Source: Pichia kudriavzevii
Lineage: Eukaryota > Ascomycota > Pichiomycetes > Pichiales > Pichiaceae
Assembly (NCBI RefSeq): GCF_003054445.1
Contig: NC_042509.1
Coordinates: 372,001-436,000 of the forward strand
DNA length: 64,000 nt
Direction of reading: 5' to 3'
Position numbers and translations under genes: made by a program
The notes under the pieces: model-generated
The model's database searches: none
What the model saw: only the letters and a program-made list of their open reading frames with translations
What the model was told of the DNA's origin: nothing
In this document: piece by piece, positions 1 to 64,000 of the stretch
How the letters are laid out: every line of letters begins with the position of its first letter
Position numbering within the stretch: the stretch's first letter is position 1

Positions 1-1488
1 TTCTAGAGTATAACCTAACGATACTCCACACGCATCGGTATGTAGAACAAATTTACAATTGCCTGACCAACTTGGGTGCACCAAGGTGGGACTTGATATC
101 AAAGCGTTCTTTAGTTGGTTGAAGGCTTCGTCTTGTTCACTTGTCCATTTAATTTGTTTTGTCATGAACTTATGAATTGGATTGGCAATTTTGGAATGCC
201 CTTTAATAAACCTTCTATAGTACGAAGTTAAACCAATAAAACTTTGTGCTTCTTTGATCGTGTTTGGCGTTGGCCAACTCTTTACCTTTTTTATTTTCTC
301 TAGAGCGGTTTGAATACAAATTGGTGTAACAACTTGTCCTAAAAACTTAAATTCTTGATAAAAAAATCTGCATTTCGACTTCTTCGTAATTAGTTTATGT
401 TTTCTTAGTGTCAACAAAACTTCTTTCACGTGCTTACCGTGAGTTTCAACATCTTCGGAGTATATAAAAATGTCGTCTAAATAGACTTGGACAAATCGAT
501 CTATTCTTTCAGGCAAGACAGTATCCATCATCTGTTGAAAAGTCGCAGGTGCGCTTGTTAGTCCAGCCGGCATTACCATCCATTCATAATGGCCAAAATC
601 AGTAGAAAATGCCGTTTTCTCCACGTCTTCATCAGCAATTCTCACTTGGTAGTAACCAGGCGTCAACTCTAACTTAGAATAGACTTTTGCCTTACCAAAT
701 CTTGAAATCAATTGATCAATATCTGGAAGTGGAAACTTGTTCCTAGCAGTATTATTGTTTAGAATCCTATAATCAACACACATACGCATAGTACCATCTT
801 TCTTCTTAACAAATAGCACTGGACTGTTAAAAGGTTTGGAACTAGTTTTGATGAAACCTTGTTTGATTAAAACTTCAACTTGTTTTGTTAGTTCCAGTTT
901 CTCAGAGAAGCTTAATTGGTATTGTTTTTTTCAAAGAGAACTCATTAGGGTAATACAAGGCAACATATGCCCGCATCTTTTCTTTGGCGGTAGTTCAGTT
1001 GATGGATCTCAAGTAAACTTTTCAAGTGTTTCCTTTTTCAATCCTCTTGCATGATTTGCGTCTAGGGGTCGATATTTAAATCAGCTTTGGCTTTATCGAT
1101 ATCAGGACTTACTAAATACCCTAAAGTTAGATCACTAAATTGCCTCTTGATAAATGGGTTTCCCAACATGAATAGCGCATGCTCAGTATCAAACATTTAA
1201 AATGACCTAACCTCACTTATACTGATAGTTTCTTTGACTACCTCAAAAGGGACAATTACGTCTGCGATAGCAACACCAGAGTTTCCGATAATCTTTACTG
1301 TTATTGATCCATCGAGCTTGGCCTTTTGCTAAACACATGAACTTCCTCAACAGTTTTATTAATAACTGTAAAAGTGGTTCTGGAGCAACCAAAATGTCAT
1401 CTGCATATTTGATATAAACGACACCACAAATTAATTTTGGTTTTTCTTTTTTGGGATGGTCATAATGTGAGTGTGGGATGGCATCCAC
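1..1488 (-). mobile_element. Ty3/gypsy-type pol fossil, left-arm copy (partial)
   Basis: Read on the minus strand, this holds a gypsy-type reverse transcriptase segment (VDYR, GYYQV and YLDD motifs) preceded by sequence like the retropepsin region. It is the inverted twin of 26351-27838. The element is broken and its distal half lies beyond the window. No LTR is visible here. Its near-identity to the right copy reflects homogenisation of the arms, not the element's age. Confidence 0.85.
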
Positions 1489-4400
1489 TCATTTTTCGGA
1501 CATTTATACTTACTATGAAAGTTCCTTTTCGTATTTCGCATCATTATCATGCCCTTTAACATCCTCTTATAAATACTATTTGAATAAAGGAACATGAAAT
1601 TATCCATGATACATTAGGTTGCCGATGGCTGAAAAGGCATGAAATAAATTGAGTTCTTTGGCGGACTTTGTTCTATAAGGGAAACCATTTAAATCATTGT
1701 ATAAGTGCCCATGTAGCTTCTTGCATGTCTATATCTCCAATAGACTCGCCCCAACATGGTTAAAACACACATCAAGCTTTTATGTTAGACTGCAACAATC
1801 TCACCCCCATTAACTGCTCAATATCGGTAAGGCCATCAAGGAATAGTGGTCAACTCTTAATGTCAGAAATAGCGACGTATATAGACACTTTAAAGTTTTC
1901 TTTATAGCCTCTCATCGATTGACCTGGTTTCAATCGACACAATTACTTGACAATATTCACCACAGAGTCTCTGTCTTTGTCGACAGGAACAAAGCGTTTC
2001 AGAATCTATCTTCAAATTTAGACCAACTAAAATCCAGTATTTGCTAGTTCATATGCATTTGAGAAGTGTGTAATTTACGTTCGTTATTTTTCAAACCTGC
2101 AACAGCCCTTATAACTTTTCTGACATCTGGTAGCCCATATGTAGCAAATTCTCTTCCAATGTCTGCTGACCATTCTATGCCTCTAGCCCTTATATCCAGT
2201 AATGGAAATCCGGGGCCTTTCTAGTCTGGAATTAATCAGAGAAGTTGGGTGGTTTTGTATAATTTTATTCTGCATTGAACATAGTTGAGTTTTGTTCTCG
2301 TTTTATCGATTTAGCTTTGATAAATCAGCTAGTTGTTCTTATCCCATTGCAATCATATAAGGCAATAAGATAAACTGTTTTACCATTGTCCAAAATGCAA
2401 ATATTCAATATAGTTTAGTTTCTAAAAGCAGCCAATAAATACATGTCAAGCAAATACAATACTGCCTTGATGTGCCCTAATTCTACTTCAGATAACCATG
2501 TTACACGTTATAGATTGAACGTTTAAAAGAGTTACTTCAAAATACCACATAAAAAGAACCCAAGGAAAAGAAAATAATCTACAACCTTTATTGATATCAT
2601 GTGATACAGCAGGTATGTCGACACACATTATGCACTGATGGCAACTAGCTAATGACAACTAGTAATATGTTTTGTGTTTAGTTAGAGATGATATCATTAT
2701 TTATTGTGGCGCCAAACCGACAATTGATAAGAGAGGTAACTCCGCTCTTACTGTAGCTTTTAATACGCATATTATTTAGAAATCCCTTAGTAATCAAGTG
2801 TCGAACTAAATATGGATATCGTACCATCAATAGCTGATTGATCGGACCTAGTCATCCATATTGCTCTCCAAGAGTTATATATTAGTGTATAAATTAACTA
2901 CTGTGGCTGAAAATTACAACTTTCAAATACACAACCAACGTTGCAGGTTTGTTGTGATAAAAAGTGTAACTTGATGTGGGGTTGCACTGTATAGTTTTGA
3001 TGTTATACTGCCATTAATTGGGATATAAAATGTTTACCACCACCAACATGTGTCATCTGATAAACCACAGACACAGCAACAAATCTGGCACTTGAAGGTT
3101 TGTTGTAAAGCTTTTGTTGCTAAAATTGGAGAGGTATTTTTCCCTGATAAGGAGAATTCAGACCGTCTTTTTGGAAGTATCTTGAAAACCTTGTGGATAC
3201 TTATTTCGAACGCCCACCACTTGGACGGAGAAAGGATAATGACTTCTTGCGATTTTACAATTTTGCTGATAAATTAAAGGCCTTTCATGGTAGCTTTTGT
3301 GGGAACGGCTCTACGGAAAAGTTCTTGAGACATCCAGGTTTGACAAAAAGATAAAGTCTACTAAAATCTATTTACAGGCCCCAATTGATTAAAAAGGTGA
3401 AAATATAGGTTTTACAAAGCTCTTCTGTAAATGTATTGTTTCGGATTACAATACATTTTTAGCAAGCACGGAAATTCCCTTTTGTTACAATATACAGGAG
3501 TGTTCGTTAAGGAAAGGTTTTGACGTGGATGGAATGATGCACCTGTAACATATCGGTGGAAACACAAGAAACCATATGGGCCTTTTACCAGACTAAGAGC
3601 ATCTTTTAAATATTCAGTTTATAGACATGGTGCATCTTTCAGAGTGACAGAACATCTTTGGGGGAGTTACTCACGTATATTATTCTATAGATTTTAGGAT
3701 TTCAAGGATCCACTGTGAGCTAATAGGATTGGTAGTGGGCTTGTGCTACAAATTTGCTCAGTTTTGCTCGATGTCGCCAACCTTAAAAACATTAATGTGT
3801 TTTTAAGGATTAACGCAGTTCCGTGCTCCGTTATGATGGAAAGGTTAAAGGGAAAGTAACCTATAGTTTTGGTTTGTATCAGCCATGTTCTAGCTCGGAA
3901 GTCAACGAACAAGCTGTTTGGAAAAATCTAGCATTGTTTTTGATTTCTTCATCAATGTGATTATTAGGCCCGAATCGTTTACGGCCGTAGTTATTAAGAC
4001 ATATTATACTAGAAAGATAAAAGGATATCCCATTATGCATATATTGTTAACTCGAACGGAAGAGATCAAATCAACCATTTGAGTGTTTACAAAGACAATG
4101 GCAAAACAACAGCACTCCTCTTAAGAACACGATGTGGCACCTTCGCTTAACCTTTTGGAAAGTAAAGGTAGTGTTTGTAGTAAAAAAAGAAGGGAAGAAG
4201 ATATTGAGATTGTGTTATATCCGGATATTGTGAACAAAGTCACACAGTCCGCCCAAATTCATGGTTTAATTGTAGAGCTTATCCAGTCAGTATGTTTCTG
4301 GAATTGATGCTGTATTCAATGTGACAACATGCCAATATTTCAAATCTATGACAGATGTATATATGAATGACATAAACGAAAAAATCCATTGTTGAGTATG

Positions 4401-4779
4401 GTTATTTCTGCAAAATAAATCAGCAGGTAATTATGGTATTTGTATTACGAAATTAAGTGAACTGCTCAAGAAATCTTTCTAAGATGAGCTTTTGCCACAA
4501 TAGCGTTACATTTTTTAGATGGTTTTGAAACTTCACACAAAAGTCTTGCAAGACAATTTTGACCTAATAGAGTTGCTGCTGTAAAGTTTCTACGGCACAA
4601 AACTATCAACCTTGAAAAAAATCTCGATTGTGTTGGTGTTGACACATTGACAAGGTTTAGGTGAGAAAGAAATATTATGAAGTGTAAACCGCAGCAAACA
4701 GTTTTGTCTCTCCATCATACACCCCATATTTGATAATGTTTTACTTGTCAATGATCGGAATATATTTGACAGTATCTAT
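1..4779. repeat. Left arm of the large inverted repeat
   Basis: Bases 1-4779 are the reverse complement of 23060-27838. Position p pairs with 27839-p with no length change over the arm, and I saw only occasional single-base differences where I compared the two. Similarity fades at about 4755-4780. The arm begins inside a gypsy-type pol remnant on the minus strand and ends inside other decayed retroelement-like sequence. It is cut by the window edge, so its full length is unknown. No intact host gene lies in it. Confidence 0.95.
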
Positions 4780-7700
4780 TGTGTGTGGAACAAAAAAGGG
4801 AAAACTAGATATGCGCCTTTTGACATCTACGAAAAGAAAAGTCCACCGTGAAAAGCTTTGGAAATATAAAACATAAATTGGGTGAACCATCTCCAAAGCT
4901 GTTTCTTTATTATTCGTTTAGAAGTGTTAGAAGTCTGGTACTTTTGGCATAAAACCAGTTAGGAAATATATAGGAAAGAATGGACGTAACATTAAAAATG
5001 TATCAGGAAAAATTTTTTACTTGCTCGTGGATTATTTATGACTCACAGCTTAGTTTTCCATTTCCCCGATAATACTCCCAGAGGGTGAATTGCTATAAAA
5101 AAGTAACATTCGCATAGTATTTGCCACTGTGCTACATGCACTTTTCTCATTATATTACTTTTTTTACATTACTAGTTTTATATGAAGTGTACAGGACTAC
5201 TTGCATTATCTAAAAGCAGGTATTATTAAAGCATGTTCTTATCTGGGTTTTGTTACCAGATTCAAGTCGTTATAACAACTCATGAAGCTTACACTGATAT
5301 ATTTATTAGTGAACAATGGAAAGATACAACCATATAACGATATCGAGAAATTCAAGTTGTTATTAGTTGATTTATACAAACCACTAGAAAAAAGTGTCAT
5401 TTCCAATTAATAACTGCATCGCGACAGAAAACTTAGTTAAAGACTATATCAATCATATAGAAAGATAATGAAAAAAAATTCAAAAAAATTCCTCCACACA
5501 AAGCAACGGAACTTGTAGCTGGTAAAACAATAAAGCTGCTGTTATACGGTGCCATTGAATGTGTAAACACAAGTGGGTATTTATTTTAAAATGATAGTAG
5601 TGTCCAGAAGGTCATCATAGATATCATTGAAAAGGTCAGGACAACTCCGACTTTCTGTAAACTGTCAATAAGTTTCTAGACCTTCACTTTTTAAATGGGG
5701 ATAAGAGAAAATGCATATAGACAAACAAACAAATACCTTGTGAGAAGAAAACAGCTATAGTATACCTACTAGAAGTGCTTGATTGTAAGGCCGAATATAC
5801 ATATCCATCCGAAATAGCATTTGGATCATTAATAATCATTTATTTAGACAATAAAGGATCTAATAAAATCCGCCATAAATGTGTCAGAGGCTAGTATCTA
5901 AGAATTAGTATGTAAATATCTGACAGACTTATCAAGTGGAACTCACTGCAAGACTTTAACTTATTCAACGAAATTGGGGACTTAATCAAATTTGGAACGA
6001 TATTGTATACTCCCCATTAATTACTCTTGGCTGGATTGTATATGGATCGGTGGAAGACCGGATTTTATATAATGGCATTATGAGCTATAGTTCCTTGGAA
6101 AAAAACGAGTTTAAGGATGAAAATAAAGATATTATAGTCAATTTCGTTGTAGTAATTAATAAAAAAGGTCAAAGTGTCCAAGGATGTGTTCAAGGAGTGT
6201 TCAACCAGATATAACAGTCTCACGCAGAACCCAATCAGGAAAATACGCTTTGAAATGGAAAGCATCGCAAACAAAAAAGCCTGATTTTCTTGTGAATGAT
6301 TTCACAAAAAGTCCAAACATATCTTGCTTAATAACTAGCTTTTGTCAAAAAAAACTGATCTTCTAAGGTAGAAATCCATCAATTATGGATGAAACACGGA
6401 ACTCATTTGTTGAAAAACGCACTAGAAACAAGCAACTGTAATTAACGTTTATGTGAAATCTTAGATACACAAGTGCCTAACGGCTGAGAAGGCCACAGTT
6501 ATGTTTTCCGATAGTTGAAAAGTGCTATTCATAAGCTGTCAAAACAAAATCATGAGACACATCTAACAAATACAATTATACAAATTCAGAAGTTATATAA
6601 TACAATCCATCTAAGACCTCGTTACTACATTGTGGTAATGGATTAATTGATGGAGCTATATGGCAAAATCAAAAAGTTAGAACTAACAAAGGAAGGGGAT
6701 AGACAAACAATGTAACTGACTATTGTAAATAATGATAGTAACAGTTCACAGTCTAAAAATCAGAGGGAAAAACTTTGTAAGAAGAAGAAAATAAGTATAT
6801 TACTATTATTATCTCAAGCTTTTATATGTCAAAAACGAATGCGATGTTTTGAGGAGGAATATTTATAGACCTGGCAAGCATCTGATTCGTAAAATTATTT
6901 CGCAAGACCAAACTGAATGTACTGTACAATGAATCATTATTAAGATGTCCGAAATGAGTTAGCTGAAACTAAGGAATTACCAGATGACTCAGTGGACAAA
7001 CAAGGTATTGAAGAAATAATACCGGTGTCGGAATATGACGAACCAAAAAAATGATCAACCCAATTTAAACCATTTACGGCACACGGCTTAAGACAGAGGC
7101 AAACAAAAAAGGCAGCATTTAACCAAGAGAGCATAATGGCCGATGCCGAGACTAATGACATTCCTTTTTTTTCAAAGACAAATAACAAATAAAATTTTCT
7201 GGGAAAGTCAAATCTGTATAAACACAATGCACCTGGTACTATTTTATCTATTTATCAATTGCCTGTATCTCAAGTCTCGAGAAGAGACGAAAACCAACAT
7301 TGGGGTTACTTTATGGAAAGACATTATAGGAGTCTATGCGCGCATAATAACTGAGAACCAAAATCACCAAAGTCTAATATAAAAATTTCGCAAAAGGAAA
7401 GTAAAAACGATGTAAGCGCCGACTAAGAAATACACCATTCCCAAAGGTCAAAAACAACACTGGTAACAAAATATTTGCACAATAGAGAAAGTTGTTGCAT
7501 GTGTCGAATATTTTTTATGGATTAACAATAATGGTTAAGATAGTGTATGATGAGATGATCAAAGAAAAAAACAAGTTTCCCACAGACTCAACGATATTTT
7601 TTGATTTGAAATTAGGAAACCATATACTATAATCCAATTACCGAAATTTTCATGAGTAAGCTACTATCCTTGTTAAGTGTTATTAGACCAGACATTAAAT

Positions 7701-8600
7701 ACGCTGCAAGATATTTTGCAAACTGTACTTTCACGTCTGAAAATGTATTAAGATAATGCATGCAAGTACTCAGATATTTCATTGCAACAAAACATTAAAG
7801 TTTTGTTTGACAATGAAAACAAATATGAAGAGTTAATTTCATTCTCTAACTCGGGCAACTCTACTAGTAATTCGAAATCTATACCGATCAAAAGAGCGTG
7901 CTTATGTTTGTTAAAGGACTTATAATGTGAAGATCAGCAAAAAAAACTAATTAGTAGTCACACAACTTTATCATTATAAATCAGTATTTAGCTGAAGAAG
8001 ACTGTGAAATTAAAAAAAAACGAAACAGCAGTTAATTTAGCTAAAGTACACAAAATACATATCACTGTCAATACTCAGAATTTTTCAAGAAATGGATACC
8101 TGAACTATGGATAATAATTCACAACGTCATGATCAAGGAGTAGTGTGTAAAGAGTAATAATAGAAGCACGAACTCATATTGTAAGGAAACATCTTAATGG
8201 TAAAAAAAATGGAGGCTGAAACCTTGTCATTTTATATGGAGACTATTCATACTACATGAGGAAAACCAGGTACTTATATATCTAGGCCCCCTATATATAG
8301 AGAAAGAATGGTGAAGACATAATATTTACTGCGAGTGATGTGAGGCTGGTTGATAGTGAAATCATTAAGGAAAATACCAGGAAGTATTTTAAATAACTCG
8401 ATTGAAGAACTTGCCTGTAGTTCTCTCCTTGGAGTCAATAAAAGTACTGCCCAAGGGAACATCAGCAAGAAGATATCTAGTAAGGTATTTGTGTACGATT
8501 ACGTGAGAGACCGAAGAATCCATACAAGTTTGAAGTATGGCTTCCTAAATTTTCTATCTGGGTCTATTTCTAATTATAGGTGAGTTGGTTTTGCTCAAGT
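3000..8600 (+). mobile_element. Decayed Ty1/copia-like element
   Basis: The plus strand carries scattered coding-like pieces. The clearest is at about 7685-7730, an RPDI-type motif followed by a YAxRYF-like stretch. Such a motif marks the border between reverse transcriptase and RNase H in Ty1/copia elements, and weaker RNase H-like sequence follows to about 8.1 kb. Upstream pieces (3.0-6.3 kb) may be gag, protease and integrase remnants, but I cannot confirm them. The element is heavily broken, with many breaks, and looks old. No LTRs were found. The left-arm boundary at 4779 falls within the stretch, so a corresponding part (3.0-4.8 kb) recurs inverted at 23.1-24.8 kb. Confidence 0.5.
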
Positions 8601-9797
8601 GGCACATGTATGAGTGTCCTTGTAATTATGAATTCACTTATTACTTTTATTCTTCTCCGCTTTGAATCAGTTATATAATAAAGCCTAGTTTTACCTCTTT
8701 AAAAATGCAAAGTAACCAAAAAAAAGGTGCTAGCTATATCACATGTTATTTTCACCGTTTTCTTTGGTATACCCACAGTTTTAGATAATTTATTTTAAGC
8801 AAAAATAAATGAATAGTTTAATTGATATCACACTTTGTTAGAAGTAAAAGTTTAGACAGAGGTATTTTAACTCATGATACTCGATGAAGTTCATTATAGA
8901 ACCGCATTTGTAAGCTTCGAGATTTGGTTCAAATTATAAAAAAAATCGAAAGAAATACCTCATTACCCAAATCTGGAACAGCATGCATTGATAGGGCCGG
9001 AAATTTATTTATTAAGTTACATGTTAGAAAAAAGTGAACAGTCAGAACTTAGTTCAATACGCGGTAAATATGTTAAATAAATTTTACTTGGTTTGCATTT
9101 TTTCACTTTTCAGTATCTCAATAACTATCCCTTATTATCAATGAAAATCTATCTAGTTATTTTGTTTAAGTTGGATAAAAATCTACGGAAAGACATTACT
9201 ACTTGAAGGTATCTATTGATAGATCAATTATTTGTTTTAAGAACTATAGAATTAAAAACAAGGCAGTAATGGTAGATTTTAAAGATTATTTAGAGTAGAT
9301 AGATAGTAAAGGCTGTACTGAATATAAATGTGGATTTGCAGAACCAATAAGTGACCTGTAATCAAGCTACTTAAGTAATTCTAATGGTATTTTACCACAG
9401 GAAAGCTAATCCTTTTCCCAATGACGGTTCATATGATCCAAGTTTTAAATGTTTTGTATCATCATATCATAATAGGGGTATTTGAAAGGCATAGATCGAC
9501 GAAAGTGATAAAAATTACTTATTAAACGACGTATTTACATCCACGTTTTTGCTGGAAGTACTGAATCTGCCTACTGCTAGTTTGGGGAAGACAATAATAC
9601 ACAAAATAAAGACAATGATGAAGATTCCAGTTTTTTTTAAAGATAAAAAAATAGATATATATGTATAATTGTATGAATAGTTTTAATAATAACTTATGTT
9701 GCTATTTTGATAGCAATTCATTTTACTATTGAAAAGGTTACCCAGGCAAATAATATGTTTAGCACATCAGATTCTGTACTAATAGTAATATAGAGTT
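8601..9797. other. AT-rich stretch with no intact gene
   Basis: No open frame of useful length and no RNA gene are visible. Short coding-like pieces around 9.25-9.65 kb lie just upstream of the first direct-repeat copy and may be remnants of the same unknown gene or element. I cannot name the source. Confidence 0.5.
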
Positions 9798-10563
9798 ATG
9801 CTATAACGTCAGGCAATACTTATGTGTATAGCGAAATAGTAAATGGCAGATTGTAAACCGTATGTTTTCACTACTCAGACTCATACGACATGTCTAGAAG
9901 CCCAAGCAATGAATTAGAGGACTGTTTGGTATCAACATCCAGTCACCTTGGGTGTAATAAAACTTATTTAAAGAGATAGTAGAAGATATAATCAAAGATC
10001 ATGCACAAAATATAAATGTATAAGTGAAGGTAATGTATTGACACATTTTGCTTCGGGCACGTGCGCATTAACAGATTTTGTATAAGGTTGCTAATTATAG
10101 TACCTGGTGAAGAAGCATTATTCAGAAAGGTTGTGGCCCAACTAGATGTTGAAGTGGACCTTCTACTTTCCTTAAATACAATAGAAGCAAAATAGATGCT
10201 TTACCTATCACAAACACGATGAGTATTTTCTCGTTTTGCTTTAGTCAAATAGAGCTAATTAGAAAATCCTTCGATATTTGATGCCTTGGCTGGAACCAAC
10301 TCAAAAACATCTTCTTGGAATATATTTTTCTAGTAATATCGGGAAAATAAGAAACAGTTACCCAGAAATAAATGGGATTAATAAACAACCGTAACATTTT
10401 TTATCTTTTCATGCGATTTACTCGAGCTCTACATTTTCTATTACCTCAAGAACTAAATTTGTGTAGCATTTATTTGACGTATAATTTTTATTTAGCTCAT
10501 CACTAAAGAATACTTGTTATTAAGAGATTCTACCATTAATAAAGTACGCAAATCTAGCTTTTC
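9798..10563 (+). repeat. Direct repeat, copy 1 (about 766 bp)
   Basis: This stretch matches 17481-18244 in the same orientation, at roughly 95 percent identity by eye. The shared sequence opens with ATGCTATAA and ends near AAGTACGCAAAT. It includes coding-like stretches on the plus strand, for example around 10110-10200, interrupted by stops. The flanks differ between copies. The family is unknown, and it does not match the LTRs in this window. Confidence 0.85.
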
Positions 10564-11189
10564 TGAAGTCTTGTTAACTTTTAATCTCATAAATGCATAA
10601 ATAACATATCAGATGTATCGTATTTAAATAAATATAATGCACATGATTTAGGAAAAAAAAAAACCATTTGTCCTCAAACAAAAGAGTAGATCAGACATAA
10701 AAAATTGAAGAGATTTCATTCTTTTTAAGATATCTGTTTTTGGTTCAATAATTGACTAATCTATCAAGTAAATTAAGTAAGAGTGTTTATATAATCCTCT
10801 TATAAACTGTTGCTGTGATGTCAGTCTGACTAATTCTATCATCTGTGATTAATATCTGCTTAGCATCACTGAATTAATTTATATTATTAGTTGTTATCAT
10901 CTATTGTTCATCAGACATTTGTTTTTTTAATGTAAGCTAATACACTTATGATGTGAGTAAGTGACGTGCAACAGTTACGTCCAAGATATTGCTATGAATA
11001 TAAAGCCCTTTTCAGTTCAATATTTTTTTACACATTATCAAAACTATTTGATCAACAGATTGACAGCCAATTCCGAAGATGAAGTTTTAATATTAAACTT
11101 TTGAAAGCAAAAATCCCACAACTAAGAGTGTTCTTTGCCAAATAATAGTTCAAGCGTAGCCCATGGCAAAAACATTGGAATTAAAAAAT
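10564..11189. other. Intergenic spacer-region DNA
   Basis: AT-rich DNA between the direct repeat and the tRNA pair. I see no gene. A T-run on the minus strand (11182-11188) just past tRNA-Asp is a plausible Pol III terminator. Confidence 0.5.
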
Positions 11190-11261
11190 CTCCGAGACCG
11201 GGAATTGAACCCGGGTCTCCCGCGTGACAAGCGGAAATTCTAGCCACTAAACTATCTCGGA
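11190..11261 (-). tRNA. tRNA-Asp(GUC)
   Basis: A 72-nt cloverleaf. The acceptor stem TCCGAGA/TCTCGGA pairs fully, with G as discriminator. The anticodon loop reads GTC, and the T-arm carries GGTTCAATTCC. It lies downstream of tRNA-Gly with only four bases between them. A minus-strand T-run at 11182-11188 can end transcription. It sits inside the inverted-repeat spacer. Confidence 0.95.
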
Positions 11262-11265
11262 CAAC

Positions 11266-11336
11266 TGCGCAAGCCCGGAATCGAACCAGGGGCTCAACGA
11301 TGGCAACGTTGAATTTTACCACTAAACCACTTGCGC
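11266..11336 (-). tRNA. tRNA-Gly(GCC)
   Basis: A 71-nt cloverleaf. The acceptor GCGCAAG/CTTGCGC is perfect, the discriminator is A, the anticodon is GCC and the T-arm has GGTTCGATTCC. No T-run separates it from tRNA-Asp four bases downstream, so the two are probably co-transcribed. The 3' end of a Ty3-type LTR sits one base upstream of its 5' end. Confidence 0.95.
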
Positions 11337-11337
11337 T

Positions 11338-11605
11338 TGTTGAGTTCTGAAAGTGTTGCTGGTGGTGGGTACTTTAGAATCTGATTATTGCTTATTTATA
11401 TCTTATATATTTTTATACGTTAATTCTCTGAGAACATATAGGGAATATCCTCTGTTTAGATAGCAATTTTTAATTTACAAATAGCATTTTGAGGAATTTA
11501 ATTATCTTCTAGAACTTCTGTTTAACCTTCTATAATCTTCTTCAACCTTCTATATTATTACCCGATTAGGAAATAGAGAGATAGTCCTTTGTCTGATCTT
11601 TTACA
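11338..11605 (-). repeat. Ty3-type LTR (3' LTR of the minus-strand element)
   Basis: A 268-bp LTR running TGTAAAAGATC...ACTCAACA on the minus strand, with TG/CA ends. It closely matches the solo LTR at 30738-31007 and the fragment at 52555-52636. It contains a TATA-rich stretch. It directly follows the gypsy pol at 11.6-14.2 kb, so it is that element's 3' LTR. It abuts the 5' end of tRNA-Gly. Confidence 0.85.
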
Positions 11606-14600
11606 TTACCCCGCCGCTTTAGAAACTTCGTCCCGGAGTTTATTATCATTATCAATTGCTTTTGCATTATCCCATAAAGTTTTCTGTAAATCTTCTGGGA
11701 TCTCTAAAAATAATGAATATGGGATGCTTGAACTATGACAAGGGTCACAATCTTTCCAGTAGACATCCAATGTATCGTTTGTTTCGTCGATACCAGCTAT
11801 ACCGATAATCTCGGTCAGTCTACTTCTTGCTTCAGCTATTGTTCTTGGGGTACCTTGGGAAACTGTTTATCCGTTTGTAAGAATCTTCTAAGCCATCTGA
11901 CATTGATTACTCTATCCTTTTTATTCGTTTTCGGTAAATCAACTTCGTAAGCGTTGTCTGATATCTTTTTGACAACCTTGTAGGGTCCGTAGTATACCGG
12001 TTGTATTTTGTAATACAATCTATCACTACCATATACATCTTTGTGTAATAATATCCAATCTCCAGCTTCAAATGTTTCGTACACTCTCGACTTATTATGC
12101 TGTGTTTCCTGACTTCTTTGCGCTTCAATCATGTTTTCTTTCACATTTTCCATGATGACTTTCATTTTTAATGCGAATTCTTCAGCTTTATTGCTGTACC
12201 TTCTACTTGAAACACGACTGCTAGAAATAAACATTGGCGAGTCTGGTAAGTAACCATAGCAAACTTCAAATGGTGATGAACCTATCGAGACTTGATGGGA
12301 ACTATTGTAGGCAAATTCGGCCATTGACAACCATTTGTCCCAACTGTAGAGATCGTTACTATCATAATGTCTCTGTTATTGGTTTAAGATTCTGTTCGTT
12401 CTTTCCGTTTGACCATCTGTTTGAGGGTGATTAGTGGTTGAGAAGAGTGATGATGTACCAAGAATTCTATGCCATTATCTGAAACCATTCTTTTTGGAAT
12501 CCAATGTAATTTAAAACAATTGTCTACTATCAATTTTGCACATTGCTCTGCGGTTGCAGTTTTCCTAGTGGGGATGAAATGTGCCATCTTCGTGAATCTA
12601 TCCACCACTACCAAAATCATATCGTGTCCATTTTTGCATCTGGGAACACCTGTGACGAAATCCAAACTGATGTCTGTCCATCTTCCTTCAGGAATTGGAA
12701 GAGGGGAAAATAATCCTCTTTGACCAGTTGTCTCGGGTTTGGTTTTCTGGCAAACCGTACATCTTTGACAATATCTCTTCACGCTTTTTAGCATAATTGG
12801 CCAGTAGAACATAGGGTGAAGTCTCATGTATGTTTTGAAATACCCAAAATGACCAGCAGAGTTACCGTCATGAGCGTTACCAATAATTTCCTGAGCCAAC
12901 TTAGACTTAGGGGAGACTACAATTCTTCGATCATTTCCTCCTTTAACCACTGAGAAATATAGTAAATTATCCTCAATTGAATAATGTTTGATGTGGTTAT
13001 GGATTGACTTCGGGATCGGCAAATTCTCTTTTAAAATGTCGTATATCTCCTTAGTTTCGTTGTCTTCATCGTACGACTTAATGATCCGTTCTAGAAGTTC
13101 CTGATTTGGTGTTAACACCGATTCTATTGTGTTGATACCAACTTCATTTTCCTCGTAGGGGTACCTAGACAAAGCGTCTGCTACTGAATTAGTAGGACCT
13201 CAAGTATTGAATTGTGAATTCGTAATCAGCTAATCCTAGGAATGATTGAGCATCTTTGGCGTTTTTCGGAATTGGCCAGCTCTTGATTTTGTCTATCTTA
13301 GCAGGGTCAGTCTGGATACCTCTGCTTGAAATGAGATGTCCTAAGAAACCTAAGGTTTTGAAGTAAAATGAGCATTTCTTTTTCTTCGCAATCAGCTTAT
13401 TTCTCCTGAGCAATTCCAATATTTTTCTAATGTGACTGTAGTGTTCTTCAACAGTCTTTGAGTAAATTATAATATCATCCAGGTACACCTGAACAAATTG
13501 GTTCAAATAAGGTGCTAGAATCCTATTCATCATTCTTTGGAAAGTACTAGGGGCGTTGGTTAAACCGAAAGGCATCACAACCCACTCAAAGTGACCGTAA
13601 TCTGTGGAAAATGCTGTTTTTTCAATATCATCTTCTGCGATTCTGACTTGAAAGTAACCTGACATCAAATCCAACTTGGAAAATACTGAAGCTCCTCCAA
13701 AACATGTGATTAATTTGTCGATTCGTGGTATTGGGAACTTGTCTTTTACCGTATTGTTATTTAATAACCTATAATCAACACACATTCTCATACTACCATC
13801 TTTCTTCTTGGCAAGTAACAAAGGACTATTGAAAGAACTAGGTGCAAACTTGATAAAGGCTAGTTTCAACAGTTCATCAACCTGTTTATTCAGCTCTTGT
13901 TTCTCTGAATAGCTTGATTTGTACTGGCGTCTGTATGTACTCTTGGTAGGTTCAATGAGTATAATTCTGTGAGTCAAATCCCTTTGGGGAGGTAAACTGG
14001 TAGGTTGGTCATTGGTCACCACATCTCTAAATTCTTCATGAATTTTCTTTCTAATTCCATCAACACCATCGTAAGGTTCTTCTAAAACATTATTATTTTC
14101 TTTTACTTCAACTGACTGCACAAACAGTAATAATGGATAATTATCAACATTCTTTAAATTTCTTCTAACTGCACGCATGGAGTTGATACCTATAAGTTCA
14201 TTTTTTTTGTCTCTTCAATTTTTTCATTATCATTAATTGTTTTGCAAGTACTCTCTAAGTTAATATATATCCCGTAACCTTAATTCTTCTTCAAAAAGTA
14301 GAGCTTCTAGCGCCACTAATTCTTTTTTATTTCTCTTTCGATCATCCTTAGCCCTATAATCTTTAATAAAGAGGAGACTGAAAATTATTTTATGATTGGT
14401 ATTCTTCAAAAGCAAACATTTGTTGTCTTTATTGCGCCCATTATATTTTAAAACAAGTTGCGGTCTTAAAATCAATTTAGCTCTATGTGTAATTGCTTTC
14501 TTATTAGCGGATATAACAACTTCAAATCTAGTAGACTTTGAAAAACTCTCTCATGGATGTAACCTAACAAATACATAATCCTTAATGTTTCTTGGCGCGC

Positions 14601-15115
14601 TGTCATCAACTAAAGCAACAGAATACCTAAACAGTCTCTCTTTCAAAATCTCTTCTATTGCGAGACAGAGTTTTCTTAATAAAATCAAAATCCTTAGTTT
14701 TGCTTCTCTATCTGAATTCTGGGGGCGAAACCACCTTTAAGCGTTTAGCAAAATGAAACCATAAAAGTAGTCTTAAATTGAAAATACTTTATTTGTTAGT
14801 ATACCAAGTAAGGACCGATTCAACAAGGACTAATACCTCCATCTCCAAACTAGGAAAAGTACGTGACTTGCTTTCTAATCCATTTCTGTGTGTAGCTTAA
14901 AATTGGTAACCAATCTATTAACAAATGTTATGACAAGCGCCTATATTTTTTTGTTACATTTGAAAAACATTTTTAAGTCTAGTAGGAATAAGTTGGAACC
15001 TGCGTTCATCGCTTTCACTTCGAAAATCTCTTTATTGGTCTCTTGGACCCTAAAACCTCCGATACTAGCAGTTGTAAGTGTTATTGGCAGAATTTCGACT
15101 AGACATTACTTATAG
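11606..15115 (-). mobile_element. Broken Ty3/gypsy retrotransposon in the spacer
   Basis: On the minus strand this has, in order, a probable protease or upstream region (about 15.1-14.2 kb, weak), a reverse transcriptase (13189-14178, motifs VDYR, GYFQV and YLDD), an integrase with an HHCC zinc finger and catalytic core (12384-13172), and an integrase C-terminus with a GPY/F motif (11836-12330). The 3' LTR follows at 11338-11605; no 5' LTR was seen. The element is broken, with about four or more breaks, but the protein motifs remain easy to recognise, so it is younger than the copia-like remnant. The inverted-repeat axis falls inside its reverse transcriptase. Confidence 0.85.
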
Positions 15116-17480
15116 CGTTTTTTGTTTTATGTCATTTATTTATTGATTATACTGCTTATACACTTTATATATTATAATTTATTCAATATAATTAATTCAA
15201 ACTACATATGTGAATTTTGAATACCTTAGACTGAAGTTCAAAATCAAAGACTGATGTGAGCTTGCAACCCGAAAAAGCAAACTTTCACTGATTGATCATC
15301 CATGGGCTGCAACTGAAAGGCACGTAGATTTGTTTTTCTCTAAGGACAGTACATGCTAGGTTTGTGGGAAATGAGGAAAGCTTTGTGTACGCCAACTTAC
15401 ACGCAGGAGGAGAAATTTGGAAAATACCCTATATAGTTTATAAACAATAAGTTCTTTGTTCCATCTAGCAAAACCTAGACCAGTCGAGATAATACACATA
15501 TACATAAGTCATTTTCCATGATGTTATTTCATCAGAGGTAATTATTACATTCTAAAATTAATGCCAACGACATAGTGATTTAAAAGTGAGAGGTTTTTTC
15601 AGGCGTTGAACTTTAAGTTTGAGTATTTTTTCAAAACTTTTTTTTGAAAAAACCCTTCTAGGGATAGTGCAGTTTTAAGTCGGGTTTACAAGAAGCATTT
15701 AAACTAGTTGATGAATATTTGAATATTACTGTCAGTGTTTCTGCACGATGCTAAATGTTATTCTCAAAGTACTTTGGAAGCTCATACTTAATTTTGCAAA
15801 AGGACTTTTTAGAATTATCTAACTTCATATAATATGAAACTCAGCGCTCAAATTCTACCATTCGGCATTTGAAACCGGTGAACCACTTTTTCCTTGATTG
15901 TTGTACAAAAAAAACAGATATTGACTTCTGCGAAATTACCGAGGAGCATCTGTTTCTTTTTCGATCTCGTTTACACTAAAATCAATGGCTTATAAAGTGT
16001 ACATATAGTTATAGTTTATTAAATTGGGTCTGTGTAAAAACATAAAAAAACATGTTCAAAATGATAGAGCTTACATCGAAGCAAGGTTAAGTGATTTACG
16101 CATAAGGCAAAAGAGAGAATACCGCTGGTCTATGTCTCTGTTATTTGTTTTGGTTAGTGTTTGGTAGAGGAAACCTTCTTAAAGTCGCCTGGAAATATAA
16201 CTTAACTTTTTTACTAAACAGCACCCAATTGAAAAAAAAAGACCTCCATGAGCTGGTGATTAAATCACGTAAGAGTAATCCATTTTTGATTTTATAAGAA
16301 GTTAAATGCTGGCCTCTAGAGACGCTTTATGGACGGAAATAGCCCGAAAATAATTATTTCAAGCATGAATATACTATCAGTTCCGCCTTAGACGTTTATT
16401 GAAAAGGAGCTTTTATTATACAAATATGTACGCGTTGACAACTCTTTCTTTTTCCTTCTGTTAAGAATAATATAAACGGTTATTTCCTTTTATTCTAAAG
16501 AACAAAAGGAAGCTCCTCAAAACAAAGCTGAAGGTTTACGCATCATTTCGAGTATATTTGTCAGGGCTTTGAAGCCGGGCGCTATAATCAACAATTTCAT
16601 ATTTTGGGATTACAATATATAACAGCAATTTATTAAGAAAGCTATGAGGAAAAAATCGATTTGTTGAAGACTTCATAGCTATCTATAGTTTCTATCAAGT
16701 ATTTGGCAATATAAAAATGGATGATAGTAAATGTAGACTTCGGATAATTACTTATAGTTAAACGAAATTCAAAGGGGATTTTAACAAATCCCAAAGCTTT
16801 AGGACAATTTTGGCTGGCCTAAAGTTTCACTACTGAAATACAGTAGAGATAAGTGGCGCTACGATAATAACAAGTTCCCCTTCTAGTCATTCAAAACATT
16901 ATGTTTACAAAAATGAAGAGAGTAAAGCTAACAGTGAAAAGCTGCTCAAAAAATATTGCAGACCGGGTTAATTTGCAAAGTTTCGAATATTGCAAAAACT
17001 TCTCGTTATTTTTCCAGGTTTTGTATTACGCATAAAAGGAAAATTAAAAAAGATAGCTTCGGGTTTTGTAAACAGAGTCAAGAGACGGTCTGCTTCCTAG
17101 TTTGAAAACTTTGCAAATGTACAGTACGATATAAAGGGCAAAAGCTATGTATATTGAACAATTTCAATAATAGTAATTCTTTGAACTAGGTCTCCTCGTT
17201 TGAAATTAGTGTACTTCATTTAACCAAGAACAGTAACAAATTTCTGCAGCCTCCTGAAAAGCAGCGGCTAAAGAGTTCTTGCTCCTGATGCTTTAAAAAT
17301 GGAACTGTTTGTGCAAAGAAAAAGATTTGTCAATAATGGAAAAAAAAAATTTAATGAAAAGTAGCACTTTGGATATTTACTACTTGTTTGATCCCGTTGT
17401 TGGCCAAACTCTTAGAAAATCACATTACTTTGAAATAAAAATTATTAATACAAAAGATTCCATAATATTTACTTCGACAT
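15116..17480. other. AT-rich spacer with no recognisable gene
   Basis: No long open frame, RNA gene or known repeat is visible. The only notable open stretch is 17309-17539 (plus strand, 76 codons from a GTG-type or internal start), which runs into the direct repeat and looks like a relic. Confidence 0.5.
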
Positions 17481-18244
17481 ATGCTATAATGTCAGGCAAT
17501 ACCTATGTGTATAGCGAAATAGTAAAGGGCGGGTTGTAAATCGTATGTTTTCACTACTCAGACTCATACGACATGTCTAGAAGCCCAAGCAATGAATTAG
17601 AGGACTGTTTGATACGAATATTCAGTCACCTTGGGTGTAACAAAACTATTTAAAGAGATACTAGAAGATATAACCAAATATCATGCACAAAATATAAATG
17701 TATAAGTGAAGGTAATGTATTGACACATTTTGTTTCGGGCACGTGCGCATTAACAGATTCCGTATAAGGTTGATAATTATAGTACCTGGTGAAGAAGCAT
17801 TATTCAGAAAGGTTGTAGCCCAACTAGATGTTGAAGTGGACCTTCTAATTTCCTTAAATACAATAGAAGCAAAATAGGTGTTTCACCTATCACAAACACG
17901 ATGAGTATTTTCTTGTTTTGCTTTAGTCAAATAGAGCTAATTAGAAAATCCTTCGATATTTGATGCCTTGGCTGGAACCAACTCAAAAACATCTTTCTGG
18001 ATTATATTTTTCTAGTAATATTAGGAAAATAAGAAACAGTTACCCAGAAATAGATGGGATTAATAAACAACCGTAACATTTTTTATCTTTTCATGCGATT
18101 TTCTCGAGCTTTACATTTTCTATTCTCTCAAGAGCCAAGTTTGTGTAGCATTTGCTTGGCCTATAATTTTTATTTAGCTCAACGCTAAAGAATACTTGTT
18201 ATTGAAAAATACCACCAGTAATAAAGTACGCAAATATAGCTTCT
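17481..18244 (+). repeat. Direct repeat, copy 2 (about 764 bp)
   Basis: Second copy of the 9798-10563 repeat, in the same orientation. The open stretch 17309-17539 overlaps its start, and its last residues (a YAIMSGNTYVYSE-like string) are shared with copy 1. The two copies lie at similar distances on either side of the inverted-repeat axis, yet they are direct, not inverted. Confidence 0.85.
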
Positions 18245-21200
18245 CTAAATATTCATGAGTATCCATCTTGTAAAGGCCTCTGTAAAGCAATAACCTTATA
18301 TTTCGCTAAATCCAGTAGTCAAAAAATAGATAGCAAGCTTGAGCAAGATTCTTTTCATTAGCTTCATTATGATTATATAAATATATTGCGCCAGGAAGAA
18401 CTTGGAGATTTAACTAATGTCGAGAGTACAATGAGGTATAATAAATTTTCATGTTTAATATATCTGATAGCGAGCATATTTACATGGGAAGCCACTCAAA
18501 CTAATTCCGTCAATTTTTTTACAAATCTAATTTATTATTCCAATCATTAAGTCAAGATAAAAAAAACCCTGAAAAAAGTATAGATTCTTAGCTACTTTAC
18601 CATTCAGGCAAACAAACTCATTCTCCATAAATATGTCTAAGAGTACTCTTGAGAAAAATTCTTCTTTTATATTATAACACGATTAAATTTCCTGAGCAAA
18701 AACAAAAATGAATCAGACTCTCCCAGAAAAATAGTGAATGCAATTTTTGTTTTATTAGTAAGAGGATTAAGAATATCCTTATAAAGCTATCTCTGAGTCG
18801 ATAAATCTATCTATGGCCTAATTTCAATTTACTAAATGAGTTTAGGAATGTCACTATATACAGAAAACTGAAAAAATAACTTCAAGTATATTTACAAATT
18901 CTGTTCATTGAGAACCAAATAGTGAGAATTATGCAATATCCTTTTTAATGGATTTATAAGTTATTCAATATCAACAATAAATAAACAACATTGATATATA
19001 TGTAAATAAAACGGTAGAACCTAAAAAATAATTTATATAATGGAAAACTTCCAGCGAAGTATGATGATATTCAGAATATATGCGGATAACTGTCGAATAA
19101 GCACATTAATAGTAATGATATACATGTAAAAGGTCTTGGGAGACAAATTAATCAATTTTATGATAGTAAAACAAATTTCTTTGCAAACAGCGCGAACAAA
19201 ATAAGAAATGATATTTTATATAAAAAATACTAGATGAGTTGACATTGGAGAACAGTGGTTAAGGAATAGCGTTATGCCACAATGTAGATATTTATAGTAG
19301 CTGTAAATTCTATAAAAACTGGTGTTCAAGAGGCACAATTCCTGACGTGATGCCCATATTTAGTCCAGCAGCTGGATAACTTAAAAAGAATCCACAAATT
19401 ATATAGATCGATATCAATAGATTCAGTTGGAGTTGAACTGGTTTCTTATTAATCTTTGTTTTGGTGCCATGATGACTGAGGGTGTCTTCCATAACTAATG
19501 CTGATATAAATTTTAATCGTTATTTCTGTCCTTAACTCAGAACATAGGTCTAAATATAGCTGTCAAACAATCAGAAATAAATACTGATCCTGAAATTGGC
19601 CTATTGTTAACTATCTACAGTGTTGAATCTGATAACGAAACTATGCCGGATCAATCATGAAAGATGTTCAAGCGTTAAAAAGAATCGTACTCTTTTTGGT
19701 TTAAACGCACCTGTACTATAGTTTGCTTTGAATAAAACCATCGCCAGTTACCCAACTTTAAGTGAGCACTATTTCTGAAAGTGACATCACATCTTAGTAC
19801 CTAATCTTACTCTCTAGGTAATTGTAAAAATTACCCTCAGCACTGTTTCGACATAGCACTCTTTAGTGAAAATTTGCAACGTGATCTAAACATGAAAATC
19901 CGAGAAATTGCCGGATACTCATAAGGTGCAAACTTTTCTTGCTGGTCGATAGATCACTTCGTAATGTTCCATTTGCACCTATTGATTGATTTTTCGTTGA
20001 CGTCAACTTCTTATATATGAGCCCTTACAGAAATGATTTTATGGATGCACGATATTCCTGTTTAAAACAGCCGGCGTTTACTATCCTATAACAAGAGGCT
20101 TACATGACTCCCACATGAAATATAAACTAAGCGAACCACGAATTCGACTTTGCCGCAAAACGTTTTCTGAAACATACTGTTTAAATAAGTTCAGGAAAAG
20201 GCATAACAGTCATACATAATTGTCTGTATAGAGTTTTGACATTTATTATAACTCTCTAAGAAAATGTTTGGTAGATTAGACTGTGGAGAGAAAGAAAAAA
20301 GAAGAGTGTCTATAAAAACTATAGCTTGACAAATATTTTGATAAAGTTTAGAAAGAAGCACATGTTTTTTTCTGATTTATTCCTACAGAATGGATCAATG
20401 AAACCTTTTGGGTGTTTTTTTTAGAAATTATCAAGATTAAATTATTGCATTACAAAAATTGTATGTTTTTGATTTGAGTTTCGTGCGGCAAAAGATTGGA
20501 AATGGAAGCTATCCAATATTACAAATAATATTGTCGTAGAAATGTTTTCTTTAGGGATATCAAAAGTTTGTTAGACGGCTATTACTCTTCTGTTTTCAAC
20601 CCGTACATATTTTAAACTGGGAAAATGCAGGATCTTAGAGAGTTCTAGTTTTACAAAGTACTGTGTCTATGGAAGATTCATCCAATACACACAGTAAAAT
20701 TAAGTTTGAAAATTTGAGTAGTAAAGACGTACTTCCAGATTATTACGTTCTTCTTAGACATATAATTAAATACTTGGTCTCGAAATTCAGATTCTCCAGT
20801 AGAAAAGTCCAACAAAAAATTATAAAGGACGTACGTTTCCAGTCGGACCAAACTAGCTGAAAAGCCAATAGTTTCACGATGTAGCTAAATTTTAAGTAGC
20901 TGTTTGAAAAAGCTACTTGTTTTTATGTACAAAAAGGTTGTATGTGTTAGTTGAATAGTGTTTCTTTTTTTTTTTGCAATTTCAAGATCAGCGACTTTAA
21001 ATATTGGTCATTGTGACATGAAAAAAAAACAGTTACCTTTGAGAACTAAATGACTCTTTTCTTGCTAGACCTTATCGATCTATCTTTTAGCTCATCACAA
21101 ATATTAGGCGAAAAAGAATACACTAATCTAAGAAAGCTATTTATATATTATTTTTTTGATGGAAAAAAAAACTCCAATGTGTGGGATAATGTTGAAATTA

Positions 21201-23059
21201 GCGTTATGTTTATTAGGCATGGTGAGTCAGCCCTGATAGAGGGACCATTGAACTGAGAGTACAAACAAGTTGGTGATTAGAACCTATTATTTAAGCATCC
21301 TTTAGACAGTGCTGTTTTAACGGGGGTCTCATATATTTAAATCATGTACTATAAGAGGAATAGTCACACACGGATTTCTTTTGATGAAAATGCTCAAGGA
21401 CGGCTAGGTAACAAACAAATAAATGAAAAGAAAAAAACTGGAACATAAGGGACAGCAATCACATAGTCCAAAGCTGAATCCAGAAAAGGCTGCAGAGACT
21501 CCGTCATTTGATGCAAAGCATAAGGGTAAACGGTTAGACGTTGCTGAAGTTAGTAGAAACGTATACTAAGAAAATCCAACACATGGAATTCAAGCAGCTG
21601 CTAAGGGTAGAGTCATGTGAGTGAATAACAGCTTAATTCAGTAGAATGCAACAAAAGGATTTATGTATTACATTGCTAATGATTGTTCCACAATAACAGG
21701 CAGCATGCTTTTGATAATTAAGAGGCTAGTCCTCTGCGGATAACTAGAGCTCTTCTGAATTATCAGAGTATTGTTGTGTTATTGGTCCATATAGCTTTTG
21801 CAAGATTGTTAGGCCGACCTTTAAGAGCACAAGTTTTTTTTTTCTATAAGAGTTTAATGTATTTTGCATATGTATAAGGGCGTGCAACTTACCATTTGCT
21901 CTGAGAGCAAAAAAACAATAATTTATAAGGTTTATTTTTTGTTTATACTAAGTTTTTTGTTAAAATCTAGCCAACTTCCCAGCTAACATTGTCGATTATG
22001 ATCTAGTTTAGTTTATGTAAGTCAATGTACTAGGGTCTTTTTCAGGTCAATGTTGAATTTCTCAACATAAACATAACACTACGTTTCTTCTTTAACTCTC
22101 AACAATTCTAAGTCCCCTAATGGCAAGAAAAACTTGACCATACATAATCTTAAGCTGCTTACAGAACAACCCTACAATGATGCTCCAAGTGGTAAAAAAG
22201 TAACTTCTAAACGGTAAACATTCGGGCAATGAGATTTAGGCTAACTTTAGGATTAACATAATAGATTCTCTTCTCATCTTAACCAACTTATAAACACTTC
22301 TGCACGAATAAAATTCACGCAAACGCGTTATCTGTACTTGTAGAGCTTATATAACAGCATATAACATGAGAATAGTTGCAGAATTTTATAGTTCTATACG
22401 GTTCATCAAATCCTATATACCCTACTCTCCCTGAGCATAAAGCATGGACACATGATATATTGCAGACGAATGACACATGCTGATGCATCTTAAAATGCTC
22501 CAGGAGTGATTTCCAAAGTTCAAGAATCCTTAGAATGTTGTACTATAAACCGCCATATAGTTATAGAAAAAGTATATTCAAGCAATGCTGCTTAACAATG
22601 ACTAATATAAACACAGTCCAATTTCCATTGATTTGGAACTATAGTTTTTGGTTCCAACAATATAATTTCAAATAAATCTCTGCTTCCAATACCAGTAACT
22701 CTTTTCTCTTGAGTGTTTTGACTTTTCAATGGATGGATGTTGGTGGCCGCCTTTGATCTCAACAAATGCTCATACCCAATACCTTTTACTTCGTTTTTGA
22801 GCACATCTATAATCCCGTGTTCTGTATAGTATAGTGTCAGTCGTCTGAGATAAATATCCGTCTTTTTTAATTGGTCTGATCAATCTCAGCATTTCCAGTG
22901 GTTTCTTCCATTTCTTCCATCTCTTGAATTTAAGTAATTTAAAGTAAGGTTTTTACATTAAAAACTGGTTCGATATCAGCCCTTAACGATATAGGTAACA
23001 TACTATCAAAGCTTAGATTAATTGTACTTTCTTTTTCATCTCGCCTTATACAAGACATA
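18245..23059. other. AT-rich spacer with no recognisable gene
   Basis: Only short open stretches are present (for example 20663-20860, 21050-21256 and 22592-22804). None carries a motif I recognise, and none is longer than about 70 codons. The segment 22.6-23.06 kb next to the right arm has coding-like composition on the minus strand and may be decayed retroelement sequence. Confidence 0.5.
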
Positions 23060-26000
23060 ATCGATACTGTCAAATATATCCCGATTATTGACAAGTAAAA
23101 CATTATCAAATATGGGGTGTATGATGGAGAGACAAAACTGTTTGCTGCGGTTTACACTTCATAATATTTCTTTCTCACCTAAACCTTGTCAATGTGTCAA
23201 CACCAACACAATCGAGATTTTTTTCAAGGTTGATAGTTTTGTGCCGTAGAAACTTTACAGCAGCAACTCTATTAGGTCAAAATTGTCTTGCAAGACTTTT
23301 GTGTGAAGTTTCAAAACCATCTAAAAAATGTAACGCTATTGTGGCAAAAGCTCATCTTAGAAAGATTTCTTGAGCAGTTCACTTAATTTCGTAATACAAA
23401 TACCATAATTACCTGCTGATTTATTTTGCAGAAATAACCATACTCAACAATGGATTTTTTCGTTTATGTCATTCATATATACATCTGTCATAGATTTGAA
23501 ATATTGGCATGTTGTCACATTGAATACAGCATCAATTCCAGAAACATACTGACTGGATAAGCTCTACAATTAAACCATGAATTTGGGCGGACTGTGTGAC
23601 TTTGTTCACAATATCCGGATATAACACAATCTCAATATCTTCTTCCCTTCTTTTTTTACTACAAACACTACCTTTACTTTCCAAAAGGTTAAGCGAAGGT
23701 GCCACATCGTGTTCTTAAGAGGAGTGCTGTTGTTTTGCCATTGTCTTTGTAAACACTCAAATGGTTGATTTGATCTCTTCCGTTCGAGTTAACAATATAT
23801 GCATAATGGGATATCCTTTTATCTTTCTAGTATAATATGTCTTAATAACTACGGCCGTAAACGATTCGGGCCTAATAATCACATTGATGAAGAAATCAAA
23901 AACAATGCTAGATTTTTCCAAACAGCTTGTTCGTTGACTTCCGAGCTAGAACATGGCTGATACAAACCAAAACTATAGGTTACTTTCCCTTTAACCTTTC
24001 CATCATAACGGAGCACGGAACTGCGTTAATCCTTAAAAACACATTAATGTTTTTAAGGTTGGCGACATCGAGCAAAACTGAGCAAATTTGTAGCACAAGC
24101 CCACTACCAATCCTATTAGCTCACAGTGGATCCTTGAAATCCTAAAATCTATAGAATAATATACGTGAGTAACTCCCCCAAAGATGTTCTGTCACTCTGA
24201 AAGATGCACCGTGTCTATAAACTGAATATTTAAAAGATGCTCTTAGTCTGGTAAAAGGCCCATATGGTTTCTTGTGTTTCCACCGATATGTTACAGGTGC
24301 ATCATTCCATCCACGTCAAAACCTTTCCTTAACGAACACTCCTGTATATTGTAACAAAAGGGAATTTCCGTGCTTGCTAAAAATGTATTGTAATCCGAAA
24401 CAATACATTTACAGAAGAGCTTTGTAAAACCTATATTTTCACCTTTTTAATCAATTGGGGCCTGTAAATAGATTTTAGTAGACTTTATCTTTTTGTCAAA
24501 CCTGGATGTCTCAAGAACTTTTCCGTAGAGCCGTTCCCACAAAAGCTACCATGAAAGGCCTTTAATTTATCAGCAAAATTGTAAAATCGCAAGAAGTCAT
24601 TATCCTTTCTCCGTCCAAGTGGTGGGCGTTCGAAATAAGTATCCACAAGGTTTTCAAGATACTTCCAAAAAGACGGTCTGAATTCTCCTTATCAGGGAAA
24701 AATACCTCTCCAATTTTAGCAACAAAAGCTTTACAACAAACCTTCAAGTGCCAGATTTGTTGCTGTGTCTGTGGTTTATCAGATGACACATGTTGGTGGT
24801 GGTAAACATTTTATATCCCAATTAATGGCAGTATAACATCAAAACTATACAGTGCAACCCCACATCAAGTTACACTTTTTATCACAACAAACCTGCAACG
24901 TTGGTTGTGTATTTGAAAGTTGTAATTTTCAGCCACAGTAGTTAATTTATACACTAATATATAACTCTTGGAGAGCAATATGGATGACTAGGTCCGATCA
25001 ATCAGCTATTGATGGTACGATATCCATATTTAGTTCGACACTTGATTACTAAGGGATTTCTAAATAATATGCGTATTAAAAGCTACAGTAAGAGCGGAGT
25101 TACCTCTCTTATCAATTGTCGGTTTGGCGCCACAATAAATAATGATATCATCTCTAACTAAACACAAAACATATTACTAGTTGTCATTAGCTAGTTGCCA
25201 TCAGTGCATAATGTGTGTCGACATACCTGCTGTATCACATGATATCAATAAAGGTTGTAGATTATTTTCTTTTCCTTGGGTTCTTTTTATGTGGTATTTT
25301 GAAGTAGCTCTTTTAAACGTTCAATCTATAACGTGTAACATGGTTATCTGAAGTAGAATTAGGGCACATCAAGGCAGTATTGTATTTGCTTGACATGTAT
25401 TTATTGGCTGCTTTTAGAAACTAAACTATATTGAATATTTGCATTTTGGACAATGGTAAAACAGTTTATCTTATTGCCTTATATGATTGCAATGGGATAA
25501 GAACAACTAGCTGATTTATCAAAGCTAAATCGATAAAACGAGAACAAAACTCAACTATGTTCAATGCAGAATAAAATTATACAAAACCACCCAACTTCTC
25601 TGATTAATTCCAGACTAGAAAGGCCCCGGATTTCCATTACTGGATATAAGGGCTAGAGGCATAGAATGGTCAGCAGACATTGGAAGAGAATTTGCTACAT
25701 ATGGGCTACCAGATGTCAGAAAAGTTATAAGGGCTGTTGCAGGTTTGAAAAATAACGAACGTAAATTACACACTTCTCAAATGCATATGAACTAGCAAAT
25801 ACTGGATTTTAGTTGGTCTAAATTTGAAGATAGATTCTGAAACGCTTTGTTCCTGTCGACAAAGACAGAGACTCTGTGGTGAATATTGTCAAGTAATTGT
25901 GTCGATTGAAACCAGGTCAATCGATGAGAGGCTATAAAGAAAACTTTAAAGTGTCTATATACGTCGCTATTTCTGACATTAAGAGTTGACCACTATTCCT

Positions 26001-27838
26001 TGATGGCCTTACCGATATTGAGCAGTTAATGGGGGTGAGATTGTTGCAGTCTAACATAAAAGCTTGATGTGTGTTTTAACCATGTTGGGGCGAGTCTATT
26101 GGAGATATAGACATGCAAGAAGCTACATGGGCACTTATACAATGATTTAAATGGTTTCCCTTATAGAACAAAGTCCGCCAAAGAACTCAATTTATTTCAT
26201 GCCTTTTCAGCCATCGGCAACCTAATGTATCATGGATAATTTCATGTTCCTTTATTCAAATAGTATTTATAAGAGGATGTTAAAGGGCATGATAATGATG
26301 CGAAATACGAAAAGGAACTTTCATAGTAAGTATAAATGTCCGAAAAATGAGTGGATGCCATCCCACACTCACATTATGACCATCCCAAAAAAGAAAAACC
26401 AAAATTAATTTGTGGTGTCGTTTATATCAAATATGCAGATGACATTTTGGTTGCTCCAGAACCACTTTTACAGTTATTAATAAAACTGTTGAGGAAGTTC
26501 ATGTGTTTAGCAAAAGGCCAAGCTCGATGGATCAATAACAGTAAAGATTATCGGAAACTCTGGTGTTGCTATCGCAGACGTAATTGTCCCTTTTGAGGTA
26601 GTCAAAGAAACTATCAGTATAAGTGAGGTTAGGTCATTTTAAATGTTTGATACTGAGCATGCGCTATTCATGTTGGGAAACCCATTTATCAAGAGGCAAT
26701 TTAGTGATCTAACTTTAGGGTATTTAGTAAGTCCTGATATCGATAAAGCCAAAGCTGATTTAAATATCGACCCCTAGACGCAAATCATGCAAGAGGATTG
26801 AAAAAGGAAACACTTGAAAAGTTTACTTGAGATCCATCAACTGAACTACCGCCAAAGAAAAGATGCGGGCATATGTTGCCTTGTATTACCCTAATGAGTT
26901 CTCTTTGAAAAAAACAATACCAATTAAGCTTCTCTGAGAAACTGGAACTAACAAAACAAGTTGAAGTTTTAATCAAACAAGGTTTCATCAAAACTAGTTC
27001 CAAACCTTTTAACAGTCCAGTGCTATTTGTTAAGAAGAAAGATGGTACTATGCGTATGTGTGTTGATTATAGGATTCTAAACAATAATACTGCTAGGAAC
27101 AAGTTTCCACTTCCAGATATTGATCAATTGATTTCAAGATTTGGTAAGGCAAAAGTCTATTCTAAGTTAGAGTTGACGCCTGGTTACTACCAAGTGAGAA
27201 TTGCTGATGAAGACGTGGAGAAAACGGCATTTTCTACTGATTTTGGCCATTATGAATGGATGGTAATGCCGGCTGGACTAACAAGCGCACCTGCGACTTT
27301 TCAACAGATGATGGATACTGTCTTGCCTGAAAGAATAGATCGATTTGTCCAAGTCTATTTAGACGACATTTTTATATACTCCGAAGATGTTGAAACTCAC
27401 GGTAAGCACGTGAAAGAAGTTTTGTTGACACTAAGAAAACATAAACTAATTACGAAGAAGTCGAAATGCAGATTTTTTTATCAAGAATTTAAGTTTTTAG
27501 GACAAGTTGTTACACCAATTTGTATTCAAACCGCTCTAGAGAAAATAAAAAAGGTAAAGAGTTGGCCAACGCCAAACACGATCAAAGAAGCACAAAGTTT
27601 TATTGGTTTAACTTCGTACTATAGAAGGTTTATTAAAGGGCATTCCAAAATTGCCAATCCAATTCATAAGTTCATGACAAAACAAATTAAATGGACAAGT
27701 GAACAAGACGAAGCCTTCAACCAACTAAAGAACGCTTTGATATCAAGTCCCACCTTGGTGCACCCAAGTTGGTCAGGCAATTGTAAATTTGTTCTACATA
27801 CCGATGCGTGTGGAGTATCGTTAGGTTATACTCTAGAA
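23060..27838. repeat. Right arm of the large inverted repeat
   Basis: This is the mirror of bases 1-4779, with the same content in opposite orientation. The matching sequence stops at 27838 only because the window starts there. On this side the gypsy pol sequence simply continues to about 29.7 kb, so the real arm may be longer. The axis of symmetry is near 13,920. Confidence 0.95.
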
Positions 27839-29742
27839 CAGTTGGACGAAACAGGTAAATGACGAGGTGTGATTGCTTACGGTTCAAAGAAGCTAGTTGG
27901 AAGTCAACTGAATCATGGAATATATGATCGTGAATTTTTGGCTGTTGTTGAAGCATTAAGAACATGAAGATATTATCTCATGGGAAGACATGTCATTGTT
28001 ATGACGGATCACAAGAGTTTAATTTACTTAAAAAACCAAAATCTCATAGACTCCACTAGAGTGGCTAGATGGATGGACTTTTTACCACAGTTTGATTTTG
28101 ATATTCGTTACTTACAGGGAAAAAACAATTCCGCTGCTGATGCGTTATCTAGATACCCATACAACCACGAAAACAACTTAACGCTAGCCAAAATCGAACT
28201 GGCGTTGCTAGAATTGACTCAAGAAGAGGAGAATAAAACACAGAAACATTCGTTGACACTAGGTACTATCGAAGCTAATCAAAAATCAAAAAGGGAAATT
28301 ATTACGGGTTATAAAAAAGATAATAATTATGCCTTGATATTTAGAACTGTGAGAGATAAAACAAAAGTTCCAGTTGAAATTAAAAATCATATCAAACATT
28401 TCTGTTATCAAGATGAGGTACTTTATTATAAGACATTAGAGTCTCAAGATTTCTTTAGAGTAGTTATTCCAAACTACAAGAAACTACCGTATAGAATATT
28501 CAAAAATGCACACGATGCCAAAGATGCTGGTCACTTTGGTGCATGGAAAACTTATTTGAATCTTAAAGATAGTTTTTATTGGCCATCTATGTTGGCACAA
28601 ATTAGAAAATGGGTAGAAACCTGTCGTATCTGTCAACAGCACAACACCAACACTAGAGGAAGACAAGGGTTGTTTTCCCCTTTACCAATCCCAACAGGTC
28701 GCTGGACCGACATTACGATGGATTTCATTACAGGTTTACCTAGATCGAGAACAGGCTACACTATCATTATGGTTGTTGTCGATCGCTTTTCAAAAATGGC
28801 ACATTTTATACCAGCGCACAAAAGACTTAATGCTGCTGCATGTGCTCGTTTGTTTAGTGACAAAGATATTCGGTTTATGAATAAGTTCTGGCAGACATTA
28901 CATTATCTCAATGGTAGTTCTCTATTATTTTCAACTACTAATCATCCAGAAACTGATGGTCAAACTGAAAGATTCAACAAGATTGTTAATCAGTTACTTC
29001 GGAAATATTCTGCAAACGTTCAATTATCCTGGAATGAGCATCTGTCTATGTGTGAACTTAGTTACAATTCAACGTACCAAGATTCCATTAAAGCAAGTCC
29101 TTTTGAAATCGCCTACGAGTATGAACCGAGCATGATTAGAAAAGTAAATAGCTGGGATTTGGAGGATAACAAATATTCACCTAACGCAGAAGAATTTGTG
29201 AGACGTGTGAAATTGATTTTACAGCACACTGGATAATATTGTAAAGCATAAGGGCGACAAGGAAAACACCATAATAGAAAAAGAAGATACTTTGAATATA
29301 AAGTTGGTGACTTAGTGTTAGTGCATCAAGATGCCTTTGGTGTGAATATAAGGTACACAAAAATTCAACCAGTATGATATGGGCCATACAGACTAGTCGA
29401 GAAAATAAACGGCAATGCTTATAAAGTCGATTTACCAGTTATTAATTTGAAGGATCGTGAATCAAATGTACAGTGGATTAAATACTATAAAGAAAACCCC
29501 AATATTTACCAGGAACCGCCTAGAACAGAGCGTGAGATGTTGGCAAGAATTAACGAACTGAGTGGTATCGGTGGATGATCAGAAGAACCAGGCAAAGAAA
29601 AGACTTATGATGTCTTCTGGAAAGACTGTGATCAAACTCTAGCAAGAAAGGTGCCTGAAAGAATATTCAACCAAGCAGCTTTGTCACTACGTCAAAGTCC
29701 AATGTACAAAGCCGAATTAATTCAAGAACACGAACAAGTTTG
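26351..29742 (+). mobile_element. Broken Ty3/gypsy retrotransposon crossing the right-arm edge
   Basis: The plus strand shows the gypsy order: retropepsin-like region (about 26.4-26.8 kb), reverse transcriptase (from 27020, with VDYR, GYYQV and VQVYLDD), RNase H (about 27.8-28.15 kb), integrase HHCC finger and core (about 28.5-29.2 kb), and a GPY/F integrase tail (about 29.38 kb). No flanking LTR was recognised. The protein differs clearly from the 11.6-14.2 kb element, so it is a separate lineage. It is broken, with about five breaks. The part before 27838 is duplicated in the left arm. Confidence 0.85.
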
Positions 29743-30116
29743 ATATCAACAAAGTAATCATAATTATAATACATAGAACGTTCCTATTTGTCCCTCAGCT
29801 GAAGAAAAAAAATACAGATATTGCTCCTACCAAAACATAGAACATATTGTTTTTTGATTGAAATAAGTTAGCCACTCTCGATTTAAAGAAATACAAATTG
29901 AACTCATAAAAAAATTATTGTTACTGCCAGGATCCACCTACATTTATTATTCTAATCTGGTTTAATGTTTTGCAGCTTCATTGGTTCAGTGCCCCCATCC
30001 GGGATTATCCAGTTATTTTGTTGCACCGTTTTGAGGAACATCGGGGCGATGTTTCCCAAGAGCCGGGGTAGTGAAAGGGATTTTTCAGGATGTGTTCCAA
30101 AAAAGGAAGTGCCAGT
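29743..30116. other. Junction DNA between the gypsy fossil and the LTR-like repeat
   Basis: No gene, LTR or tRNA was recognised in this stretch. It separates the pol remnant from the dispersed repeat that starts near 30117. Confidence 0.4.
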
Positions 30117-30730
30117 AGGTAGACGATAACATACTGATGTTAAGGTTTCGATTTTAGAATAAGGGAAGTTAACAAGGGTCAAGTATCCGGAGTAGGAAGC
30201 AAAGAGAGTTAGTCCCGTTGATCATGTAGGGCATAGGCATGGAGAAGCCGTCGGAGACACTGTCATTGGCATAAATTAATTATCATTCATCAACGGGTTA
30301 TGACAGAACTGGCATAGTAAAACAAAATAGACCTAAAACGTAATAAGCTCGTACAGGAGTCTGCTATACGAAAAAGAGTAGCAACCGAGGGTGATTCCAG
30401 GTTGCGGGCGTGAAGTACAAAAGACAGACGATATTCCGTTATATAGAATTGATATAGCTGATATAGGTCCTAATCGGGAGTGGAAGCGGCAGAAGAAAAA
30501 AGAGAGAAATAGATTACTACTTCTACTACGACTAACTTCCACCACGCTTATTGTCTACTCGTGCGGTTATACACCTATTGCGTACTTACTAACACGTGTA
30601 TCACAATTATCATTGTTATAAACAATACTGTAACTATGGATAAGGCTATGATTACTTTTTTGATAAAAGATTTAACCGTAGAAACATCCAGAACTAGGAA
30701 ATGATTTTGACACCTTATTCCAAGTCCTAT
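30117..30730. repeat. Dispersed LTR-like repeat B, copy 1
   Basis: About 610 bp that recur at 52632-53241 in the same orientation with about 95 percent identity by eye. A possible core with TGTT...AACA ends (30138-30686) resembles a solo LTR, but the two copies also share sequence outside that core, so the true element ends are uncertain. It lies upstream of an LTR and tRNA-Arg. Confidence 0.7.
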
Positions 30731-30737
30731 TAAAAAC

Positions 30738-31007
30738 TGTAAGAGATCAGACAAAGGACTACCTCTCTATTTCCTAATTGGGTAATCATATAGAAGGTTG
30801 AAGAAGATTGTAGAAGGTTAAACAGAAGTTCTAGAAGATAATTATATCCCTCAAAATGCTATTTTTAAATTAAAGATTTACTATTTAAACAGAGGATATT
30901 CCATATATGTTCTCAGAGAATTAACGTATAAAAATATATAAGATATAAATAAGCAATAATCAGATTCTAGAGTACGCACCACTAGCAAAACTTTCAAAAT
31001 ATAAGCA
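30738..31007 (+). repeat. Solo Ty3-type LTR next to tRNA-Arg
   Basis: A 270-bp LTR running from TGTAAGAGATCAG to ATAAGCA on the plus strand. It is homologous to 11338-11605 in the opposite orientation. No internal region of the same element adjoins it, hence solo. Its 3' end lies two bases before the mature 5' end of tRNA-Arg. Confidence 0.85.
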
Positions 31008-31009
31008 AT

Positions 31010-31082
31010 GCCCGTGTAGCGTAATGGTTAACGCGTTTGACTTCTAATCAAAAGATTCTGGGTTCGACTCCCAGCATGGGTG
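31010..31082 (+). tRNA. tRNA-Arg(UCU)
   Basis: A 73-nt cloverleaf. The acceptor GCCCGTG pairs with CATGGGT through two G-U pairs, as in other yeast tRNA-Arg(UCU), with discriminator G. The anticodon loop is CTTCTAA and the T-arm has GGTTCGACTCC. Runs of T follow from about 31099. It marks the border between the retroelement region and the gene-dense arm. Confidence 0.95.
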
Positions 31083-31218
31083 CAGGCATGTGCTTAATAT
31101 TTTTTATTTTTTATTAATTTTTCAACCAGCAAAACCAAGTTTTTTTAACTGAATAAAAGAATGTTTGGCCACTTCTCTATGTGTCATTTGTCTTTTTGAT
31201 GGGTTATTTCTATCAAAG

Positions 31219-31953
31219 ATGTTCAGACTAATATACAAGAGAAACCAACTAATCTCTGCTAATGGTGTGTTACCATTTTCGAGAGCAATAAGTAAAAGAC
31301 TGTTATCTTCTACTGTTCCCCTATTGCAAACATCAAGTACATCATCAACAGAGAATAAATCAACTCAAAAAAGAACAGCACAAGAAAAGGTGAATCGGTT
31401 TATTTATCATGTCAAGGCAGGAACCAGGCTGTTACTTTCATCTTGGTTGATCATCATTGCAGGTGGGGCTACAGTAGTTACCACATATTTGGTTGCAACC
31501 GAGCTATTTTCCCCCTCAGGAGAGACTTCAACTTTCAATAGAGTTGTTAACCTCATTGAAAAAGACGAAAAAGCTCTTAAGCTTTTAGGGTATAGCGATT
31601 CCGAAATACAAGAAGGTGGTATAAGGCTGAAAGCTTACGGAGGAATTTCTCCGGATGAATGGACCAGGAATAAATCAATTCAAGCTACCAAGTTCACCGG
31701 TAAAGATGAAAAGGAACACATGATTATGAGGTTTTTTGTGGAAAGCAGCAAGACTATTGGTGTGGTAAATTTAGAAGCTATTGAAGAGAACTTCATGGAA
31801 CAGCAGTTGGTTTACGTATCGGTTGAGGTTAAAGGAAAGGGCAAGTGTTATTTAATAGGTGGCCCTCAACTTTCATATGCCCAAAGGAATTTGAACGTAT
31901 TTAGCTCCAATGGATTCTTAGGTGTTAAATGGGGTAACTCAAAGAAAGATTAA
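31219..31953 (+). CDS. TIM21: Tim21, TIM23 translocase subunit
   Basis: A 244-residue protein matching Tim21, the inner-membrane subunit of the TIM23 presequence translocase. Tim21 binds Tom22 in the intermembrane space and links import to respiratory chain assembly. Residues 1-45 are Arg/Ser-rich without acidic residues, as in a cleavable mitochondrial presequence. One membrane segment spans about 71-93, followed by the conserved intermembrane-space domain (FNRVVNLIEKDEKALKLLG, then LKAYGG). The open frame extends upstream to 31165, but that codon is TTG, so I chose the first ATG at 31219. It is the first host gene next to the retroelement-rich region, 136 bp after tRNA-Arg. Identification is by recalled family sequence. 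Confidence 0.88.
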   Translation: MFRLIYKRNQLISANGVLPFSRAISKRLLSSTVPLLQTSSTSSTENKSTQKRTAQEKVNRFIYHVKAGTRLLLSSWLIIIAGGATVVTTYLVATELFSPSGETSTFNRVVNLIEKDEKALKLLGYSDSEIQEGGIRLKAYGGISPDEWTRNKSIQATKFTGKDEKEHMIMRFFVESSKTIGVVNLEAIEENFMEQQLVYVSVEVKGKGKCYLIGGPQLSYAQRNLNVFSSNGFLGVKWGNSKKD

Positions 31954-33540
31954 ATACACCAAGATTAGTTTAGATTAGCATCACATATATATATTATTCT
32001 TATAATCTTTATTTTCATTGTCATTATCTTGGAGGCAAAATTTATACAGCTCAAATGGATTCTTCCAATATAAAGACACACAGTGAAGACTTAAAACAAG
32101 CTAATCTGGGGTATGAGACATCTTCAGTTTCATCTAGATTTCCGTTTTTCATGGGAATTCCGGTATAATTTTCCAAGTTGTAAACGTTTTATTTAATGTT
32201 GACTGATATCACCTCTTCTTTTTCGAACAGCAGTGAAGTACCTATTCGAATTCTTAATAAATTCTCCATTGTATTTACAACTGACATCTAAGGGTTTAAT
32301 ATACTCACCAACTGTACTTTCTACAGGTGTTAATTTGGCATTACTTCCAAAGTTCCATTAGCATTAGTTTTTTTGTCTAGTGTGTAATCGCAATCGGACA
32401 CTATATTAAGTCACCACCCATCATCTCAGCTGGTAAAAAAAAATAACTTTCTCTCCTAGGAATATTGAAACTTCATCCAGAAAATAAACTTTGGCAAAAT
32501 GTCTCTGATGAAATAATAAATGGCAAAAAAAAATCCCAGTTTAATCATCCTCGATAAATTTGCTAGTAAGTCGGCCTGTCATTGAAATGCTACAGTTACA
32601 TCTGTTTATGCGGGATAATATATGGAAGATTTTCTGTATGTATTTGAATAAAATCTCCACAAGCTTTTTTAGATTCAATATTATTGTTAGTTTCGATAAC
32701 GTGGAGCAGATTGTTTATAATCGAAGTATTGTAATTGCGACAATACATATTATCCTAACATAGATAATTCAGAATTCTCAGTAAAAAAAAACTGAATTCC
32801 AACATTATGGAATAGAATACCAATAGAAAAACCTTAACTGGATCTATAAAGATAGTATTCTTTGGGTCTGTAATCGAAGCTATTCAGAATAAGAGGTTTG
32901 TATTATAACTATACGCCTCATCAAAAGAGGGAACCCCAATAAAATAGCTAGAGCCATCTGTTCTATCAAAGCATCTATAGTTTCAAATACAAAGATAATG
33001 CTCTCATACGTATCAAAATTCCCAACTTGACTATAAGTTCAAAATGGGTTGAATAGCAAGATTTTAATGGGTTAGATATTTTTGATTCTATTATAGCCAA
33101 GCTGGTAATTTTAGTAACGTTGCGTCCACCAAATAATTCTTGGTGCTTTCATATAATTAGATAGGGCATGTCCTTTTACTAATTGATCAAGCAAACACGA
33201 AGTTTAATAATACCGGATTAGATCCATATAATTGTGTATCAGTTTATATCAAATGAAATCAAACACCTTCTCTTTATCTTATAATAACAATATTAACAGC
33301 AGAATGAAAACAGAATGCATAATTTTGCTATACAAGATTATTTCTTTTGTGATGGTATGTTGTATAATGCAAAAAAAAGAAGAATAATTAGCAAAGAAAA
33401 CTCAGCTCAAGCTAAAGGGAAACTCAGTTACTTACTATCTAGAAAATCTATTTTCTCTCCAAGGGTGTTGTTCAATATGTTAGATACTGAAACGAACAAT
33501 TACACAAAGAAGCTATTGTGTATGTCTGTTTTGAATATCA
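31954..33540. other. 1.6-kb gene-free stretch
   Basis: This gap is unusually long for this gene-dense arm. Only short open stretches are present (32560-32763 and 33315-33572), with no recognised domain. I see no tRNA or LTR match. It may contain decayed sequence. Confidence 0.5.
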
Positions 33541-34552
33541 TCATATTAGCCCCAACCTTTTCAGCATATTAAAAGCTGGTTTAAGGTTAAAATTTCTTCT
33601 ATAAAGGAACAAGAGTATGCCAAATAGAGAATTTTGCAACCACAGTTTGAAATTGTAGTTCCATGAAATTTTATTTTCAGGGAAACGCTCGTACACCTTA
33701 ATTGGGTCATCTGTAACGATCCCATCTAACAGAATCTCTTTATTTTTTACTGTTTTTTCAATTGCTTGTTTGAGCTCTAAGTTGTTATTGATTGTCCACA
33801 GCCATAATTTGAGGTTGTTCTCATGCAACCAGTCCATCATATCATTGAGATCTTTCTCTCTGTACAATATAAATTTTATCATAGAGATGCCATGTATTGT
33901 AGCTCCAGAGTGCAAGTCCACCACTTTCTCATAAAAGGCTTTGGCGCTATGGAAGTCAAATGAAATGTTGATAACTTTGAAACCATTCAATTTTTCTGGT
34001 ATATAAAATTGGGGTGACCAGAGGCCAAAGATAAGCTTATTTTTCCAAAAATCAATGCCTTTCAGGTCATGAAGTAATTCCCACATCAAATTGTACAGCT
34101 GGACAGGGTCATTATCTCCCTTGATGTCAAGCATTAATTTGATGTTACGGTCCTTATGTTGCTCATTAGTTTCAATGCACCAGAGTAGGACATCTCTGAA
34201 GAGTGGCATTTTAGATCTAGGCTCTCTCAGTGTGAGCAATTGGTCAAGTGTTCCCACATAGTTGGTTTTGGTAACGTCGTAAGATTCTCCAAAAACTCTA
34301 GATGTGTCAATATCGTGGGCAATAATAATATGATCATCGGCACTTATGTGTAGGTCGGTCTCAATAACATCACAACCAGCCTCTACAGCTGTCTGAAATG
34401 CCCTGATGGTGTTCTCAGGGTACTCGGCCTTGTATCTTTGAGATGCGTGGTTAGTATACAGGTTACAGTCATGAATTTGTTTCTTCTCCAACTTAAAGGA
34501 GTAACATAACGGTATGTACCTACCCTCTGTGCGCTGCAAGTGTGGTCGACAT
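33541..34552 (-). CDS. PGC1: Pgc1-like glycerophosphodiester phosphodiesterase, one intron
   Basis: A GDPD-family enzyme. Yeast Pgc1 is a phosphatidylglycerol-specific phospholipase C that controls phosphatidylglycerol levels. The gene is split. Exon 1 is 34524-34552 (29 nt, MSTTLAAHRG), then an 88-nt intron 34436-34523, then exon 2 at 33541-34435. The intron has 5' GTAGGT, a perfect TACTAAC branch point (34450-34456) and a 3' AAG. Splicing gives about 307 residues starting with the catalytic block HRGYKAEYPENT (H8, R9, E17), followed by metal ligands ETD (35-37) and H50. The unspliced frame lacks the HRG motif, which supports the intron. A hydrophobic stretch near the C-terminus (LFGILLFLY) may anchor the protein in a membrane, as in Pgc1. 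Confidence 0.85.
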
Positions 34553-34798
34553 GCTGGTGCTTGTATCACTTCTTGACGGTTCGTTTGTGGGTGCTGATTC
34601 AATACTCTAGTGGTCTACGAGACAGTCATGTAACTCAGAGAAGGAGGGAATCCATGTTCCGGTTTAGCATATCTTCTCCCTCAAAGATCCTGTCCTGGTT
34701 GAACCTTAGCACAGCCGCCCCCACTTTTATCGGGAACCCCGAAATTCCCGCAGTGAAACTTGCACATGATCCGCTCGTTCTTACTTGTGTGTATATCG

Positions 34799-34838
<40 letters not shown>

Positions 34839-34926
34839 CACGTATATAATATATAGATATAGTTTGTCGTTTGTTTATTCAGCAGTATCGTTTGTTCATA
34901 CACCATTTCTATAACAGAGGCTCATC
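34553..34926. other. PGC1-like promoter and NTH1 3' region, with an AT dinucleotide run
   Basis: Intergenic DNA between two minus-strand genes. It contains an (AT)15 run at 34805-34834. Nothing else was recognised. Confidence 0.6.
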
Positions 34927-37905
34927 CTATAGTCGAAGCCCATATTTCTCCTTTTCAGTGGCACTCATCTTTTCAAAGAAGTCATTCGGAGAAGTGACCA
35001 ATCCTAACGCCCTCTTGCCCAGAGTATCCAGGTTCTGCAGACCTACAATAAAGCTAGCATTGACCCAACCAAAACCTTCTGTTGCAACACCTTTAAACCC
35101 GGCTCCCTGGTTACCATACTCTGCTTCAACCTTGTGCGGCTGTCTCTCACTTGTAGCATCGTATTTCTCTACAACTATTCCGTTGAAATCAACAAATGCC
35201 AATGTCATCAAGTATAGCCATCTGTAACTTAATCTTTGAGCAATATTTTTCTTCCCATATCTCTTCAAACCCTCCCAAACCAACATTTGGTGAGGAGCCC
35301 ATGCAAAAGGATAATCCCATTGTCTTACAGGCTTATCGATACCGAGTTCACCTCTGGATTTTTTAGTACCTGAAACCAAACCGCCAAATTCTTCAAACTT
35401 ATACAATGAGTTTCTGATCATAACTTCAGCCCTTTCCTTGGAGCAAAGCCCTGCCCATAATGTATAAAATGCTGTAACTGATTCATACCTTGATTGTTTT
35501 TGTTTCTTGATATTATAATCAAAGTAAAGTGATTCCTTTTCATTCCACATGTATGTTTCAATCAACTCCTTTCTCTTTTCAGCTAATGCAATCCACTTCT
35601 CACTTGTCTCAATTGTTCCATCTGGTAGGGTCAATTCGTTATTGAAGTAAGTCTTAATAACAAACGCAATATCAACTTCATATTTGTAGAGTAAACTGTT
35701 CAAATCAACCGTTGCCAAGTTAGCACAAACACCTTCTAATCTGTAGGATGTATCATGCCCGGATTCTCTAACTGCTCTATCATGTAAGAAGTATTCATCA
35801 AGATCTGGCTCTTTAATTAAACCTTTATTATATCTGGTTTCAAACTCCTTATAAGTCAATTTATATTTTTCAACAAAAGGTTGTAAAACTGCATGGAAAT
35901 GTGATTCTTCAGTCTCTGGTGGTATACCTTTACCATCTGGATGATAAGTTGACAATCCTGTAAATGGATCTAATCTTGGAGGTGAACACCAAACTTCGTT
36001 ATATTCTTTAATTGCAGCCATAAACGCCCTTTTCAAAAGACTCAAATCCTCTCTACCTTGTTTTTCCTTGATATAGTTGAAGATTCTCAGTGCCATATCA
36101 GTTAAAAATGGAGGTTGAGAACGACATAGATAGTATGACCTATTAGCATTTAAGATTTTCCCATAATGATTGATTTCAAAAATGAAATTTTCACACATAC
36201 CAATACATGGTTCCAAATAATCAGATGCTAATAAACCTAGTGTTTCAAAATATGAATCCCATCCATATTGTTCATTGAATCGACCACCAGGAACTACATA
36301 AGGATAACCTTCTAAATCACCAAAAGTATCTGATTTTCTTCTTACAGCCAATGCCAATAAACCAGGAATGTTATTGATCGATTCCACATAATCGGCCGTA
36401 ATGTCTTTAGGAAGGTAAACAACGTCTAATTTGTAATCTTTATTTTTCTTTGCAATTTTAGAATAATAATAATATTGTTCTTCCTCATCATAAGGGACAT
36501 AAATTCTTGGATATTTTGCCTCCTTTGATCTAATTTTGGTATCTTGGGCCATTTCCAATATTGAATCTTCATCAACTTTCCTTGTTAGATTTTTCCAAAA
36601 TGAAGTTGTAATCAACCTATGTAATCTTGAAACTGGATTTTCATTCAACCTTGCCTCATCTAAAATCATCTGTTTCCTACCAAATCGTTTGGCAATAGTC
36701 AATTCTTGTAAAAGATTGGACAACATATAAGTACCTCTAATATCATATTGCCTAAAACCACCCGAATTTGCAGTACCCAATTTCAAGACTTTAGGACCAG
36801 TATCATCAATTGTAATTTGACAATCTTTATCTGTATCTTCATTTCTTAGTAGTTCTTTAAGGGTTGCATCTATATCACTAATGAAAAATCGTTTTGAGTT
36901 GGACAAACTTGAAGACAAGTCTGCAGAACCTCTCCTACGAACTGTTGGGGTTGAAGGTGATGGGAAGAGGTGTTTCTCAGGTAAGATTTTCTTTACATTT
37001 CCATCTTTCAATTTATTCATTGGTGAGGAAGAAGGGAATGGTATTTCCAGATTTGTAGTTGAAGGTTTGACCTTATTAGTCTTGGCCTTAGTTTGATTTT
37101 CATTATCATTATCATTATTACTTTCATTATTATCGTTTTTGTTTTTATTTTTATTTTTTTTCTTGTTTTTGTTTTTGTTTTTCTTGTTATTATTATTATT
37201 ATTATTATTATCATCATCATCATCATCAAAAGGATCTTCTAAACCAGTAACTTCTCTCATCAGGTCGGCATCATTGGGGATATCCTTTAAATTTTCATTC
37301 AATTCTTCACTTGTAACATTAGGAGAAGACATTTCAATTTGATAATTTGCAACTCTTTGATCAACATCAGCAATCAGAGACCCCGTTGAATGGGACTTTG
37401 TTAATGATTCCTCATCATTTTCCACATCACTTTCCAAGTCGGAATTGATACCATCATCATCATCATCATCATCAGAATCCGAAATTACCGGAGTATTAGT
37501 CCCCGAAGTCGACAAATTTAAGGATTTCAACTGTTGGAGGGTCAATCCATGAGAGAATTTAGAATCTTTAGTGTTACTACCTTCAGTATGAGAACTGAAG
37601 AGTCCAAATTGGTTGTTCTTGTCGTGGATGCCCAACAATTCTGGATTCAGAGTAAACGACTGTAGTCGATGCGAACGTTTAGGTGCAACTACAGACCTAG
37701 TTCTAAATCTTGAGAACTTTGACGATTTGTTGGATGGATCTGTAGCTGCGCTATAGTATAGATCCGAAGGCTCATATGGATCCACCTCAAGAGATGACTT
37801 CCTCCGATGACGAGGAGAGTCCGATACGGTTCCTGATGAGGGAATCTTCTCCTCTATTGGCGGATGCAATTGGGTGGGGGACATCACTTCTTCATTTGAA
37901 TCCAT
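34927..37905 (-). CDS. NTH1: Neutral trehalase
   Basis: A 992-residue cytosolic alpha,alpha-trehalase (glycoside hydrolase family 37), which splits trehalose into two glucoses. Both family signatures are present: [15 protein letters not shown] at about 539-553 and [12 protein letters not shown] at about 862-873. The calcium-binding loop typical of fungal neutral trehalases ([12 protein letters not shown], from about 357) is intact. An RRKSS motif at 34-38 looks like a protein kinase A site followed by 14-3-3 binding, the known activation route of yeast Nth1. The protein is about 240 residues longer than S. cerevisiae Nth1, owing to N-terminal acidic runs and an Asn/Lys-rich tract near residues 226-262. 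The start ATG at 37905 is clear. It is divergent from YRB1. Confidence 0.96.
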
Positions 37906-38340
37906 TGGGATGGAACTGTCTGTTAATGTCTAGTTGGTTGGTAACTCTCCTAATAACAAGAAGAAAAAGGAATGGCAAACAAATCAAACAAAAGAGGAAA
38001 GGATGAGCCTCTGCTTTTATCGTATCAGTATCCAATTTTCTCGTTTTGAGGGAGTGGAGAGATATTCACCATTTAAACTAAGGGGGGAAGGGGGCAATTT
38101 CAAATAGAGAAGGCCAAAGAAGGGCACGGAAAATTTACCCGGTCGCGGATGGGCTTTTTTTTTTCGTTTTTCATCTCCCATTGTGAAGTTGCCCCCCTTG
38201 GAAATGTTGTTTGGGGTTGTCAATGTATGCGAAACGTGTAGGCGAAAAATGTTAAATTGGATATAGGTGTATCTATCTATCAGTTGGTCTTTATGTTACT
38301 GTAGAGACTCTCTATGGTACAAGAGCAACACGACACAGCC
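37906..38340. promoter_or_regulatory. NTH1/YRB1 divergent promoter with STRE-like elements
   Basis: The shared upstream region holds AGGGG-type motifs at 38081-38085 and 38089-38094 and a CCCCT at 38194-38198. These match the stress response element bound by Msn2/Msn4 in yeast, known upstream of trehalose-metabolism genes. Function here is inferred from motif and context only. Confidence 0.45.
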
Positions 38341-39006
38341 ATGTCTGCAGACGAAGCATCTAAATCCACACCTACATCCACCACACCTACATCCACCACC
38401 ACTGCAGCAGCTGCCACGGCAGCTGCTGCTCCAAAGCCTCCTACTTCCAACGTCTTCTCCATGTTTGGTGGCGCCTCTACGAAGAAGGACGCCGACAAGA
38501 AGCCAGAGGACGATGAAGCCAAGAGTGGAGAATCCGAGCAAGACAAGAAACAAGAAGAGGAAGCTGCAGACGAGGAGGAGCCAGATGTTCATTTTGAGCC
38601 GCTCGTCAAGCTCGAGAAGGTTGAGGTTAAGACCAACGAGGAAAACGAAGATGTTATTTTCAAAATCAGGGCAAAACTCTTCAAGTTCCATCCGGATGCC
38701 AAGGAATGGAAGGAGAGAGGTACTGGTGACGTCAAGTTCTTAAAGCACAAGGAAACAAACAAGGTCAGACTCTTGATGAGAAGAGACAAGACTTTGAAAG
38801 TATGTGCAAACCACATCATTGCTCCAGAGTACGTTTTGAAACCAAACGTTGGTTCCGATAGATCATGGGTTTACTCTGTCACTGCCGATGTCTCCGAAGG
38901 TGCTCCAGAGGCGCAAACACTTGCCATTAGATTTGGTAACAAGGAAAATGCCGAGAAATTCAAGCAAGAGTTTGAAGCTGCCCAAGAGGTCAACAAGAAA
39001 AACTGA
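38341..39006 (+). CDS. YRB1: Ran-binding protein 1
   Basis: A 221-residue homologue of Yrb1/RanBP1, a cytoplasmic factor that binds Ran-GTP and helps RanGAP release cargo complexes in nuclear transport. A low-complexity Thr/Ala then Asp/Glu/Lys-rich N-terminus precedes a full RanBD1 domain (from [13 protein letters not shown] to the end). The conserved block [14 protein letters not shown] is present, as is [15 protein letters not shown]. An in-frame ATG nine codons upstream (38314) would add MVQEQHDTA. It has T at -3, while homologues begin MS-S/A-D/E, so I chose 38341; initiation at 38314 cannot be excluded. Its 3' end converges with the RER2-like gene. Confidence 0.95.
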
Positions 39007-39361
39007 TGAAATCATTGATACTTGTTTAAAATGTCCCCCCCTTGTATCTGTTTAATCCTTTTTTTTCATTTGTTAAACCTCTTCCCCCCCTTCTAATTTA
39101 TAGATTTTTATTAGCATTAAAACTATTTATACAAATGGTTTGTTTTATTGTCTTTTTATTTGAGATTTTTTTTCCCTGTTGTAGAACCGGAAAAGAAGAA
39201 AAGAATGGAGAACAATGATAATACAAGTAATTGGGAAATATGCCAAACAAGAAATTGCATTGAACTGAATTAACCAAACGTTAAACCAAGACCAGTTTTC
39301 TCTAATGGTTACAGAGAGGAACAAGAGCTATGACAAAAAGGAAAAAAGGGGAAAAAAACAT
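39007..39361. other. Convergent 3' regions of YRB1 and the RER2-like gene
   Basis: T-rich and A-rich stretches typical of yeast 3' ends on both strands. No gene was seen. Confidence 0.6.
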
Positions 39362-40264
39362 CTATTCTTTTACTTGTATTGTCTCCATCTTTGTTTCATC
39401 CAGTGATTTCTTACATCCCCCGCCATCTGTATCGATCCTATTGAAACTACTGGAAGTGACAGGAGTGGAAATTTGTTTGGAATTATAGGTTTTGTTGAAA
39501 CTCCACTTGATTAAGAGCCATATCATCTTCAACGCATTGAATTGCGGCCATAACTCTTCAACAATCTCAATGTCACACCTCTCACTGGTGGCCTCCCACA
39601 ACATAAAGTCACTTAACCTGTAAACACCTGAAGTTCTAATAAGCAAATCCAGGGGCGGCGAAGGCCCCGTATATAAGTTTGCGGAAATCCTGTCTTCATC
39701 AATATCGTTTAATCCGATTCTATTCTTGGCAAACTGCTCAATTGTTTTCTGAATTGCCTGTGTCATATCGTGTCTAGATGTATATGACCAACAGACATTC
39801 AAAACTGCCCTTTTATTATGCTTGGTGATCTCCTCTGCCTTCAATAGAGCCGTCCTAACGTCATCTGGCAGCAAGTCCAAGTCACCTAGAATCCTGATTT
39901 GAATGCCAAACTGTTCACACATCTCCCCGTTACCTACCACTTGGGTGAATTTAGCTTTGGCCAACTCCATCAACCATTGCACTTCATAGCTTGGCCTCTT
40001 GAAATTTTCAATGGAAAATGCAAAAACGGTGGCACTTTTAACACCACAGTCATAGCACACTTCCAATATACGGGCCATACTCTCAAATCCTGCATTGTGT
40101 CCTTCCTTTAACTCGATATGTTTCCTCTTGGCGTAAGTTCGATTACCATCCATGATAAAACCAACATGCTGAGGAACTGGACCGCTTCTTAATGCACTAC
40201 AAACCTTCTTCTTCGTTACTTCCAACAAATGTTGAGTAATAGGGAACTGTGTTAACCATTCCAT
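39362..40264 (-). CDS. RER2: cis-prenyltransferase (dehydrodolichyl diphosphate synthase)
   Basis: A 300-residue UPP-synthase-family enzyme that extends farnesyl diphosphate with isopentenyl units in cis to make the dolichol precursor at the ER. Motifs: HVGFIMDGNR (residues 33-42; D39 is the pyrophosphate-binding Asp), VFAFSIENFKR, and LLIRTSGVYRLSDFMLWEA near the C-terminus. Yeast has two paralogues, RER2 and SRT1, and I cannot tell which one this is. The open frame extends to 40306, but that codon is GTG. The first in-frame ATG, at 40264, gives an N-terminus similar in length to Rer2. It is divergent from COQ1 across about 320 bp. Confidence 0.88.
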   Translation of the reverse strand: MEWLTQFPITQHLLEVTKKKVCSALRSGPVPQHVGFIMDGNRTYAKRKHIELKEGHNAGFESMARILEVCYDCGVKSATVFAFSIENFKRPSYEVQWLMELAKAKFTQVVGNGEMCEQFGIQIRILGDLDLLPDDVRTALLKAEEITKHNKRAVLNVCWSYTSRHDMTQAIQKTIEQFAKNRIGLNDIDEDRISANLYTGPSPPLDLLIRTSGVYRLSDFMLWEATSERCDIEIVEELWPQFNALKMIWLLIKWSFNKTYNSKQISTPVTSSSFNRIDTDGGGCKKSLDETKMETIQVKE

Positions 40265-40585
40265 TGTTTTTGCAAATGGGAACAATATCGTTTGGTTAAT
40301 GAACACATGATACTCTCAAATTTATGGTGCTTCCTAAAAGAGAATTTCAAATCTCGACACTTTAAAGTGAGAAGTTGATAGAATTTAAAGTTCACTTTAA
40401 GAGTTTCTCTTTCCCTCCATTTTTATCATATTTGGTTTCATATAAGAAAAGAATAAACCAACCACACACCTTTCTCTTAGTTGGGTATCCTATTTATACA
40501 TTTGAAAGCAGCTCAACGCTACGGCCATTGATCCAAAGAGAGAAAGAGAGAGAGGAAGAGTTATAACATTCACTTAAATCGAACC
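40265..40585. promoter_or_regulatory. RER2-like/COQ1 divergent promoter region
   Basis: A 321-bp shared upstream region. A purine-rich GAGAGAAAGAGAGAGAGGAAG tract (about 40538-40559) lies just before COQ1. No specific factor site was recognised. Confidence 0.5.
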
Positions 40586-42052
40586 ATGTTAAGAATTGCC
40601 AAAACTGTTAGGGGAAGAGTTCAAATCTCGAACATCAAATCATTCAATCACTTATTAACAACTAGACGTCATGGTTCATCGTTTGGTGCAGCAATAGAAA
40701 CAGCAGAAAAAATGGTGCAGCCCAATGTATCTTCCAGATTTGATCCTTTCTCGATGGTTTCCGCTGAGATGGGTGTTTTAGCAAAGCATATTGCACAATT
40801 AATAGGTTCTGGACATCCTGTACTGAACAGAGTGACTTCTTACTACTTTGAAGCAGAAGGTAAAAATGTTAGGCCTTTGATTGTTTTATTACTTTCCAAG
40901 GCACTGGCTGCAATTCCTGAAGGGGAAAGGACTAGAATTCATATTGATCAGTATGATGTCAATACACAAACCGAGTTTAAAGGCACACCAAAGGCATTCT
41001 CCTTTGCCGGTGCTAATCCATTAGATTCGATATCTCCACTAAGAGTTTTACATGGTATCAACCCAAACATTATTCTTAACCCATTGTCTAGACCAATGCT
41101 TGATCAAGATGATTATGAGAAACTGGATAAGGTTAATGGTATTTTACCAAAACAGAGGAGATTGGCTGAAATCACAGAGATGATCCACACTGCATCTTTA
41201 TTGCACGATGATGTGATTGACTTTGCCGATTCCAGAAGAGGAAGAGATAGTGGTAATGTTGCATTCTCAAATAAAATGGCAATTTTGGCAGGTGATTTCT
41301 TACTTGGACGTGCATCTGTTTGTCTTGGTCGTTTGAGAAACAGTGAAGTTGTTGAGTTGATGTCAACTGCAATTGCCAATTTAGTCGAAGGTGAATTCAT
41401 GCAGTTAAAGAACACTGTTTTACAGCCAGATGTAAAGAGTATTGAAAATGGTGGAGAAGTAAAGAGAATTCCAGACGCAACGGGTAAAGTTCCAGTACAA
41501 GTTCACGAATACTCTGTTAATCTATCCGAACAATACAAGATAACACATAAAGATAATGTTCATGCAGCCTTTGAATATTATTTGCATAAAACATATTTGA
41601 AAACAGCATCTTTAATGTCAAAAAGTTCGAGATCGACAGCAATTTTAGCCGGTTGTGATGAAAAAATCATTGAAAATGCATATCAGTTCGGTAGAAATTT
41701 GGGTCTTTGTTTCCAAATTGTTGATGATATGTTAGATTATACGACAACAGCAGAGCTATTAGGTAAGCCTGCAGGTGCAGATTTGAAGTTAGGTTTGGCT
41801 ACAGCTCCTGTTTTATACGCATGGGAAGCGAAGCCAGAATTAGGTGAAATGATTGCTCGTAAATTCAGCCAGCCTGGTGATGTTGAAATTGCCAAAGTTG
41901 CTGTAGATGAAACTAAGGGCGTTGAAAAAACAAGACAGCTGGCAGAGAAATACAGAGATGAAGCCTTGTTTAATTTGAGACAATTACCTGAGTCAGACGC
42001 AAGAAGTGCCTTGGAACTACTGACTAATTCTGTTTTAACAAGATCTAAGTGA
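40586..42052 (+). CDS. COQ1: Polyprenyl diphosphate synthase for ubiquinone side chain
   Basis: A 488-residue trans-polyprenyl diphosphate synthase that makes the isoprenoid tail of coenzyme Q in mitochondria. The N-terminus (MLRIAKTVRGRVQISNIKS) is basic and acid-free, as in a matrix presequence. The first Asp-rich motif LLHDDVIDFADSRRG has D208, D209 and D212; the second, GLCFQIVDDMLDY, has D380, D381 and D384. GKNVRPLIVLLLSKA is also conserved. Length is close to S. cerevisiae Coq1 (473). Chain length (Q6, Q7 or other) cannot be read from the sequence with confidence. Neighbours are a cis-prenyltransferase (divergent) and a DEDD exonuclease-like gene (downstream, same strand). Confidence 0.95.
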   Translation: MLRIAKTVRGRVQISNIKSFNHLLTTRRHGSSFGAAIETAEKMVQPNVSSRFDPFSMVSAEMGVLAKHIAQLIGSGHPVLNRVTSYYFEAEGKNVRPLIVLLLSKALAAIPEGERTRIHIDQYDVNTQTEFKGTPKAFSFAGANPLDSISPLRVLHGINPNIILNPLSRPMLDQDDYEKLDKVNGILPKQRRLAEITEMIHTASLLHDDVIDFADSRRGRDSGNVAFSNKMAILAGDFLLGRASVCLGRLRNSEVVELMSTAIANLVEGEFMQLKNTVLQPDVKSIENGGEVKRIPDATGKVPVQVHEYSVNLSEQYKITHKDNVHAAFEYYLHKTYLKTASLMSKSSRSTAILAGCDEKIIENAYQFGRNLGLCFQIVDDMLDYTTTAELLGKPAGADLKLGLATAPVLYAWEAKPELGEMIARKFSQPGDVEIAKVAVDETKGVEKTRQLAEKYRDEALFNLRQLPESDARSALELLTNSVLTRSK

Positions 42053-42301
42053 AGAGAAGGATATTTCTTCTCATACCATGTAAATATGTCTATAATCCGC
42101 AACCATAAGCCTGTAACTGTAAATACTAGATCTCTCTTCAAAGTTGAACAAGAAATGAATATCGAGAAAACACGAAAAAGGAAAAAAAAAAAACATGGAA
42201 TGGATGAGTGTCAAATGTTTCTCACAAGTATGGTCTCTTCATAATCACTACACATCTTATAAACCATCATATGGGGATCCTCTTGACTACCTAGGAATTA
42301 T

Positions 42302-43792
42302 ATGGTTCAACCCTCTCTGAATTTGCAACTATTGAAAAAACCCGTAGGACCTGTAACCAGATTCAGAATTTTAGGTTTCTTTTTCAGACACAATAGTACA
42401 ATGAATAACATAAAACTATCTTCAACTAAAATGGGAAAGAAAGAGAAAAATATAAATTCGAAAAGATTCAAAGAAGATTTTGTTCAGCCCAATATTAAGA
42501 GAACCTTTCTGAATCATGAATCTTTCCCCCAACATAACACGGATAAATTCAAGAATTTGGACGAATATATCAATGATGGTGATGAAAACACAAGGAAACC
42601 AGCAACCACCACCTCTGGAAAACTTTCTGATTACTTGATTGAAGATGCAAGATCACACCCGTCTTCTGATTTTGAAAGCATCAACGAACAGTTAAAATAC
42701 GAGTTGGATAGGTGTTTCAATTCATTACCTCCAAACCACCGTGTACCTACTCTATCAAAGAACCCTGCTAAAACAACAACCAAGAAAAAAAGTTCAGATG
42801 CTACTTCAGGTAATCCTTACTTATCTGCAGAAGAAGCCATCAAGTTTGTTAACGAAAGGAAGTTCAACTTAGTGTCGATTGATAATGAATTCTTTGAGCG
42901 CTCACCTTCAAAAGTTACTGAAATTGGAGTGTCAATTTACAATCCAAAATACCAACAGTTTGCCTTATTCCCACACTTCTTGCATTTCCACTTTATAGTG
43001 AAAGAATTTATCAACCTCAGAAACGGGGTCTATGTTCCAGATTCCAAAATGAGTAACATCACAGGACAGTCAATTATTATCTCATTGAAGGATGTTCCAT
43101 ATGCAATGTCAACTATTTTCGACTTTTTAGGTCCTGAAACTTTCATTGTAGGCCATAATGTCTCAGGTGATGTGAAAAGTTTCCAGTACCTCAATTATAA
43201 AATTCCTGTTACAATTCCAATTATCGACACAACAACTTTATGGTATAGCTTGATTGGTTCGAAAAATGCCAAATCATCATTACACTATATTCTAGACAAG
43301 CTTAATGTACCGCATGCCTACCTTCATAATGGCGCAAATGATGCTTACTATACATTAATTGTTTGTCTGATGCTAACATCACCTGAGCTGAGGAATAACA
43401 TGATATTCCACAAAAAGAAGCCAAAAACGTCCGAAGAAGAAACATGCGAAAATAGTGAAAAGGTCGAAGATCCGGTTTTGAAACCACAAATGCCTGATTT
43501 TTCAGAGTTTTCTCCAGAAGTTGCAAAAACCAAAATGGACAGGTGGTTGAGAAAGCAAACCAAAGCTACCGAAAAGGCGAAAAAGAAGAAGCTCCAAGCT
43601 AGAGTTGATACTGATGTGAGTTCACAAAAAATTAGATGTGCTATTGATGATGATTCCATTTTGAGAAAACATAAAGGACCAAATATCAGGGGTCAAAATA
43701 AACCACTAAATCCACCTGCAAACGTTTTTTTCAAGCCCAGAAATTTTGAAAAGGACATTTTAATAGACAAACTGGAAGAATTAAACGTTTGA
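42302..43792 (+). CDS. GFD2/YDR514C-like DEDD-type exonuclease domain protein
   Basis: A 496-residue protein with an RNase H-like exonuclease fold in its C-terminal half. Candidate catalytic residues follow the DEDDh pattern: D194 and E196 in SIDNEFFE, D290 in GHNVSGDVKSF, and H342 with D347 in HNGANDAYYT. This arrangement resembles the yeast Gfd2/YDR514C family. Residues 1-33 (MVQPSLNL...FRHNST) are basic and free of acidic residues, so a mitochondrial targeting peptide is possible. Later in-frame ATGs (residues 34 and 44) could give a shorter form. The C-terminus is Lys-rich. The family call is from memory, and the target nucleic acid is unknown. Confidence 0.65.
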   Translation: MVQPSLNLQLLKKPVGPVTRFRILGFFFRHNSTMNNIKLSSTKMGKKEKNINSKRFKEDFVQPNIKRTFLNHESFPQHNTDKFKNLDEYINDGDENTRKPATTTSGKLSDYLIEDARSHPSSDFESINEQLKYELDRCFNSLPPNHRVPTLSKNPAKTTTKKKSSDATSGNPYLSAEEAIKFVNERKFNLVSIDNEFFERSPSKVTEIGVSIYNPKYQQFALFPHFLHFHFIVKEFINLRNGVYVPDSKMSNITGQSIIISLKDVPYAMSTIFDFLGPETFIVGHNVSGDVKSFQYLNYKIPVTIPIIDTTTLWYSLIGSKNAKSSLHYILDKLNVPHAYLHNGANDAYYTLIVCLMLTSPELRNNMIFHKKKPKTSEEETCENSEKVEDPVLKPQMPDFSEFSPEVAKTKMDRWLRKQTKATEKAKKKKLQARVDTDVSSQKIRCAIDDDSILRKHKGPNIRGQNKPLNPPANVFFKPRNFEKDILIDKLEELNV

Positions 43793-43856
43793 AGTAAAAT
43801 TATAAGTGAATATACATAAAGATGAAAAAAAAAAAGGATATACTTTTCTACGCTCT

Positions 43857-46800
43857 TTATTTTCCAATTAAATCTCTGTTAATTAGTGTCGCAGACTTGG
43901 TCATATTGTTGACCTTGTATATACCGATCAAACTCTCTGCCAATTCAAACATATTGTTTCTCAATGAAATAACGATGAACTGGGCGTTTTTAGTCCTTGA
44001 TTTTATGTAGTTTGCAACAATACTAACATTTTTGAAATCCAAGGCTGCGTCAATCTCATCCATCACGTACAATGGTGTTGGCTTGTAGTGGTGTAAGGCG
44101 AAAACTAAAGCCAATGACGCCAATGTTTTTTCACCACCAGATAGATTGGATATAGTTCTCCAAGATTTCTTCGGTGGCATCACAGAGAAAACGATACCTT
44201 CAGAAAAGGCATCATGAGAATCAGAGTATTCTAGCTCGGCCATACCACCAGCGGTGATCAAATGGTACATGCTTTTCAAAGTTGAAGATATCTGGTTGAA
44301 TCCTTCACTAAATTCACTGTGCCTACGTTCATTCAACTCTTCGCCTCTTTCTTTAATCTCATGCAATTTTGTTGCAGCTTCTTCCAATTCACTCTTGAAA
44401 GTTTGAAATTCCTGTTCCTTACTCCCGAAAGATGGCAAAATATCCAAATTAACGGTCAAATCACTCAATTCTTTCTTCAAGTTGTCAACATCTTCTCCTA
44501 GCTTCTTTAGATCACAACCTTTTGACTTGATTTCTCTTCCTGCATACTCCTCGTCAAAGCTCGGTTTTTCTTGGATCAGCTGCGAGAATAACGGGTCATC
44601 TTCTGCCATCCACGAAATTAATGGATGAACATCTCTGTATTCAATATTATTGAAAGACTCCCTTGCATGATCAATTTCAATTTGTATCTTGCGGATTACT
44701 GTTTCAATTTTCTCAATTTCCTTTATTTTTGAAGCTATCAAGTCGGATTTCTCACGTAACGTGGAATCTTCTACTTCAAGTTGATCATTTGTTTCATTGA
44801 TTTCAAATGAAATCCGGTCTTTTTCACCATCCAACTTTTCTATATCAGTCCCCAACGTTTTCGCTTCTTTGGTTTTGGTCTCAAGCTCATGCGTTAATTG
44901 CGTTATTGTCTGTGATATTTCTTCTAGTTGTAGACCCGATTGCTCTATAAGTTTTACTAGTTTTTGATTTTGGTTCTGTAATTTTGTGACCCTCAATTCA
45001 TCATTTTGTTTAATTTCACTCTTTAGTTGAATCTCATCCTTAAGTGATTGAACCTTATTTGTCTGTGTTTTCAATCTTATACCACCGGTATCTATAATTT
45101 TTTGCTGCAGTTCATCTATTTGAGACTGCAATAAAGTTGAGGTTTCCTCTAGCTTGGCTCTATCTTTGTTGATTTTCTGCATGGATTTTGAGTTTTTCTC
45201 GATTTTCTCTTGCAATAGAGTTATTTGGCTACTCTTTGAAGTCCAATCATTCATCCTTGCCTTGGTATCTTCGATTTCATCCTTCAAGGTAGTATTCTCC
45301 ATTTTTAGGGTTTGAATTTCAGCCGACATTCTAGGAATATCTTCTTGCGACTTTCTTAAAAGTTGGTCCATCTTCCTATATTGATCCTCCGCAACATTAT
45401 ATCTCTTTTCCTTATCTTCAAGTTCATCTTTCCACTCCTTCAATTGCTGTGCGGATACCAGATTGACAAATTGTGAAGCGTTAGAAGAAAGCTTCATACC
45501 ACCACGGTTTACTCTATTACCACCACCTGACATTGTTCCACTAACGTCAACCAATTTACCATCTAAAGTTACTACTCTCCATCTTCTTGAACCGCCAAAT
45601 GCGACCCGATTGGCAACAGTCAAGTTCGGAGCAACCAACGTGTCATACATAGAACTATAGAATGCTGGTGCGAACTTCGCATCTATTGGCTTGATCAGAT
45701 CAAACAACCTAGGGGTATTTTCAGGTGTATTTATTTTGTTGAGGTTAAATTTTCTGAGTTTTTGTAACACAATAAACTTACCAAACCCCAGCCTATTTTG
45801 TCTCAAATATTGGATACAGGTTTGAGCGTCTTCAACAGTTTCCACAACAAAGTCATTCAAAGAACCACCACCTGTTGATACTGCAATATCATACTTGTCA
45901 TCAATAGAACCCAAATCACCCAATCTCCCATAAAATCCAGTTATTCTACCTGATTGTTGAAGCTTATTCAGTGCATTAAGAACTTTGTTTTGAGACTCAC
46001 TGCTTGAAGCTTTATTTCTTGCATCTTCTATTTTATCTCCCAGTTCTTTGATTTCGAATTCTAAACGTTTGAGCTCTTTACCGGCCACCTCAAAATTTGG
46101 TGTATGCCTTTGGATATTTTCTTGGGTAACCGACTTTTTGTCAACCAAAGCCTCGATTTTGGAGGAGTTCAACTTTAGTTGATCCTCCTTGTTCACTATA
46201 ATCGCCTTCAAATTATTGCTTTCATTCAGTATCTGTTCTAGCTGGTTCTCCAATAACTCTGTTTCAGCCTTCTTGATATTGTATTCACTTTTATTTTTAT
46301 CCAGTTTTGTCTTCCAAGGTTCTAACTTCTGCTGCAGTTTATCAATCTGATCCGAATATGTTTTCGTATGAGAAGATAATTTTGCTTTAAGCTCATCCAA
46401 TTTGGAAACCTCCGTCACTAAATTCCTATTCACTTCTGAGATTGATTCCTCTAAATCTTTGATTTTGGAATTGAGATCTTTCAACTCATTTTCGTTGGTG
46501 TTTAGAGACTTCTTGTTATTTTCTAAGGTTTTCTCTAAGTTTTCTGATTTCTTAGTTGTTATTCTCAAACTTTCTCTTGCAGATACTTGTTCTCTCTCTA
46601 CGGATTTGAATTTCTTCCTCAATGTTATTATTTCGTCGGTCTTGCTGTTTAAACTTTCAGACAATTTTGATTTTTTCTTCTTCAAGTTTTCTATTTTCCT
46701 TTTGGCCTCCTCTATAAATGAGTTATCACCTTTGATTCTATGATTCAATTCTTGCAATTTAGAGGAATACTTCTCCAATTGTAAAGTTTCAGAATAGTGA

Positions 46801-47873
46801 GTCAGGTACCAATATCTTGCTGTTTCTTGTTTCAGTTTCTTCTCCAAAATTAAGTACTCAATTGCCTGTTCTTTACGTGAGATGAGATCATTGTGCTGTT
46901 TTTCAGTTATTTTGAATATACGTTCCTTTTCGGTCAATTTTTCTTGTAAAGTTTCAGTTTCTCTTGTAATTTCCTCGATTTCCTGCTTATAGTTGGAAGT
47001 TCCTATAATGTCTTCCAAATATTCGAGTAGTCCATCATCATTCTCTGTTTCTGCCTTTGGTTTCATTTGTGCAATCATTTCAACTTCACCTTGTAAAATT
47101 AAGAATCTCTTGTGGTCCAAATCGATTCCCTCCTTCTTCAATAGAGTAGTGACCTCTGTATAATTACTCTTTTTGTTGTTTATAAAGTATGTGGAGGCGT
47201 TGTTTTTCTCTGCCCTTCTGGATACCAACAAGTTTGAATTTGGAATATAAGTTGGGCTCAGTGGATTACCGTTGGAGTCATAGTTATCGACGACTTTGGC
47301 GAAATGGATATCGACTTGACAAAAGTCCAAATTGGGAAAACTCTCTGAATTATGGATCAATTCGCAAAGTTTTGACTGTCTCATTTTGTTTGCCCTAAAG
47401 CCAAAGACAAAGAGCAAGGAGTCGATAACATTAGATTTCCCCGAACCGTTAGGCCCCACAACGGCACTAAATGAGGTATGAAAAGGGCCGATTTCCTGTA
47501 TACCTGCATAGGATTTGAAGTTAGTCAAGACCAACTTGTCTATGACGAGTCTTGGAGAGGAGTCTGTTGGCTGGAAGAGGAGTTTTTCTGCCAGTTTCCT
47601 TGGAGAGGGGACGGGATCCAAGCCAAAGACAGAGACATTAGTAGAGTCATGTTGGTCAAGGAGTTTTGGTGCGTTACCAATGAGGGGCACGTTTGGTTCT
47701 GAGGCTGCTAGAGGAGGGGTTTTCAGAAGCTGGTTCTGAGGTGGATCTGATACTGGTTTTTGCGAGGGTGATTCTGAGGGGGAATGGGAGTGGGAGTGGA
47801 AAGAGCTATTAGCCAAAGGGTCAATAGAGGGATCGAGTTCATCCAAATGAGACAATGTAGAGTGCATGTCCAT
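43857..47873 (-). CDS. SMC4: Condensin subunit Smc4
   Basis: A 1338-residue SMC ATPase, the Smc4 partner of Smc2 in condensin, which compacts mitotic chromosomes. The N-terminal head carries Walker A GPNGSGKS (140-147). Long coiled coils flank a hinge at about 640-785 containing the GGGSLNDFVVE stretch and ending near MSGGGNRVNRGG. The C-terminal head has the signature LSGGEKTLASLAL (from 1244) and Walker B LYVMDEIDAALD (D1272, E1273). The segment MAQMKPKAETENDDGLLEYLEDIIGTSNY is characteristic of Smc4. The Ser/Pro-rich first 100 residues may hold Cdk phosphorylation sites, but none was tested. The start ATG at 47873 is followed by another ATG two codons on. Confidence 0.97.
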   Translation of the reverse strand: MDMHSTLSHLDELDPSIDPLANSSFHSHSHSPSESPSQKPVSDPPQNQLLKTPPLAASEPNVPLIGNAPKLLDQHDSTNVSVFGLDPVPSPRKLAEKLLFQPTDSSPRLVIDKLVLTNFKSYAGIQEIGPFHTSFSAVVGPNGSGKSNVIDSLLFVFGFRANKMRQSKLCELIHNSESFPNLDFCQVDIHFAKVVDNYDSNGNPLSPTYIPNSNLLVSRRAEKNNASTYFINNKKSNYTEVTTLLKKEGIDLDHKRFLILQGEVEMIAQMKPKAETENDDGLLEYLEDIIGTSNYKQEIEEITRETETLQEKLTEKERIFKITEKQHNDLISRKEQAIEYLILEKKLKQETARYWYLTHYSETLQLEKYSSKLQELNHRIKGDNSFIEEAKRKIENLKKKKSKLSESLNSKTDEIITLRKKFKSVEREQVSARESLRITTKKSENLEKTLENNKKSLNTNENELKDLNSKIKDLEESISEVNRNLVTEVSKLDELKAKLSSHTKTYSDQIDKLQQKLEPWKTKLDKNKSEYNIKKAETELLENQLEQILNESNNLKAIIVNKEDQLKLNSSKIEALVDKKSVTQENIQRHTPNFEVAGKELKRLEFEIKELGDKIEDARNKASSSESQNKVLNALNKLQQSGRITGFYGRLGDLGSIDDKYDIAVSTGGGSLNDFVVETVEDAQTCIQYLRQNRLGFGKFIVLQKLRKFNLNKINTPENTPRLFDLIKPIDAKFAPAFYSSMYDTLVAPNLTVANRVAFGGSRRWRVVTLDGKLVDVSGTMSGGGNRVNRGGMKLSSNASQFVNLVSAQQLKEWKDELEDKEKRYNVAEDQYRKMDQLLRKSQEDIPRMSAEIQTLKMENTTLKDEIEDTKARMNDWTSKSSQITLLQEKIEKNSKSMQKINKDRAKLEETSTLLQSQIDELQQKIIDTGGIRLKTQTNKVQSLKDEIQLKSEIKQNDELRVTKLQNQNQKLVKLIEQSGLQLEEISQTITQLTHELETKTKEAKTLGTDIEKLDGEKDRISFEINETNDQLEVEDSTLREKSDLIASKIKEIEKIETVIRKIQIEIDHARESFNNIEYRDVHPLISWMAEDDPLFSQLIQEKPSFDEEYAGREIKSKGCDLKKLGEDVDNLKKELSDLTVNLDILPSFGSKEQEFQTFKSELEEAATKLHEIKERGEELNERRHSEFSEGFNQISSTLKSMYHLITAGGMAELEYSDSHDAFSEGIVFSVMPPKKSWRTISNLSGGEKTLASLALVFALHHYKPTPLYVMDEIDAALDFKNVSIVANYIKSRTKNAQFIVISLRNNMFELAESLIGIYKVNNMTKSATLINRDLIGK

Positions 47874-48655
47874 TAAGGAAGTTCTGTGTGAGTGTTCCAG
47901 TTGAAGTTCTCCTGTACTGTCTCCGAGAGGGTTCTTAGTGTTTCAGGAACGCTTGGACGCTTGTTGTACGTCTTTACAAGTACAAGTACAAGTACAAGTA
48001 CATCTTCAACTTCAACTTCAACTACATGTACATGTACATCCAAATGTAAACAGGTAAGTAAGAGCCTGAAACGCGACATTTCCCAATGCAACGCCCCAGG
48101 GAAGCAGAGTTTCCGAAAGGGGAAATGAGAAGGTGGGGGATGAAAAAAATAAAAAATAAAAAATAAAAAAAGTCTGGGTCACGTGACGTTGTCTAACCCA
48201 GTCGCGCCCGTGCACCGCAGCGCACTTTTGGAGTTGAAGAGTGATAATGTAAACGGGAAAGTATAGACATTGAACGGTTGATCCGAGTTGGTAGGTGATA
48301 CAAGAGAGTATGCTAGTATAACAGTACGGGAATATAGGAGTATAGGGTTGTGACAGTATGGTAGTATCCAAACACAGTGGAGAAAGAGTCCAGTGAATTT
48401 GTTTCCCCCAAGATTACATGATAGTATACAGTGGTATTTTTTTTTTTTCATTTTTCTCCTTAGTGGAAAATGTTGTTGCGAGAGCGAATCTGCGAATCTG
48501 AGAAGGGAACACGGATTGGCGAGTGTGGAAAGAGTGCACAGTGTAGAGAGTTATGAGAGAAGTACAAGAACGGATACCAATAGAGGAGTGCCTGACGAGA
48601 AGAGTGATTCACCTTGAAGCACACGACCTAACATTACCACTCCACACACATCACA
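47874..48655. promoter_or_regulatory. SMC4/NDUFB7 divergent intergenic region with an E-box palindrome
   Basis: A 782-bp region. It contains the perfect palindrome GTCACGTGAC (48178-48187), a Cbf1-type E-box, plus an A-rich run before it and the hexamer array 47975-48040. No gene is supported; the short open stretches overlapping here are low complexity. Confidence 0.5.
47975..48040. repeat. Compound hexamer array upstream of SMC4
   Basis: Eleven consecutive 6-bp units in one phase: TACAAG four times, TACATC once, TTCAAC three times, TACATG twice, then TACATC. The array lies about 100 bp upstream of the SMC4 start. Confidence 0.9.
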
Positions 48656-49149
48656 ATGGCCATCCACGAACTTCCTGAACTTCGTATGTATTCTTTCTGC
48701 TTTCACGCAGGTGCAGAGACACATCCACCCCCCTTACTTTCACTTTCACTTTCACTTTCACTTTCACGTTGTCCTTGTTTTTCTGTTTAGATGAGACAAG
48801 AAAGCAGCGTCTGTTCCTATTACAGGACCATTCTGCTATAAGTGTTTATTTTTTGATGTTTTGTTCATAGACCGAGTACTAACTAGACGAGCTGGGATGT
48901 TCCTGCCCCATCCCATATTGTTTTATTGCAGTTTCACATGAAGAAATGAAGAAACATCAAATTCCTATTCCCTTCAGAGACAGGTGTGCCAGTCTTTTGA
49001 TTCCATTGAACAAGTGCAGAAAGCAGGGCGGATACCTACCATGGACATGTGTTGAGGAAAGACACGACTATGAACACTGCCAATACTTGGATTTCAAGAG
49101 AAGAATCAAGGAATTGGAAGATTACAAAAAGGCCAGAGACTCTGCTTAA
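48656..49149 (+). CDS. Complex I subunit NDUFB7 (B18), one intron
   Basis: A small accessory subunit of NADH:ubiquinone oxidoreductase on the intermembrane-space face of the mitochondrial inner membrane. Exon 1 is 48656-48683 (MAIHELPEL plus one base). The intron 48684-48931 (248 nt) has 5' GTATGT, branch point TACTAAC (48877-48883) and 3' TTGCAG. Exon 2 is 48932-49149. Joining them gives an 81-residue protein beginning MAIHELPELLSHEEMKKHQI. It has a twin CX9C motif (CASLLIPLNKC and CVEERHDYEHC), the CHCH fold oxidised by Mia40. The conserved PFRDRCA and RKQGGYLPWTC blocks are as in NDUFB7. The intron contains five ACTTTC repeats (48736-48765). Confidence 0.92.
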
Positions 49150-49728
49150 AAATGGAACTTTTAAAGAGGTACTCTTATTCTCGGTGTCTGTATTGATTGC
49201 GTCTCTTGTTTCCCAAATCGACCTTCCCTATTGCCGCTGACCATAATGGGGGGGAGAGATCTGAAAACATTAACCATTGATATACACCACTCGTTATAGA
49301 GTACCTTTTATTCAACCCCCTACTGCCCTTGCACAACCATATCTTCATTTCACCACTGTATGCAGAACCGGACCTTACACTCCAAGTGTCCTCTTCTCTT
49401 CACCCCCCCCCTCCTATATCGGATATCCACTTATTCTATTTTATTTATTAACCTTGTTTCTATTTAACTTTATTTATCAATGTCTAATATCTTCACATTG
49501 CAAAAGTCGACTCAACTTATCCCGGTGGTTGCTTGTCTCTGCCCTTTAGAACAGTGTTCTCCCTCTGCCCGCCCTTCCCCGGATCTTGAAGTGGGTAGAA
49601 GTGCCCCTTTTTCTAGGTGACATGGAAGGGCCTATTTCTCCATGTTGCAAGTGCATATGATGCACATCCTCCTGAAAGGGACCTCTTTTCCTCTATAGCG
49701 TCTCCAAAACCACATTGGGTCCCGAGAC
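49150..49728. other. Intergenic region after NDUFB7
   Basis: No supported gene. C-rich runs occur near 49405-49412. This should hold the NDUFB7 3' end and the promoter of the next gene. Confidence 0.5.
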
Positions 49729-50499
49729 ATGGTAAAGATAACGCATGGTGTCCACCTGAGAGAGGCTCTCTATAGACATGTGTCGAGAAGTAACTCCATC
49801 TGTGTAGGATCTGGTGAATTTGCTCTGTCTCCCCGTAATTTACATAGAAACCACGGAAAAACGTGTGAAGGACAACTGAACTCAACATTGACGTCGTCTC
49901 CCGTAAAGAAGATCGTCATCCGGACAAGAACGACTGGTGGTGTTGTGAGTGGTGATGGTGGTGACACTTCTCTTGGAAGGTCTTCAGGTGTATCCAACGC
50001 ACCCGAATTACCTTCATCGTCACCTTACAGGAAAAGATTCAGGGTGAGTCCACCCCGAGTTTATAGAGTCGATCATGAGCTCAATGTCTTTCTCAGAAAA
50101 TACCACGAGGAAGGTGTTGTGAGTTTGGGGTTACAAGATGTCAGTTTTAGAAGTCCATGTAGAGGGGAGCAAGACGAAAACGAATACAACCAGAGTGAAC
50201 TGAGAGCAAAAATTCTATACTATGACACACATGTCGAAGCCTTGATAGAAATTCCAAAGACACTAAACGTGAAAAGAAGTATACTGATACTACAGTTGCG
50301 ACACAAGTTGAATGATAAGCAAGGGGGGCAGCGCCGGTGCAAAGTGACCACCTTCACTCCTCGAAGTGAAGCTGCTTGGTTTCGGAGGAAACTCGCAGAA
50401 GCAAAACTTCCGCTTTATGATAGTTACAAGTACATCATCGTGAAAACTAGGAAGAGCTTGGTGGGGCCACTCAAAGAGAGTTTGGATGAACTTTTGTAA
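49729..50499 (+). CDS. Unrecognised 256-residue protein
   Basis: An ATG-initiated open frame that I do not recognise. The N-terminal half is Ser/Thr/Gly/Arg-rich and probably disordered (residues 50-105, including SSPVKKIVIRTRTT and SSSPYRKRFRVSPPRVYRV). The C-terminal half (about 110-256) looks folded, with alternating hydrophobic stretches: ELNVFLRKYHEEGVVSLGLQDVSF, VEALIEIPKTLNVKRSILILQL and YKYIIVKTRKS. There is no membrane segment or known catalytic motif. SSPVKK and VSPPR could be Cdk-type sites. It ends 87 bp from the convergent DSD1. The low-complexity first half and lack of recognised homology leave some doubt, but its length and clean ATG support a real gene. Confidence 0.6.
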   Translation: MVKITHGVHLREALYRHVSRSNSICVGSGEFALSPRNLHRNHGKTCEGQLNSTLTSSPVKKIVIRTRTTGGVVSGDGGDTSLGRSSGVSNAPELPSSSPYRKRFRVSPPRVYRVDHELNVFLRKYHEEGVVSLGLQDVSFRSPCRGEQDENEYNQSELRAKILYYDTHVEALIEIPKTLNVKRSILILQLRHKLNDKQGGQRRCKVTTFTPRSEAAWFRRKLAEAKLPLYDSYKYIIVKTRKSLVGPLKESLDELL

Positions 50500-50586
50500 A
50501 TGTATAAAAGGAGGAGACGGATTCAAGCAAAATAAAGAGAGCAGGGGGGGCAACCAGATGCGATAGTTGGTAAACGTCCTTGCGAT

Positions 50587-51870
50587 TTACCAACCTCTGA
50601 ATGGTACCCAAATATCTGTGACTGTAGCATCGTCATCATCGCTATCGAAAACAAAGTACCATGGATATGAGGCTGCTGTGATGCAACTATGTTGTGGGAT
50701 AATCTCAACCCTGGTACTTAATGGGAACAGTTTACAGTCCTCGGAACTTGGAACTAGAATACCGTGTTCTTGGGATAACCTGCCAATGATCCAATCGCCG
50801 TAACCACTAGGTGATGTGATTTGGCCATATCCAGGAATAGGGCCGCTTTCTCTCGACATTGCAATGACTCCGGCATTGATCAACTGTTCGCCTGGCAACT
50901 TGGAGCCTCTATCGGGATATGAAGAAACAACATCGGCCAATATCCTACAGGAGACACCATTAGGGCTAACGCAACCGGTTCCCACCTGCTGCAAGTCACA
51001 GAATGGATAGTTTCCAGCATGTAACTCCAACTCACCATGGAGCTCGCCAATCGATTCGATCTCTTTCAAAACAGCCTCAGAGAGAGACGAAGAGTGTGCT
51101 GTTGGTGTGGATCCGAATGAAACAACTAGTTCTAAAGATTGATTGATTTCTTTGGCCTTCTTACAAGCCTCGTTACCGTTACTAATCTCATCAATTAAAT
51201 AAGATCTTGCCTGGTCGCTGGATCTGGAACCATACGCATGGCCTGCATGGCAGTAAAATCCATAAAGAGAAATGTATTTTGATATCTGCGATTGCGAAGT
51301 GGCCAATTGCTTGATCATCTCCTCCAGTTCTGGATCAGATTTGGTCAAACCTGCACGATTGGTACCCATGTTGACTTTAACGAAAACAGACCATTTATAA
51401 GCTAAACCGGTTTTCTCGGTATACTTTGTTAAGATTTCTAGTTGCCTGTAGTTGTCAACCATTAAACGTAGCTTCAATTGGGGGTATTTCGTGACCAAAT
51501 CCTTTAACTCATCCAATCTTGACTCCACAACAGGTAAACTCAACAAGATATCAGAAACTAACCCTTGCTCCACCAGAGGAAGCAAATTCCACAATTCCAT
51601 TAAGGTTGACACAACCAATCTGTCAGTTGAAAATTCACCTTCACCTAATTGCAACAGCGCACCTTCTAATGTCTTGTGGGTCTTCACATGAGCACGAAAT
51701 TTAGCCTTGATTGCTCGTGCATTTCTCAACATATTTCCACAGTTTTCAGAGGCGGTCTTCTGATTGACAATGAATGAAGGAGTTGGCAATTCACTCTTCT
51801 TCTTCCCCTTGTATTGTTTGAGTAATTCTGACTTATCTGCAAGTGGTGTAAGTTGATATGGAAAGGGCAT
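50587..51870 (-). CDS. DSD1: D-serine dehydratase
   Basis: A 427-residue PLP- and zinc-dependent enzyme that converts D-serine to pyruvate and ammonia, with the alanine-racemase-type barrel shared with D-threonine aldolase. The PLP lysine is probably K63 in AHVKTHKT. The zinc ligands are H394 and C396 in IIPQHSCITAAS. KVNMGTNRAGL and GFYCHAGHAYGS are further conserved blocks. Length equals S. cerevisiae Dsd1 (428). It converges on the unrecognised gene at 49729-50499. The region upstream contains tRNA-Val about 260 bp away. Confidence 0.93.
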   Translation of the reverse strand: MPFPYQLTPLADKSELLKQYKGKKKSELPTPSFIVNQKTASENCGNMLRNARAIKAKFRAHVKTHKTLEGALLQLGEGEFSTDRLVVSTLMELWNLLPLVEQGLVSDILLSLPVVESRLDELKDLVTKYPQLKLRLMVDNYRQLEILTKYTEKTGLAYKWSVFVKVNMGTNRAGLTKSDPELEEMIKQLATSQSQISKYISLYGFYCHAGHAYGSRSSDQARSYLIDEISNGNEACKKAKEINQSLELVVSFGSTPTAHSSSLSEAVLKEIESIGELHGELELHAGNYPFCDLQQVGTGCVSPNGVSCRILADVVSSYPDRGSKLPGEQLINAGVIAMSRESGPIPGYGQITSPSGYGDWIIGRLSQEHGILVPSSEDCKLFPLSTRVEIIPQHSCITAASYPWYFVFDSDDDDATVTDIWVPFRGW

Positions 51871-52128
51871 GCTTGTTTGGTATAGACTACTTTGGCCAAA
51901 GGAAAAAAATTCCAGTTAGTAAAACAAAACGAAAGTATTGGATTAAACAAAAAACTTGGATTTTAAAAACATAACATCATTGCAAGGAGGGAGATTGGCG
52001 GAAAGTCAAATGGTTATTGTCCGTTCTTATCAATTGTCGGCTATGGTATCGTCCGCATTTGCGTTTTTAAAAACTCAAGAATGCCACAAAAGTTACTGTG
52101 GCAGAAAAAAACTAAAAATTAATTAAAA

Positions 52129-52202
52129 TGATCGAACCCAGGATCGAACTGGGGACGTTATGCGTGTTAAGCATATGCCATAACCAACTAGACCATCCGA
52201 CC
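52129..52202 (-). tRNA. tRNA-Val(AAC)
   Basis: A 74-nt cloverleaf. The acceptor GGTCGGA pairs with TTCGATC (two G-U pairs), with discriminator A. The anticodon is AAC in GCTTAACACGC, and the T-arm has AGTTCGATCC. Several T-runs follow on the minus strand. The body closely resembles S. cerevisiae tRNA-Val(AAC). Confidence 0.95.
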
Positions 52203-52554
52203 ACTTGTGTGTTGGAAAGGTATTAAATATAACCATGCAGATAAACCATTGATATCTTTTTATAACATTTTTTTTAACTGCTGTCTTTATTCTGTTTTTT
52301 TTATTAAGAGCGTACAACAAGCAAGGTATAGTTACTTTTCGAATTAAAACTTTTCAATTTTTTGATTAAAGAAAGTAAATCTATGGGATAGACCAGGTTC
52401 GGTACTTACAAAACTTTTGTTTTTAATAACTAGCATTAGTTTTAGTTGAACGCCTTTAGTTTTATTAATTTTTTTTTAAAGATAAAGACTTTTTACAGTA
52501 AAAGTTTTAAATCAGTAATTATAGTGATGTAGGAATAGTGACTTTAAAAAAAAC
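52203..52554. other. tRNA-Val to LTR-fragment interval
   Basis: AT-rich DNA with poly-T stretches. No gene was recognised. Confidence 0.5.
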
Positions 52555-52636
52555 TGTAAGAGATCAGATAAAGGACTATATCTCTATTTCCTAATCGGCT
52601 AACCATATAGAAGGTTGAAGTAGATTGTAGAAGGTT
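52555..52636 (+). repeat. Ty3-type LTR fragment
   Basis: An approximately 82-bp stretch that starts like the LTR at 30738 (TGTAAGAGATCAGA) and runs through the GAAGGTTGAAG segment. It then passes directly into repeat B at a short shared sequence (AGGT-AGAC). Only part of the LTR is present. Confidence 0.8.
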
Positions 52637-53241
52637 AGACGATTACATACTGATGTTAAGGTTTCGATTTTAAAATAGAGAAGTTAACAAGGGTCAAGTA
52701 TCAGGAGTAGGAAGCAAAGAGAGTTAGCCCCGTTGGTCATGTAGAGCATAGACATAGAGAAGCCGTCGGAGACACTGTCATTGGCATAAATTAATTATCA
52801 TTTATCAACGGGCTATGGCAGAACTGGCATAGTAAAACAAAATAGACCTAAAACGTAATAAGCTCGTACAGGAGTCTGATATACGAAAAAGAGTAGCAAC
52901 CGAGGGTGATTCCAGGTTGCGGGCGTGAAGTACAAAAGACAGATAATATCCTGTTATATAGAATTGATATAGCTGATATAGGTCCTAATCGGGAGTGGAA
53001 GCGGCAGAAGGAAAAAGAGAGAAATAGATTACTACTTCTACTACGACTAACTTCCACCACGCCCATTGTCTACTCGTGCGATTATACACCTATTGCGTAC
53101 TTACTAACACGTGTATCACAATTATCATTGTTATAAACAATATTATAGCTATTGATAAGATTAGTAACTATTCTTGAAAAGATTCAACCGTCGAAACATC
53201 CCAAATTAGGAAATAATCTCGATACTTTACTCCAAGTCCTT
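52632..53241. repeat. Dispersed LTR-like repeat B, copy 2
   Basis: Second copy of 30117-30730, in the same orientation, ending about 16 bp before tRNA-His. A core with TGTT...AACA ends (52654-53198) suggests a solo LTR of another family, but similarity to copy 1 extends past those ends. A 76-codon open stretch (52906-53136) is shared by both copies and is probably not a gene. Confidence 0.7.
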
Positions 53242-53257
53242 TTTAGACAACACAGAA

Positions 53258-53329
53258 GCCGTTCTAGTATAGTGGTCAGTACGCATCGTTGTGGCCGATG
53301 AGACCCAGGTTCGATTCCTGGGAACGGCA
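53258..53329 (+). tRNA. tRNA-His(GUG)
   Basis: A 72-nt cloverleaf. The acceptor GCCGTTC/GAACGGC is perfect, with discriminator A. The anticodon GTG lies in CGTTGTGGCCG, and the T-arm is GGTTCGATTCC. A T7 run follows at once, as expected for Pol III termination. The extra 5' G of mature tRNA-His is added after transcription. Repeat B lies just upstream. Confidence 0.95.
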
Positions 53330-53454
53330 CTTTTTTTCCAATCTTAAAGTTGGAGGTAAAACCGTTCTCCTTTTTTTTTGTACGAACCTTACGTGTCAAT
53401 CATGAACATCACTTTGTTATCAGAGAGTTTTAAAGTGGGCACTTCAAGTCATTA

Positions 53455-54366
53455 ATGAAGCTAGCTTTGAGACTTGATGATGTGGGCAATTTCAGACGAA
53501 TATTAGGGTTCATTGTCTCTGTGCGAAAACACTGCTATTTTAAGTTTGGACAAGAAGAACTAACGATACTTTCGTTGGATTCCGATGGGCCACTCATATC
53601 GTCTACATTGACCAAGGCAAACTTCACTAGGTATGATGTTGTTTCGAAGAGTGACGTTATTATGCTTGAGCTAAATATTGAACCATTTTATCAGGTTTTG
53701 AGGAACTATGAAAAGACACCCTCAACATCTGAATTAGTTGTCAAATTACAAAGGAAAGATGAGAACCCTAATGCCAATGGAAATGACAGCACTAACAAAA
53801 GAAGATCTGTTTTTCTTTCTTTATCCTACAACGAGGATATTACTGTGAGCACCGAGATTGTGCACAGCTTCACGATTCCGATCAACTTGGTACGAGGTCA
53901 GTTAGTTGAGCATTTAGTGATCCCTGAAATTACAAAATTACACCTGGTAGTTGACATCCCACATGATTTGGGGCTCTTGTTTTCCAGGATAGAGAGATAC
54001 AAGGCAACTGACAGTTTAAACATTGTACTCAATAAACTGGGAGAGATCAAAGTGGAGTTACAAGATGAAGCTAAAAGGATGAGCATCAAATGGAAAGGCT
54101 ATCTTACAACCTTTTCGCCCGACGATGTAGATTCACAAGCTACCGGAGTTAACAAGCAAGACAGAGATAATGGAGATTTGAATATGATCAAAGAAACTAC
54201 AGTAAAAGTCAGGTCCAAATGGTGGATCAACGCATCAAAGCTCATTGAGTTGGGTGATGCCTTGCAAATGTACATTCACGAGGGTGGGTGTATATTAGAT
54301 TGCAAGTTGGAACATGATCGCAGTGCTTCAATTATATACTGTATACCAGGGAAACTGTTAGAATAA
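53455..54366 (+). CDS. 9-1-1 checkpoint clamp subunit (Hus1/Mec3 type)
   Basis: A 303-residue protein of the Hus1-like sliding-clamp family, the subunit called Hus1 in most eukaryotes and Mec3 in S. cerevisiae. With Rad9/Ddc1 and Rad1/Rad17 it forms the ring loaded at DNA damage to activate the Mec1/ATR checkpoint. The start MKLALRLDDVGNFRRILGFI, the FKFGQEELTILSLDSDG segment and the C-terminal KWWINASKLIELGDAL fit the family's two-lobed clamp layout. The Asn-rich linker at about 103-120 is variable. The call rests on remembered family features; the symbol is left open between HUS1 and MEC3. It converges on SER1. Confidence 0.72.
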   Translation: MKLALRLDDVGNFRRILGFIVSVRKHCYFKFGQEELTILSLDSDGPLISSTLTKANFTRYDVVSKSDVIMLELNIEPFYQVLRNYEKTPSTSELVVKLQRKDENPNANGNDSTNKRRSVFLSLSYNEDITVSTEIVHSFTIPINLVRGQLVEHLVIPEITKLHLVVDIPHDLGLLFSRIERYKATDSLNIVLNKLGEIKVELQDEAKRMSIKWKGYLTTFSPDDVDSQATGVNKQDRDNGDLNMIKETTVKVRSKWWINASKLIELGDALQMYIHEGGCILDCKLEHDRSASIIYCIPGKLLE

Positions 54367-54434
54367 CATGTATCAATTAAAGGGTGACTAATGATCACTT
54401 TGATTATATTTTATAAAGCGTATTGACATGATCC

Positions 54435-55604
54435 TTATTGATGTTTCTGCGCAAAATTTTCAATGTATTCACATAACAATTGCGTCGATTTTAGGGTAAC
54501 AGCGTTATACAGAGAAGCTCTCATACCTCCAACAGATCTGTGTCCTTTTAAGCCTGAAAGTTTTTGCTTCTCAGCACCTTCTAGAAATTCGGAGTCCAAA
54601 CTACCATCTTTAATGGTAAATACAACATTCATTCGTGATCTTGCTGACTTCTCTACTGGTAAATTGTAAACATTTGGGTACTTATCTAAAACAGCGTATA
54701 CTGATTCTGCTTTTTTGATATTTTCCTCTTCTTGCTTTAACAGTCCACCCTTTGCAATCAAATGTTTCAAAACTAAATTGACAATATGAACAGTAAATGT
54801 TGGAATGGTGTTATAAGCGGAATCATTTTTCACAGCAGTCGGATAGTCAAAGGCAATTGGAACAACAGACAATCCCATGTCCTTAAGTGTGTCTGGAGTT
54901 GCTTGGTCCAAGAGAGACTTTTTGATAATGTAGATCGTGATACCGGCAATACCGACATTTTTTTGAGCTCCTGCAAAGATTAGGCCATACTTACTAACAT
55001 CGACAGGTTTTGATAGGAAATTGGAAGACATATCAGCAACAATTTCAACGCCTGGGAATTTTTCAAATGGAAATTGTCTAAATTCAACACCATTGACAGT
55101 TTCGTTATCACAGTAGTAAACGTAGGAAACATCTTCAAGATTTTCAGGAATATTCCATTTATCAGTTGGTGGAATGGTACCAAATTTACCATCAACTTCT
55201 TTGCTGTTGACTGCAACTTTTGGATGAACCCCCATTCTTTCTGCTTCTTCGTATGATTTCTTTGACCAGGTACCATCAATCACATAGTATGGAGTTCCAG
55301 GCTTACCTGTTTTCTTGACAAATGCAGCAGTTAAGTTGGCAGCAACTGATGAAAAACCAGTTGTACCACCACCTTGAAGGAAAAAAACTTCGTGAGTATC
55401 TGGGATATTCAATAGGCTTTTCAGTGATTCTTTAGTTTCGTCAATGATGCTGGCACCAGCTTTGGAACGATGTGAGATTTCACCTGCACCCAGACCGATA
55501 TTTTCGTAGTTTAACAAATCCTTAGCTGCTTGCTGGAGAACTGGGGTTGGTAATAGTGCAGGACCTGCACCAAAATAGTTTGGCTCTTCTCTTTCTAAGG
55601 ACAT
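54435..55604 (-). CDS. SER1: Phosphoserine aminotransferase
   Basis: A 389-residue class V PLP aminotransferase that converts 3-phosphohydroxypyruvate and glutamate to phosphoserine in serine synthesis. The PLP-binding lysine is about K215 in IFAGAQKNVGIAG. The N-terminus NYFGAGPALLPTPVLQQA and the block FFLQGGGTTGFSSVAANL are typical of SerC/Ser1. GLKGHRSVGGMRASLYNA near the end binds the substrate phosphate. Length matches S. cerevisiae Ser1 (395). An AGAGTCA motif at 55742-55748, one base from the Gcn4 consensus, lies about 140 bp upstream of the start. Confidence 0.96.
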   Translation of the reverse strand: MSLEREEPNYFGAGPALLPTPVLQQAAKDLLNYENIGLGAGEISHRSKAGASIIDETKESLKSLLNIPDTHEVFFLQGGGTTGFSSVAANLTAAFVKKTGKPGTPYYVIDGTWSKKSYEEAERMGVHPKVAVNSKEVDGKFGTIPPTDKWNIPENLEDVSYVYYCDNETVNGVEFRQFPFEKFPGVEIVADMSSNFLSKPVDVSKYGLIFAGAQKNVGIAGITIYIIKKSLLDQATPDTLKDMGLSVVPIAFDYPTAVKNDSAYNTIPTFTVHIVNLVLKHLIAKGGLLKQEEENIKKAESVYAVLDKYPNVYNLPVEKSARSRMNVVFTIKDGSLDSEFLEGAEKQKLSGLKGHRSVGGMRASLYNAVTLKSTQLLCEYIENFAQKHQ

Positions 55605-55935
55605 CTTCAGTTGTGATCCGGTTACAGAGTATTAAAGAAAAAAGAAACTTTCCGAATTGAACTTAGTTAGGAAAAAGTGTACCAGTTGCTTCGAAGGGCT
55701 TATAAGGAATGATCAATATTAAATATTATCTCAAAGTGAACAGAGTCAAACAAAAAAACAGAGAAAATCAGTCACCGAGTAGCGAGAGATTAAACAATAT
55801 GAGGGGCTCGTTAGGGGATTTGCTCGTGCACTTTTATATATACATGTAGGGAGAAATTCTATCTTACTCAAGGATATGTTTATAAATAAGTGTAAAGAGA
55901 AAAATGACAGGTTTAGACTGTAATATGATATAAAG
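55605..55935. promoter_or_regulatory. SER1 upstream region and SAC1 3' end
   Basis: A 331-bp interval between two minus-strand genes. It holds the near-Gcn4 motif described under SER1. Nothing else was recognised. Confidence 0.45.
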
Positions 55936-57786
55936 CTATTGCTTCTTGTGTTGTTCGTCAAACTTATTGTAGCTGGCCTCTTTTTCAAATAAGAAACCTT
56001 CAACACGTCCATTGTTATAAACTTCTTTCTTTCTCAAGAAATCTAGTTTCTTTAGTACTGGCCAATTGACAAACTGAATGCCATTCTTTAGAATAAACCA
56101 CAATGACAGTCCGGTAGAGAATGACATTACGCTAAGGAAAAAAATGTTTTTAGCATCAGTTAATGCACCCTTTGGATACACTAGGGTCGCAATTATAATG
56201 AAGATACTAACCATACATACGTAGGGAGCAGCTTGATATAACGGTGGCCTTGTGTCTTTAAATGGTGAGGAAACTATCTCGTAAGGTAAGGACTTACCAA
56301 GAAACAAATCGAACCCATCTTGCCTTGACCCATCAAAGTAATTATTCTTGATGTACCTTGTGATAGAATTGACCAAATCATTTAATGCACCTTTCTTTGT
56401 CCTCTTACCAGTTCTAGTATAGTCTGTTTTTAGGGCGCCTGTGCCTGAATATGCATTGGAGACATAATCTGCATTATCGGCCCATATATTTTGAAAGACA
56501 AGGTTGAATGCGGGGTCTAGATCTTTCCAATCAAGATATCCATCAATAATACACGCATCTATTAACTGCTGTTGTAAGTACCACCTGCCTAGCATCGATT
56601 GAACAACATTGGTCCTATCTAAGCAATCCATACAGTTAGTTCTAACAACATGAGATTGTGTTTTCTCAGCGACAAAATTTGAGTCAATTGTGTATTGTGA
56701 ATAATCATTTGGTGATAAACCAATTTGTGTCAAATGATCCAATAGTAACTTGACCCTGTCCCATCTCATTTTCCTACATTCATGGTGGAAATCAAAGTAG
56801 GTGTACTTAATATTCGAATCATTTAATGCAGTGACCGCATTCTCGTAAGATAATTTGACTGGCTTTTCATATCCCGATTGGTTGACTAAATTGACCAGAT
56901 AGTTGGTGCCGTACTTGGAGATACATTTATCAAAGTGTTTTCTAGCAGGCAAATAATCAGAAGGACCGATTAATAAATTTGGTTTGTATTTCAGATTGTT
57001 CATTTCTGCCCAATAAACAGGAACAGAACCTCTGATTTGCAAGTAAGTGTAAACTTGGGTTGTGTTGTCTAATTTATGGACAATTAAGAATTGTTCAGTT
57101 TCATTGAAGTTTGCAACATTACCATCTATATCAATACCTCTCCTGAAGTACCTGGTACCCGCTCTTGCTGTTGACCTTCTTGTGACCATACCAAAAGTAA
57201 CCGGTTTACCATTAATGGTGGTTCTGATGAATTCAGAGACACCATATATGACTGGTAAAATAAAATTGCTGACAAATGGATTGGAGTAGGAGGCTTTAAT
57301 CAACGATGAAGAAATGAAGTGGTTCCACATAAATTCTGGATTGAATCCTAAAGGCTCCTCAACTTTTTGATCACCAAAAGGTCTAGTCAGATCATAGGAA
57401 TACGAAAAATATAATGTTGCATTATTCAGATGCGATTTTAGGAGCTCAATATACTTCTGTTCATCTTCGTCTGGTTTAAATTTTGGATTCAAAGAGATGA
57501 TATCCGTGGACTGTACCTTATAAACTTTCTTATCATCATAGATAATTCCAGAATTGCTTGCCGTCTCCGCAATAACAATATATTGGTTCGAATGGAGTTG
57601 AATAGTACCTAGCAAACCAGCAATTGGCTGGAAACTTCTCTTGAAGGTTTGTTTTTCCAAGCTCACAGTGGATACCTCACCGGATGAAGAAATCAATAAC
57701 AGGGCTTGGGAAGGCTCTTGTCCAGCCAGTTCAAAGACATAGCCTTCTTCAGTTTCTGCATACCTAAGTGATGTAGATGCAACCAT
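55936..57786 (-). CDS. SAC1: Phosphoinositide phosphatase Sac1
   Basis: A 616-residue Sac-domain lipid phosphatase of the ER and Golgi membranes that dephosphorylates PI4P and other phosphoinositides. The catalytic CX5R motif is RTNCMDCLDRTNV (C385 to R391). The C-terminal part has two membrane segments (PYVCMVSIFIIIATLVY and NIFFLSVMSFSTGLSLWFIL), the usual anchor. The N-terminal Sac domain includes RYFRRGIDIDGNVANFNETEQ and RGSVPVYWAE. Length is close to S. cerevisiae Sac1 (623). The protein ends in KKQ, not a clear KKXX signal. The palindrome TTGGCGCCAA (57855-57864) lies about 70 bp upstream. Confidence 0.97.
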   Translation of the reverse strand: MVASTSLRYAETEEGYVFELAGQEPSQALLLISSSGEVSTVSLEKQTFKRSFQPIAGLLGTIQLHSNQYIVIAETASNSGIIYDDKKVYKVQSTDIISLNPKFKPDEDEQKYIELLKSHLNNATLYFSYSYDLTRPFGDQKVEEPLGFNPEFMWNHFISSSLIKASYSNPFVSNFILPVIYGVSEFIRTTINGKPVTFGMVTRRSTARAGTRYFRRGIDIDGNVANFNETEQFLIVHKLDNTTQVYTYLQIRGSVPVYWAEMNNLKYKPNLLIGPSDYLPARKHFDKCISKYGTNYLVNLVNQSGYEKPVKLSYENAVTALNDSNIKYTYFDFHHECRKMRWDRVKLLLDHLTQIGLSPNDYSQYTIDSNFVAEKTQSHVVRTNCMDCLDRTNVVQSMLGRWYLQQQLIDACIIDGYLDWKDLDPAFNLVFQNIWADNADYVSNAYSGTGALKTDYTRTGKRTKKGALNDLVNSITRYIKNNYFDGSRQDGFDLFLGKSLPYEIVSSPFKDTRPPLYQAAPYVCMVSIFIIIATLVYPKGALTDAKNIFFLSVMSFSTGLSLWFILKNGIQFVNWPVLKKLDFLRKKEVYNNGRVEGFLFEKEASYNKFDEQHKKQ

Positions 57787-58032
57787 TATTTGGAATGTGG
57801 TAAAAGGAGCCAGAGACAGAAAGGATCAAAGCATGCCAAACAGCACCAGAGACGTTGGCGCCAAATCAGTCAAAACACACGATCCGCACGTAAATAAACA
57901 AAAAAGAGTCTCGCTCATCCTGTTGCAGTATAAGTAATTTGAGGAATATTTTCAATATTTTAAAGCATCACTATTATAACCAGGTTATATATAAATCTAT
58001 ATATACTACAGGTAAAGTTTCAGTCAAGAAAA

Positions 58033-61000
58033 TCAGTAGTCAAGAATATCAAGAACAGGGAAGTCTTTGATTGTAGGGATTGGAATTTCATCAACGTAGT
58101 ATACCATGCCATTTTCATCAATTCTTTCTCTGTCACGCTTATCAACAGTGTAAATTTCCACAACATTCTCCTTTAATTGATTCAACAACGCAACATAATT
58201 ACTCTGGACAATATGTGCTTGTTGAATCATTTCCCTCCTTATCATTGCCTCTAACAGCTTGATCGTATCAGGCTTGGTGATTTCCAATCTATCAATCAAT
58301 CTTCCAACTGAGGAAATCAAATACTCCTCCTCATAAATGGTTCCTTTCTTACCACGAGCACGTTTACGCTCTTCTCTTCTCTTATTTTTAGCAGTTCGAC
58401 GGGATGCACCTGTTTTAGCGGTACCCGCTGTTTTACCTGTATACCTTGTGAAAAAGGATTCTTTGGTGGAAGTTTCGGAAGGTGCAATGGAAACATTGTC
58501 TGGGGTGTTTTCGTTTTCACCCATTTCACCATAGAAAGCAAATGGATCAGATTGTTTTTTCTCACGCAATTCACGTAACCTCTTTAGCTGAGACTCCAAC
58601 TGACCTTTACAATCTGCTAATAGCTCCACAATTGTACCAAAACCTTCATTGATTGAGGGGTCAACAATTTCAGAAATTAACTCAGGTTTACCCTCTTCTA
58701 AGCACAACTGTATAGCTGTAGAGTATTCATATTCTTTACCATACAATTCTAACGCTCGTTTCAAGTCACCCAAATATTTGTGGCTAATATAAGCAGCTGA
58801 TTTATAGTCATGAATAAGTGTTAATGAATCAACAAGAGTTGAGCAAGCTTCTTCATGTTTATAATTAAATTCAGGCTTTAGAGTGATCGAAATCGCCTCT
58901 CTCCAACGCTTAGCTGAAATGTAATTCTCCAATGCTTTCGGATAGTCCAACAATTTTTCATAGATTATAGCAGCCTGTGTATAATTTTGTTTGCTGTTCA
59001 GATAATCAGCAAAGTAACCTAGAACTACATTGAAATTTTCACTATCATTTTCATACAATGTTAGAGCATGCTTGTATAAATCATGATCGATAATAAAATC
59101 AATAATCTCATCTTTGATATCTTTGTTTTCCTCTCTTGGAATCTTGACCAATGAATCTAATGCTTTTTCATATTTTTTCAAATAATTATCAACCATAAAA
59201 CGCCTACGTAACTCAGTTTCTTCAAATAAGCTCTGTAGGAAAGGTAGATATTCTTTTGGATCCTTCTGAGATTGCTGTGCAACTATGAGGGCCAATGGAA
59301 TATTATAGATACCGAGAGCCTGTAGATATAACTTATTTACATCTAACAAGAAGCATAAATGTTGAACAGATTTTTCAATTTCTTGATCATTGGTGAATGT
59401 TGAGATGAGCTGCAAAGCCTCTTCCGTCCGTGGGGGTTTCTGTGAGGCATACGCAGTAATTATAGATTGTAAATATTTCTCCTTTAATGAACTTTTATTA
59501 ATCAAAACATTCAAAATAGCATCGCAAATATTTCTAACCTTCAAAGTACCTTGTTCCTTCTTGGATATTTTCAAATCTTTTATAGCATCAACGATACCAG
59601 CATTGCTAACATCATCATTAGTAAGTTTCGATTCCTTATATTTAGTTTGGCAAACGTCTTCTTCCAATAGGCATGATAAGAACAAATCGAGATATTCAAC
59701 TTTATCTAATTGGTGGATGAAATTCTCAATATTGCTGAAGAACAACTGAGGATCATAATCATGTAGTATATCAAGAGCAATTCTGTGAACTCTACAAGTC
59801 ATAAATGCGCTCTTATAATTAACATTTTTGATTGCTCTTCTGACATCATTTAAAACCATGATTCTTGGATAGATAGTCTCCAAATTACCCCTCGGAGCTT
59901 GTAAGATAACACTGGACTTAGAAGGAATCGAGTTGACTAAAGTTGAGCCTCTTTCGATATTTCTGATTCTTTCGTCATGTTCAAAAAATTCTTCCTTAAT
60001 CTCGTTATCGTCTAAAATATTGGGATTGTGTAAATGGAAAAACTTTAATTGATGTTGTGCTGTTGTATATAAGAGGAACCCGTCGGTAATTAACATTGAT
60101 GTAACACCTTGTGAAATTAATTTTGAGTCAATGTATAGTTTACCAGTATTCATCAATCCAATTGGTAACTTAATGAAATCTGGCGACTCAGGAGTGTTCA
60201 ACTCGCTTGGAACTTCAACTACTTGGAAATCATTTACAAGTTGAGGAAATTGACTTAACTTCTCAACACTGTTATCCGTATTGACAATGTAAATGGATGA
60301 ATCAATGGTTTCAAAAGCAGCGTAATCAAAACTCGAGTTGGATGATAGCTTAATAACCTTTAGATTATTCGGGGTTTCAATAATATCCTGGAATTCTACT
60401 TGCTCATCAATGATTTCTAAAACAAGTATTCTAGATAGGTTGTTCAGTAAATCGTCCATTAGAATATAAATCTTGTTCTCCTTGCCAACAATTTGGACTT
60501 GTCTTGGATATAACCCATCCTCAATGGGGAAGCTACTAATAAGTTCGTAATTCCAATTATCCTCATCACCTTTGAAAACATGGACATGTTTATTGGACAA
60601 TAAAGCAATATACATATTGTCCATTGATGAAGCAATACAATTAATATTCTCATCAATATCCAGCTCCCTAAATGACATTGGTGGTGGAACATTGGCCTTT
60701 GCAAACGGGGTAAGTAAACAAGTCTTACCATCAACAACCATATTTAAGCCTTGATCATAAGGCTGAATTGTATTACCATGAGTTAGAGCATATGATAAAT
60801 CTATAATTTCAAGAGTTTCCTTGGTACCAATCATTAATTTGAAAGGTTTCTCAGGGTGAAATTTAGTGAATTTGATCGGATCATTACTGTAAGTTTTAAT
60901 CTCTTGTTTACAGTACCAATGGTAGTTTTTCATATACCATAATTGAACACTATTGTATAGTTGTAATAATAAAATCTCTGAATTGGAAGACCAACCAATC

Positions 61001-61989
61001 TTGAAAATATTGTCATTTTTTGCGTTTAACCTTGAATCAAATTCGCCGTGTCTTAAGCCATTCTTTTCAAAGAAAATGACATCTAATACATGACCATTAA
61101 TTTCAGGTTCAAACCTTCTTTGCGTAGAGGCAATCAATGACCCTTGAGGTTTCCAAGATAACGTATGTTCTTGGCCATCAATTGGTTCAGAGCAAGAAAT
61201 CAATTCACCCTCTCTTGAATAGACTCTAATAACTCTCCTTTCTTTACCATTTACAATTTCAATGCATGTTATAGCAAAATATTGGCAATCGCCCCTCCAA
61301 GATATTTCATAATCATTTATATCAAAGCTTGATATTTTACCAGATTGAATTTCTTTGATGGTAGGATCGCATAGGATCGCATTATCCGAATCAATATTTA
61401 AACCGGCATTACGCAATAAGTTTCTTTGTCTTTCAATTTGTTTTGCACCACGTCCTTTGAACTGGGTTTCCTCCTTACCCCAGCCCAAAGAAACCTGGTT
61501 CTGAATATTCAAATCATTGGCGTCGATTTTCTTCTCCAAGACCAAATCTAAATTTCTTGAGAACAGTAGCAAATTATGCTCGTTTGTAACTAATGTTAGA
61601 ATCTCTTCATCATGGGACCATTTAGCAGATTTGATACCGCAATCTATGGTACCGACGATTTCAATAAAAGTTTGTTCGTAATCATTAGAAATGGAATCAT
61701 AGTTAGCAATCATCAAATCACCATTTGCGAAAACGCAGACAATAGAGTTTGAATCCTCAAAGTGAATGAAGTTTAGCAGTTTATCAGATTCGTTTATTGG
61801 TATACACGCAAGGATTTTTCTATCACCATTCTTCTGAAACTGTTGTATCTCAAGTGAGTTTTGAGACTTCAAGACGATTGTTAGTGAGTCTGAAATAAGA
61901 TCGAAACGTGCATCTTCTAGCGGTAAGTCAGGCACCGTATATGAATCCGCATGGATTCGAGACCTGTTCAGAACTGTGACGTTCTTCAT
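58033..61989 (-). CDS. IKI3: Elongator complex subunit 1
   Basis: A 1318-residue Elp1/Iki3, the scaffold of Elongator, which modifies wobble uridines of tRNAs (cm5U-type side chains). The first about 700 residues form WD40-type beta-propellers (for example VSLGWGKEETQFKGRGAKQ), followed by helical TPR-like repeats. A strongly basic patch RRTAKNKRREERKRARGKKG near the C-terminus corresponds to the tRNA-binding and nuclear-localisation region of yeast Elp1. The end PIPTIKDFPVLDILDY is well conserved. Length is near S. cerevisiae Iki3 (1349). The start ATG at 61989 is clear. SAC1 lies downstream on the same strand. Confidence 0.95.
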   Translation of the reverse strand: MKNVTVLNRSRIHADSYTVPDLPLEDARFDLISDSLTIVLKSQNSLEIQQFQKNGDRKILACIPINESDKLLNFIHFEDSNSIVCVFANGDLMIANYDSISNDYEQTFIEIVGTIDCGIKSAKWSHDEEILTLVTNEHNLLLFSRNLDLVLEKKIDANDLNIQNQVSLGWGKEETQFKGRGAKQIERQRNLLRNAGLNIDSDNAILCDPTIKEIQSGKISSFDINDYEISWRGDCQYFAITCIEIVNGKERRVIRVYSREGELISCSEPIDGQEHTLSWKPQGSLIASTQRRFEPEINGHVLDVIFFEKNGLRHGEFDSRLNAKNDNIFKIGWSSNSEILLLQLYNSVQLWYMKNYHWYCKQEIKTYSNDPIKFTKFHPEKPFKLMIGTKETLEIIDLSYALTHGNTIQPYDQGLNMVVDGKTCLLTPFAKANVPPPMSFRELDIDENINCIASSMDNMYIALLSNKHVHVFKGDEDNWNYELISSFPIEDGLYPRQVQIVGKENKIYILMDDLLNNLSRILVLEIIDEQVEFQDIIETPNNLKVIKLSSNSSFDYAAFETIDSSIYIVNTDNSVEKLSQFPQLVNDFQVVEVPSELNTPESPDFIKLPIGLMNTGKLYIDSKLISQGVTSMLITDGFLLYTTAQHQLKFFHLHNPNILDDNEIKEEFFEHDERIRNIERGSTLVNSIPSKSSVILQAPRGNLETIYPRIMVLNDVRRAIKNVNYKSAFMTCRVHRIALDILHDYDPQLFFSNIENFIHQLDKVEYLDLFLSCLLEEDVCQTKYKESKLTNDDVSNAGIVDAIKDLKISKKEQGTLKVRNICDAILNVLINKSSLKEKYLQSIITAYASQKPPRTEEALQLISTFTNDQEIEKSVQHLCFLLDVNKLYLQALGIYNIPLALIVAQQSQKDPKEYLPFLQSLFEETELRRRFMVDNYLKKYEKALDSLVKIPREENKDIKDEIIDFIIDHDLYKHALTLYENDSENFNVVLGYFADYLNSKQNYTQAAIIYEKLLDYPKALENYISAKRWREAISITLKPEFNYKHEEACSTLVDSLTLIHDYKSAAYISHKYLGDLKRALELYGKEYEYSTAIQLCLEEGKPELISEIVDPSINEGFGTIVELLADCKGQLESQLKRLRELREKKQSDPFAFYGEMGENENTPDNVSIAPSETSTKESFFTRYTGKTAGTAKTGASRRTAKNKRREERKRARGKKGTIYEEEYLISSVGRLIDRLEITKPDTIKLLEAMIRREMIQQAHIVQSNYVALLNQLKENVVEIYTVDKRDRERIDENGMVYYVDEIPIPTIKDFPVLDILDY

Positions 61990-62354
61990 TGTAGAGTGCT
62001 GACTTCTTAAAGTTTAAGTGGTCAATGTTAACCGATAGGTTATACATTCTACACTTTTGAAAAAAATATTATTTTTTCTTCTCTCCTTCATAGAACACGA
62101 TTTCACAATTTCACAATTTCACAATTTCGCAATTTCACAATTTCACAATTTCACAATTTCGCAATTTCGCAATTTCACAATTTCGCAATTTCGCATTTTT
62201 CTTCAATTGTCATGACGACAACGGCGGAAAAAAAAAATGCCAGATCACGTGACAAGACACAGTACACAAAGCGAACATAACACGTGATTGGATGTTGGTT
62301 CTATTGGTACTTATATTATTATATACAAGATAAAATAAACAGATTGAATTGGTT
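61990..62354. promoter_or_regulatory. IKI3 promoter with an octamer array and two E-boxes
   Basis: A 365-bp interval upstream of IKI3 and downstream of the mitoribosomal gene. CACGTG motifs lie within TCACGTGA at 62245-62252 and at 62281-62286; both match Cbf1 sites. An 8-bp array occupies 62101-62196. Confidence 0.5.
62101..62196. repeat. Tandem 8-bp repeat (TTTCACAA/TTTCGCAA)
   Basis: Twelve units of TTTC(A/G)CAA in tandem, the last ending CGCAT. The A/G position varies from unit to unit. Confidence 0.95.
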
Positions 62355-63341
62355 TTATTTAGAAGGCAGCCTATTTTCAACAATCTCCCAATCGATTGCA
62401 TTGATGACGTTGTTAACGTATTGTTTCTTACCAAAGACGCCATAGTCTCTCAACCAGAATGATGGGTTTGAACCTATTGCAAACAATGGAGTAATTTGGA
62501 ATTCATTAACGTTATTGAATTTAGCATCTTCAAGATTTGGAATAGAAGAATTAGTTTCTGATTCACCAGAGACACGCTTATCATGTTCTCTACCATTTGA
62601 AATTCTACGATTTGTAAAATTGAGAGGTATACCTGAATTGTAAGTATTTAAGATTGACAAGTGAGACAATTTATTGAAATCATTCGTTGAGGCATCAATA
62701 TGGTTATAAGTCAACCAAGTATAACCGTTACCTTTGATTGATGCAGCGGAATGGAACAACAATGTTTGGAACTCCTCTATTGAGCCAAATGACTTATTGA
62801 TCAATTTGACCAAATCAGAGTTGAGGGGGCTTGACTTGAACGATGGTTTGAAAGTGATGAGGGAGTCTGGTTTGGCCAAGGTTGGGATTGGGGAGGTTGA
62901 TGACTTTAATGACGAGAGGAAGTAGTACAAGTTATAGATCGAAGCTGTTGAGTCGAAGAGGTATGATTCGTTAGGATCGAATCTTTTTGCTATATCATAC
63001 AAGAGGTTCTTATATTGGTTGATGACTTTATTGGAGGTGTTTTCGTTCAGTGAGGAGTCGTTGAAACAATGGGAATAATCGTGATGAGACAAGGACTGGA
63101 AAATGTATTTGATATCTTCCAGTTTATGATTGAGCTGATCATACCAAATGTCGTTCAAAGTCGATTGGGAGAATATGCCGGGCAATCCTTTGTTCTGAGT
63201 ATTGAATTCATTCAACCTGTCGACCTGTGGTAGCTGGATCTTACCCAAAAGGATGTTGAAGTCTGACTCTGAGGAGACCGAGAGCTGTTGCCTCAAAGAG
63301 GATGAGGTCGAGATGAACCTGGTGAAACGTCTGGCGAGCAT
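62355..63341 (-). CDS. Mitochondrial small-subunit ribosomal protein, SOD-like (mS42/mS43)
   Basis: A 328-residue protein of the iron/manganese superoxide dismutase fold family as adapted in the fungal mitoribosome (Rsm26/mS42 and Mrp1/mS43, which form a pair). The N-terminus MLARRFTRFISTSSSLRQQ is a convincing matrix presequence. SOD-like segments include GLPGIFSQSTLNDIWYDQLNHKLED, SFGSIEEFQTLLFHSAASIKGNGYTWL and LRDYGVFGKKQYVNNVINAIDWEIVENRL. The usual metal-binding His and Asp set is not intact, which fits a structural role. Which of the two paralogues this is cannot be decided by eye. Confidence 0.75.
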   Translation of the reverse strand: MLARRFTRFISTSSSLRQQLSVSSESDFNILLGKIQLPQVDRLNEFNTQNKGLPGIFSQSTLNDIWYDQLNHKLEDIKYIFQSLSHHDYSHCFNDSSLNENTSNKVINQYKNLLYDIAKRFDPNESYLFDSTASIYNLYYFLSSLKSSTSPIPTLAKPDSLITFKPSFKSSPLNSDLVKLINKSFGSIEEFQTLLFHSAASIKGNGYTWLTYNHIDASTNDFNKLSHLSILNTYNSGIPLNFTNRRISNGREHDKRVSGESETNSSIPNLEDAKFNNVNEFQITPLFAIGSNPSFWLRDYGVFGKKQYVNNVINAIDWEIVENRLPSK

Positions 63342-64000
63342 TATAGGTGTTGGTGCGAGATGTGTAGTAAGTTCGTTCCCAGGTGGAGGGTTAGTCTGTC
63401 TGTTTGAATGGACAGGTATTGGTTTACAGTCAAGCCAACTTCTTCGACATTTGAACTGAAGAATTTCAAAATGTTGAATGTATAAGATGCGATAAAATGA
63501 AAATAAATTAAAAAATCAGAAATAAAATAAAATGAAAATAACATTAAATGGAAAATAAAATTAAATGGAAAAAAATAAAATAAAATGAAAAAAAAGAAAA
63601 ATAAAATAAAATGAAAAAAAAAATAAAATGAAAAAAAAAATAAAAAAAATGAAAAAAAAAAGTTATGCCGAGTTACCCGGCTCTGAATGGGCGACACGAG
63701 GCATTTTAAGGAAGAAAATAAAAGTTTTTTTTTCTGTTTCTCTCCCACGCTTTATACGCCCTTCGCGCCTGCCGCATTCGGCGACGAAAAACAAAAAAAA
63801 GAAAACCCTTTGCAGAAATGCGCGCGAAAATTGAAGAAGGCAAAAAAAAAAAAGGTTTTTACATTAGAAAAGTTGCGAGAAAAATGGAACTGAAGGAAGA
63901 AGAAATGCAAAATTGGAAACGCAAAATGGAAATGGAAATGGAATTGGAAGTGGAAACGCAAATGCAACGAACGCCTATCTATTTTTTGTTGAATTGTTAA
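63342..64000. other. Purine-rich low-complexity upstream DNA
   Basis: From about 63500 to 63660 the plus strand is almost all A with repeats of AAAATAAAATGAAA type. From about 63830 to the end it is GAAAATGGAAATGGAA-like. Open stretches here (63341-63748 minus, 63818-64000 plus) are products of composition. No gene is supported. Confidence 0.6.

Follow-up and report, generated by a model that had tools for sequence, protein, structure and literature searches.

Centromeres built on inverted repeats in yeasts

In Pichia kudriavzevii (Candida krusei), one inverted repeat per chromosome of the kind described here has been called the centromere (Douglass et al. 2018, PMC6053246), and the restriction to only one repeat per chromosome rests on the same paper. 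The ranges published there are 31.7–37.8 kb for the span, 7.9–14.5 kb for the arms and 8.0–18.3 kb for the spacer, and sequence present in the arms at some centromeres is shared with the middles at others. In an overview from 2025, three species rest on bioinformatics only, and the P. kudriavzevii paper is among the references for them (PMC12711049).

Komagataella phaffii likewise carries a single inverted repeat per chromosome that flanks a middle region, but its repeat measures 2 kb around 1 kb and is chromosome-unique (PMC6053246, PMC7263194), whereas the present one measures 7.9 kb around 18.3 kb and its sequence is shared between chromosomes. Candida tropicalis resembles the present case in combining an inverted repeat with interchromosomal homogenisation (PMC12711049); it differs in that, in P. 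kudriavzevii, the position of a shared core relative to the arms varies by chromosome and chromosome 3 has diverged. The centromeres of Ogataea polymorpha are, as here, rich in retroelement remains, yet those elements are Ty5-like and occur without inverted repeats (PMC12711049), whereas the ones found here are of the Ty3 type.

The inverted repeat of chromosome 4

Judged by its sequence, the interval analysed almost certainly represents the right nine-tenths of the predicted regional centromere of P. kudriavzevii chromosome 4. In a blastn comparison of the window (the whole 64,000-nucleotide stretch) and the DNA to its left, the repeat arms measured 7,945 bp each and were gapless and 99.87% identical, with 10 mismatches, four of which fall in the terminal 32 bp of the inner end. 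On the contig the arms occupy C4:368840-376784 and C4:395055-402999, and they enclose a spacer of 18,270 bp in a total locus of 34,160 bp. As the match runs for 7.9 kb without gaps, the repeat is not attributable to chance. The window start truncates the left arm, whose inner 60% lies at 1-4784 (plus strand) and whose remaining 3,161 bp lie to the left of the window (C4:368840-372000). The spacer, or central region, follows at 4785-23054, and the right arm (23055-30999, minus strand) is complete. No tandem repeats were found in 1-31000.

A search confined to the window returned arms at 1-4793 and 23046-27838, 18,252 nt apart, which are the figures of an initial annotation that had read the locus as a candidate centromere. 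The inverted repeat claimed there is real, and its spacer was correctly put at 18.3 kb. The arm length of about 4.78 kb applies to the portion visible on the left, while the full arms measure 7.9 kb. The repeat was also ended too early, at 27838, as the right arm extends 3.16 kb further, and the perfect register ascribed to the arms holds for the lack of gaps but not for the 10 mismatched positions.

Genes and retroelement remains

The GC content is 33.0% in the spacer, 35.7% in the visible left arm, 35.8% in the right arm and 37.4% in the right flank. The locus is gene-poor: ATG-initiated ORFs of at least 150 aa take up 11% of the sequence in 1-30999 and 8% of that in the spacer, against 72% in 31000-64000. 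The annotation had described a gene-free, AT-rich spacer, with gene-dense DNA past the repeat. No intact protein gene was found in the spacer, and its three ORFs of at least 100 aa are all broken Ty3-type pol pieces. The tRNA genes ascribed to the spacer are there as well, namely tRNA-Asp (11190-11261) and tRNA-Gly (11266-11336), both on the minus strand, and a tRNA-Arg gene (31010-31083, plus strand) starts 10 bp beyond the right arm.

TIM21 (31219-31953, plus strand) is the nearest protein gene on the right side of the centromere. Farther into the right flank lie genes for a neutral trehalase (34927-37905, minus strand), a RanBP1/YRB1-like protein (38314-39006, plus strand), a RER2-like cis-prenyltransferase (39362-40264, minus strand) and a COQ1-like polyprenyl synthase (40586-42052, plus strand), which are presumed to correspond to the yeast genes NTH, YRB1, RER2 and COQ1. 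Their order resembles that of the neighbours of CEN2/CEN4 in Saccharomyces cerevisiae, and this likeness, seen at one of ten flanks, is a weak one. A further instance of such synteny with S. cerevisiae, ALG6 beside CEN5, was considered and rejected, as the chromosome 5 gene fits the ALG6 structure at only 100 bits; it is more likely to be ALG8.

Retroelement fossils had been reported in the spacer, and the broken pol pieces there include those of a Ty3A-like element on the minus strand (11345-14178), consisting of an LTR (11345-11605), two integrase pieces (11836-12324 and 12384-12827) and a reverse transcriptase (RT) piece (13189-14178). The left arm contains a Ty3-type pol pseudogene piece (1-789, minus strand) of a second lineage, the DNA of which is about 66% identical to that of the Ty3A-like one. 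Its mirror copy in the right arm (27050-29236, plus strand) comprises an RT (27050-27862) and an RNase H tail with an integrase zinc domain (27980-29236). On its outer side the right arm terminates in a Ty3A-type LTR (30738-30999, plus strand), a dispersed repeat for which the query matched across the genome, with 44 matches listed. A copia-type fossil had been suspected by eye at 7486-7922 from one short motif and is not claimed: none of 10 open pieces, each searched separately, hit a retroelement family, and there was one chance match to an unrelated family (E 0.1). A search for copia-type RT (RVT_2) gave no match at E up to 1, and the control was equally silent.

RT sequences occupy 27 places in the genome, 17 inside the five inverted-repeat loci and 10 outside, the loci of chromosomes 3 and 5 being delimited for this count by the closest long ORF on either side. 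At six of the 27 places the Ty3 frame is open over 1,243 aa (one on chromosome 2, two on chromosome 3 and three on chromosome 4), which equals the six intact PkudTy3A loci of strain CBS573 (B, one; C, two; D, three; PMC6053246).

Inverted repeats and shared sequences on the five chromosomes

The annotation had suggested a search of the other chromosomes, and an inverted repeat was present on all five contigs, those of chromosomes 1, 2 and 4 being measured whole and those of chromosomes 3 and 5 read in part. The loci span 31,719 bp on chromosome 1, 37,777 bp on chromosome 2 and 34,160 bp on chromosome 4, and the parts read amount to 3,232 bp at 99.2% on chromosome 3 and 7,076 bp at 99.87% on chromosome 5. 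Within a chromosome, arm identity is 99.2–99.9% where measured. The measured spans, arm sizes and spacer sizes fall within the ranges published for CBS573, and the contigs of chromosomes 3, 4 and 5 (2,541,747, 1,383,544 and 1,289,138 bp) agree in length with that strain (2.542, 1.384 and 1.289 Mb), whereas those of chromosomes 1 and 2 (2,842,500 and 2,735,000 bp, against 2.852 and 2.746 Mb) are about 10 kb shorter here (PMC6053246). The centromere reading of the initial annotation is supported and correct, yet already known: the structure, and with it the centromere of chromosome 4, was predicted in print in 2018 (PMC6053246).

Sequences specific to these loci were recovered with several queries, for which the numbers of matches are lower bounds and include the query's own place. 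All of the at least 10 matches listed for the arm lie inside the five loci. So do all of the at least 17 listed for a non-coding core of 6.9 kb (15736-22612, plus strand), and all of the at least 11 listed for element X, a 573-bp sequence (17480-18052, plus strand) that is found at all five loci and has a second copy in the chromosome 4 spacer (9797-10369, plus strand). With the sub-query 4800-6800, one of four matches lay outside the loci (C4:187723-188481, 67%). The core is 97–98% alike on chromosomes 1, 2, 4 and 5 and links all four, whereas PMC6053246 describes two pairs, one of centromeres 1 and 2 and one of centromeres 4 and 5. Chromosome 3 shares just the 573-bp element and short core islands at 69–78%, which indicates that homogenisation is not universal. 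The border between arm and spacer splits the core at differing points on chromosomes 1, 2 and 5 and leaves it uncut on chromosome 4. Element X could be read as a solo LTR of about 565 bp running from TG to CA; inspection by eye of 10 copies, one of them incomplete, revealed no target-site duplication.

Alternative explanations

Ty3-type elements that insert near tRNA genes and decay there could have produced such a locus, with the inverted repeat arising from recombination between them and with no kinetochore role. The position of the Ty3A LTR, 10 bp from tRNA-Arg, would suit this origin, as would the broken pol genes that fill parts of the arms and the spacer. The account is nevertheless very improbable: a comparable locus exists on each of the five contigs, the listed matches of the core and element X are confined to these loci while the Ty3A LTR is dispersed, and all six 1,243-aa Ty3A frames sit outside them. 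Less credible still is an invertible switch region that flips its spacer in the manner of the inverted repeats at mating-type loci in methylotrophic yeasts; such flipping could coexist with centromere function. Recombination between long, identical inverted arms can flip the middle. Flip-flop mating-type loci are present in related genera (PMC6692504), but here every spacer ORF of at least 100 aa is a pol piece and none a mating-type gene, and the design recurs on all five contigs.

An assembly artefact, namely the head-to-head joining of two haplotypes or of one long palindromic read, has an equally negligible chance of being correct. A false join would be expected to yield nearly identical arms, and most isolates of the species are diploid, with one quarter triploid (PMC6053246). 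However, the two arms differ at 10 sites, their outer and inner flanking sequences are unlike, the same design appears in varied sizes on five contigs, and two PacBio-sequenced type strains are collinear apart from some Ty3A elements (PMC6053246).

Predicted centromere function and implications

On the favoured reading as a regional centromere, CENP-A (Cse4) nucleosomes would occupy part of the middle and/or the arms and seed the kinetochore; inheritance of the centromere would be epigenetic, the DNA serving as a transcription-poor platform. Gene conversion or crossovers between the arms may keep these alike, and the same exchanges may act more slowly between the clustered centromeres of different chromosomes. 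The CENP-A gene lies at C2:528763-529275, with fission-yeast cnp1 as its best solved match; another candidate, at C2:2239978, was rejected as an NF-Y/HAP5-like histone fold, the gene at C2:528763 being the better one. A search for NDC10_II (CBF3) gave no match in the genome, and the control genomes were silent as well. The CDEI-like motif, presumably a point-centromere element, is scattered both inside and outside the locus, and CACGTG, present in eight of nine aligned copies of element X, is equally common outside.

A tentative and rather unlikely proposal would go further. The constant of these centromeres may be a mobile, centromere-only sequence (the core on chromosomes 1, 2, 4 and 5, element X on all five) and not the inverted repeat, whose geometry would drift, as the differing arm borders suggest, while the core stays. 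Sequence would then define the centromeres in part and be copied from one chromosome to another, and the site of CEN4 beside NTH-YRB1-RER2-COQ1 would go back to the ancestor shared with Saccharomyces (ancestral CEN3).

As far as the literature searched shows, the centromeres of P. kudriavzevii have been published as predictions, and no report of Cse4 ChIP or Hi-C for the species was found in it. Cao et al. (2020) reportedly identified, via functional screening, a centromere-like sequence of 0.8 kb for use on plasmids in P. kudriavzevii; if so, a centromere-like sequence with some functional evidence behind it has already been published. A regional centromere is recognisable from raw sequence alone. 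The small additions made here are the core, which among the matches listed is found only at the five loci, and the possible inherited location of CEN4, and both are relevant to the question of what carries a yeast centromere: its sequence, the geometry of its repeats or its position.

An inverted repeat on C4 as a predicted centromere

The inverted repeat in the window (C4:372001-436000) was initially annotated as a candidate centromere, which is right as a prediction and, according to the available text of PMC6053246, was already published. Repeat detection in the window alone recovers arms at 1-4793 and 23046-27838, separated by 18,252 nt, exactly where they had been placed. The observation holds, though a few details need minor correction. 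With the DNA to the left added, the complete arms lie at C4:368840-376784 and C4:395055-402999, are 7,945 bp each and enclose a spacer of 18,270 bp. The window part of the left arm ends at 4784 and its outer part lies left of the window, while the right arm occupies 23055-30999 and therefore reaches further than annotated; the locus spans 34,160 bp, 30,999 bp of which fall in the window. The arms were also said to be in perfect register, and they do align without gaps over 7,945 bp, but at 99.87% identity, with 10 mismatches, four of them in the final 32 bp at the inner end.

ATG-initiated ORFs reaching 150 aa occupy 11% of the sequence at 1-30999 versus 72% at 31000-64000, which marks the locus as gene-poor. 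In the spacer, initially annotated as AT-rich and gene-free, the three ORFs of at least 100 aa are all broken Ty3-type pol. The spacer also contains the anticipated tRNA genes (tRNA-Asp and tRNA-Gly), and a tRNA-Arg gene starts at 31010, just beyond the right arm. A decayed stretch at 7486-7922 resembles copia-type reverse transcriptase/RNase H by eye, and family searches gave no confirmation of this remnant.

The same design on all five chromosomes

A search of the other chromosomes had been proposed as a test, and an inverted repeat is indeed present on all five contigs of the 10,791,929-bp genome (C1-C5: 2,842,500, 2,735,000, 2,541,747, 1,383,544 and 1,289,138 bp). The C1 repeat has arms of 9,543 bp (99.79% identity), a spacer of 12,636 bp and a span of 31,719 bp, and the C2 repeat has arms of 12,694 bp (99.43%), a spacer of 12,401 bp and a span of 37,777 bp. 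In the parts of the loci that were read, the C5 arms measure at least 7,076 bp (99.87%) with 10,350 bp between them, and the C3 arms at least 3,232 bp (99.2%). Our data establish at least one repeat per contig; that there is exactly one per chromosome is taken from the available text of PMC6053246.

In that text (Douglass et al. 2018, PMC6053246), the chromosomes of P. kudriavzevii CBS573 measure 2.852, 2.746, 2.542, 1.384 and 1.289 Mb, and each has a gene desert holding one inverted repeat, with arms of 7.9-14.5 kb, a middle of 8.0-18.3 kb and a total of 31.7-37.8 kb. Six intact PkudTy3A (Ty3A) elements are described there: one on chromosome B, two on C and three on D. Of the 27 reverse transcriptase (RT) places found here, open frames of 1,243 aa are present at six: one on C2, two on C3 and three on C4. 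The numbers of intact Ty3A frames and the repeat sizes therefore agree with the published account. The published CBS573 counterparts of C1 and C2 are each about 10 kb longer than the contigs here. Two of the elements with 1,243-aa frames (C4:304273-304749 and C4:316401-316877) are separated by 12 kb and point the same way. Abutting the left arm on the outside is a Ty3A-type element bounded by LTRs (C4:364338-368838), which adjoins a tRNA-Val gene; it is not among the six because its RT-bearing frame is 545 aa.

Locus-restricted sequence and a moving arm border

The C4 spacer contains a 6.9-kb non-coding core (15736-22612), which includes a 573-bp repeat termed element X (17480-18052). The counts below for the core, element X and an arm query are lower bounds and include each query's own place. 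The core matches at least 17 places genome-wide, all 17 within the five loci. C5, C2 and C1 each carry it in full at 97% together with a second, incomplete copy, and element X occurs in additional copies; on C3 the matches are limited to the 573-bp element (94%) and pieces at 69-78%. Element X is present on every one of the five contigs, at no fewer than 11 places that all fall within the loci, and an arm query (1000-4793) has at least 10 places, likewise confined to the loci, and matches both C5 arms at 99%. In contrast, a Ty3A LTR has 44 listed matches spread across the five contigs, and one of four matches to the query 4800-6800 falls outside the loci (window 5457-6214 with C4:187723-188481, 67%).

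The arm/spacer border falls inside the core on C5, C1 and C2 (query positions 1727/1728, 3981/3982 and 2574/2575, respectively), whereas the C4 core is left uncut. Since this position differs between chromosomes, the repeat geometry drifts whereas the core stays. Furthermore, arm identity within chromosomes (99.2-99.9%) exceeds core identity between chromosomes (97.5-98.4%), as would be expected if arm-to-arm conversion were faster than exchange between centromeres; the exception is CEN4 and CEN5, on C4 and C5, whose arms are 99% alike. Sequence common to different P. kudriavzevii centromeres is already reported in the available parts of PMC6053246 and PMC7263194, and the whole-genome place counts and the moving border add to this record.

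Centromere function

The CENP-A gene (C2:528763-529275) encodes 170 aa, and its top solved-structure match is fission-yeast cnp1. The Ndc10 family has no match in the genome, nor in the control genomes. A 0.8-kb centromere-like sequence for plasmids was reportedly described by Cao et al. in 2020. The S. cerevisiae CEN gave a plasmid no help in P. kudriavzevii, as stated in the accessible portion of PMC6595149. In the literature searched, which covered few subscription journals, the available passages of PMC6053246, PMC12711049, PMC7263194, PMC12925627, PMC6692504 and PMC6595149 report no Cse4 ChIP or Hi-C for this species. In the overview of PMC12711049, as far as its text was available, three species are supported by bioinformatics only, with the 2018 paper among the references cited for them.

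Gene order beside the C4 locus

Outward from the right arm lie TIM21 and a 222-aa ORF, whose weak match to a phosphodiesterase falls short of the cut-off, followed by genes for neutral trehalase (-), RanBP1 (+), cis-prenyltransferase (-) and long-chain polyprenyl synthase (+). Among the 39 protein matches of TIM21, the closest named ones belong to Pichia inconspicua and Pichia californica. In S. cerevisiae, the right chromosome arm opens with NTH2-RER2-COQ1 (YBR001C-YBR003W) at CEN2 and with NTH1-YRB1 (YDR001C-YDR002W) at CEN4. The order and directions in the window read as an interleaving of these two lists, a likeness that is suggestive only.

The comparison covered ten flanks and a subset of ORFs, by Pfam names rather than orthology, with 40 proteins sampled from nine flanks and from the left and right of C4 (nine of the 40 without a family), plus the right flank of the window. 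One flank of the ten matches S. cerevisiae centromere gene order, and the probability of one such match by chance is roughly 5-10%, an estimate based on a rough gene count. Hession et al. 2025 (PMC12711049) show that the positions of centromeres are for the most part conserved across Saccharomycetales, Saccharomycodales and Phaffomycetales, a finding given without Pichiales in the available text; they place ECM15 beside ancestral CEN3, and their main text does not name NTH1, NTH2, RER2 or COQ1. An inherited location of the C4 centromere is possible.

The C1 locus is bordered on either side by HXT-like sugar-transporter genes, which are inverted relative to each other and about 92% identical in DNA, and a further one lies left of the C4 locus (L010:4284-5933, L015:2093-3745 and L007:6827-8476, on further stretches of the genome). 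At 52636-53243, a 613-bp stretch between tRNA-Val and tRNA-His is 92% identical to the arm part near the outer LTR and is probably a retroelement remnant.

To conclude, the C4 locus is a predicted centromere that was already known, and the additions made here are modest: its bounds on C4, the genome-wide counts of the core and element X together with the moving border of the arms, and a location that may have been inherited.
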